The notes beneath the pieces are model-generated. The model searched no databases. It was given only the letters and a program-made list of their open reading frames with translations, and was not told the origin of the DNA. The position numbers were made by a program, and so were the translations under genes. From Salminus brasiliensis (Eukaryota; Chordata; Actinopteri; Characiformes; Bryconidae), in assembly GCF_030463535.1 (NCBI RefSeq), contig NC_132879.1, positions 39,090,597 to 39,154,596 of the forward strand: a stretch of 64,000 nucleotides of DNA. The letters are read 5' to 3'. This document shows, piece by piece, positions 1 through 64,000 of the stretch. The stretch's first letter is position 1; the number at the start of each line of letters is the position of its first letter.

Positions 1-3000
1 ATCGAATTTGAATTGGTCTTGGATAAAATTGTCTTTCTTCTCCCTGTCCGAGCGTTTACCACTTTCATGGCTGCAGAATTTCTTTTCTGCTTTTGTAGGT
101 TCACCATTTTAATCTTCCAAGTCTTTTTAGGTTTTCGAGTTGATCTCCGGGTCCCAGTGAGGACTGCAGGAACAGCAGCATCCTCAGGCACAGAAAGTGC
201 AGACTCCAGAGTGGGTGTGGCGTTAGACGACAAAGTATGTCCCTCCACAGTGTCACAGCTTAACCGTTGTGCGTCTGAAGTGCCATGACACAGACTCTCA
301 TCTACTCCTGAGCAATCTACAGAGGCGTCCTCTTCTTTAAACTGTACTGCAGATTCTCCCAAAACATTCTCAGTGCTCTTGCCCCCCTCACTCCCAACTT
401 CACTGCCCTCAACAAGTCCATTAGACTGATGTTCTCTCTGTTGAGAGTCAGTGCTCTGCTGGGCACTGCTACCATCCTCACTGGTTTCCACTTCTGGAAG
501 GGACTCTTCATCTTGGTTTACGTCTAATTCAATCTCGGTCCATTCAGACACGACTACCACAGTCTCTACATCTGTCCCGTCCACCACACACACAGGAATA
601 TGAGTAGGAACAGAGTCGTCAGCTGGATTTAGCAGACAGTGGCCTGTGCTCGGCTGATCCATGCTGTCTCTCTTGCCAGCCAGAGCAGAGAGGATGCAGT
701 CACTCATACTGAGAGTTGGGGAGGAGGCTGAGATAGAAAGATGTAAAGAATGTATTAGCACTTTTTTGTAAAACTTAACAGAGAAAAAAAACATGTTGTG
801 GCCTATGTTCTACCTACTGTATTTAGCCCGTTTCTGCAGTACCCTGTGTGGCTGCCATTTTGAATCTGATGCGGGCAGCTACAGATTCAAAATGGCAGCC
901 ACACATTTCTGCAGTTGAATCTATATTTCACTATTGGTAATGTGATCCTTCACCGTTTGTTACTGCATTTACTTGCTATGTAATAAACCTGATCTAATAA
1001 CACAGACAATTAAGATATTTTTATTTCATTAGTGGCAGAAATGCATGAATAGGAAAACAAGTCACTTGCTTTTTAATGTTTCTCTGGGGAAACATGTTCT
1101 AACTTCTTTAGAATATAGCCAAAAACAACATATTCTGTAGGTAATCTAAAGGACTTACTACTGATGTTCTAAAATAACAGGAACAGTGAACAGCCACTAC
1201 TCTGACCAGTGTGATAACACATGGTATTTGTCATTTGCTGTTTATAATCCTCACGATTAACTGTTTACTTTATCTGAGGTAATGGACATGCTAGAACATT
1301 ATGGCCTTATAGGGACTACAGGCAAGCATTTCCATCATTATTTAAGTATGTGGTTCGAGTGTGTACCTCAACATCTTTTCTAAAAGAAAATGGCAAGTCA
1401 GAAATGGCATACAGATTGACAATCATTGGAGCTTTCTGAGGAGTCAAACTTATGTGCATAACCGGGACAGACATGGGGTCAAACATACTTTTGGAGTGCA
1501 CCAAAATACAGTCCAAGCATTCAACTGTGTATTTTTTGTTTTACCACAAACCCCACCAGCTCATGAGCAAGCCGTTTCTGACGTCAGTTGGCCATCCTGA
1601 TCTAAACAGTGTTTCCACTTGCTGTAGTTACAACATTTGTTTTGGTACCAAACATATTTCAACACAGAAAAATGCCAGTAACAGCAGGCCTTGTAGAACT
1701 GAAACCATAATACCTACCAAAAGTGTCTAGGTGCCCAAGGCACTTATGGTGTTGGAGCAGCGATTTGAGATTATCTGGGTTACTGATGGATTCTTCACAG
1801 TCCTTTAAAGCAGATGACTCTGAGCTGAGCCAAGCCACTGTCTGAAATCAGACACATTTGGCATTTTATATAAAAAAAAATCTAATTTTTTTTTTTTTTT
1901 TATAGCAATCTATTCTTCAGACAACTTTGTTGGCAAAAAATAAATATTATTCACCTGCAAGAGATCAGGGATTGGCAGGAAGCTCTCCAATCTGGACAAG
2001 AAGTCCCACATCAGTGTCTGAACTGCAGAGTCATAGTTAGGACCAAACTCCACTGGAAACACATCCTGCACAGAGAATAGAAGATTTAATTGGGAACAAA
2101 TTGATTAGCCATCTGAAAATCTCACCGTTGAAACCATGTGTCTCTAAAAAGTAGACCCACCCCAACATCAGCGGCTCTCCACCCCTCAGCACACTTTAAA
2201 AATGTAAGCTAGGGGGTCGATAACAAGTGTGCGAAGGTGATGCTTAGTGAGAGGCAGTCGCTGCGGCGACCAGTGAGAGCATTAACATTTAAAGGTTTGT
2301 CACCCACTGCTAAGTAACAGAGGAAATAATCCCCTCTATTACATCATTAGAGGTGGCATTACAGACACAGCTGAACTGAAACTTCCTCTAGGGGCGCACT
2401 AACCAGATTTAAGCAATTTATCACCATAAAATGGCATATATTGGACAAATCACTTGTTAGTGTGTGCAAACGTGTGCAGATAAAAATATATTAAACATCC
2501 TCTATCATATTTCTTAATTTCTCCATACATAGTTTAATAAATCATCGCACAAGCACTCGAATATTAACCTTCAAAGAGTGAGTTCTGACCTGAAAGAAGT
2601 GTTCTCTCTCGGCAGTGTCTTTCATGAGCGTCTGGACCAGCTCCACAAAGTGAATTCCAGTCTCTTCCATATCTGTACTGTCCACCTGCATGACCAACAA
2701 CAGCCTGTTCATGTTCATGCACATGTGTCATCCAATTATTTCACACGCAACAGAAATAAGATCATGTTTATGCATTACACTTACGTATTTGACCAAAGGA
2801 AGAGACAACTGAATGCTGTTGAGGTGAGGCTGGATTGCATGTATATCTACTGGATCGTCCCTTCGGCACAACTCTAAAATCAGCTACAGGTGGAGGAGCA
2901 GATACACTTAGTTAAGACCAAATAAGCCCAAATGCAACATGTGCACATTTCTAGTTGTTTATGCGATGCGGGTTGTACTCATGCACTTACTTTTGCTCGC

Positions 3001-4272
3001 AGTCCCAGAATAAGTTCAACTCCACGTCTGTGACTGACAAGCTCTGGGATGGATTCAGTAACCAAGGAAACAAAGTCTGCCAGCATCCCGTACTGCGCTA
3101 CGTCCCGCTGCTGCACAGCTTGCCACATGACTGCAGACATGAGGCGGAGAGGTGGGACCAGGAGACGCAGAGAGGACAGATGGAGAGGAGCATGATCTGG
3201 GGGGATTCAAAAAGGTGGGTCTTTTGAGAAGGTGGCTAAAGTAAGCATTCATTAGAACCAGCAATGACCTTGACATTAATGTAGGGTTACCTTCACAGTG
3301 TAAGAAAGACAGAAAAATCCATTTTGCCAATTATGGCTATGCACTGCAAAACAATATGTAACCCAATTATTTTTATGCTTTTTTTTTATTATTACTTTTT
3401 AGGCCATTTTTTACTGTAACTTGGCCTGCAGTTTTCAAGAAATTAACAAGGTTTTAACTTAAGATCATTCATTCTGATTGCACAAGTAGAGCTTGTATAC
3501 AGTTTTTCCACACAGCACCCAGCAACCACCTGGCAAAACCTGAGTAGCCCAGAGAAGACACAGCAACTGCCTAGCAACAACTAAACAATGCCACAGGAAT
3601 CACCTAAAATACCATAGCAACCACCTGTGATACCATATTAACAGCATTACAACACCGTAGCAACCAGGTATCAACACATAGCAACCACATAGCAACAGCC
3701 TATAAACTGCCTGGAAGTGGGAACCACTTAAGCTGCGCACCATTCTGCGTTTCCTTCGGGTTGCTATGCTGCTGTTATGTGCACGAATCCTTTTTTTTTT
3801 AGCAGTGTTGCAGTGTTGATTCCAACCGGCAGCTCAAGGTTTGTGTTTTTTTAAAAACATAGCTATCAAACTATAGATAAAACCAGGTGTGTGGACACTG
3901 GATTTGGGAACACTGCTCTAGGTTAATAATCCTCGGTGCTGCTGGTGCTTCTGACCAGCTCTCAACTGGGCATACATCTCGACAGTGCAGTGAACAAGCA
4001 CTCCCAACTGGTGGCCAGAAAGACTCCTGTGAAAGGTGAACGCTGCTGCTGTCATCTGTGTGAACGATCATTCTGCAGTCCCTCCACACACTTGTGTTCC
4101 GCAGTGAGCGCCTGTTAGCTTACATCTCATTAGTAGTGGAAACTCTGAACGAGTGGACCATAAAGCCTTAAGCGCATATCAACCTGTCTAAAGTCTGCGT
4201 TTCTGCTCTGTAACAACCGCAGCAACTTTCTACCTTACCTGCCTCTTCGTGTTTGGATAAATCGTCCTCCAT
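1..4272 (-). CDS. TINF2_N-domain protein, 5' part of a gene cut by the left edge (probable TINF2_N zinc-finger gene 1)
   Basis: Exons read on the minus strand: 4239-4272, 2991-3196, 2785-2883, 2590-2685, 1955-2065, 1718-1841 and 1-727 (open at the edge); each has AG/GT borders and phases join. ATG at 4270-4272 begins MEDDLSKHEEA. About 465 residues are visible. Residues ~15-195 resemble the N-terminal domain of shelterin TIN2 (Pfam TINF2_N), e.g. LRLLVPPLRLMSAVMWQ, DVFPVEFGPNYDSA and the closing TVAWLSS, like human TIN2 VLSWMQP. Exon 7 is an acidic Ser/Thr/Glu-rich linker with a basic patch (residues ~420-465) and shares DCILSAL with the neighbour at 6804-13666. No zinc finger lies inside the window; by analogy with the two paralogues a C2H2 array probably follows beyond base 1. 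It could instead be a finger-less TINF2. The domain call is fairly sure, the full architecture is not. Confidence 0.78.
842..908. repeat. Perfect 24-bp inverted repeat (hairpin) in intron 6
   Basis: Left arm 845-868 and right arm 882-905 are exact reverse complements around a 13-nt loop at 869-881. The arms contain GGCTGCCATTTTGAATC and its complement. CTGCAG lies just outside both arms (about 832-837 and 910-915). The hairpin sits in the intron between exons 6 and 7 of the TINF2_N gene. It may be a small palindromic MITE or a hairpin transcript. Confidence 0.85.
3495..3725. repeat. Degenerate tandem repeat based on AGCAACCACCT
   Basis: The unit AGCAACCA(C/-)(C/A)T recurs many times with drift (CAGCAACCACC, TAGCAACAACT, TAGCAACCACC, TAGCAACCAGG, TAGCAACCACA). 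It lies in intron 1 of the TINF2_N gene. Similar arrays are common in teleosts. Confidence 0.7.
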
Positions 4273-5100
4273 CCTTGCAGCTGAGATGCTGAAACACTTA
4301 TCCCTGAGAGAAAACACTGCTTTTAATTTCAGCAGACAGAAAACGTTCTTGTACGGGTCTTTACATTTCTTATAAACGACAGTTTCGTCTGTTACAGCAG
4401 TCGCATCAACTTCAAAACAGTCCTGGCCGAAAAAGCCTCAGCGCTGTTGAACATGCACGCCTGACCTCCGGACATTTTGCTCGACGCATTTCTCCAGGTT
4501 TCCTCACAGCGCCGCCAGGCGTCCAGCTGACCACACGACTGAATCCCCGGCGAGAACACACTGCAGTGAAAAGGCCTGACCTGAAGGGGGGCACCAAAGT
4601 CCAGGTTTTTAAATCATATACTTTACATTAATGTATTTATCATTTACTTTGCTGGAGTGACGACGTGTTTCTGAGCAGATATATCCGAAGAAATAGGCAT
4701 TCTTCCTTTTTTGTAAGAAATTAAAAAAACGTATTTTGCACCAGAACTTAAAAATTAGAGCTGATTTTCCAAAACGCAGACATAATTTAATTTACATTAC
4801 ATGTAATAACACGTTTTTTTAAATTCAGTATTTTTTACTTATCAAGTCTACATATGATAATCCACAACTACAAAGTTAAATTGGTAAACGTTTTTGAACG
4901 TTTTATTATAGCTATAGTATTATAAATGTATTAAAAGTAAGACTCATCTTTTAGATTTTAAGTATTTAAAAACATTATGTATTTAATTGACGTAAGCATT
5001 CAGAAACCTCACTTGAAGTACTTTTGGTAGCATTAACGACCTTTAAGTCTTCTTGGAAACAAGAGTCAGAATTGCAGAAAAGGTTCCCACAATTGAGTAA
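4273..5100. promoter_or_regulatory. Probable promoter and 5' region of TINF2_N gene 1
   Basis: This stretch lies just upstream of the minus-strand ATG at 4272. Bases 4390-4600 are visibly richer in G+C and CpG than the surroundings, as expected for a CpG-type promoter. No TATA box or mapped start can be asserted. The rest, to about 5100, is AT-rich with no recognisable gene. Confidence 0.35.
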
Positions 5101-5104
5101 GAAT

Positions 5105-5298
5105 AGAATTGAGTCTTATTTATTGTATTTATTGTATTTATTGTATTGTCTTGCACGTTGCACTTTCTGCAGTCCGTCCTGTACTGTGTTGTTTTTGTTC
5201 CACGTTGCACCTTTTTTCTGGGAAAAACGTAATGTGCTTGTTTGGGTTACTTGTACAGAGCTAAAATGACAATAAAAGGCTCTTGACTTGAACTGACA
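5105..5298 (+). repeat. LINE/SINE-like 3' tail element, copy 1
   Basis: This segment ends AAAATGACAATAAAAGGC followed by CTTGACTTGAA. The same signature (ATGACAATAAAA plus a CTTGA tail) is seen at 54094-54283, and a diverged version at 26640-26875. The upstream part is TGTATTTAT-rich and then TTGCAC-rich, like the other copies. It looks like the 5'-truncated 3' end of a non-LTR retrotransposon or a SINE using its tail. Confidence 0.6.
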
Positions 5299-5299
5299 G

Positions 5300-6665
5300 C
5301 TGACATCTAAAGAGCTCAATGCCTCACAAAAGCGACATCACTAAACGTTATTATATGAAACCGCTTTAAATACAGTGCTGGTCCATGGAGTCCCAGAACA
5401 AGCAGTCCCAGCTCTACACTGCTAGGGTCACCTGCACTTTGCAGTTTTGTGTTTTCATCCTGAACATCAGCCACGTGTTTGGTTTAAATGAGGCATTTGA
5501 AAACATTGTTTTCTGATAGTTCTGTCAGAAAGGCTCTTATCTTATCTTTTAAAATATAGACATATTGGAGGGGCAACATGCAGGGTGGTATGGTGTATAT
5601 ATATATGTGCGTGCGTGCATGCATGTGTGTATGTATAAATAAACGATTATATAAAGAAATTAAATTATTAACCAGGGGTAAGCGGTACAAAACATAGTGG
5701 GGAGTTATGTCATTTAGAGAGAACACGGTTTCATTTTCTTAATATCTTCAGAAAATGATTTTGTGGACGAAATGACTTGGATGAAATCCCAAGTTTCAAG
5801 AACACGGGGAACGCATGATAAATGCGTTAAGACAGAGATAAAACAGAGAAAATTAAATGTTAACCCAGGGCCTTTTATGGCTTCGTAACCGATACAGTCG
5901 TAACCGATAACCACTGTTATGCACTGTTAGGAAATAATATGCTAATATGCACAATTTCTGCTTATTTGCTCATCCATTATTCCACATACTGAACAAATAA
6001 AACAATACAAAGCGTACATAGCCCTCTGTACATGCAACACTTTGTGTTACATTGTGCAAATAAACACTAATTATTGACTATTTATCTGTAGAGAATGTGT
6101 ATTTATTTTCACAAAACAGAATCTAACAGTGTCCAAACTGTTGTGTGCAATTTTCCATTCCAAGAACCCTCAAAAATACCTAGAATAATTACCGTTATTG
6201 CTCAACATAAGGTGTCCGAGCAGCTCTACAACAGCATAATGTGAACAACAATAAGCACATACTCACTTCATTGGTCCTATCTGCTACTCCTCACACACAC
6301 ATACTGCACTTCATCTGTCTCATTTTTGGTGGTTACACTTTCTACCAAGGCACTAAAAGCGAAATGGGTTAGAAAAAAGATAAATATTAATCACTGGTTC
6401 CCTAGTATTTACATGCTGCTGTCTTATGCATCTGGTCAAGCACACCAGCTTACTGACCTATTTAGGCTAGTGTCAACACAGCAACAAGTCTTTAAAGCCT
6501 ATTTCTTTTATTTATAACTTTACAGCCAAAACACAAGAACTGGCAAAAATCACAATATGAAAATAAGTAAAGAATACTCCTCAGCATATTCAGCTATTTT
6601 GTAAGTAAGCAAGTCACAGAATAAACCAGTTCTGTAGGAGATCTGCTCAGTATTAGAATGTACAG
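5300..6665. other. Gene-free intergenic stretch
   Basis: AT-rich sequence between the gene 1 promoter side and the 3' end of the next gene. A short TA/TG-rich microsatellite lies near 5597-5635. I see no coding pattern, RNA gene or clear repeat; ORFs here are short and lack any family resemblance. Confidence 0.5.
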
Positions 6666-6671
6666 TTTATT
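6666..6671 (-). terminator. Poly(A) signal of TINF2_N zinc-finger gene 2
   Basis: TTTATT on the plus strand gives AATAAA on the coding strand, about 135 bases after the TAA stop at 6804-6806. This suits a short 3' UTR. Confidence 0.5.
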
Positions 6672-6803
6672 TTTGATTCTAGTGAATCCATACAAAGTCA
6701 ATGTCAACATTTTAGATGGTTACTTATTTAGCAAGATCATCATAATTCGGCATTCATTTATTATACATCCAAAGTTGTCAAGGTCTGTGCACGTTCAATT
6801 CTA

Positions 6804-9800
6804 TTAAAGCAGGGCTTCCGTCACCTCGCCAACAGCAAGAACAGACTCTTGCACTTCAACCACATGGCTAATGGTCACCGGTAACTTGGCTTGGTTAACC
6901 CTTGTGTGGATTCGCATGTGGTGCGTCAATCTGGCCATGTTGGGGAATGTTCTGGGGCAGCAGCTGCAAGCATACACCCTCTTGAGCTTGCTGTGGGTGC
7001 GCTTGTGCCTTGCCATCTCCGAGGAGCTGCGGAACTTACAGGGACACTCTGAACAGCTGTAGGGCCGCTCGCCGGTGTGCATTCGCTCGTGGAGTGCCAG
7101 TTCTGTGGAGGTCAGGAAGGTTTTCTCACAATACGTGCACCCGAAGGGCCTTTCTCCAGTGTGCATCAGGTGGTGCCTGTTCAAGGCAAAAGACTTGGTA
7201 AACTTCTTCCCGCAGTATTTGCACGCGTATGGGCGTATGCCGCTGTGCCTGAGCATGTGCTCCCGCAGCCCTCGCTTGGACTTGAAGCTCTTCTTGCACT
7301 GGTTGCAGGGGTGTGGCCTCTCATCCGTGTGAGACTTGTCGTGTTTGATTAGCTCGCCCAGCGAGAGGAAGCTCTTGCCGCACTGCGAACACAAGAAGGG
7401 CCTCTCACCCGTGTGCATGCGCTCATGCCTGTTTAGGATGGACATGAGGCTAAAGGCCTTGGGACAATAAGCGCATCGGTAGGGCTTCTCACCACTGTGC
7501 GTCAGCTGGTGCTTCTGCAGGCCTGCACGCAGAGCGAAGCTCTTTCCGCACAGGCCACACTGGTGGGGCCGCTCTCCTGTGTGGGTCAGCAGGTGCCTCT
7601 TTACGTCCGCCTGCCGCGTGTACGTCTTGTCGCACTGTGGGCACTTAAACTTGCTGTGCCGCCTGTGGTTCTGCCGGTGGACAGAGCGCTCCAGTAAAGT
7701 GTCAAAGCCTTTGCCACACTGTTCACACTTGTACTGGTGGGTGGCGCTGTGCGTCTTGCGGTGCTCAACGAGGGTGCCGGCGCTGGGGCTGACCTCCCCG
7801 CAGATGGAGCAGTAAAGCGGAAGGACTTCTTCCATATGGCTCTCTTTGTGATGGGCGGTCAGAACCCGCAGGTTCACAAAGCTGCTGGAGCACAGCAGAC
7901 AAGAGAAGGAGGCCTCACCGTGGAACTTCTTGCAGTGCTTGGTCAGATCCCAAGCATGCTGGAAGGTCTTGTCGCACTGAGTGCAGTGAAAGGGACGCTC
8001 ACCAGTGTGGGTGAGCTGGTGGCGTCGCACGTCAGACGTGCGGGTGAACTTCCGCCCACAGGTGTTGCAGTTGTAGCGAGCACGAGGGTTTTCTGTAGCT
8101 TCAGGCTGCAATCTGGTTCGATGACCTTTGGAGTTCAGTGTAGTCTGAACATCGTTCTGGCCTGCTTGAAGTTTGCTGGCCATTGCATCTAGGGAGAAAA
8201 GCAGGAGGTAAGCAATTACAAGTGTACTCCTGAGGTACAACCCACATTTTTTTCTTAAGCTATAAAAGTATGCAGGATAGTAAAATCATTAATGCTCCAG
8301 CTAGTACACAGAACATTAAAAGTACACCACAGCAACCTTCACTGTGAGCTGAGAAGCTCAGACCAAAATCTAAACAGCTGTACCAATATAACAACCAAGG
8401 CTACTCTGCACATCTTAAAACATCTTTTTCAAAAATACCTTTTTTTAACCTTTAGTGTAAGGCTTAAATTGGACACCCACTTAATTTGACCAGTACATTA
8501 AAAATACTTGATATATAATAATTAACAATGCTTGCACAGATTTGTATTTGAGTACCTTTGTCTTCTCCCTCGTCTCCATTTTTCCTGTAACGAGACACCT
8601 ACATTAATTCTGTGAACAATATAAATAAGCTCAAAATGACTAAAAAGTGTGGTTGGATAAAAACAATAACGAAGGGCCTTTTTCTTACTCTTGCTCTGTG
8701 GCTTGTTCCACCTTGACTGATGGAGGTCTTCCTCTCCGTCTTCCAGTCTTAGACACTTTCGGCGGTGCTGCATTCTTCCTCGGTCTGCCACGTCCCCGTC
8801 GGGGTGGCACTGTCTGGTCTACACTTTCAACAGACAAGCTTTTATCTGTTGGAGTAGTGTCAGCTTGTCCACTATCCGCCTGACTATCGCGCATTGTCGT
8901 ATCATGTATAGTGTGTGTTACAAGTTCCTTTCTCTCTTCAACTTTACTTTCTATAGAAGGTTCAGCTTTGAAGGACCCTAATCCCCCTCCGTCTCCCAGA
9001 ATCTCCATTATGATGTCACACTGCGTAGATTTCTCACAAAGAGCCCTATCCTCCTCACACTCCTCTTCATTCCTGACGCCCTGCGGTTCCTCGTGGAATT
9101 CAACCTGCTGGCTTACAGTAATCATCTCTTCTGCGGCATCCTGCTCACTGAGGATGGTCACAAGAGAGCTGCTCTCGTTATTCACCTCCACATCTTTCCT
9201 TGGCGATTCCTCTGTGTGAGCGTGACAGACCTCTGTGATCTCGGTCACTTCGTTACTGCTCAGCTCAACCTCTGTGTAGTCAGTCACAATAATGGCCTCT
9301 GAGCCCAGCTGGCCCAGGGCACTCTGGCTCAGAATGGTCACCGTAGTTGGCTGGATGTGGTAGACCATGGGCTCTGTAGCGACTGCCACATGTGTTGAGG
9401 GAGGGATGGAAAGGGAGGAAAGGATGCAGTCCCCTGATGTGGAAAGAAGATTACCTGCATGTTCAACAACAAAAAAAATAAACAACAAAGAGAGAGTAAA
9501 TAAGAAATAATTTTTAGCTACAAACATTTTCACATACATGCTCACAGATAAGCTGACTTTATAAGTCAGTCAAACACACACATAGAATACAGAACTGACT
9601 CTCACGTTTGTTGCACCGTATAGGGACAGTGTTTCACGTTGTGGACTGGCCCTAGCTTTACTTGTTTTCCCAAGACAATGAATTAATCAGCTAGTCGGCG
9701 AAGCAGGTAAGCAGTAGCGTTTAGCTTTAGTTGCTCTAGTATGCAACACAGTCATATCAGAACACCTGGTTTGGAATAAACTTGGCCTATTAGATCAGTT

Positions 9801-12800
9801 TCACTTACATATAGGAGCACTTTGTAGTTCTATAATTATAGGCTGTATTTTGGGGGGTGGGTCATTTTCAGCACTGCAGTGACACTGGCATGGCGGTGGT
9901 GCAGCCTAGACATCATGAAACATCATGATACAGTAGAAATGGTCAAGTACGTACTTGGAGAACTCACTCACTTAAATGCGTGGCACCAAAAGCCAAATGA
10001 AGCGCAACAAGTGCAACACCGGGAGTGGGGTGTGCCTGAGTGTGTTGAAGGTTATCTGTCAGCGTGGTTAATCACATTAAATGATTACATTTTAAAAGAA
10101 CTATTATTTTAAATGAAATTTATGAAAACAATGAGCCTGTTTTGAAAATGTAGTGAGAAAAAGTACCTTTTTGTCCTTTTAAAATGTGGTAAGTAAATGT
10201 AAAAAGTTAAATGACCAAAATATTCAAGTAAAGTACAGATACAGTACAAATTTATAAGTGCAGTAACGCAGTACTTTATACTTTATTACTGCATTTGCCA
10301 CCTTTGGCTAGCACTTCAATTAAAACCAGTTCCACTGTTCTGTTCTTGCTAGCAGTGTTGAACATTTAGCAGTTGTTGCAGCTAGAGCGATGGTATGGCA
10401 TTTATTGAGACAGTAGAGCAGAGCAAATTTCTTGTCTGTGTAAGACACTTGGTGAAATAAAGTGATTCTATTTCTGATTTAGATTTAGTCCAGTACAGCT
10501 TACCTATTTTGGAACCTCTGGTCCAATACTGACTGTCGTCATTGCTGATGAATTTATGGTGTTGCAACAGAGCTTGTAAGTATTTTGGTTCAGACTGTAT
10601 GCATTCATCCAGGCCAGCAGGGGCAGGGGTGAGCCAAGACAATGTCTGTGGGAAGCAATTCAATTCTGTTAACATATTGAAGATGCAACATAATAATGAT
10701 GAAGTTTAGTCCATGGGAAAGGGGGCACGGCATGAATACAATAACATTGATCACTTTTCATAATACAGAAAATGTCTCAATATTTATTTTCAGGTTTGAA
10801 TTGACAAAAAAGCCAGTGTTTCCACTTTCAATTTTAATATTTAATATAGAGTTGTTGAGATTTACTTCTATCTGCTACTCTCCCATTAAGCTTTGACTGG
10901 TGAAGAACCCAGGGAACAGTTGTCATATACAGAGTCTCCTACATTTCAGCTACTGAAGCGTAATTATAGTAGGCAATAAAAGGGGAAAACATCCAGTTGT
11001 GTGAATACTCTATAAGCACTGAAGTTAGCATTGTAAAGACGCAAAAAAAATGAGAGGCGTGAGCTGCAACTTAATAGTTGCAGGCATGTGTGTTCACAAG
11101 CAATAGGCTTTCATCAGGCTTTTATTTTATAAAATACTAAAAAACATAATATCTGATCGGACTGAATTTGAGAGGCTTTTTCAGGATCTGTGGGAACCCT
11201 GCATCTCGTCAACTCTCAAGCACTGTATTAAGTCTTTAACAGAAAGTTAGAGAATCCAGAAACAGAATAACAATCAGAGAACATTTTATGGTGTTTAACA
11301 TCCGTTAAATCCGTTTCCACAGCAGAATTTGACTCTGCCGATTCAAGCAAACATGTAACGTGTTTCTAATTACAGGTTAGGTTAATAGGGTTAACCAGTA
11401 ATATATAAGATATTCTTTATAAAGAATATAAAATATAGATATTTAAGTTCTTTAAAAAGTAAACAGCACTGGGGGAAATTACACACAAAAAAAATCTAGT
11501 GAGTATTGCCATTTTTACCTTTTTGAAGTCTGGAACAGGAAGCAACCTCTCCAGAGAGGAGAGCAGCTCCCACATTAGCTCCTTTAGGGCTTTGTCATAC
11601 TTCTGCCCATATTCCACAGGAAACACCTCCTTCAAAAGAAAATCAGAGAAAAACAAGACTTACGATCTGAATTATGACAAGAATATGATCCCAAATCAGT
11701 TGAATTTCAGCTACCGCAACACAAGATGACATAATTGAGAACTTGCTCACCTGAAAGAAATAGGCTTTCTCTGCTGGGTCCTTCAGCAGTGCAAGGACCA
11801 GTGCTTTGAAGTTCGACACTGACAGCTCCAAATCTGAATCTATACTCTGAGAAGGTAACCAAACTCTGAGAAGGTAAGACAAACCACTTGCACTTCTTCA
11901 TTAGCTAAAATGAGTGTTTTTAGACCCAAATAGAGCCAAGAGGAATAGACTCCAAATGACACTGTAATTTACTCCAATATTGCCTTGTCTGGCAAACTGT
12001 CTCACAGAGTTTCTCAAAAATCTGCTCCTTACCTGAATTCCAGCTGTAATGGTAGGGAGTCGCATTCTCTCCAACTGAGCCTGGATAGTTTTTATATCCA
12101 TCGATTCTTGTAACACTTCTAAAACCACCTGCAAAAAAAAACAAACAAAAAAACACATACACACAAACCAAATATGTTATAAAAGATTATATGATCGTTA
12201 CTAACCCCCTACACCCTCACCATTCATGTTCTATTCACTTGGCCTGTTTCTATTTGGTGTTGTTTGTTCTAATTATGTAAAGACACTCTCTTCCCTTCCC
12301 TAAGAAAGTCACCCTGACTGAGATATGGACTTGGTTTAGCCTATGTCTAAACAATGTCCTACCAGATATGAAAGTTCAGCCTATTGTAGTGGAACATTGT
12401 ATGTAGTATCATTTTTGAATCACTCCAATTATACCCCAATGATAATCGTTTTGCTATGCAACACTGAACTATCAACTGTATACATGGTTTGTGCAATGTA
12501 TGCACAATTAGCTTACAACTGGCAAGCAAGCTTTGAGGGTGCGATCTAGGCAATACTTCCTTTTAAGTTAAAACTAGACTACCTACAACAAAAATTAAGC
12601 AAGCTTGTATATATGCTAGGATGTGGGCAATTAATTAAACAGTACTGTTACAGTAGTATATATAGCACCTACAGGCCCATCAGTGCACTTCCCAATTGGC
12701 AAATTCTATGACTGATGAGTTTCAAAGGAGAAAATCACTAAAACGTTTTTTCAACAGAGAACAGACAATTCTACAAAAAGTAGAAGCGAGCGTAATGACT

Positions 12801-13666
12801 AAATTTGTTTCATCAGCATAACAAAAAGCCTAAATGATGGCGTTAGAGCTAAAATCAGGTCATCTGACGCACACTCACCCTTGCCCTCAGGCCCAGGATG
12901 AGCTGTGCTCTTTGTCTGTAACTCAGCAAGTGGGGAACAGTCTCTGTGACCATGCAGACAAACTCCTCCAGTTTCCCATAATGTAGGACATTTTTCTGCT
13001 GCAGAACCTGCCACATAAACGCAGACATCAAGTGTAAAGGTGGAACCAAGAGCCGCAAAGAGGACAGAGGCAGTGTGGACCCTGAAGAGGACAGAAAATA
13101 ACAATGTTTAAAAAAAGAAACAAAGCCCATTTTGCCTTATTACATTACAGTTCTTGTCAATAGAACATCTTACATTTTACTTCAAAAGATAAATATTAGA
13201 TAAATAGGCAAAAAAAAAAGTATTATTATTATTACTACTACTAGATTCGTACACTTTAACTCCGTGATAATCTTCAATTTGTTTATTTTGTATTTTTTTT
13301 AATCATGATGTAACTTACACCACTAACTGTTAGCTAGGTCAGTAGCATTATCACAGTTTAACCCATGAGGTTAATGCTACCTAAAGCTCACTAGTCAAAA
13401 TGATAAATGACAAATACCAGCTAACAAACTATCAAACAGAGAAACAGACGTCTGCACTTGCCTGAGTTCTATCTAGCTAATACACCAATGCGCATTTTAT
13501 TAAGGGCTACGTTAGCACTATTAAATAATGAAAAGCCAGCGAGCTAATGTGGTGACACTGGACTAACGCAATTAATAACGCAAGCATGAAGCGACCTTCA
13601 CCGCGTAGGACCCACAAATAATTGTATACCTTGATCTCTGATTCTCTGTAACTCCTGTTTCTCCAT
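6804..13666 (-). CDS. TINF2_N / AT-hook / 14x C2H2 zinc-finger protein (gene 2, complete)
   Basis: Exons on the minus strand: 13630-13666, 12879-13081, 12033-12128, 11751-11846, 11519-11629, 10504-10645, 8689-9454, 8556-8584 and 6804-8188. All splice in phase to 954 residues. ATG at 13664-13666 begins MEKQELQRIRDQ. Residues ~15-195 match the TIN2 N-terminal domain (LRLLVPPLHLMSAFMWQ, EVFPVEYGQKYDKAL, TLSWLTP). Residues ~229-493 form an acidic linker ending in two AT-hook motifs (GRGRPRK ~449-455, RRRGRPP ~467-473) and KxE SUMO-type sites (FKAE, VKVE). Fourteen C2H2 fingers with TGERP linkers fill ~532-921. Exon 8 is only 29 nt. It is probably a nuclear DNA-binding regulator. The TINF2_N domain suggests protein contacts like those of shelterin TIN2, which is inference. 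Neighbours 1-4272 and 47867-52919 are paralogues with the same exon layout. Confidence 0.9.
9850..10060. repeat. Fragment of a teleost interspersed DNA repeat
   Basis: The phrase CATTTTCAGCACTGCAGTGA, followed by CACTGGCATGGCGGTGGT, resembles a widespread fish DNA-transposon-derived repeat. It sits in intron 6 of gene 2. Ends are unclear and identity is from memory only. Confidence 0.4.
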
Positions 13667-14360
13667 TTCAAACAAACAGATGATAAATAGTGTGTAACTT
13701 TAAGGCTATTTTCTCGTAAGCATTAGCCACCTAGCATGGCTTGTTGTGTATGTAAGTACAGTGCTGAAGCGAAAACTTCCTGAAGGCGAATTTCAAAACA
13801 AAAGCTCGACAGTGACAGCTCTCCAAAGAGGGTCAGCTTCATTGGATATATTATAAACAATATTACATTTGTTGTGTTGTTTTATAATATTCTACCAGCC
13901 AATTAGTCCATCAAATTGTACTAACCAAAATCGATCAGCAACTCGTTTGTTTGTTTATTCAATCACACTTCGAGCCTAAACTATATAGTTATAAGTAAAT
14001 GCGTATTGGTTTATTTTTATGTTCCTTTTGTCACAAATATCTGGTATAGACCCGTTTCACGTCAGTGCAAAAGTACATTACACCTAGGTCAGGCTTTACT
14101 TAGCTGCAATAGCTGCAACTAAACACCTCCTATGATTTTGTATAAGCCTTGCTCATGAGGAGGAATCTCAGCCCAGGTCCCAAGGCAAAAAAAAAAAACA
14201 AACCCTACTACTACCATTACTACCACCATATTTCACTGTAGGTATGGCATTCTGACTGCTGTGTTTGCTTTACACCAGACATAATGAGAATTACACCATC
14301 CAGAAATCCAAAAATCTATTGTTGACTCATATTTCCAAAGATTATTATCCCAAAAGTCTT
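13667..14360. promoter_or_regulatory. Upstream region of TINF2_N zinc-finger gene 2
   Basis: This lies just 5' of the minus-strand ATG at 13666. It includes the sequence that must carry the promoter and 5' UTR, but no distinct TATA box or CpG island is visible. Beyond 13900 it is ordinary AT-rich intergenic DNA. Confidence 0.3.
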
Positions 14361-14369
14361 GTGCTCTGT

Positions 14370-14605
14370 GATTTCTGCCTGTGAGGAGCTTGGTGTATTC
14401 TCTGTGTTGGTTTCCTCTGGGTGCTCTGTTTTTTCTTTTAAAAATACACCTGGTTGGCTATGCTAAATTGCCCCGAAGTGTGAGTGAATGGACGTGTGTG
14501 GTACCCTGTGATGGACTGGTGCCCTGTCCAGGGGGTATTTTTGCCTTGCATTCAGTGATTCTGTGTAGGCTCCGGACCCACCGTAAACCTGACTAGGAAG
14601 AAGAG
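14370..14605 (+). repeat. Teleost interspersed repeat (GATGGACTGGTGCCCTGTCC type)
   Basis: Phrases such as GTTTCCTCTGGGTGCTC, GTGATGGACTGGTGCCCTG and GTAGGCTCCGGACCCACCG match a very common fish dispersed repeat. The copy is diverged and seems to lack its 5' part. Recognition is from memory of the consensus. Confidence 0.65.
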
Positions 14606-15600
14606 GATGGGGGGATATATTGGCAGCAACAAAGAAAACATATTTAATTCTAATGATAAACAGCAGAGTTGAATTCTGACTATTTTAAACATAACCACAC
14701 AAATGTCATAGGAAAATCACAGAGAAAATGAAATACAAGAAGGCTGTACTGCATGTAGTTGGTCCAAACCAGTCTATCTACATTCTACAGTCCTTGATGA
14801 TTTGGTGTGTTTGATTTAGACAGAGGACAGAACTGAGACTAGCTGTAGCGTTGCTGTAGCATACACATGTTCGCAGCTGGGAAAAGCATCAGATCTGCAT
14901 CTCTTTGACCAACACAGTGCTGTCTTCCAATTCAGTACTGATGATTTGTACAGCAGTGAATATATCCAGCGTTGCGTGAAACCTGTGTTGTTGAGCTTAT
15001 CGTTGTTTTATTAACCTGCTCTTATCACACAGGACATTGAAGACTAATAGACAGTTGAATTAAGTATAGCTAGGCCTCACTCTCAGATTTAAGCGCAATG
15101 ACAGATTCAGTTCTTTTCACAAGGGTGGAGACCCATTGTAACCAAGAACAGAATAGGTTTGACTGTTGTTGTCTTGTTACAAAAGTTGGCACGGAAGCCA
15201 ATAAACTAAACTGTGGGTGATTAGAGAGTGTGAGAATATAGTTCAGAATACATTTAGACACTGGCAGCGCAATAAATACGTAATTAGCTTGGCACTGCCT
15301 TTCTGCCTTTTAATCTTTTAATCGTAGCAACAGAATTCATGACCAGGGTTTCTAAACATTTGCATGTTATGTCCATGCATAAAAAACAAACCCACACTTC
15401 ACAGCACTCTTCTAAAAAGTAGAGTTTAAAAGAGGATACCGCGGACAAGGTTGGGATTCTTAATTTGGTCTTAAACACTTGACTGGATGAGTGTGCACAA
15501 AAAGTTGAATAAAATTTCCTCCTGCCATAAGCTTGCCTAGATTTTGCCTGCTATTGTAACCATGTCAGCTCTAGTCAGGTCTGACAATATTTAGTGAGGC
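14606..15600. other. Gene-free intergenic stretch
   Basis: AT-rich DNA without recognisable genes. Short ORFs on both strands have no family character, and no RNA gene or clear repeat is seen. Confidence 0.5.
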
Positions 15601-15609
15601 CATGAGCTA

Positions 15610-15955
15610 CAGATCAGGCAAAATCTGGTTTGCCATCAGCAGCCGGAGCCTGAGAGAGCACAGTTTGCCTTACTCTGGGTGGGTAGATGGCTTTCTGTCC
15701 CCGCATCAGCGTAATCCTGGCTGGCACAGCGTCTGCTAGCCGCAGCATCAGAGCTGGTTACCCATCTCTTTCCTCTGAGCGTGCTGGTTGCCTGGTTACA
15801 TTAGCAGCAGTTTTGAAAAGAGGCAGTGGCTGGCTGTGCATGTGTCAGAGGACGCATGTGTCACTCCTCACCCTCCAAATGTCGGGAGCATTACATGTGA
15901 TAAGGGAGAGTACTAATAAGTTGGGTTGGGTATTTAGCAACCACAAAATTGGGTA
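15610..15955. repeat. Teleost SINE-like interspersed repeat
   Basis: GC-richer island (GCATCAGCGTAATCCTGG, GCATGTGTCAGAGGACGCAT, then TAAGTTGGGTTGGGTA) in AT-rich surroundings. It resembles the diverged fish repeats at 36280-36580 and 37790-38040, read in the opposite sense. The 90-residue ORF it carries is not a gene. Confidence 0.45.
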
Positions 15956-15964
15956 TTAAAAACT

Positions 15965-16445
15965 TTGACTGAGTGGCCTGATCTAGTACGACTGTTGGTG
16001 GCTTCAAAATTTTTCCATTGTAAAAAGATGGAGGCTACCATGTTGTTGTTCACTTTCAATAAATTTTTTTGTCTTCTTCCCCAGATCTTTGCCTTAACGC
16101 AATCCTGTCTTAAAGGTCTACGGACAGCTCTCACAACCTCACAGCTTGTTTTTCACTTAATATACACCATTAACTATGAGGCCTTATACAGACACGTGTG
16201 CATTTCTTATTTTGTTAGGAAATTAAGAACAGGTGGACTTGTAGAAGTAGCTTAAGGAGCACTGAAATAGGCAGGATGCAGCAGAGCTGAACTGCGAGTT
16301 TCATGACAAAGGGTCTAAAATCTTAATGCAATATTCAATCATGGATTTTAATGAATTTACAAAGCACTTCAAAAACCTGCTTTGCTTTGTCATTGTGGAG
16401 TATGTGTATAGATAAGAGGAAATATATTGAATCCATATCAAGGTT
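15965..16445 (+). mobile_element. Non-autonomous or 3' remnant of a Tc1/mariner-like element
   Basis: The order GTCTTCTTCCCCAGATCTTT, AATCCTGTCTTAAAGGTCTA, GGCCTTATACAGACACGTGT, CAAAGGGTCTAAAATCTTAATG and GCTTTGTCATTGTGGAGTAT matches the 3' region of a common fish Tc1-like transposon whose consensus includes CTTTGTCATTATGGGGTA. No transposase reading frame survives. Confidence 0.6.
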
Positions 16446-17504
16446 CAGTTAAACAGAAAAGATAACATGATTGTAGATGCATATTGTCACTGTCCAATGT
16501 AAAACATGTAAATATTGACTTTACATGAGAAGGCAAACATGTTCTTAACTTTCAATAGAAGTCAGTGTAAAATAAGTCTTCTTTAAAATAAGAGTAATGT
16601 CGAGCATTTCTATTGCTCTGTTCATCCAGAATTATTTTACATAGTGTACAGAGCAGCTACAGGTGCAAAAAACAAAGAAAACGGTCATAAATGGAGATAC
16701 ATTGATTTCATTGGACAGCAGCCATATATGATGGTTCAAACTGAATTAAATACATTTAACAAACACCAAAGTAATACTCAAGTGCCTAAAAATATTTGGT
16801 GAAAAATCTAAATAACATGATTTGTCTCTGCCGACTGGTTGCAGTATGATGCAAAGCTCCGCCCATCCACATATGTTTCAGTGACAAAACAGCCCATTTT
16901 CCATCTCGTTTTTCCCCTCTAAACTGTCTGTCCATCTTCACCTGGACCTGGAAACACCCGGACATGGAGTAGCCGAGTTGTAGTGGAACTTACATGAACT
17001 GCACTTTTACTGTTTAAATATTACATTTACCTGACAAACTGGGAATCCAGGGGGGAAATCAGCTCTGCTTCTGCACAAATTTTACAACATGGCAGAAATT
17101 TGACATTTTCTGAAAATCTGATTCCTTCAGAATGAGAGGGGATGAAACCATGGCGTCCATGTTTTCTACAGTCACTGTAGCATGTAGCAAGTAGCACGTT
17201 CCACGTGATCCGCACACATACTCTATAGCTGTTAAAGAACTTACCGTCCTTGTCCAATCCACCATGATTCACAATGATCTATTCCTTTGCTGTATCAGTG
17301 AAAGAATGACTGAAAAATGATGAATACCATTTATTATAGTACATTTTTCAATAGTTATGCGTCTTTGGGTCACTCTTGAGTTCTCTGGAAGTTCTAGATA
17401 CGGCACTGACTGACCAAGACTGTCAGTTGTTTGAAATGAGAAAATGGCTGCCAGAACTTCAGTCAAAGAGCCGCTGTTAAACGGATACTTATACAGGATA
17501 AAAT

Positions 17505-17935
17505 ATACACTAATCAGACATAAAATCAAAAGCACTAACAGGGAAAGTGAGTAACATTGATTATCTTATTACAATGACACATTAAGGCATGGCATATACT
17601 ACATATTATGCAAGAGTGAACCATCAGTTCCTGATGTTGATGTTTAAAGCAAGGAAAATGGGCAAGTGTAAGAATCTGAGCCATTTTATCCAGGGCCAAA
17701 TTGTGATGGCTAGACAAGTGGTTCAGAGGATCTCCAAAATGGTCATTTTTGTGGCATGTTCCTGGTATGCAGTCATCAGTACCTACTAGGCATGGTTTAA
17801 GGAAAGACAACCACTGAACTGCAGACAGGGTCATGGGTGCCCAGGTCTCATTGATGCACTTCATGGAGGCCCTACCTTGTAACTTATAGGACTTAACGGT
17901 CTACAATGACCTTAAAATTAAGTGTATTGTCATTA
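17505..17935 (+). mobile_element. 5' fragment of a Tc1-like DNA transposon
   Basis: It begins TATACACTAATCAGACATAA, the diverged start of a common fish element (consensus TATACACTGATCAGCCATAA). It continues with AATCTGAGCCATTTTATCC, GGGCCAAATTGTGATGGCT and CAGGGTCATGGGTGCCCAGG, which follow the same consensus. The rest of the element is missing and the frame is broken. Confidence 0.65.
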
Positions 17936-20320
17936 GCTTGGCACTAACATAATACTAGAAGCTCATGAGGGCTTCTATGGGGTGCATTATTATGGATTTG
18001 TATCTCACTACATTTTAATAGTTCACCACTGCTCAATATTACCATTGCAAATGAACAGAAGGACAAAACTTTGACTTTAGTGCTTCTCCTAATTAGGATT
18101 TAGTGAACCTGTAATATCCAATTCCAATGATCTCACAGATCTTAAATTTACTATATATTCAGTGAATAAGCTTTAGGTAAATGTGTTAGCTACCACTGTG
18201 GAAAGTCTTTGCCTTGTTTGCATTCCACTAAACTTCCATGAGCATTCAACTTGCTCCAAGTACTTTCATTACAGTATCAACTAGATTTCTTTTTTTAAAA
18301 AGGACTACAAGCATACTTGTCCCCTCCCCAGCCTAACACCATCCCCTCAACAAATGTTCAGTTTTAAGCAACATATTATTTATTTAGTTAGTTTCATGAC
18401 TCAATAAATAAACAAGCACAATAAAGAAAAAAAGTGACCAATTAGAAAAGATGGGGTGATACTGTAGTGATGCAGGTAGGGCAGAGTACTTTCAAATCCA
18501 TTCATGGTAGAGAAGTACATGCAGGAAGTCGTAAGGCAAAGTAGTACTCAAATAAAAACATACCTTTTCAAAAGTATGACAAAGCATTCTGAAGCATTAC
18601 AAATAAAGACACACGTAGATTCATATTGAAATAAAATGGCTATATTTGTGTTGCAGACATCCCTGCCTGTTCCCATCACCACTGCTGTTCTTGGGGAAGT
18701 TTCTCTGCAGTTAGCCATTTCACATTACGCCTGTCTCAGAAACTCCCGTTAACTATTATTGTACCCACCTGCTGATGCATGGTGATTTAGTACTTAGTAA
18801 GTAAATTTTGAAGTCAAAAGTATTGTCAAAATACTGAAATCCAGTTCTAGTCACAAGGCTCACACTGACTGGCTCCTAAATGCTTGACATCTACTTATAC
18901 ACTCAAGAAGCTCATTTATACCTGTTTCACATACAAATAGGTATATAACTACATACATACAAAAGTAGCCCACTTTCTAAATGTTACGTTGGTTATGTAT
19001 GAGCAGTGAGACTTGATTCCCTATATATAATGAACACAAAAAAACAAACCAAAAACAAAACACGTATTTATGAAATGCAACCTTCACGTCACAGCAGTAC
19101 AATATATACAATCAGGTGAGCAAGTCTGGCCACCCTCAATGACAATGAGTGAAAGAGATAATGCGTTTTACTGTGAAATATTTTCCTTCATGTCAAAACA
19201 TTTTCTTTTGTTAATGATTCACTGACCGAATTAAACCATTGTCTCAATTCTAGAGATCCATCCAAACTTTTAAACCCTAAGATTATTTTACTTTAGTTAG
19301 TATTTTCGTTTGCTACTACTGTTGACAGTTTTTGCCTTGTCTGAAAAGCCAGAGTTAAAAAAGGGTCATCTTATTTCACAGTTTGTGGGATGGTAAGGAA
19401 TTCCTGATACCCAAATGTTTGTGCACAAGCACTAAAAAAAGGAGTTTTCCATAATGTTTCCCCTTTTAATCCAAAACCTTCACATTGGCATTTTACCTTG
19501 GTATGTGATTTATCTGAACACTGTGACATCATGCACCATTTAGGTGAACAAGGGGTTTAATACTGAACATACTTAGGTAACATCTGACAAGTTCTCATCA
19601 GATTGAAGAGCACAATCTGACCCTTTGTCAGATCTTTAAGAGACCCCTGTTGTTTTTCCAAGTATTCAGTTTTGGCTTATTGGCTACCTTTTGGCAGTTC
19701 CGTCCACATTATGTTTTCACTGAACCATACTGGCCTCATCACAGCGATTTCTTCCCTCACTGTGCATTTCATCTTTTGGGTTACTCAGTATGGAACTCGT
19801 ATCTTGACAGCCTTCTATGACACTGGCCAGAAGATGCAATTTTGGATTGGATCCCGTATGCAAGATTGGATCCTGTTGCATTTCTGTATTTCTAGAATTC
19901 TACAAAATCAATTACCTATAGTATACCTATAGCAATTACCTACCACAGGTGTTAACAGAAGGACCTTACCTATCGAGTTAGTTAGTGGTTACATGTACTG
20001 AGCATAGAATGCCCCGCAATTTAAAAAAGCTCTCTACCCCTACAGTTAGTGTCTGAATGAGGGTTTGGAACCAAATGTAGGTTTCTGAATAGACATTTTC
20101 TACTACTTTTTAAAACAGCTCAATTTGTGACTTTAACAAATAGGTTGTATTCATCCAAGCACCACATGATAATTGCTGAATTAAGTAGCTACACTAAATG
20201 GCTTAAATGTCAATGTAAGTATGCAGCTGTCCAGTCTCCATAGTGTCACCTTCTACATAGAACTGTTTTGTCAAATTCTGCCCTGGTCAGCTGTAAGTGC
20301 TCTTATAGTGACATGAAAAT
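17936..20320. other. Gene-free intergenic stretch
   Basis: AT-rich DNA with scattered short ORFs, none with recognisable domains or splice-linked coding pattern. No RNA gene is recognised. Confidence 0.5.
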
Positions 20321-20324
20321 GCTT

Positions 20325-20475
20325 AGGGTAGGGGTGTCCAGCCTTACCAGCAAAGCGCTAGCGTGGCTGGAGGTTTTCATTTCAAACAAGATGGAGCTCA
20401 CCTGACTCAACTTGCTCAATCAAGTGGTTGTAGTCTAGACTGAATCCTGCATTAGTACCCCTGGAGGTTTAGCAG
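20325..20475. repeat. Short teleost interspersed repeat
   Basis: The run GTGGCTGGAGGTTTTCATTT, then AACTTGCTCAATCAAGTGG and CTGAATCCTGCATTAGTACC, resembles a dispersed fish repeat with phrases such as GCAGGTTTTCATTCCAACC. The copy is decayed. Confidence 0.4.
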
Positions 20476-21970
20476 AATTTTTTCACTTAGTCAGATCATT
20501 TAAGCCTAAAGTTAAGACCTTTCTCTTATAGGCTATGTTATCTGGCTAAATGAGAAATTAAGTTAATCAGGAAGTTCAAGCGCTTGGTTTCCATAGTTCT
20601 TTCCTGTTTAATGACTGTGGTTAGGTTTTCTGTACAAAAAAGGGGTACAATACTGAACACCCATTTGGTACAATATTGTAATTTTTAGAATCTATAACTT
20701 AAAGTAGTTCACATTCAAATGGCTCTGATTCATTATGGTTCTTTACAGAACCTTCATCTTTACTTAAAAACATCTTTTGTAAAGGTATAGTGTCTCTAAT
20801 TTGCAATACAGTAGAGTTTGTCAAAGGTGCCATAGAATGCATGTCTTCTGTATTTTTAGTTGTTACTTGTCTATATAGAAAACCCAGATGCAGTTTTACA
20901 CGCCCATTTGCAACTCTATTTGGTATTTGACCCTAGAATAAAACAGGCCACTGTTTCCTTTTATTTTAGAGTAATGTTTTAAGCAATGCTCTGATTGGAT
21001 TGGCTCAAAGGCACTAAATGCATAAAAGAATGTAATTTTTTGGGTAATTATTCCTAAAAATAATGCTGCGTTCACATGCTAGACCAAAGAACGTACTTCC
21101 TACGTGTGAAGTCGTACTTACAAACATGTCAGTTTCAAGTGCTTTGTTGCCGGAGTAACATGACAAATGGTAGCTAATGTAATGCTAATAACATGCACCG
21201 TGCTAACAGAGTAGTCTGTTTGCTATAGGTAGAACAATAAATAGCAGTGTTATATATTAAATTAAATGCACACAGTTTAGAGCTAGTGTGCACGAACAGC
21301 CATTAACAGTGGCTGCACTGTTTTAAAATACAGAACAGATGTTCATGTGCGACTTGCATTTGTATTTACCATGATTCTGACAGCATGTGAACACAGCCGA
21401 AGTCTCTCTGGATAGTGCTGCTATCCTGTCGGCAGGCAGATTGGCTTGCATGGAATGCTGATAGGCTAGGATTAGCTTTAAGCAAAGTGCAGATACCCAC
21501 TCGTTTCCTATGCTTTTTAAGTGCCTTCTCAATTACAGGCATCAAGTAAATCCATGGTTACAAGGATATTGCTTATGTGGGATTTGCATTTGAATTATAG
21601 ACAAAAGTGGGAGGTTCAAGGTATGTCAGTTCCATGTATCAAACTATGCCAAAATGAATAGTGTTCCATTCTATGGCACCTTTAAATGAGGCACATTAGA
21701 CACATTTTCATAATGCCATTGATAAAGGCAGAATGTCAGAATTTATGGTTTTGTTTTTCTACATGATTATGAAGATGGAAATGTAGACAGTATGTAAAAC
21801 GTGAGCTTAAACACTAAGCTTTCATTATGTATTATTGCTAATTATGTTAATGCTTTAGGAGCCAGTGGCAATTGTAATAACAGTCCACAAGAAACCCCCA
21901 GTTCTTCAAAAATAGCTTCTTAACTGTTGTCAAGAACATCCTTAATAAATGCCGTATGAAAAATGGCATT
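20476..21970. other. Gene-free stretch and presumed 3' UTR of the C2H2 gene
   Basis: AT-rich DNA upstream in coordinates of the minus-strand zinc-finger stop at 21971-21973, so its left-adjacent part must hold the 3' UTR. No canonical AATAAA on the minus strand is obvious within the first few hundred bases. No gene is seen. Confidence 0.4.
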
Positions 21971-23995
21971 TCAGTAAGCAACAGCTTGTTTCTCTGCAGC
22001 ATGTCTTTTCTGGTGTTCTTTTAAGTACCCTGATCTGAGAAAAGTCTTCCCACACTGCTCACACTTAAAGGGCCTCTCTCCAGTATGTTTTCTTTCATGA
22101 ACTTTTAGAGAACCTGGGTGTGAAAAGCTCTTCTCACACTGAGTGCACTGGTAAGGCTTCTCTCCCGTATGTATTCTCTGGTGAACTTTCAAAGCACTCG
22201 ACTGAGAGAAGCTCTTCCCGCAGTGAGAGCAGTGGTATGGCTTCTCTCCCGTGTGCATCCTCTGATGGCTTTTCAGCAAGCCCGCATGAGAGAAACCTTT
22301 TCCACACTGAGGGCACTGGTAAGGCTTTTCTCCAGTATGTATTCTGACATGGATTTTTAGGGACGGAAGATGAGAAAAACTCTTTCCGCACTGCGTGCAG
22401 TGGTAAGGCTTCTCTCCAGTGTGTATCCTCTCATGAACCTTGAGTGAGCTTGGATGAGAGAATTTCCTACCGCAATCAGAACAGCTGTAAGGCTTCTCTC
22501 CAGTATGTAGTCCCTCATGATCCTTCAGTGAGCTTGGATGTGAAAACCGCTTGCCACACTCAGAACAACAAAAGGGTTTCTCTCCAGAATGCATACGTTG
22601 ATGTTTTTTCAAGAATTCATGCCTCGAAAAACTCTTCCCGCACTCAAAGCAATGATAAGGCTTCTCTCCAGTATGTATTCTTTCGTGTAACTTTAATGAG
22701 CCTGAAAGGGAAAAGCTCTTCCCGCACTGAAAGCACTGATAGGGCTTCTCTCCTGTGTGTGTTCTCAGATGGCCTGTTAATGAAGCTTGGTGAGAAAAGG
22801 TCTTCCCACACACTGTGCAGAGGTAAGGCTTCTCCCCAGTATGTGTTCTTAGGTGGGTTTTTAGAAACTGTGGCCTTGAGAAACTTTTCTCACAGTAAGA
22901 ACAGGGGTAACACTTTTTCTCTGGGTTACTTAACTGTGTGGAAAAGATGACACTCTGAAAACTGTTGGTTTCTTCACCAAACTCTATATTTCTTGGTGTT
23001 TCCTCAGACAACGTCTGCTCTTCTGGTTCATCTTTCACGAGCACATCAATGCCTAAAACACAGACTGTGATCAATGAACAGTGATGAGAATCATAGGGTC
23101 ATGCAATGCAATAGTCTACTCGTGATATTAGTGAAGGGGCTGTTTATGCACAGCAGGGGTTTTCAATCTACAAGGACCTGTATCTTGTCATATTTGCCAT
23201 GTTCATCACAGTTGAATTTTCATATTGCACATTTTGGACATTCATGTTTTGTTTTTTTGCAAAATGCTAGTATTTGCTCTTCTGGTAAAGGCTAGCTGCA
23301 TTTCATGGCCTTGTACTTGTACTGAGTAATGACAAAGTTGAACATATCTATCATGCAATACTGACAGCCATAGGAAACCTATTCTATTATTCACATTCAC
23401 ATAATAATACATATGTAACTTGGAGCCACAATAAGTCTATTCACTAACTCAAGTATTAGGGGGGTCTGCTGCTGAATCACGATTGGTGAGTTGCTGCAGC
23501 TGTTCTGTAACAGGCCTGTAAGCCAGACCACAGCCCTCTTTTTTAACAGTAAATATGGGCAAATAAGCAATATTGGCCAAATAAACCCAAAGAATATGTT
23601 AGCTGGATTGGTAATACTTAATTACAGTATAAAGGAGCATGTAGTGAATTTTCTATCGTGTCTCCATCTAGTCAGACCAAAGGCCCTGGTTAATAAACAG
23701 CAGCCTTCTCGCTGGATGTTAGTTCTCCTCCGTTATTGAGGGCTGGGTTATTGATCAGCTGACACCAAGTCAGGAATCACTTTGCAATCGCTGAGACCTC
23801 ATTTAACTTAAACCGTTATTCCCCGATAAAGGCGAATCAGAGCAGTCTCCGGGTCTATTTTAGCTCACCATCTATGCTGGTTTCGTACTGCTCCGTTTTA
23901 ACGCCACACTCCGGGACTCTCACTTCTTCATACTCCTCCTTCGTGCTGCACTGCATCTGCACCACTTCGGAGAAAAACACTACAGGCTGATACAT
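21971..23995 (-). CDS. C2H2 zinc-finger protein with 11 fingers (two exons)
   Basis: Exons on the minus strand are 23869-23995 and 21971-23052, splicing in phase to 402 residues. ATG at 23993-23995 begins [15 protein letters not shown]. Residues 1-90 are a short acidic leader with two KxE SUMO-type sites (VKTE, VKDE). Residues ~91-393 carry eleven canonical C2H2 fingers joined mostly by TGEKP linkers, the pattern of sequence-specific DNA binding. No KRAB, BTB, SCAN or TINF2_N domain is visible, unlike the other zinc-finger genes here. It is probably a nuclear transcription regulator; targets cannot be inferred. The exon 1 leader resembles those of the large fish-specific gastrula-type C2H2 families, which is weak inference. 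Orthology cannot be assigned from fingers alone. Confidence 0.88.
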
Positions 23996-24439
23996 TGTGC
24001 TAAAACCCCTAAAGGATCCGAACACTTACAATTATCAGCATAAACAGAAATAACTAATCGCCTGGTACTTCTGATAGCCACCTTCTTCTGCAGGCGGATG
24101 GCAGATCCACTAACCAGACGAAGAACATACTGCCCCCTACTGTCTGAAACCCATGAAGTCGAACGAGGGATTCGATGCCGTTAGAAGACCTGGACGACTA
24201 GTTATGACTAAGTTTATAGTAAACAGCACGAGAGAAAATGTGTTACTTCACTCTTTAGGAATGTAAAAGGTATGTAGAAACTCTGATATGAGTCTTTGCA
24301 TAAAACATTTAGGATGAAAAAATCTACTAGGTAAACTGGTAAACATGTGTATTACTTCACATTATGTTTCGATGTTTCATTCATTAATATTTAAACAAGC
24401 AAAATAGGTTTAATAGATGAATGTGAGTGTGTGAGGCAA

Positions 24440-24483
24440 CCCCCCCCCCCCCCCCCATGTTTTTTTTTTTTTTTTTTTTTTTT
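24440..24483. repeat. Homopolymer pair: C17 then T24
   Basis: Seventeen C from 24440 to 24456, then ATG, then twenty-four T from 24460 to 24483. Lengths may carry assembly error. Confidence 0.8.
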
Positions 24484-25029
24484 GTAATTTTAGGATAGTA
24501 AATGTTTTATGTTAGAACTTTTTAGTATTATTTAATATGAAACTGAACATGGAAAACATGCCTTTCACCAACAGTCAGTTTGCATATACTGTAGAACCAG
24601 TATTTACCAGAGAACTAAAGCATGTGCTGTGGTAAATGCAGTGTTTACTACTAGAAACTCATTTCAGAGATCAAAATGAGTTGTTTTTACTAGTAATAAT
24701 ATCAGATCTGCAGATCTATACAGTCGTTCTGGCTAGTCATATTATCACAACGACATGTAACAGCATCCCAAATGTAATTTTTACTACTGATATGTTACCA
24801 TTGACTTACATGGAATTTTACTCTCTTACCTGTAATTACATTAGTACTAGTAAATAATTCAGTTACAGATATCTACAATTATGTTTATACTCGTAGAATT
24901 GCAACCCCAGATATCTACAATGCCGTTCTGACTTGTAACCAACTGAAATCTATCAGTAATTAGAAAGCAATCCTGCCACTTAGTGCAAACTAATATCAAC
25001 TGGTTCAACTGATGGCCTATAAAAAGATG

Positions 25030-25535
25030 TCTGATACCAAGGTGCCACACAAGAAACATCTCATAGTGGACCTACCAACCTTACTGCTGCAAAACATACT
25101 GATGGTACTGGTTACAGAAGAATTTCCAAACTACTGAAGGTTCCAGTGAGCACTGTTGGGGCCATAATCCAGAAGTGGAAAGGACATCATTTCACCATAA
25201 ACCGGCCAAAACCAGGTGCCCTCCACAAGATTTCAGACAGTGGAATTAAAAGAATTATCAGACCACAGTTTACTCAACAACATTTAGACAAGTCTGTGAA
25301 ATACTGGGTGAATATAGTCTGGTCAGATGAGACCATAATACACACCACCATATCTGGAGGTCAAAAATACACAATTAATACATTTGTAGAGCCCCTGTCA
25401 GCAACAGGCCTTTTGAATTATCGTAACTTCCCCCCCATATGACATCCCAGTTGTCGTGGTAATATGGCTAGTGTCAGAAAGGCTTTGAAGAGGTACTTAG
25501 AGGAAGGAGGTAAGACCTCATTTCAGACAGTAGGC
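25030..25535 (+). mobile_element. Decayed Tc1-like transposase fragments (element A)
   Basis: Reading plus-strand frames around 25146-25442 gives VPVSTVGAIIQKWK and NRPKPGALHKISD, typical of the helix-turn-helix and GRP-linker region of Tc1 transposases, and then VWSDETI, the first catalytic-Asp region. Much of the middle and all of the C-terminal part are missing. A second short piece around 25464-25530 (MASVRKALKRYLEEGG) may come from another copy. It is interrupted by the element at 25553. Confidence 0.65.
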
Positions 25536-26440
<905 letters not shown>

Positions 26441-26639
26441 GATTGATTACTCTGATCCTTCCAGTTCTGTCCGCATATCCTCCACTAGTTTAGGGACTGT
26501 ATGCTCTCTGGACATAAGCTGTGTACTGTTCTCTCTACCTGCACGCTAGCTGCTACTTATTCCTGCACTGTACTGTTGTTTACTTACAAGAAGGCACGCA
26601 CCACACTATATTCATATAGTAACTTAGTCTGGACCTTTA

Positions 26640-26875
26640 TCGCCCAGCCTTCATGCACACATTTGCACATGCACATTTTTGTATTTGTATTTATTGTATT
26701 TACTGTCTTTGTACTTACTGTCTATGCACCCTGTCCCGTGTTTTGTTTATTGTCCTTGCTCTGTGTGTCCTACCTATTCTGTACCGTAGACTTAACCTGA
26801 CAGTGTTTCATTGTATTGTACAAGCCTGTATGAGTATAATGAAAATTATACTGTTGAATTGAATTAAATTGAATT
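26640..26875 (+). repeat. LINE/SINE-like 3' tail element, copy 2
   Basis: TGTATTTATTGTATTTACTG, then CTGTCTATGCACCCTG, GTATGAGTATAATGAAAATT and a terminal (TTGAATTGAA)-type tail. The arrangement parallels copies at 5105-5298 and 54094-54283 but is more diverged. Confidence 0.5.
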
Positions 26876-27559
26876 GTACCAGCCATGGCCACTGACGTAA
26901 AATAAAAGAATGTGTGATTATAATATAGCAGCAAATGCAAATAGTCCATCATCTCTTCCAGTTGCACACAGTGTCTTTAAAGTATATTAGCACGTTTAGT
27001 GCACTTTGCTCCTCTATAACATTTAATGCATCTGGGCTAAGAACGCTTTGATATGTGAAAATAATATTGTTTAACTATGAATCATAAACACAAATGCACA
27101 GATTACCTTTCATTTATTTTACCTTAGCCTAGAGGGATGGCTAAATGCAATGGTTCAACATCTAGTTTAAAGAAAGCCCTTCCATAAGAGTACAGACTGT
27201 TACTGCAGCAAAAGGGGGACAAACCCCCTGTTAATACTCCTTGCTTTTAGACTTGTTGGATGCACTGGTGCCTAAAGAAATATGGAGATTTGGATTTGGA
27301 TTTTCCAAGACAGGTATTTAGCCTGATCCTGGACTACACAACAGTCTGAACAGAGATTCTTCACAGAAAGAAGAAATATAGTCCAAAGCTAGGCTTAATC
27401 CATGTATGTGTATATACTGCAAGCAGGGAATCATAGTACCAAAATACTATTTTCCCATTTAGTGTTATTTTACCACCATTATCAGTACTAAATAAACTGT
27501 TGTACTTATCGCCACCCCTGGTTCCTCTTCAAGATCACTGTAAAGAAATCTGAATTGAT

Positions 27560-27886
27560 TCATGTCAAATCATGTTGAATTGCTTTAAACAACTGAATTA
27601 TGCAGAAATTAATCAAATCAGTGGAATCATCTTTACATTCCCCTTTAAACATCTTGTATGAGGCCTTCACCTCTCTCTGGGTCGGATATTTTTTGCTGAA
27701 CCTGATAACCCATGTCGCGATCAACAGTTTGTTAGACAGGCTGTGATACATCAGCTTCAGTTCACACGTGAGATCTACCAGTAATTCCACGGGAATTGCA
27801 CTGGATCTCTGACTGATTAACTTCACCAAGATTACAACAACAAGAATACAACATGTGTTCATGCATAACCTAAATGTGTGCTTCAT
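27560..27886 (-). CDS. Small ORF for a possible secreted helical protein (doubtful gene)
   Basis: A 108-residue ORF opens at 27884-27886 with MKHTFRLCMNTCCILVVVIL, which looks like a signal peptide or membrane anchor of about 30 residues. The rest (~78 residues) is mostly helix-like with three Cys and ends FCIIQLFKAIQHDLT. The size, leader and C-terminal helix loosely recall short four-helix cytokines of the IL-2/IL-15 group, but there is no decisive motif, so I assign no function. No introns are visible, while such cytokine genes normally have them. It may be one exon of a longer gene, a relic, or a chance ORF. Confidence 0.25.
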   Translation of the reverse strand: MKHTFRLCMNTCCILVVVILVKLISQRSSAIPVELLVDLTCELKLMYHSLSNKLLIATWVIRFSKKYPTQREVKASYKMFKGECKDDSTDLINFCIIQLFKAIQHDLT

Positions 27887-28029
27887 ACCCAGGTTAAAAG
27901 GCTGAATACTGTATAGGCTGCATGTCTGCGTGTGTCAGTTTGTTTGTAAAATCACAGTAACAGTGCATCTAAACAAGTTTTTGACTTGTGATTTTTAATG
28001 GTATGTTTTAAAACTTAACATATTAAAAT

Positions 28030-28273
28030 ATTTTTTAAAAAATGTTACCCTGTTCAGCTGCAGTGCCTCTCATTAAACTGCGGACGGGTGGCGCTGGTGA
28101 GGGCCGCACATCCCGCCCCTCTTCGCGCCTCCGCTTGCGGAACTTACGAGAAAGTACTTCCACCCGGTCGGTTACTCCGTTGCCTCCCTGCGAGAGAAAT
28201 CAGCAACACGCCGTCCCGCTACAAACATCCCCTTAAACAGTTCAACTACTCGGGATTTTTTCTTCGAATCAAC
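28030..28273 (+). promoter_or_regulatory. GC-rich promoter / 5' UTR region of the NUFIP2-like gene
   Basis: A marked rise in G+C and CpG begins near 28075 (GCGGACGGGTGGCGCTGG, CCGCCCCTCTTCGCGCC) and extends past the first coding exon to about 28700, in otherwise AT-rich DNA. This is typical of a CpG-island promoter. No TATA box is evident. Confidence 0.55.
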
Positions 28274-31200
28274 ATGCATATCAAAACAGGTGAGATGTCT
28301 GCCGTGAGCGCCGTGTCTGTGGATGTCCGTGTATGTGTGCTTTGGCGTGATTTTCGCGAGTCAAACGGTCTGGAGGTTTGAGATGGTCGAGTCAACAACA
28401 TGCCAGGAATGAACTGAAGTCTTATGAAACTTTCTTACGAAAGCGTGCGACTTCTCTGAACGCTGCCGTGCAGTTTAAGACCGGCCAGGGCGAGGGGCCG
28501 AGGACACTGCGCACATTTTAAGGCTGTGATCTGAAGGCAAACTTCTTTACTGTGGAGGAGTGTACGTGAGGAGAGAGTCAGTTAGCACTAAGTTGGTTTC
28601 CCGGCAGGTTGTCGTTAGCTAGACACTTTTAGAAGCTAGCTAATAACGTCGAGCTAACGTTACAGCGTGAGCTGCTAGCCGACTTCCTTAGCGAAATGTA
28701 GCCGACCATGGCGAAATAGAAATAAAGTGCTCTTACACGAAAGAAGGGTTTGGGTTTTGTCTAAGTTTTATTTCCTGGTATTAGCACAAGCAAGCTTGGC
28801 TAGTCGTTTGTGGTCGAACCTTCCCAGCTAAGGCGGCTAGCTAGCTAGCATATCCAGCTAGTGCTAACTAGCCCGTCTTAGATTTCAGCGTCTCTGCAGT
28901 TTTGACGGATTACGCTCTGCCACCAAGTCTGGCGACGCTGGAAATGAACAAACTAACTAAAGTTCTTCATTTTCTTTTACATTACACCAAACATGTCACC
29001 AGCGTGTTCGGGAAATTTCAAGCTAAATGGCTACCCAGTGCTACATGTCCTGTTCTTTTGCTTTGGGGAGTTTAGCAGAGGCTGAGGGCTGAGTTGGTCT
29101 AAGCCTTCCCGCCGTATTACAACCTGCGTTACACTCATACGATGCAGTTTCAGCGAAACGGGTGAGCAAGACAATAGGAGGGAAATATGATTTATTCAGG
29201 TGTTAATTTCATGTAATGGTTGTCAAAACAGCAGGCTGGTGAGGATTCTGTGTAGGCCTCATCACTAATTTTCAACCTTTACATGCAGCGTAAATACATC
29301 GTTAGGATTACATGAACAGGTTGCAAGGCAGATATTTTGCTTATGAATCAATCTCTCATAAGGTTCAGTTAGAATACATGATAAATGTACTTTACAAAAC
29401 TTTCATGTGGCTTCAGTCGTTTAGTTACTGTGCGATGTGTGTGCCATGAATCAGCCTTTCATGTACGTGGCTGTGCAGAAAGGATTAGATTTTTATTTCT
29501 TTATTTATTTACTTATTTTTGTTTGTTTTTGCAATGAGGGGTAAAGTGCTGTTGCATCAAGATAAATCTGGAAGCACGAAAAGCCTGTCATTAGTACATT
29601 TTAAATAAGTGGGCTTATTTAGATTAGCTAAAAATAGAATCTTAGATGTGATCCTTACAAGCCAAATACAAATAGAGCTTTCGTCAGTTTTCTCCTGCCC
29701 TTGGTGAATGGAGATTGGAATCTAATAACATGCATTTTTTTTGTCAGGTACCTGGGAGGCAAATAATGCAGTGTGCGAGTCTGACCCCTTGTGTGACCCT
29801 GCTGTCCTCGTCTCTGCCCCCAAGCCAGAGCCACACATCCGAAATCGGCGCCTCTCCCCTGGCTCTGGCAGCTGTGGTGGTGGAGGTGGAGGAGGAGGCT
29901 GCTCCGCAGGAGTGGACAAGCAGTCCGGCCGTCAGACTTCATCAAGCAGCTCCAATGAAACACACAGGACTGGGCACATTCAAGTCTTCACCCCCAGCTT
30001 GCACAGAGAGCAGCGGGCGCACAACAGGGGTAACAGAGGCTCTCGACAAGAGGGAGCTGGGATGGGGGCTCGTGGCGGCGAAAAAACCCTCAGGTCCTCT
30101 CATGCCCACACACACAAAGAGCGGTGGGTGGGAGACACGTTGTCGTCCCTCAAACCTCCACCTGCCTTCCCAGTGAAGGACAGCCCTGCCAAGTTGCAAC
30201 CTGCAGTCAGCTATGCCTCCAAAGTGAAGGCAGGTGGAACTTCAGGAGGAGTAGCAGAAGAGCCGCCTGGTATCCGGGTGCTTCTGCAGAACCAGTGGGG
30301 GCTCAGTTTTATCAGTGATGGGCCAGCAGTAGAGAACGCAGCTTCGGTCCCACCTCAAGGTGCATCAGGAAATAGTCCAGCTGCAACTCCGCACCCGGTA
30401 TCTGGAGAGGAAACTGCTGGAACTTCAGCCTCATCAACCTCCCCATCTTCACAAAGCCCGTGCTCAAAGGAACCCAGGAATTCTGAAGAGCTGCTCCTTA
30501 GCTGTCACCATCTAGTGGAGGCTGTGGAATATCATACACAAGGTGAGTGAGGTGTTTTTGTTCCTCTCCTCCTTTCTTTTCATGCATTTGTTTGTTTCCT
30601 TATTGGTGTGCTGTCTGCTTGTGATTACACAATTTTTCCATATTGATCTTTGTTTTGTTTTTTGTTTTTCCCCAGAATGGAATGCAATATTGTGGGGACA
30701 AAAACAAGGTGAGAATTGAATTTCCATTTAAATGGGGGAATATGAAGAGTTGCTGGGCACCTGAATACAGGTGGAAAAACAAACAACCCACACCTGTAGC
30801 TAGTTTAGTTAGTCAGTCCCAATAAAAAGACCAAGGAAACGTGGAGGAACCAGTCTACTAAATGTGCCTGAGGAGTTTTAGCCAGTAATGGAAAGGCGTT
30901 CCACAAGCACTTCTGTTTACAAATTGTGTACCCTCTGTCTGTACATGGTTGTGCTGGTTAAATTAACGTTAGTCAAGATCAGCACTACCCAACCCAAAAG
31001 AAAAGTGTCAAATACATCAGCTGAAATTAATAGGCTTACTCTATTACTTGATGGCAAAAAAAATCAGAAGCACATATTTTACAGCTGAATTATTTGAAAA
31101 TGCTTTCTTATTTAAAAGTAAAGCGGTGGATAATCTGCAGTGTTGTAATGGGTAACGCACTGCCTTTAAGTGATAAGCTACAGCTGAGAAACACAGTAGA

Positions 31201-31465
31201 ATGCTCACTTTCTACAAGAGGTCTCCTGCATTTGTAACGAGTATATTTTTCTGTCTGTCCTGGATGAGGCATAACCAATGCCTGACAGTATTCATTGGGT
31301 CACTGTGGCCTTAATTACTGTAAAAATCTATAGTCTTCTTCTTTGGTGGGTTTGTCAAACAATGATTTCTAAGATCGAGTTTGTCATTTTGACACTGCTT
31401 CTCACAGCTTTGTTTTTGACTCTTCAGATCCTGCTAAGGTCGTTTGGTACAGGGACAACTTGTAG
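28274..31465 (+). CDS. Short NUFIP2-like protein (FMRP-interacting protein 2 family)
   Basis: Exons 28274-28289, 29748-30542, 30676-30708 and 31428-31465 have GT-AG borders and join in phase to 293 residues. The start MHIKT is chosen because its donor phase fits exon 2. Three blocks match human NUFIP2 as I recall it: KPPPAFPVKDSPAKLQPAVS plus YASKVK (~141-166), LLQNQWGLSF (~184-193) and the C-terminal EYHTQEWNAILWGQKQDP module split over exons 2-4. Human NUFIP2 is about 695 residues with a His/Gln-rich N-terminus; this protein lacks that and instead has a Gly run (~48-56) and Ser-rich tracts. NUFIP2 binds RNA and FMRP and enters stress granules. Whether this short form does so is inference. 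It is probably a paralogue, since it is under half the usual length. Confidence 0.8.
30543..31427. other. Introns 2 and 3 of the NUFIP2-like gene
   Basis: Intron 2 is 30543-30675 and intron 3 is 30709-31427. Apart from the small exon between them they contain AT-rich DNA without recognisable genes or clear repeats. Confidence 0.6.
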
Positions 31466-31498
31466 TGGACGGCCGAACACCAATCTGCACCTGATCTA

Positions 31499-31528
31499 CC
31501 CCCCCCCCCCCCCCCCCCACCCCCCCAA

Positions 31529-31563
<35 letters not shown>
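31499..31563. repeat. Poly-C then (AC)n microsatellite in the 3' UTR
   Basis: About twenty C from 31499, then ACCCCCCC, then a CA dinucleotide run to 31563. It lies 34 bases after the NUFIP2-like stop codon, so it would be transcribed in the 3' UTR. Confidence 0.85.
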
Positions 31564-31568
<5 letters not shown>

Positions 31569-32228
31569 TCCATACATATATATTTCTCTCCTTAGCAAAC
31601 ATATATGGACACTCAGGTTGTTCTTCCCACGGTCTACTCTTTGCACTCACCTCCACCCAATACTTCATGTTTTGAATGCATGGTTGCCTTAAAACCAAGC
31701 CTTTGGTGCGGAGACATGCCACCCACATCCTTGTTTTATATTATGGCGGAGAACACTGGTTTTTATTCTTTTTTTTTTTTCTTTTTTTTCCCTCCCTCTC
31801 GTTGGCATATGTTCTTAAATCTGGCAATCTTATTGTAAAAAGCTGAAGTTTTACTTTTAAATTAAAAAAATTATATATATCTTGTTCCCTCCCAATTAAT
31901 GTACAAGTGGCCTGTCAAGCACTTTTGTACGCTGAATGCATCTGTCTGGACCATCCAGTTTGTTTTTAGAACCATATTCAATGTGTAACTTCATCTTGTG
32001 TTTTGGTCCCCGCTGTCTCCACACCAATTGTCTGGATACTTTCTGATGGCGTTTACATGGGTGTGGCTGGCACGATGTGGCAGCATCCTGTTCTAATGTC
32101 TGTTCTTAGTGCTATTTTTAAAGTTTTCACCCTAGTTTGAATGTCAAACTTAATATGGGTGGATGCTCCTTGTTATGTTTTAAGGTGGGCACTGGAAGAG
32201 ATTTAGAGATTTAATTGAAGAGTTGCAT

Positions 32229-32234
32229 AATAAA
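32229..32234 (+). terminator. Poly(A) signal of the NUFIP2-like gene
   Basis: AATAAA about 760 bases after the stop at 31463-31465, followed by TG-rich sequence near 32280-32310. This implies a 3' UTR of roughly 0.8 kb. Confidence 0.6.
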
Positions 32235-33414
32235 AGCAAATAATACAACTCCTGTGTAAAGTGTCATTGTCCTTTTATTATGTGAATGAATGTGTTCCAG
32301 GGTGTGTGTGGGTTTTCATTTAAATTTTTTATTTTTCTAAACTTTTATTGTGTGAAATGTTCAATGTCAAAATACAGCTATTACTTTTTCTCATAGCTTT
32401 CTTGCTTGGGGGGGTTTTAGTTAATTGCCTTTTCTACGTTCAAACTATGAATGTAGTTCTTAGTAGAGCATAAATCCATGTTTCTTGACACTGCTGGATT
32501 CAGAATAGTAATCCATGTGTTAATCTATAATTTATTAAAAACAAAATGAACTCAAAGCTGGCAATGTTTGATTTTGGCTATTTATCTTTCATATCATTAT
32601 TATCAAGATTAATTTGGTGGTGTCTCATAACAGAGCAAGTTAAGCTTCTGTCCTAGATGTGCAGTGCATGGAAGAAAAATAGTCAGGCATAAGTACACTC
32701 CACATTGCAAGCCAACCAATTATTAACCAACAAAACCATTGACCATTCTCGCCTAAGACGTGATAAACGCAGGTATTTTTTTGTAGTTTATTCATGGGGT
32801 TGTATTTATTCTGGTAAGAAAAACATTTTTTTTGTCTGCAAAAGTTTCTCAGGCTTATTTTACTCAGAACATTTCTCTCCCTTAAAATATTACATAAAAA
32901 AATATTTGTATCAAAGCAGCAAAAAGCAGTATGGAGTTACAAGGGCAAGAACATTAAATTTACATTTGTGGAAATATTTGACAAAACGATGTTTAAACCC
33001 AGTGGATACTCTATAAACATAAGGCTGTACCAAGAGAACACTAATCACATGCCTATTATAGTCTTCAGTGTTGAAAAAGAATTCTCCAATTTTCTCCATC
33101 ACTCATTTCTTTACAATGGTGATAGAAACCATGTACTATTCAAAACCACCTTGTGAATCTACAAGTCTTCAGATTTTTTATTTGTAACGATTATCATGTT
33201 AAAATTGTGACAAATCTTTTCTATATATATATAACTATTTTGCCACAACACAACATCATAGAACAGTGTCTCAGACATTAGACAGCAGTATATTCATAGA
33301 AATGTGTAATAGTTTTCTGTCATGTAGCTTTTAGAGGCAATAGAGGTTTCAGACGCCTCGACCACCACCAAAAATTCCAACTCTGTAAGTTGTCACACAA
33401 GACCACTCAATGAC

Positions 33415-33420
33415 TTTATT
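33415..33420 (-). terminator. Poly(A) signal of OSGEP
   Basis: TTTATT on the plus strand gives AATAAA on the coding strand, about 225 bases after the OSGEP stop at 33645-33647. Confidence 0.55.
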
Positions 33421-33644
33421 TACATGTCAACCATTTCACTATGCGACAGTTTTTGAAAAAATAAGTGTCATGAGTTGCAAAATGCACCAAGTTAAACCCT
33501 AGAGACAGCTAAAGAAGGCTGCATGCTGGTACGGTGACAAAGAAAGGCACCAGTTGCCAGATCAAGAAACTTCAGAATCTTCAGGATATTTTGTTTCCAA
33601 TTATTTCTCTTCAGGCTGGAACCGATATTTGGATTTGTAACATC

Positions 33645-40472
<6,828 letters not shown>

Positions 40473-42505
40473 GCCTGCTGCTGAAACAGAATGCAAACAA
40501 TTCATTTTAGGGCTGCACAATAAATCACTTTAGCATCACCAGTTCAATGTGCGCAGGACATGCAATGTCATGTAAGGAAAATTAAACCATGCCATGCTAC
40601 ATTTGCCTCATACAAAAAACATTTATACTGTTCTCATATAACAATAAGTCCAATTTTTGATGCAGTTTATTAATAATGAAACTGTTGGATCATTGACTTC
40701 TGAAATCTAATCATCTGTCCTATGTTGATAGTTGTGTTTTTTTAAATAATTATTTGCCAATACCGATATGCTTCAAATATTCTGTCATATATCCCTAATT
40801 TACAACTTTGAGTACACAGAACAGTGTAGAACAGACACTAACATGACAAGTTAAGTTGATAAGATATTATTTGGGTGGTGGACCATTTTTTTGATAAATT
40901 CAGTGTATGTGTAGTTATGCTCCTGATGCACTCTAATAACTATCTAATTCAGTTCAGATACTATACCTAATTTTCTGGAATGGTCAAAGACAATCAAATC
41001 AGCTAATGATTTTTATTTCCTGGACAAACAACCAAAATCCAAGAGGGTTTTTCAAGAGTTGTGGTGCTGCCCACCGATGTCCTTAACTTTAATATTAAGT
41101 TAATATTTGCTTGACTGTTCCAAAAGTGAAAACTGCGTTAAAAAACAACAACAAAAAAAGAGTTCTTATTACCTCAATTACATTATTATAAATTATGGCA
41201 TACAGGTGCTAGCTAATTACCATGACACAGCGATTAGGGGGAGCATTTTCTGATATGATGACTTCGACTTGAAATTCCTTGAAATTCTATACGGAAGGTA
41301 ACGGCGGCATGACAAGAGTGCGTGAAGCTGGCATGAACTTATCAGGCAACGTCGCGGTGCTACAGTTTAACTGCACGAAAGGTTGCATGACCCACATGTT
41401 CCTATTTTTCCAGCTAATCGCTAAACATCTGTAGTTAAATCCTGACTGTAGAATAAGAGCTGTGTGGTCCCGCTTATATTGCACAAAGAATCATGCAGCA
41501 ATTTGAAGTAAAAAGTTGACCACAAGCACCGCGGCGGAAGGTTTTCTTTAAAACATTACAGAGACGTGGTGAAGTCTCGGGTTTAATGAATCTGAACACA
41601 GATAAGAGTATTTAGAATTACCAGTTCAGCCCCTCACTGTTAACTGCACTTCTCGTGGTTGAGGACCATAACAACAGTAAGATAGGTATCCTCAAACACT
41701 CCCGAATAAAATGTTTAGCCAAACGCGGCAATGATATAGGTATAGTATTAATAATAAAGCATTTAGTTTCTGCATTGTACATGTATATTTAAATATAACT
41801 AATAAGAATAATTACCAAGTTGAAAATAGTTTTTTTTCTTATGTAATCTGGCAGTGTGTGGTCACCTTCATGTGAAGGAACATGTGCAGCTCTTTGTGGC
41901 GGAGCTGAGCCGAGTGGAGTTTCAGTCGGACCGTGGAGCTGATCGGTACTGAATGTTCTCTTTATCTACTGAAACTGTATTTATTGTGACAACTACGTGT
42001 CTTAATGTGTAGGTTTATGAAGTCAATAGCTGTTTCCTCCCAGTCTGTTGTTTTAGTGGGCTGGTTGGTCTCAGTCATTCAGCTAAGCTAGCTAGCTTAT
42101 ACAACTAAGGTAGTAAAGGTTATTAATGAGGAAAAGGTTGAGTTTATTGTTTCTTTGTGGAAAAAAACTTAAACCGGGGTTGATTCATTGCATTACACGG
42201 CTGCGATCACATTTTTCTGTTATGTACAAAACATAACCGAAAAAGATACAAGATCTGCTAGCATTAGCTGTCTTTGTTTAGCCATCTAAACTAACACCGT
42301 TGCTGCGTTTCTGGTGTTTGGATTAGGGTGTTCCTCCTTTTAACGCCTGCAGGTTAGATTGCGCATAATAGGAACGATTTCTGCCCGTTCGGGTTAAATG
42401 AGATGCAAAATCCAGAAACCACGTAACCTCTTATCTCCGTGTCCCTCAGGTGCTCGTGTGTGTCTGTGTGTGCGTGGTGTGTTCTCTCTCAGAGGAATCA
42501 GAAAC
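40473..42505. promoter_or_regulatory. Head-to-head promoter region between osgep and apex1
   Basis: The two ATGs are 2.03 kb apart and point away from each other. Two GC/CpG-richer patches, around 41290-41360 plus 41530-41545 and 41885-41950, are candidate start regions. Splice signals 8 nt before the osgep ATG and at about 42449 (CCCTCAG) suggest that both genes have noncoding first exons; for apex1 a donor GATCG/GTACTG near 41944 would fit. This pairing of OSGEP and APEX1 is known in mammals. Exact start sites cannot be read. Confidence 0.6.
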
Positions 42506-42595
42506 ATGTCTAAGAGGGCCAAGAAAAACGAGCAGGCTTCTACAGGTGAAGGCAACGATAATGGAGCAGGTAAACAGAGCTGTCGTTTTGATAAA

Positions 42596-42641
<46 letters not shown>

Positions 42642-45310
42642 ACGCCCTCATGAGGGTTTGATTGCTTTATTTACACATCGTAGAGCCGGCAGCAAAGAAA
42701 GGGAAGAAGGCAAAGGAGCCAGAGGCCCCAATTTTGTACGAGGACCCTCCAGACAAGTTGACCAGCAAGGATGGCCGAGCAGCTAACATGAAGATCACCT
42801 CTTGGAATGTCGACGGCCTCCGTGCCTGGGTTAAGAAGAACGGACTTGATGTGAGTTAAATCTAAAAGTTTAGTCGCTTACTGAAAATGTTGAGTTATTT
42901 ATATTAGAACATCTGGCTTTTTTGGGGGGGAGGGGTTGGTTTGGGAAATGCCTCCTTTAGAACAGTGACCATTCACTAGCAAGCTAGATTATACTTGTGT
43001 GTGACTTAAAGCTTTTATCAAGATGGATAAACATACCTAGTAGATAAACATAGCTTAATTAAAAGAAAAAACAGCCAGTTGTTTTTGTAGCACATAAAAT
43101 TTAATCTTAAAGTTCATTTTAGCTCCAACCCATGTGAATCTTGCTGAATGCTATTGAATGTATAGTATGTAGTGAGATCATGTCTAGTCTCATAGCATGT
43201 CCAGTCTATGTTCATAGTTATTTTTTTGAACATTATAGATTACATAATTCACACCCATTTAAAGTTTATTAATAACCTTATTATTATTATTATTATTATT
43301 ATTATTAGTAGTAGTAGTAGTAGTAATAATAATAATCAAAATTACTCACCCCAGAGCTTTTCTCAAAGAACAAATCCCACCTCTCCGTCAATTAGAACTT
43401 TAGTAAATGTGTTTGAGACGTCTTCCCTTATATTACCCTGAATATTTGTCCTGTACTATATTCAGTCCTATTCACTGTTTCTGGTTAATGAATAGTGTTC
43501 ATTTAAACAGATTCTACATTTTAATCTATTTCATTTCCGATTTGTTTTGTTTGTCGCTCCCGACAGTGGGTGCGTCAGGAGGCTCCAGACATTCTCTGTC
43601 TTCAGGAAACTAAATGTGCTGAGAAAGCCCTGCCAGCAGATATAACCTCTATGCCCGAGTATCCTCACAAGTACTGGGCCGGTTCTGAAGATAAAGAGGG
43701 CTACAGTGGGGTGGCCATGCTGTGCAAAACTGAACCAATTGAAGTCACCTATGGCATTGGTAAGTGCTGCAAACACGTCTGTAATTTCTTCTGGTTGCTG
43801 CTGAAATAGAAATCTGTAACTTTACAGCACCATGCGCATTATTATTCTGTTGTAGTATTTGGACAGTAGAAGCTTCTGTATTTTTACCTCTACGTCATCA
43901 CAATTAATTTGAAATAAGGCAATCAGGATTTGATTAAAGCGTATGCTTTCTTTTTTTAATTCAAGTTAAAAAGTTTAACAACCATATTTAACATTGGAAA
44001 CATTTAATATGCTATCCACAGAGGTGTGGATGTAAGAAAAGGAGGCTGTCATCTGAAAAAACTAAACAAACCTATCAGAACGATAGCAGAGAAGTTTGAG
44101 AGTTGCCACATCAACAATTTTGGTACATAATAAAAAGAGGGAATGTACTTCTGAGCTCTAACACCTCATGTGGATGATTGCAGAATTTCTGTCTTGTTGA
44201 AGAGAAATCCCCCATCTAGTCAGGAACACTCGAGGAGGGGTATCATTTGTCAGATTCTATATTAAGTTTGGATAAGTCTTTGCTAGAAAACATCCAAAAA
44301 GCCTGCCCATTTTGGTTGTCAAGATGTTTTGGGCAGATGAAACCAGGATAATTTGTACCAGAATCCTGGCGTTAGAGGAGTATGGAGAAGGAAAGGAAGG
44401 GCTCACCCAAAGCATACCACATCATTTATCAAACATGGTGGAGTACCTGTTTTGGCATGGACATGTTGCCAGTGGAACTGGGACAGTCATTGACTACAGA
44501 TAATTTACATCTAAGCATTAAAAAACTTTTGTATAATTATTAGTTTGTGCAGTCACGTTTGAGCCTGTGAAAATGGCTGTAATTCCTAAATGATTTATGC
44601 AATATAGTTTCTGCAACTGTTTGAAATCTTTCTTTTTTGCCCTGCAATTACACAAAGCAAATTATTTACCATGTTTAGAATTGCTATACCTCGAGTGTCT
44701 TGTTAGGTTAAGAAGAATATTGTCAGAGAAATAATTCTAACATGTATTACACCTTTTCTTATTTGGACACTACTTTCATGTTTTGCCCACTGCAGGTAAA
44801 GAGGAGCATGACAAAGAGGGCAGAGTAATCACTGCAGAGTTCCCCTCCTTCTACCTGGTCACAGCCTACGTGCCGAACGCTGGGCGCGGGTTGGTGCGCC
44901 TTGATTACCGCAAGACCTGGGACGTGGACTTTCGTGCCTACCTTAGTAAACTAGATGCACAAAAGCCTTTGGTACTCTGTGGTGACCTCAATGTGGCTCA
45001 TCAGGAGATTGATCTGAAGAACCCCAAAGGTAACCGTAAGAATGCCGGCTTCACTCCTGAAGAGCGTGAGGGCTTTAGCCAGCTCTTGGCTGCTGGCTTT
45101 ACCGACAGCTTCCGGGAGCTGTATCCAGAGCAGACCAATGCCTACACCTTCTGGACCTACATGATGAACTCACGGTCCAAGAACGTGGGCTGGCGCCTGG
45201 ACTACTTTGTGCTGTCTGCTGCCTTGCTGCCAGGTTTGTGTGACAGCAAGATTCGTAACACTGCCATGGGAAGTGACCACTGCCCCATTACCCTGCATCT
45301 GGTTGTGTAG
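42506..45310 (+). CDS. apex1: APEX1, apurinic/apyrimidinic endonuclease 1
   Basis: Exons 42506-42569, 42684-42850, 43567-43759 and 44796-45310 join in phase to 312 residues (human APE1 has 318). It starts [10 protein letters not shown], a Lys-rich nuclear tail. The exonuclease III fold follows from [10 protein letters not shown]. Catalytic and metal residues are present: Asn63 and Asp65, Glu91 (LQETKC), Tyr166, Asp205 and Asn207 (GDLNVA), Asp277 (WRLDYF) and His303 (SDHCPIT), each 5-6 lower than in human numbering. The enzyme cuts 5' of abasic sites in base excision repair. Human redox Cys65 is Thr60 here (KITSWN), as in zebrafish, so the Ref-1 redox role is not expected. It lies head to head with osgep and tail to tail with the zinc-finger gene at 47867. 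Confidence 0.97.
42600..42639. repeat. (GT)n microsatellite in apex1 intron 1
   Basis: About twenty uninterrupted TG units, 31 bases after the exon 1 donor and 44 bases before exon 2. The intron is only 114 bases, so the repeat fills about a third of it. Confidence 0.9.
43278..43336. repeat. Trinucleotide microsatellite in apex1 intron 2
   Basis: (TTA)n runs into (GTA)n and then (ATA)n without a break, a compound repeat of about 59 bases. Confidence 0.9.
44010..44510 (+). mobile_element. Degenerate DNA-transposon remnant in apex1 intron 3
   Basis: A plus-strand frame near 44312-44503 reads [12 protein letters not shown] and later [15 protein letters not shown], the spacing of the first Asp block and middle of a Tc1-like transposase. 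Upstream AAAAGGAGGCTGTCATCTGA is repeat-like. Frames are broken. Family unknown. Confidence 0.45.
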
Positions 45311-46965
45311 AGCTGATCCCTTCAAAATCTTTTAGGGAATCCCCTTAATTAGTGTGCAGGGGATTTCTTTCTTTTTTTTTTTTAGTACGGATTGGTAAGA
45401 TATGTAGTGATGTAAGTATCTGTTCTTTTTCTGTTATTTTCCATTTAAGCAGCCAACATTGGGTGGTCACAGCTGAAAGTGTAAAAGTAAGTTACGGTTA
45501 ATAGATTAGTTTGTATTTTTGTTAGATTGTGTCTTTGTTGACAAGTTTTGGTTCTTTTGATTTTACTACCACTCTACTGAAGGGTATCGTTTATAAAGCT
45601 ACATCTATATAAACCTCAGCATTTATAAAGGCAACTTCTTAATCTGCAAACCATTTCATTCCTAAACATGTGTGCTTTAACAAATCCATTAACTCAATTA
45701 CATAACTCTCAACCTGTAAAACAATCAGAGACAGAGAAACACTGCTGATGCACAAGATGAACTATTTGTAATCCCTGCATAACTACTGTGAGAAATAGTC
45801 AGAGGATGATGTATTACAAATGAGGATGGAACGAGCTAATGTGGCGTTCAGTGTTTGGCATTATTTAGTCAAAAAAAGTGATTAATTGGATTCAACACAA
45901 AATTACCATTTACCTAGAATGGCTGTATTGCTAAGCAAGTAATCAAGTACTGAATTCTCTCCTTTTTTTTTTCTTTTTTTAAACCAAGCTATCAGTAATT
46001 ATTTGGTGCTGTTGCACAATTTACTTGTTGGTGCTAAACTGTATTCACTGTGCTTCCCACTTTTATTGCAACATGAAAGTGCAAAGAGTAATCACCTGCT
46101 TCTTTGCTTTGTTGACCACATTTTGTAATAAACTAGTTTATTAAAAGGTGTGTGTGTGTTTGAGTCAACAAAGACTACAGTAGCTCATAACCAGTCCAAA
46201 CAATTGTCCCGAGCAGAAAAGCAGCTCAGAATGCACAAAATGTCAAACCTAGAGACAGCTGGGCTACAACAGCAGAAGACTATGATGGGTTCCACTTCTT
46301 AGCCAAGAACAAAAAGCTGAGGCTGCAGTGAGTACAGGTGAAAGGCCATGTTATATAGTCCTATAGTATATCTCGTAAACTTGATTAGCTTGCCCGATTT
46401 TCCACCAGTACCTATTACTTGGTTGGCCATTTGCTAAAATTTAGAAAGTTGATGCCATCCAGTTTCAAATGCAGCATAACATTGTGGCTGAAGTGTTGGA
46501 TCAAGAAATGTGAAAATAAAACTGAAAATATTTATTTTGATATTTTATATAAAATATTGACAAAGCTTCTTGTCAGGCACTTCTACTTTTTATTGCAAGA
46601 AATAAAATGATATTAGGAATACACCCCAGTAGTGCCCTATGAAGTTTTCAGGTGGATCAGTGTTTTGCTCCTGAGATTTCAGTGACTGGTATGCTTGTCT
46701 GGTTCTACTTTTTCATGTTTTAACATTAACAATTCTTTCCATGTTGTTAGACAATATGAGCTTGGCAAAGTTAGTGGGTTGCCGAATGTAAGAAAGACAA
46801 CAATGCCAAAAACAACGACCACCTGACCTACGCAGTTACAAACACAACTCATTCAAACAAATTGCTAAGGTCTCCATTTCAATGTACTTAATTACTTAAA
46901 CACTGCCCTTTTCAGTGTGACTTCAAACTTAACAAGAACAACAGTACATTGACTCTGATGCAATA
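45311..46965. other. apex1 3' UTR and spacer between convergent genes
   Basis: The apex1 3' UTR probably runs to the signal at 46127-46132. About 0.8 kb of AT-rich DNA with no gene then separates it from the 3' end of the minus-strand zinc-finger gene. Confidence 0.55.
46127..46132 (+). terminator. Poly(A) signal of apex1
   Basis: AATAAA about 820 bases after the stop, followed by a GTGTGTGTGT stretch at about 46149, a typical downstream GU-rich element. Confidence 0.6.
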
Positions 46966-46966
46966 A

Positions 46967-46972
46967 TTTATT
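46967..46972 (-). terminator. Poly(A) signal of TINF2_N zinc-finger gene 3
   Basis: TTTATT on the plus strand gives AATAAA on the coding strand, roughly 0.9 kb after the stop at 47867-47869. Confidence 0.5.
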
Positions 46973-47866
46973 GAATCAAAAAAAGTTTAGACCCCATATT
47001 TAGTTTCAAACCGTCAATGTCTCGAACTCAAAAACGAGTTTTGTTCAGGTTCAGAATGCCATACATAACTTATGTTCATTTTCTTTAACAATATTTTAGT
47101 CTTTATAATAGCATAAGATAAATACTGTAGTAGAGACTTAATCCTCATCACTGATTACAGTATATCATCCACATCAAGAGCTTCTGTTGGACCATTCCAA
47201 GGACAGAACTATTGCATGTGCTCCCAAACATAAGAATGTCTTAGAAAACAATTCAGATCAAACAAAAAAGTATGCAAGTATGAAAATACATCTATGTACA
47301 AAAGCACTCGCTTACAAAGTATCTCTGTAGATTTTTCAATAAACTTCTATATCTGTTGTACATACATCACAAATGCTTATACTTGATGGGTGCCTGGCCC
47401 ACACCCCCATCTTAACTGTATACATTTCACCTATGTCTAAAGACCCATTGGGAATGGCTCTTATCTGCATATAGTCTGTATTATTAGTATAGTGGGCTGC
47501 CTGAATCCTGAAACTATGGATTCTACACCATAACGCAATAACTGGAGAGTCGTGGTACCTATGGCTCAGTATAAATGGCTTTCTATTAGACATACAGCAC
47601 ACTACCTGAGCGTAGAAGCTGCTATTTAGGGAGTAGGGAGTTATTTGTTATGATGGACAGAGTAAAGAGATTACTGATCAGACCTGATTTCCTTGAATGT
47701 TGTTCCTTACTTCATAGAGTAGGTCTTCAGGGTAGGAGATTACAAGAGAAGAAAACTGAGTGAGCTGTGTACTTGTTGCTATCTAAAATTTCTCCACCAC
47801 CACCTTTACTACCAAACTCCACCTCTTTGTAACCTCAACAGGTGAGAAAATGCTCATTTACTTCGC

Positions 47867-50800
47867 TTAGTAGGGGCTTTTGGTATCGCTTTTTTTGCGC
47901 ATGTGATCATAGCTCCTACGCTCCCCTTGCTCGGCCAGGTGAGTCTGCTCATGCTTCTTGAGCGGCGCGGAGAACTTAAAGCTCTTGCCGCACTGGGAGC
48001 ACTGCCAGGGCCGCTCGCCTGTGTGGTTCAGCATATGCGTCTTCAGGTGGGATGAGTGCTTGTAGGTTTTGCCGCACTCTTTGCAGGTGAAGGGCCGTTC
48101 ACCTGTGTGCACGCGTTCGTGCCTCTTCATGTTGCCGATCTGAGAGAAGGCTTTGCCGCACACCTTGCAGCTAAAGGGCCTCTCACCCGTGTGAATGCGC
48201 ATGTGGCACCGCAGCATTTCAGGTCCGGCAAACGTCTTGTGACAGAGGGTGCACGGGATCTGCATGCGGGGTCTCTGGTGGTTGCGCAAGTGTTTCTTCA
48301 AGTCAAACATGTACACGAAAGACTTGCCACATACAGAGCACAGGTACTTGCGATCCCCGACATGATAACCCTTGTGCCTTTTCAGAAGGCTGGCGTAGAT
48401 GAAACTCTTGCCGCACACGTTGCACTTGTAGGAACGAGACATGGAGTGGTAGCGGACATGGATGGACAGCTTAAAAGCGGTGGGGAAGCATTTCTCGCAG
48501 TGAGGGCACTGATGGAGGCTTTCCGAGGTGTGGCACTCGCGATGGATCTTCAGGTACGAGCCCTGTGAAAAGCTCTTCCCACAGATGTTGCACTTGTATG
48601 GCTTCTCGCCTGTATGCACACGAACATGCTTGATGAGGTCTGCCTTCTTGCGGAACGTTTTGGTGCACAGCATGCATTTGAAGGGCCTGGCGAGAGAGTG
48701 CGTTTTAATGTGACTGGATAGGAAACTTAGACACCGGAAGCTTTTGCCGCAGTCTGAACACTGAAAAGGCCTTTCGCCTGTGTGCGTGCGCATGTGGTTC
48801 TTTAGCTGGCAGTCATAGCGAAACTCTCTTTTACACATGGGACACAAATGGTTCTTCTCCCCTTCTTCTTGTGTCACCTGAAGCTCAAACGGTACTGCCA
48901 TCACCTTTCTACCTGGAGTTGACTGAATGGGTATACTTTTCCTATTAATGATAGTCTTTATAGACGGCGGCCTTTCAACTATGGGAACGTATGTTGTCTC
49001 CTCTGCAACAACCTCTACAGGGGCAGAGGGGTTCAAAGATGGAAGGGAAATCACCCTTCCAGCCATTTCTGAGATCCACTCCTCGATGCTTATTTCCCTT
49101 ACCTCAGGTGTCTCCCCTTCTTCCAATTGTTCAAGAAACTGTAGCTGAGTGGTCTCCTCTCCCCCGTTGTCAAGTTCTGAAACTATGACGGTGGAGCCGT
49201 CTGCAGTGAGGTAGATTTGCTGGACTTCACAGATCCCTGTATTGTTCTCTTGGTAAACTGCATCCTCTTGTAATTCTTCCTTGACCCCAACAGTAGTGGC
49301 TACTGCAATGTTGTCCACTAAAGGTTCCACCTCCTCCGTATCACTAGGGGCAGGGCTCATTATAGTTGCAGCGGCACGGTCAGACTCTGACTGGTTTTCG
49401 GTCATTGCTTGTGCTATGATAATTGCCTCCTGTGCGACAGATGAAGGATGAGAGATTTCCTCTTCAATGATAGGCTCTTGTTTAACAGAGGCAGAAGATC
49501 CTCCATCAGTCAAGCGGGGCAAGCAAACAACTTCGCTTGAGGAATGAGTGGATGCTAAAAAAAAATCCAAACGAGGAATGTTAGGGTTGGCTGTTATAAT
49601 GATCATGATAGGTTACTCCTAGGATAATTAACTCCACATTTGTGCTCTCAGTTGTGAAACTTCATCATGTGTAATTTGATTCCTCCAGACATAACGCTGA
49701 TCCATAAGCCCAAAAAGTTACAGTTTTGTTTCATCGTTCCACAGGCCTATGTATCAGCAGGATTTGGTCAGCCAGACTTGATGCATGGCATGTGCTGTGG
49801 TGAGCTGAATGAGATCATGCTAACTAAGCTAAAGCAAACAAGATTTCCACCAGACTGATGGTTTAAAATTGGTTAAATGATTGGTTTAAATTTGCCAATA
49901 TTGCTCTTTAAGTGATTGATTTCGGTAAGAAAGCTGAACTTTGTCTCTGATTTGTTTTGGCACAGAAGCCACGGAAGCGTATGAACATCTGAAAAGAATT
50001 TCCCCGCCCTCAGTAATATTGTATACCACGCTAATATTTGGAGAGGGTATGACGATATGAAAAACGTGGATACTTTAACCAAAACTATCAAAACATACAC
50101 AAATTCATCATTGCTAGAAATAATTTCAGGAACTCTACCACTCATTAATCCTGAACAGATATATTTAACTTCACTACCCCACGACAAAGTGTAATGCAGG
50201 GTTTTCAAACTCAAATCCAAAAAAAAGCCCTGCTTTAGCACTTTAATGCATGTGTTGGAATGCAGTAAATGTATATCAGACTTACCATTCATATTGCTAC
50301 GTTTCTTGGTTTTGAAGTGCTGTAGCACATCCCTTAGTTCTGCTGGGTCAGAGAGCGGCTGCACTATATCCTCCATTGCAGAAAGGCCACCACATAGCCA
50401 TGTGGCTGTCTGAGAAAATGTAGAACATCCATGTCAAATTAATTATAAGGGATGTTCATAACCACTGCAATTTCAAACAGACCAGGTTCTAGTTTGTTCG
50501 AAACCAGTGGGTCCCAACCCTGGTCCTGGAATACAGTCTTTGACCACATGACTACTGTACTTTTACAGAAGCAATAAAAAATATCCTAATAGTAGTAAAT
50601 TAAAAGAGCTCATCCCACTGTCATTCTCTCCCGTAATACAACACAGTTCTGTACAGTTACTCTGTAATCCACATATGTACTGATTGTGTTATGTCATGTC
50701 AGTGTTCATTGCACCAGCCAATACTCTTTCATCTAATAATTATGTTCCACCACTGACTTGCTCCTGAATAATTATTTGAAGTTGTTGGACTATTCCAGCT

Positions 50801-52919
50801 GTAACAGAACCAAGCTTAATTCTAGTCTATTTTATGCCCGATTACGGCTGTTGAAATAGTTCACACAGACTGGAGGCACACAACGGTGTAATAAAAATAA
50901 TAAATAAAATAATAAACAGAAAACTAAATTTCAGTTGTAGCCATTGATGTAAGCTCATAAAATGTTTGGGACCATTTACATTGGTTTATTCATCATGATA
51001 TTTTACACAAGGCAGCTGGCATTTTTCTAATATAAATAATTAAAATACAAAAAATTAAGATGACCCACCTCTTTAAGGTTTGGCACTGGTAGCAGTTCAT
51101 CCACTCGTTTCAGAAACTCCCATGCTAAGCTCTGCAGCACTGCATCAAATCCAGTGCCATACTCAACAGGAAACACATTCTGTAGATAAAACATGAGCTT
51201 CATATGTAAAAATGTTGAGAGAAACAAGGAAAGGAAATGCTGAATGGCTTGATTAAAGAGATCAATTGAATACCAATGTCTCACCTGAATAAAAGTCTCT
51301 CTTTTGGCTGTATCCTCCAAAATATTATGAATCATCTTTATGAACTTAGTATTCATGATTTCACTTTCCACATCTGTGCACTGTGAGAAATTTAAAATTC
51401 ACATTACATTTACAGCATTTAGCTGATGCTCTTATCCAGAGCGACTTACAAGGTTACTCGTACTACAGAGGTGGCCAGTGTAGTGTTAGGAGTCTTGCCC
51501 AAGGACTCTTATTGGTGTAGCACAGCACAGTCACCCAGACTGGGAATCGAACCCCAGTCTCCCACATAGTGTGGTAGCTCACTGGCAGGTAGTGGTGTTA
51601 TCTGTTGCACCACACCAACCAAATGAAATCACAACACAACTTACTGACGAAAACACAAGCAGCATATTTTTTTTCAAATACTTGTGCATAAAAGGTCACC
51701 TACATTATGAGTGAGATTGCGAAGTGTGTCTAGGTGTGCTTGAATTATCCAGACATCAGGGGCTTCGTCCTTAAGACAGAGCTCCAAGATCACCTGCAAG
51801 TGAAAATTACATTTCAAAGAAGTTGTCAATAGAATCATGATAAATATCTGCTGGTGTTGTCTACCTGAGCTCAAACATTTTTAAAAATATTTTTCCAACA
51901 AATTTTAACAGTTTTTACAAGTTTACCTTTTTCCGTAAGTGGAAGATCAGTTTATTAACCAGGCTTTGACTCATGATGTCTGGTACCGTTTCTGAAACCA
52001 TCATAACAAACTGCTCAAACTTCCCATAGTGCGTTACATTGCAACGTTGAACCACTTGCCACAAGAACGCAGACATTAGTCGCAGGGGTGGCACCACAAG
52101 GCGCAGGGCAGAGAGGGGAAGCGCCAGGGCTGAAATACAGAAAGAAAAATGACCCAGCATTGGATTATAGTTACCTATAATTTAACTAATGCGCATGCTA
52201 TATAAAGCTATGCCTTGTGCTGCACTTCAAGCTCTTAAATTTCACACTTTTTAAAAAAACAGAATAACTTGTGTGCATTAACCACACTTTTACCAGACCA
52301 TGTTTCTGGACTTGTACAACCCTAAACCCAGAGGAAAAAATGTTTTTATGTTTGCCAACATTACAACAATTTGCCAAATGAGTCTCAGCATTTATTTGTT
52401 ACTACAATTGTCTTGACAGTAATTAGTTTATTACACTAACATAAAGTTAGTTTAAGCTTATTTACCACAGTTTTGGACCCTTTAATGACTGCTTACATGT
52501 ACTAACATTATTTTTATTTAAGACTATTTTTGGGAAGGTGCTGAGCTATAAGGTGACTTATGAAAGATCACTCAGTCTGGCTGAGCTGAGTTAGTTGAGT
52601 GGAACTGGTGGTTTAAGTGCTTGTGCTTGTTAGCAGACGAGCTAACGTGTACTCTTCTGTTTCAGACACTGACCCCTGACACAAACGAGCACTACTCCAG
52701 CTCAGAAGTGTGTGTGAGCTTATCCTGAGGGAAGGCTAGTGGTGAAGCTGAGGTATCAGTGCTGGAGAATACTGTGACAGGCCTCTAGACGTTTGTGTGC
52801 TCGTGTTGCCACTAGCTTCACTCTCTCCAAACGGCGCCACTTTAGAGCGCTTTAGCTCACTCAGCCGCGCGCACCCCAAACATACCTGTCTGACGACTCT
52901 CCGACGAGACCACCTCCAT
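47867..52919 (-). CDS. TINF2_N / 11x C2H2 zinc-finger protein (gene 3, complete)
   Basis: Seven exons on the minus strand: 52886-52919, 51927-52129, 51704-51793, 51285-51380, 51069-51179, 50286-50409 and 47867-49554, joining in phase to 781 residues. ATG at 52917-52919 begins MEVVSSESRQT. Residues ~14-195 form the TIN2-type N-terminal domain (LRLVVPPLRLMSAFLWQVVQ, NVFPVEYGTGFDAVL, TATWLCG). Residues ~220-455 are an acidic linker with SUMO-type sites (VKQE, VKEE) and a mixed region ending in a basic stretch. Eleven C2H2 fingers fill ~455-758, joined by TGERP, TGEKP and several degenerate linkers, then a basic tail. Exon sizes and phases match the paralogues at 1-4272 and 6804-13666, but it has no AT-hooks and no intron before the fingers. 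Likely a nuclear DNA-binding factor; a shelterin-like partner is inference only. Confidence 0.9.
51385..51645. repeat. Teleost interspersed repeat in intron 3 of gene 3
   Basis: CATTACATTTACAGCATTTA, then CTCTTATCCAGAGCGACTTA, then GGGAATCGAACCCCAGTCTC: the hallmark order of a very abundant fish repeat. The part with GAATCGAACCC resembles a tRNA B-box-type region but no tRNA gene is present. Confidence 0.6.
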
Positions 52920-53140
52920 GATATCTATAAAAACAAACCAGCCCGCACGTTTTTAATCTAATGATGAACCAACATCTCTTTAGTTAGGAGCCAAACGACT
53001 GCTACTGTGGATTTAACGTGAAGCTGAACGAAGCAACGAACAACCACACAAGCGAAAAGCACCCCTGATCAGCGTTAAAAAAAAAAAAGGACTAGCGCCG
53101 CCTCAGACCTGGAGGAGAACAGCCCGCCAGGCGAAATCAA
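52920..53140. promoter_or_regulatory. Upstream region of TINF2_N zinc-finger gene 3
   Basis: This lies immediately 5' of the minus-strand ATG. CpG-richer stretches lie on both sides of it (52790-52910 and 53080-53160), which suggests a CpG-type promoter. No TATA box is evident. Confidence 0.4.
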
Positions 53141-53660
53141 GCTAGAGCTTAGATCGGGCCCGAGCCCGTGCACGTTCTGTCCGAGCCCGACCCGGCCTGC
53201 CCCATAAACTGTCATTATGAGCCCGAGCCGGATTTGAACCCATTTTTTTTAGTAAGTAGAGCGTTAAAAGGGACCTTTTTAACCACAAATACGGAAGAAG
53301 CTGAGGCCTATTCTTTAGGAAAACTGTGTATTAAGAATGGTACTCTAAATTATTACAACACGACCAATGCGAACAATGATCCCCACGCCTAAACATCGGC
53401 AAAATAGACTACAAGAATGATGTCTGATATAGGCCAAGTGCACATAAGGCTATGCATTGCACAATCATTAAATTGCAATAGACCAACAAAAGAGCTCAGG
53501 TGTGCGCGCAGGCCAGCGCTGTATGATTCTAACATTCTAAATTGTGCAACTTTTTTACGATCCCAGTGTGATTTGTTATTTTGCTATATTGTGATTATCA
53601 CACCATAGCTTTGTATAAAATAAAAACTAGTATTAATAACATAGGCTAACGTCACAGACC
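53140..53660. repeat. Probable hAT-type interspersed repeat
   Basis: CGGGCCCGAGCCCGTGCACG, then TGTCCGAGCCCGACCCGGCC and GAGCCCGAGCCGGATTTGAA, wording common in a fish repeat with GGGCTCGGGC ends. The following AT-rich sequence to about 53640 may be its body. Ends are uncertain. Confidence 0.4.
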
Positions 53661-53793
53661 ATTTTCTTGAGCTCTAAGGAAATGGGGTTGAGCATCAGAT
53701 CGGGATCAGACTCTGGCAGAGAATCTAAACTCTAAATCAAGCAAGCATGGTATGGTCCAAACTCGAGTGAACAATTACAATTACAAAATTACA

Positions 53794-53796
<3 letters not shown>

Positions 53797-53866
<70 letters not shown>
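53797..53866. repeat. (TA)n microsatellite, 70 bases
   Basis: Thirty-five uninterrupted TA units. It creates long IYIYIY frames that are not genes. It abuts the 3' side of the LINE fragment that follows. Confidence 0.95.
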
Positions 53867-53869
<3 letters not shown>

Positions 53870-53879
53870 GCTCAGCTGA

Positions 53880-54850
53880 ACGTACCGCCCTAACATACCA
53901 TTTCCAATGAAAATGCTTTCAATGGTGCAGATGTAGACGTTCGCAGTACCTTTGGGGTTTGAGGTGGTAGAGATGCTGACAGGCCTTCTTTGCAAGGGTG
54001 TTAAAGCGGCAAGACCATGACAGAACCTGTGAGATGTGAACTCCAAGATACTTGAAGCTGTCCTTTCTTTCCGCTGCAGCTCTGTTGATCTATTATTCTC
54101 TGTCTGTACTGTGTTGTGTTGTCTGTCCGCCCTTGTTTGTTTGTGTTGCACTTGTGTCTTGTATGCACTGTCTATGTTGCACCATGATCCTGGAGGTACG
54201 TTGTTTCGTTTCACTGTGTACTCTGTATGTAGTTGAAATGACAATAAAACCCACTTGACTTGACTTGACTTGACTTGATCTATACAGGATGGTAGCTCCT
54301 CTCCTGCTTCTTGCTGCAGTCCACTATCATTTCCTTAGTCTTGCTAACATTACCGAGAAGATTGTTATCCTGGCACCAGTTCTCCAGGTGTTTAATCTCC
54401 TCCAGGTAGGCCCGCTCATCGTTGTCAGAGTTAAGACCCACCACAACAGTGTTGTCAGCAAACTTGACAATGATGATAGAGCTGGAAGTGGCCATGCAGT
54501 CATACATGTACAGTACAGTGAGTACAGCAGGGGGCTCAGGACACAACAGGGGGGCTTCAGTGCTGAGGGTGAAGGTGGGTAAGACATGTTTGCCCAGCCA
54601 CACTGCTTGTGGTCTGACTGTCACAGATCTCTCAACTTGGTGGTAGGTCTGGAGGGGTAATAGTGTTTAATGCTGAGCTATAGTTAACAAACAGCATTTT
54701 CCCATAATTACCCCTCCTAGTGTCCAGGTGCGTCAGTGTGGGGCAGGTGTGTGCCTGTGTACCTGTCACAGAATTCACTCCTTTTTCTCCTCCTTGGTGG
54801 CTGTAATATAGCACCATGCTGAAGCATGTAAAAACTAAACAAACCACCCA
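53880..54850 (-). mobile_element. Decayed non-LTR retrotransposon (LINE) fragment, reverse transcriptase region
   Basis: Minus-strand frames read HLDTRRGNYGKMLFVNYSSA (RT core), VKFADNTVVVGLNSDNDERA (catalytic box, with ADD changed to ADN), KTKEMIVD, and after an insertion FKYLGVHISQVLSW and KKACQHLY. This is the order of L2/CR1/Rex-type LINE polymerases in fish. Stops, frame shifts and a missing middle show it is dead. A separate short element interrupts it at 54094-54283. Confidence 0.8.
54094..54283 (+). mobile_element. Short tail element inserted in the LINE, with target-site duplication (copy 3)
   Basis: The insert is flanked by the direct repeat TTGATCTAT at 54085-54093 and 54275-54283. 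It runs in the opposite sense to the LINE and ends ATGACAATAAAACCCA followed by (CTTGA)n. Removing it brings the two LINE coding pieces back next to each other. Related copies are at 5105-5298 and 26640-26875. It is a SINE or a 5'-truncated LINE 3' end. Confidence 0.75.
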
Positions 54851-55330
54851 ATGAAAACAGTAAAATAACCCCCAGCAGTTACATTTTTAATGCTTTTTTT
54901 TCACAGGTGAATCAGAAATATACTACTTATATCATGTAAATAAAATATTATTTCATACAATATATGCATCATATATACACATACATCATGTGCATTTGCC
55001 AAGTGGGGCATTTTGTTTAGGTTGGAAACGTACTTGGTTCAGAGAGAATAGACATATTGAAGTGATTGTACTATATTTGGGAAGCACATTCCACCACCTT
55101 CCTTTATCCTCAAAGCAGCCTTTTGTTTACAAGATGTTGTAAACATTACACTGAGATTCTGGTCGATGTTGACCTGTTCCATCCAGATTTTTCAGAAGCA
55201 TGTTCATATGGCCAATCTCCCATCTTATCGTGTTCTACTAGCCACCGAAGAACACTAAACCTGTTGTCATGTTCATGAAACCAAACCTGTTCTTTTCAAA
55301 TTTTACTTCCATTTGGTCACAATTTCAAAC
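54851..55330. other. Gene-free stretch
   Basis: AT-rich DNA with no recognisable gene or repeat. Confidence 0.45.
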
Positions 55331-55339
55331 AGAACTGCT

Positions 55340-55760
55340 ACAGGAATCAGTGACACTGGTTTATATAAGCAGTCCTTCTGCTACACTTATCTTTTCAACC
55401 ATTTTAAAGGTTCTTCACTCATCATCTTTTACAAACATGGTTCTTTATGGAATCAATCTTATATGGAATTGCTCAAAGGACCCATTTTTAGCACCTTTAT
55501 TTTTAGAGGTGTATGTAAAGAGAATGGTATCATCACATCTGCTTTGAATGTTCTGTTCCACATAAATAGTGCACCAGTTACATTCAGGCACCCTTTTCTT
55601 TATAGATTTTAAAGACAGTGGTTCTATTATGAACCATAAAACCATTACAATTCACAGAACCATGTGGATTTTTGAAGGATTCTTCGGATTTGTGTAACCT
55701 TTTGTAGGTGACTCTATACCTTTTAAAACCTTTTCAAAATAGTTCTGTAACATTGATCTT
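55340..55760. repeat. Probable teleost repeat of the AAAGGTTCT type
   Basis: Repeated short phrases such as TTTAAAGGTTCTTCACTCAT, ATGGTTCTTTATGGAATC, GAACCATAAAACC and GAACCATGTGG in both senses suggest an inverted-repeat element known from fish genomes. It is diverged. Confidence 0.4.
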
Positions 55761-55959
55761 AACATATTTTTATATTTTTATACTTGTTTTGTATAGCACT
55801 AAGTGACCTAATCACCCAAAAGCCCAAAAGTGAGTCTAGTCAAATGTGTTAGTTGGTTTAGTTAACATGCAGTTCTATAGGCTTCTGTCATTTAGCCACT
55901 TCTGAGCACAAACATCCATCCATCCTGCTTGCCTTTGTTAACTTTTCACCTCTCCATCT

Positions 55960-56130
55960 TCATGTGCTCTGTATCACCGACAGCCGAAGCTGGCCAGAGG
56001 CATCTAGCTCTCATTGCCCTTTCGGAGTTTATTGATGGCTGTCCTGTTCTAATGAGACCTCCATTTCACAAGGGCATTTAATTAATGGAGAAGATAATAA
56101 TGACTTTCCTGAAGATGAAATAGAATAGAG
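55960..56130. promoter_or_regulatory. Candidate conserved noncoding element
   Basis: A non-repetitive block with evenly mixed bases and clustered homeodomain-like and other motifs (TTTATTGATGGC, CATTTAATTAATGG, AGATAATAATGA) between repeats. Nothing codes here. Its look recalls vertebrate developmental enhancers, but this is only a visual impression. Confidence 0.2.
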
Positions 56131-56879
56131 AGAGGGAGGGAGCTGAATGATTGCAGGGGTATTGGGTGGGAGAATGGTGTGTGTGTGTGGGTGGTTGAAG
56201 GAGTGGTTTGGGGGGGGTTGTTGAATGATGGGGACGGGAGGGCTTCTCCTGTGCTCAACAACCCGTTTTATCTGCTTTGCTGGGAGAGATGCCGTTTTAT
56301 TTTTAGCTCCCGTAACCTCATCTGAGTGTTCCCTCTGTGTGTACACGTATGCGAGTGTGTCTGGGGTGAGACTGATATGAGAACTTGTGCTGGATTACAA
56401 GAAGTAAAACACCATTTTATTATTTTGATGTAGAATGTAAATGAGTTACCCATTCGTAATGTACATCCACTGTACTGATTTTGTGATGTCAGGAAAATCG
56501 GATATGATAGCCTTCTTGTAATTGGTCTGAAAATACAAAGCAATCACACACTGCAGACAAACCAAACCTTGGTTCAGTTTGATCTGAAACAAGAACATCT
56601 CTTTAAGTCAGAGCAAATTGGTCCTTTGTTCAGAACCATGGTCTGAGGCACCTTTCACACCTGCTTTTTTTGGTTCAGATCAAATTAAAAAGTCTGAAGG
56701 TCTGGACCAGTAGATTTATAAGCACCCTAAGTGAATGCTGCAAATGTATATTTACTGCAATGGCAGAGGGAGCAGCTGTGGGTGTTAAATTGGTTCTAGG
56801 CTATAAGCTGGCAATACCAGACCCTACTACCAACTCTTCCGCTAGGCAACCACATCCAGTACTGAGTGAACACAAAGAG

Positions 56880-57470
56880 GGCCCGGAGAGGACAGCAACA
56901 CTATCCAGTAGGCCACCTAAAATGATAAAGTGGGGTCAGCGGATGCTGAGGCAGTGCGTAGAGAGCTTCTTGGAATGGGTTACCATGGCCAAGCAGCTGC
57001 ATTCAAGCCTACATCACCAAGTGCAATGCAAAGCGCTGGATGCAGTGGTGTAAAGAATGCCGCCAATTTATTCTAGAGCAGTGTAAAGACGTGTTCTCTG
57101 GCATGACGAATCACATTTCTCCGCCTGGCAATGCGATGGACGAGTCTGGGTTTGATGGTTGCCAGGAGAACAGTACTTGTCTGACTGCATTGTGTCAAGT
57201 GTAAAGTTTGGTGGAGGGGGGGTTATGCTGTAAGGTTGTTTTTCAGGTGTTGGGTTCAGCCGCTTGGTTCCAGTGAAAGGAACTCTTAATGCTGCAGAAT
57301 ACCAAGAGATTTTGGTCAATTTCATGCTCCCAACTTTGCGAGAACAGTTTGAGGATGGCCCCTTCCTGTTCCAACATGACTGTCCACCAGTGCACAAAGC
57401 AAGGTCCACAAAGACATGGAACTGTGCTGAGTCAGCAATAGCATCAAGTGACCTTTGAGTAAAACTTACA
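56880..57470 (+). mobile_element. Decayed Tc1-like element, same family as 39130-39760
   Basis: AGCAGCTGCATTCAAGCCTA, GCAATGCAAAGCGCTGGATG and AAGACGTGTTCTCTGGCATG match the copy in OSGEP intron 2. It continues with a frame reading LVPVKGTLNAAEYQEILVNF and GPFLFQHDCPPVHKA, the second-Asp block of Tc1 transposases. Stops and frame changes break it, and the final Glu block is missing. Confidence 0.7.
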
Positions 57471-57489
57471 TCTTTACTATTGGCTTCTG

Positions 57490-58800
57490 TCATTATGTTC
57501 AGTTAAATTTTATATAACATTCAGGAGGCAGACGGCGATAACAGCTGACTGCCTAGCCTTAGTGTTGTAGGCTGTAAGAGCAAGTTACTGTTTTCTTTGC
57601 TGTTAAGTGAGACTTCAAGCTGTAATAGTAAGCAGGAATGACTGACCTTTGAGAGTGAGATGTTCCAATTTATTTTCAGTAACCAAATTCAATTATTAAA
57701 ACGTTTTTGCAGGTTTGCTCAAATGCATGGAGCTGTATATGTGTTCAATAAAACCATGTTGTCAGAACTTAATTTAGTTGTCTTAGTCAAACAAAAAAAT
57801 GGGAATAAATCTTCTGTAGGTTTAAATTAATAATTTATTGTAATTTTCTGGTGCCTATGATCCAGGGTTGGGTGTCTGCCAATTCACTCACACAACATGT
57901 TAGATGAACATTTTCATGGTTCTGATGATAAATCTGCCCTAAGATGCCCTAGACGAGAATTGTTTTGGTTATGGTCATGGTAAGATTTTAGAAGCTTTGG
58001 GTTATACTATGTAAATTGCATTGAATGTTGATTATTTAAAAAAATGGATTTTAAAAATGTTTATTAACATATAAGAACATAAATATTAAAACAAGTATGT
58101 AATATGTTTCTTAAAGTGTGTCTCTAAGGCAAGGTCATTTTTAAAATAATAGGCAAGAAGATGTGCACATGGTGTTTTTTGGCCATGTTTTGGAATTACA
58201 TGTGTAATTAGAATTCCAAAAGCCACAGGTGGTAAATCACTTAACATATGTCAGGCATTTCCATTCCCAAGTGCCATAAAGTTCAATGCTTGGCCTTAAC
58301 TGATATTGATCTGTATGTCATACAATGTGAGCGCTGTGTGCACACAGTCTGCTGCAACGGTGTGGTGTATAAGATATGATACAATAATAACTATAGAATG
58401 AGGTGTAGGGATGTTATATTTTTAGGGGGGCATTAAAATCACAGTTGCACAGATCTACCAGCTGCAGTCCTTAACGGTGACTCTTGTGCCAGCAGAGGGA
58501 GTTTTGATGGGCCGTTTTAGTCGTATCCTAGTTATATATCCACTATGCCTCTCCCCACCCCCCAGGCATCCCCTGCTGAAGAGATACAGTGAGCCAGCTA
58601 CTGCACCGGACACGACGTTTGCTGCAGTGGCACGTAGCATTTGCGGTCAAGCAAGTGGAATAAATGACGGGAATAAACATCTAAATACTGCGAGCACGAG
58701 GTGTAGCTGCGGATGAAGATAAGCCTGCCATGCATCGCCTCACTGTGGACAATTTATGGTGAAGAGGGTGTGTGTGTTGGGAGGGAGCATGGCCAAGAGT
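57490..58800. other. Gene-free stretch upstream of the tetraspanin gene
   Basis: Mostly AT-rich DNA. From 58440 to 58710 base composition becomes more even, with CpG dinucleotides, and may belong to the regulatory region of the tetraspanin gene. No promoter element can be asserted. Confidence 0.4.
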
Positions 58801-58941
58801 TGATAGCTAGCTATAAAGAAAAAAGCATGGGGGGAGGCATGAGGGATGCAAGTAGAGGCTGAGAAACAAAGGAAGTAGACGAAAAGGGAGGAGTAAATGA
58901 GGGAGAGAGAGTGGGCGGTGGATAAAAGCAGAGCCAGGACC

Positions 58942-60030
58942 ATGAGCTGTGCACTTGCAACGGCATCTTATGACTCCCTGCCTGCCCGGCTGAGCCCTCA
59001 TCGTGCAAAGGATCAGCACGTTTCTCGAAGGCTTTCATCTCCACGGGGCTTGGGAGTTCCTGCCTCACCTGTTTTGGCCCGTCGCCTCTCAGCTCTGCCT
59101 GGATCCTACCTGCTCCCTCCTTTCCAGGAGGCCAACGACCTCCGGCAGCATCAGCAGCGGCAGCATCTCTCTTTGTCGCTGGGTTCCGAAGCCTCACTGG
59201 CGCCCCCTGTGGATCAGGCAGGTGCTGCCCCGCCATGCTGCCGGGCAGTGGGTGTGGTGCCGCTGCTGCGTCTGGCACTGCTCATCTTCAGTTGCCTATT
59301 CTGGGCGGCTGGGTTGGCCATCTTCACCCTGGGCATTTGGGCGCAGGCCTCCCTGGCTGACTACATGCTGTTGTCTGCTAATCACTACCCCAACGCACCA
59401 AGGATTCTGCTTGCTACAGGGGCTGCTGTTACAACCTGGGGTTTCCTGGGGTGCCTGGGCGTTGCGGCCAACCTACCCTGTGTTCTGCGGGCCTATGGCT
59501 TATTCCAACTGGCCACTCTTATGGGTGGGTTGGCAGCTGGCCTGTCGGGGCTATTCTACAGGGAAGACATTGCTGGAGGTTTCCGAAGTGGCTTGCAGAG
59601 AGCGGTGCTTGCGTATGGCGAGGACGAGGGCATTGCCAATGCTCTGGATGGCCTTCAGAGGGCACTGAAGTGCTGTGGGGCGGAAGGCTGGCGCGACTGG
59701 CTTTCGTCTGATTGGGCGAACCAGGATGCCATTTCATCAGCGGTCAGTTTAAGCAACAGCACATTTTCTGTGTCAGTGCCAGACAGCTGCTGCATACGGC
59801 GCAAGGGCTGCCAGAACAGGCCGCTGCCAGAAGGGGGCAGCGGACCCATCGAAGCTGTGGGCATTCACACGCACGGTTGCTTCAGAAAAGTCTTCAGTCT
59901 TGTCAACGATAATGTCTTTCACATCGCCGCAGCTGTGCTGGGGCTTGCTTTTACCCAAGTAGCAGGTATTGCCCTAGCATGTCTGCTTGCTAACCGCCTG
60001 TCTTCTCAACCACGTAGGCAGGTTCGCTAA
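58942..60030 (+). CDS. Tetraspanin of TSPAN7 type, single-exon ORF with long N-terminal extension
   Basis: One continuous frame encodes 362 residues from ATG 58942 (ACC before it, good context); an in-frame ATG at 58897, right after a stop, would add 15. Counting from 58942: an unusual ~100-residue Ser/Arg/Pro/Gln-rich N-terminus, TM1 ~107-129, TM2 ~153-175, TM3 ~182-205, the large extracellular loop with CCG (244-246), PDSCC and a later GC, one NST glycosylation site, then TM4 ~326-349 and a short Arg-rich tail. The wording of TM1-TM3 and TM4 (NAPRILLATG, FTQVAGIALACLL) is nearest to human TSPAN7. Tetraspanins organise membrane protein complexes. TSPAN7 genes are split by introns, while this frame has none, which suggests an old retrocopy. 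The frame is intact and GC-rich, so it is probably functional. Confidence 0.85.
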   Translation: MSCALATASYDSLPARLSPHRAKDQHVSRRLSSPRGLGVPASPVLARRLSALPGSYLLPPFQEANDLRQHQQRQHLSLSLGSEASLAPPVDQAGAAPPCCRAVGVVPLLRLALLIFSCLFWAAGLAIFTLGIWAQASLADYMLLSANHYPNAPRILLATGAAVTTWGFLGCLGVAANLPCVLRAYGLFQLATLMGGLAAGLSGLFYREDIAGGFRSGLQRAVLAYGEDEGIANALDGLQRALKCCGAEGWRDWLSSDWANQDAISSAVSLSNSTFSVSVPDSCCIRRKGCQNRPLPEGGSGPIEAVGIHTHGCFRKVFSLVNDNVFHIAAAVLGLAFTQVAGIALACLLANRLSSQPRRQVR

Positions 60031-61260
60031 GAAATGCCAGTATAGGACAGTATCCAAACATGGTTCTTCGGGAAAACATTTTTACATAGTCAAGTCTTAA
60101 ATATGAAAGAATTCCCACAGACAGTAATGTTTAAGTCAAGAAGAGGCTAAAGCTCTGTCCAAGAATCCTTTAAATACACAACATGGAATGGAGAAGAAGC
60201 TCCAGAGCTGCTTTAGGTGTCTGTATACACACACAGAATTCTAAACCACTCTACAGGAACTCTACAGAAACTCATCCATAGTGGTTGTCCACATGGTACA
60301 AACAAGCTGTTTTGCAGACTCATATTTGTGGGTGTTTTCTCAAAAACTATGAGGAATAATGATGACTGAATCAAGACTGTGTTGGATCTGTGGAATACTG
60401 TGGTGAATTGTGTAGAGTTTTAAAGAAACATGCATATCGGTAACTTTGCTTCCTTGTGTTGTGCAGTAATCTGAACAGGCCAATGTGTGAAATGGTTGTT
60501 GCATGACTTAATATTAGTTTTCATAGTCTTTTTGAAGGAAATGTAATTGTTGATGTATTCATGTTCAAGATGAAATCACACAGCTTCAGAATGTAACCTA
60601 ACAAAAACCAATGCGTAGAAAGAATTAGGGGTTCATGAGGACATTGGAATCAAATCAGTAATAGCAGAAAATTGCTTAAAAAATGTAAATACATTTTAGA
60701 AATGTCTATGCACCAGCACCGACATCACCACATAAAAAACACATAGGGGAAAACACTGTCATTTAGAGTAATAGATTAAATTGATCTGTGTTTTTAACTA
60801 CCCTCATGTGGAAATCTCTAATCTGACCCACCTTCGTCAAATGTGATTTTGGGTTAACTGGGCAGAAGTAGGTTTCCACTGTGGCAACTCTGTTCTATAG
60901 ACTATTCTGGGTATCTTTTCTACAGTAGCTTGGCTTAACAACAGAACAAGGCATGATTTCATATATCTGTTGCACTGTGTAGATGTTATGACAGAATGAA
61001 GACTTAGCTTGTCTAGTTTAACATGAAAGTGATGTGAGCAAGCCCTACATCATTCCAAAGTGTAAGGATGTTTGCTAGATTGTTCTGACATATTATGCAG
61101 ATAACATGGACCAATTAACCAGTCTGAATGCCTAAAAAAATCAAAAACCTCCTCAGACAAATGCTTGGCCAACCTTACTGTGTTTAATGTTTTTGTTGTT
61201 GTTTCTTTTGTCAGTTTGTAAGCCAGGAATGTTAGTAGTCATGTACACTAAGAAATAAAA
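60031..61260 (+). other. Probable 3' UTR of the tetraspanin gene
   Basis: Runs from the stop at 60028-60030 to AATAAA at 61254-61259. It is AT-rich with no competing coding pattern. The UTR length of about 1.2 kb is an inference from that signal. Confidence 0.45.
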
Positions 61261-62320
61261 ATGGGTAAAATTCCTAGCATTCTTCTGGGTTTTTTTTTTC
61301 TTTGTTTTTAATAGAGTATTAATTTTACAGTACTGTTTTGTTATTTTAACATTCACTTGAAGCAACACTATGTATCATTTGTGTCGGAAAACAACAGCAT
61401 CAAAATCATGTTGATATTCCACTGACTTACAACGACTTACACTGACTTAATTTTTACATTCAATTAAAGCAACACTATGCACTATGTAACTGGTGAAACA
61501 GGCATGAAAACACATGCAAGTCTGCGTAATCATATTTGTGTAAAATCCTGTTAAATTCCTTTAACAAGTACAGTCTGCATGCTTCTTTTACATTCTGTAT
61601 CTCTCCACTAATAAAATGCTCATGTACACAGTGCAATTTGTGTGGAGTACAAATTAATTGCACTCCCCACCTGTAGGTTGTAAAAAAAAAATCATCAACT
61701 CTTGCATAATGCAATTTTAACTGGAGCTATACTGAAAGCATCAGTAGCCAAATGCTATAAGAAATAAGAGTTTTTCCACCTTTTAGGACAATTAAAACAA
61801 GTGTGTTAAAGTATCACTTTGCTGGCTGCACCAAACACTTTTATCACCTACCTTCAAACGGAAACTTTAAATGAAAATTATGAAAATGAGGGGCTTTATT
61901 CCTATAGTAAGAACCTTTATTAAGAATGGAAGCAGGTCCTAAATCTTCAGTCCCCGAGGTGGTCAATAATCTTGGATTTCTTAATGACCTCACACAACAT
62001 GGATTCATGACTTGTCAAACAAGTCTAGACCTGTAATCACCTGGATGATTAGATTTTTTCCTTAGTTGAGTGCTACTGTGAAATTCATTTATAGCCTACA
62101 AGACAAATGCAGAGTAGTCTCTCTCTCTCTCAAGCACATACACACCCACTAACAGTTTGTATCCCTATCTGAATGAGGTATTACCTTCAACATCTGTGTT
62201 ACTACAGCGAAATACTGCTATAGCTACACTTAAATCAATCATAAACTGAATCTCATCTCAACTCCTCTTTTCAGTTTTCAAGAAACAGCAGCAAATGTTT
62301 TGCTGAAGGACGTGATTTAA
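61261..62320. other. Gene-free stretch
   Basis: AT-rich intergenic DNA with two small similar phrases (AAGCAACACTATG at about 61362 and 61467). No gene or RNA is recognised. Confidence 0.45.
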
Positions 62321-62324
62321 AAGC

Positions 62325-62430
62325 ACACCATTACTGTGCTCCATTACAAGCTTCCTGTAGCTGCCTGCATCAGATTTAACATCCTGACGCTGGCCTACAA
62401 AGCCAAAACCCTAGCTGATGGCAACGCCCT
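62325..62430 (+). mobile_element. Small LINE reverse-transcriptase fragment
   Basis: A plus-strand frame reads YKLPVAACIRFNILTLAYKA, close to the HWLPVAARIRFKTLTLAYKA block frequent in fish LINE polymerases. It is about 100 bases, followed by a short (TA)n. Confidence 0.6.
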
Positions 62431-62829
62431 GTATATATATATAACATTGAATGACATAACGAAATGGTATCACACAGGTAAATGCGATTTTTATATAAAT
62501 GTTTTTTCATAGTTGGCTCCAATACTAGGTTAATCAATTTCTGCTGTTAGCTCCTGCCACTGTTGCGCAAATGCAGATATGCGCCGCTTGGGTGGTCGAT
62601 AAAGGCCCGGGTGCTTCAGCATATTGCACATTGCACGCTGGTGTCAATGTTTGTAGCTTTAACTAATTTTGCCAAAATAATCAATGAATACATTTTAAAA
62701 TCAGAATCAGATACACTAATGTATTTCCACTCTTACCGACCGCCCAAAATGAGCAGGGGGTGTTCTGGACACACTCTAGCTGCGTCTCAACATCTCTAAG
62801 TGTATTTATTAGCGCAGTATGTGAAGCCT

Positions 62830-63018
62830 AAAAGTAAAGTGGGTGATTCGGGACGCAGCCTCGAGCTCTGTCTGCGGCAAAGCCGCTTTGGTGCGTCACC
62901 CTGCTCCCATTAATCCTCTTCACGGATTAAATGACCCCGGGCTCACGCGCCTCCAGAAATCGAGCCTCCGCTCTAGCCCACCGAAGCCACGGGCGCGGTG
63001 TGTACTCTCGTTCTCACG
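62830..63018 (+). promoter_or_regulatory. CpG-rich promoter / 5' UTR region of selenoo
   Basis: CpG-rich sequence (GGGACGCAGCCTCGAGCTCT, GCTCACGCGCCTCCAGAAAT, CCACGGGCGCGGTG) starts abruptly after AT-rich DNA and runs through the first exon, like a CpG-island promoter. Confidence 0.5.
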
Positions 63019-63485
63019 ATGATGGTCCAGACGGGTCAGACGCCCCTGCAGCGGCTCTCTTTTAACAACGTGGTTCTGAGGAGGCTGCCCGTGGACGGCT
63101 CTCTGGAGCCCGGTTCCCGCACGGTCAGAGCGGCGTGTTACTCTCGGGTTCAACCGCAGCCTTTAAGCAGCCCCCGCTTCGTGGCCGTGTCCCCGCGGGC
63201 CCTTGCACTGCTAGGTCTGAGCGCGGAGGACGTGCTGGCAGACCCTCACGGAGCCGAATACCTGAGCGGCTCCAGGTTACTGCCCGGCTCCGAGCCCGCT
63301 GCCCACTGTTACTGCGGACACCAGTTCGGCCTGTTCGCGGGGCAGCTGGGCGACGGCGCCGTGTGTTATCTGGGGGAAGTGGAGGCTGGCGCTAACAGCA
63401 CGAACTGTGCAGACCCCCAGCTCGGGAGTCCATGCGGGCGGTGGGAGGTTCAGGTGAAAGGAGCTGGACTGACTCCATACTCCAG
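63019..63485 (+). CDS. selenoo: SELENOO (selenoprotein O, YdiU/SelO family), first coding exon
   Basis: ATG at 63019-63021 (a second follows at once) begins MMVQTGQTPLQRLSFNNVVL. The exon gives 155 residues and ends in phase 2 at a consensus donor (CCAG/GTAAAC). Family hallmarks are ACYSRVQPQPL, EPAAHCYCGHQFG and FAGQLGDGAVCYLGEV, then VQVKGAGLTPYSR; all are near identical to human SELENOO as remembered. SelO proteins have a kinase fold and transfer AMP to Ser, Thr or Tyr of target proteins, in mitochondria in animals. The ATP-binding core, the C-terminal selenocysteine and SECIS lie beyond the window. Fish have more than one selenoo gene; which one this is cannot be told. No clear mitochondrial leader is visible at this start. 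Confidence 0.93.
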
Positions 63486-64000
63486 GTAAACCAGCTCTGC
63501 CTCTGTAACTCAGGGGGCGAGCATGACATATGCCTACATCTGACATAGCATAAGGTTAGTAATTTCAGTCATACAGTTTTTACTGCTCAACGGGCTATTT
63601 ATGGAGGCTTGATTCATTCTTTAGCTGAAAGCACTTGCACATGATTAGTCCAAAAAAGATTAGCTCTACTAACACTCTACTCTACTAGCACTACTGTATT
63701 GTAGATAACTCTCCTTTATCAGAGGAGAGACAACTCTCCTTTATCATATATCTCTAAATATATAATGATTAAATGAACAATTAACAAACAGGACTTAATA
63801 ATCACATGGGTACAAAAACATTAGCAGAAAGGTAAATGTACAAGAGAAGACTTTTACATACACCCATCATGAAAATGAAGCTCATGGCATTGTTGGATCT
63901 TCAACGATTTCTTTAAGTTGTTTTTAGAGTGTACAGAGGGTGTACAGCTTTAAAAGGCACAGGCTGAAAATGATACATATCAGGTCAACAATATACATAC
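63486..64000. other. Start of selenoo intron 1
   Basis: AT-rich sequence after the exon 1 donor with no second exon recognisable before the window ends. A short direct repeat around CAACTCTCCTTTATCA (about 63706 and 63731) is present. Confidence 0.6.

Follow-up and report, generated by a model that had tools for sequence, protein, structure and literature searches.

Results

Three minus-strand genes carry a TINF2_N domain

The window analyzed here is a 64,000-nt stretch of the Salminus brasiliensis genome (GCF_030463535.1, NC_132879.1:39,090,597-39,154,596), and all gene coordinates below are positions within it. Three genes, referred to as genes 1, 2 and 3, lie on its minus strand; when their exons were spliced in silico, each gave one continuous open frame, with GT-AG borders on every internal junction read. 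Exons 1-6 measure 34/206/99/96/111/124 nt in gene 1, 37/203/96/96/111/142 nt in gene 2 and 34/203/90/96/111/124 nt in gene 3. Splicing thus recovered the same values as a preliminary description of this DNA, which had reported near-identical exon sizes in three same-strand genes.

In gene 1, the TINF2_N domain is encoded by exons 1-5 (4272-4239, 3196-2991, 2883-2785, 2685-2590 and 2065-1955; span 1955..4272), followed by exon 6 (1718..1841), which ends in phase 1, and by exon 7 (1..727), a linker that is first acidic and then basic and is still open at the window edge, with no finger exon visible. Gene 2 begins with exons 1-6 (13666-13630, 13081-12879, 12128-12033, 11846-11751, 11629-11519 and 10645-10504; span 10504..13666), of which exons 2-5 hold the domain. 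Its exon 7 (8689..9454) encodes an acidic linker that contains the motif DCILSSL and a pair of AT-hook-like GRP cores, which score under the cut-off of the Pfam AT_hook model. Two further exons follow, one of 29 nt whose phases fit and carry the frame onward (exon 8, 8556..8584) and one with 14 C2H2 fingers and the stop (exon 9, 6804..8188). Gene 3 consists of six exons for the domain region (52919-52886, 52129-51927, 51793-51704, 51380-51285, 51179-51069 and 50409-50286; span 50286..52919) and a single exon 7 (47867..49554) that encodes both an acidic linker and 11 C2H2 fingers.

The preliminary description had assigned a TINF2_N-like domain to all three N-termini, and an HMM search bears this out: Pfam TINF2_N matched gene 1 at E = 6.2e-48, gene 2 (full protein) at E = 1.3e-48 and gene 3 at E = 3.5e-47. 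With E below 1e-46 in all three window genes, we rejected a chance match. Among solved structures, the closest to gene 2 by single sequence was human TIN2 (5xyf_A, E = 1.4e-13), and a 7-row profile returned this same structure (E = 4.7e-22) as its sole match at E up to 5.

The domain recurs at no fewer than eight loci

We found at least eight TINF2_N loci in the genome, all eight scoring above the Pfam cut-off; a family search (at least 15 exon matches) and a search with the gene 2 protein (at least 21 matches) converged on the same eight, the most divergent of them, C13, appearing in the latter at only E = 3.8. Besides the three window genes, these are A, B and C, which lie together at C2:55.32-55.35 Mb and are TINF2_N-finger fusions; C9 (C9:13.343 Mb), a finger-less copy whose linker is basic and for which 39 kb of downstream sequence gave no open frame containing at least two fingers; and C13 (C13:5.553 Mb), a divergent, finger-less TIN2-like gene of seven exons and 701 residues. 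The TINF2_N scores of the seven paralogues other than C13 (161-195 bits) lie near that of human TIN2 (190.9 bits) and well above that of C13 (86.6 bits), which suggests that sequences like these went into the Pfam model and, in turn, that the TINF2_N-zinc-finger architecture is likely already in databases; the preliminary description likewise mentioned TINF2_N in fish zinc-finger proteins. In the open-licence literature, covered partly through titles and abstract openings, we found no paper evidently on such fusions.

The domain is joined in frame to zinc-finger arrays

Genes 2 and 3 belong with the C2H2 zinc-finger proteins in that both encode tandem fingers whose frame is continuous with the remainder of the protein. 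Gene 3 has its linker and fingers together in one exon (49554-47867) that is in frame with the TINF2_N exons. In gene 2, the frame runs from the TINF2_N exons through exon 7, which ends (8689) directly before an in-frame stop located in the intron, and through the 29-nt exon into the finger exon. The preliminary description had at least two of the genes continuing into long finger arrays, and the 14 and 11 in-frame fingers of genes 2 and 3 agree with it.

Outside the window, A is open from exon 2 through 17 fingers (exons 194/105/96/111/121 nt), B through 13 fingers (203/93/96/111/121 nt) and C through 12 fingers (203/81/96/111/121 nt), likewise from exon 2. Like gene 2 with its 29-nt exon, A and C each have one short additional exon (56 and 41 nt, respectively). 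Every junction in these three genes was joined AG/GT, the last donor of B being picked to suit the phase; their exon 1 was not located with confidence. As read from DNA, the in-frame TINF2_N-finger fusion is therefore present in five genes, namely genes 2 and 3 together with A, B and C.

For gene 1, the 5,000 bases beyond exon 7 at the window edge read N, and in the 15 kb past them no open frame encoded more than a single finger. Since separate finger exons start ~0.2-0.7 kb after exon 7 in gene 2, A, B and C, a finger exon of gene 1, if any, would sit inside the N stretch.

The domain exons and finger exons might instead be separate neighboring transcription units, or the fingers might rarely be spliced in; in each window gene, intron 6 contains AATAAA/ATTAAA hexamers, as such an arrangement would have it. 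We regard this as highly improbable, given that frame and phase hold over the joins in genes 2, 3, A, B and C (with the donor of B chosen as noted) and that gene 3 has linker and fingers in one exon.

The window genes are paralogues of TIN2

We compared the seven paralogues and C13 with human TIN2. In an unrooted tree, human TIN2 and C13 were split from the seven paralogues with a support of 100/99, and the window genes fell on the side of the paralogues, away from human TIN2. The C13 branch in this tree is the longest (1.39, compared with 0.8 for human). By single-sequence score to human TIN2, C13 ranked highest (73.5 bits, versus 30.6-63.9 for the seven paralogues), while exclusively shared letters were even: 16 were found in human TIN2 and C13 only (0/7 paralogues) and 15 in human TIN2 and at least five of the seven paralogues but not in C13. 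We rejected the possibility that the window genes are this genome's TIN2, as a separate, finger-less gene groups with the human protein; by the tree, they are paralogues of TIN2 and not TIN2 itself. Because the genome holds this separate TIN2-like gene, the paralogues need not carry out the job of TIN2.

Of the four introns inside the domain, all in phase 0, two fall in the same alignment column in C13 and the seven paralogues (74 and 149), and the other two lie in gapped stretches (111 in C13 versus 112-117, and 187 versus 191). Phase 1 at the exon 1/2 and 6/7 borders is also common to C13 and the three window genes. This common intron layout shows that a TIN2-type gene was the ancestor of the family. 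When the tree is rooted at its midpoint, C9 is the earliest branch and the remaining six paralogues stay together at 96/97, an order that fits either a fusion postdating the split of C9 or finger loss in C9.

Sites on the shelterin-binding surface vary in the family and in C13

In human TIN2, TPP1 binding is lost with A15R, F152A or E153A and reduced with W198A but not with K160A, according to the portions of PMC8262337 consulted; in the consulted portions of PMC9943673, the loop at residues 50-56 faces TRF2. The human stretch used in our comparison ends before W198. At positions 152/153 (F/E in human), we found W/D in gene 1, W/E in genes 2 and 3 and C9, W/M in A, G/H in B and C, and L/H in C13. 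Position 15 (A in human) is M in genes 1, 2 and 3, B and C13, L in A, I in C and V in C9. R52, in the loop facing TRF2, is kept in six of the seven paralogues, being lost in gene 3, and is also missing from C13.

These positions bear on an alternative in which TPP1(-POT1) and/or TRF2 would remain ligands of the domain and would be recruited by way of the fingers to selected internal chromosome sites. The TRFH-like domain is retained over its whole length, as this would call for, and W plus E or D stands at 152/153 in 4/7 paralogues beside the widely kept R52 (human positions from the excerpts of PMC8262337 and PMC9943673); yet A, B and C depart from that pattern and gene 3 is without R52. Since C13, which is the TIN2-like gene of this genome, departs to the same extent at the TPP1- and TRF2-surface sites, the sites do not discriminate for or against shelterin binding. 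We consider such a DNA-addressed TIN2 unlikely. A more specific form, in which a shelterin module would be placed at chosen non-telomeric sites through TPP1-POT1/TRF2 binding while finger-less C9 would act as a free competitor, seems to us slightly less likely still.

After the domain, the TRF1-docking motif F/Y-x-L-x-P was found in none of the eight linkers (seven paralogues and C13). A motif [DE]x[IV][IL]SxL follows the domain in six of the seven paralogues and is absent from gene 3 and C13; it was picked after inspection, so that shuffle figures for it are no fair test.

Finger contacts differ between paralogues and do not favor the telomere repeat

We compared the finger arrays in register at the contact positions (-1, 2, 3 and 6). 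Gene 2 shared 4/44 contacts with gene 3, 11/48 with A, 7/52 with B and 4/48 with C; gene 3 shared 3/44 with A, 6/44 with B and 3/40 with C; and the remaining pairs shared 11/51 (A-B), 5/40 (A-C) and 20/48 (B-C). Out of register, contact identity between arrays was 6.6-12.2%, so that only B-C, gene 2-A and A-B stand clearly over background and most pairs lie near it. From these contacts, the paralogues would be expected, for the most part, to recognize distinct DNA sequences.

Identity of the finger framework was 42-54% in register versus 41-47% out of register for the same pairs, and was clearly higher in register only for gene 2-A (48 versus 41), A-C (52 versus 42) and B-C (54 versus 45). As the framework in register is barely over its out-of-register control, most arrays are without demonstrable finger-by-finger correspondence, and we withdrew the notion that contacts had diverged on a kept finger framework. 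Given this lack of correspondence, the fused genes might go back to a single fusion, to independent gains of fingers or to arrays that were later reshuffled.

We also ranked TTAGGG among 366 hexamer repeats with a recognition code that is rough and weak. With this code, TTAGGG ranked 286 (gene 2), 264 (gene 3), 171 (A), 279 (B) and 83 (C) in three-finger windows, 295, 191, 131, 322 and 60 with four fingers, and 303, 268, 268, 203 and 43 with six fingers, in the same order of genes; the best family rank over the 15 array/window tests was therefore 43. The weakness of the code is evident from a finger gene in the window without TINF2_N, for which TTAGGG ranked 12, 65 and 34 (three, four and six fingers): with three or six fingers this gene outranks all arrays of the family, but with four C comes ahead of it (65 versus 60). 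Weak as it is, the code yields nothing that favors telomeres for the TINF2_N-finger family, and we did not take it alone as grounds for accepting or for dismissing a telomeric role.

That these would be telomere proteins proper, with TTAGGG repeats as the target of the fingers and residence at chromosome ends, appears very improbable to us. The domain is related to TIN2, and the last fingers of B and C (R-T-H-R and R-G-H-R at -1, 2, 3 and 6) would suit a GGG triplet under this code. Set against this are the low TTAGGG ranks of the family arrays under that weak code and the fact that TTAGGG is invariant, yet the contacts differ among paralogues. Moreover, a TTAGGG pull-down in 16 vertebrates including zebrafish and medaka lists eight zinc-finger proteins detected in five species or more, and in the portions of the report consulted none of the eight is evidently of TINF2_N type (PMC5309834). 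Taken from sequence, a telomere role of the TINF2_N-finger proteins is not supported.

Domain and fingers appear constrained between sister copies

Between the sister copies B and C, omega was 0.17 in exon 2, 0.04 in exon 4 (dS saturated) and 0.29 in the finger stretch (contacts 0.49, framework 0.20), all rough values with dS >1 except in exon 5. These rough estimates indicate purifying selection on both domain and fingers. Exon 5 with its flanks is 98% identical between B and C over 154 bp, versus 69-74% in other matching stretches, and looks like a case of gene conversion.

Discussion

We believe that the TINF2_N-finger proteins are best explained as sequence-specific regulators of genes or chromatin in which the TRFH-like domain serves as a docking module, and that they are probably not telomeric. 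Under this proposal, a copy of a TIN2-type gene, contributing the TRFH-like domain exons and the linker exon, would have become joined to C2H2 finger exons. The finger array of each paralogue would select its own DNA sites, the linker (acidic, in places basic or AT-hook-bearing) would act as a spacer between domain and fingers, and the TRFH-like domain would dock a partner through a short peptide motif, bringing that partner to the sites chosen by the fingers. What we infer here are the docking function, the existence of a partner, the regulatory role and a nuclear but non-telomeric residence. SCAN, BTB, KRAB and insect ZAD finger proteins have one N-terminal protein-interaction domain, a linker and tandem fingers, and the docking role of the TRFH-like domain may be likened to that of SCAN, BTB or ZAD in those proteins.

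The preliminary description had envisaged a TIN2-type hub with a DNA specificity of its own. Its structural half stands, in that a TIN2-type domain is fused in frame to 11 or 14 fingers; the idea of a hub is weakened by the separate TIN2-like C13, by finger contacts near background between most paralogues and by a TTAGGG repeat that the rough code does not favor.

As we read it, a domain from a telomere scaffold has found a second use at the N-terminus of a family of zinc-finger proteins, and a TIN2-like gene was kept separately. The family lets one ask whether a TRFH-like domain can come free of telomeres and which peptide it would then bind. For annotation, it cautions that a TINF2_N match in animal DNA is not sufficient to identify a shelterin subunit.

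Comparison with known systems

The window genes resemble TIN2 (TINF2), the shelterin scaffold, in the N-terminal TRFH-like domain and in intron sites and phases. They differ in that TIN2 is without fingers, in that the seven paralogues occupy their own side of the tree and in that F/Y-x-L-x-P, the TRF-docking motif, is absent from all seven paralogue linkers, although C13 lacks it as well. With the SCAN, BTB, KRAB and ZAD finger proteins, they share the order of N-terminal interaction domain, linker and tandem fingers; unlike in those proteins, the domain here is of TIN2 origin and spread over exons 2-5. The FiNZ-ZNF genes of cyprinid fish are likewise fish finger genes with an N-terminal domain of their own, FiNZ being described in the consulted portions of PMC10547256 as 28 residues encoded by one exon in ~700 zebrafish genes, whereas the TINF2_N domain described here spans ~150 residues and occurs at a minimum of eight loci.

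Linker motifs and the exon 5 tract

The linker between the TINF2_N domain and the C2H2 fingers contains, N-terminal to the fingers, two GRP cores in gene 2 (window 9454-8689) and one in copy A, a fusion gene outside the window (C2:55325231-55326026); these cores are AT-hook-like, and the Pfam AT-hook score for gene 2 falls below its cut-off. Directly after the domain, at the start of exon 7, six of the seven paralogues (genes 1 and 2, A, the sister fusion genes B and C, and the finger-less C9 copy) share [DE]x[IV][IL]SxL, which may be a second docking motif; it is absent from gene 3 and from the TIN2-like gene on C13. B and C are 98% identical over a 154-bp tract surrounding exon 5 (C2:55334046-55334199 and 55342380-55342533), compared with 69-74% in their remaining matched stretches, a disparity that points to probable gene conversion between them at this tract.

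Neighbouring genes in the window

Between genes 2 and 3 the minus strand carries an additional C2H2 gene (window 21971-23098); its 11 fingers are joined by linkers that are mostly regular and of the TGEKP type, and a search for a TINF2_N exon near it found none. Neighbouring plus-strand exons are NUFIP2-like (29729-30550), of the exo/endonuclease/phosphatase family and APEX1-like by eye (44741-45310), tetraspanin (58897-60030) and SelO (62977-63489).

Finger-less relatives

The C9 paralogue (L016/L017, C9:13342908-13345809) has a basic linker, and the 39 kb downstream of the gene contain no array of fingers; its end branch is among the two shortest of the seven paralogues. The longest branch of the tree belongs to the C13 TIN2-like gene (C13:5549697-5553642), which lacks the human letter at 15 positions where at least five of the seven paralogues keep it.
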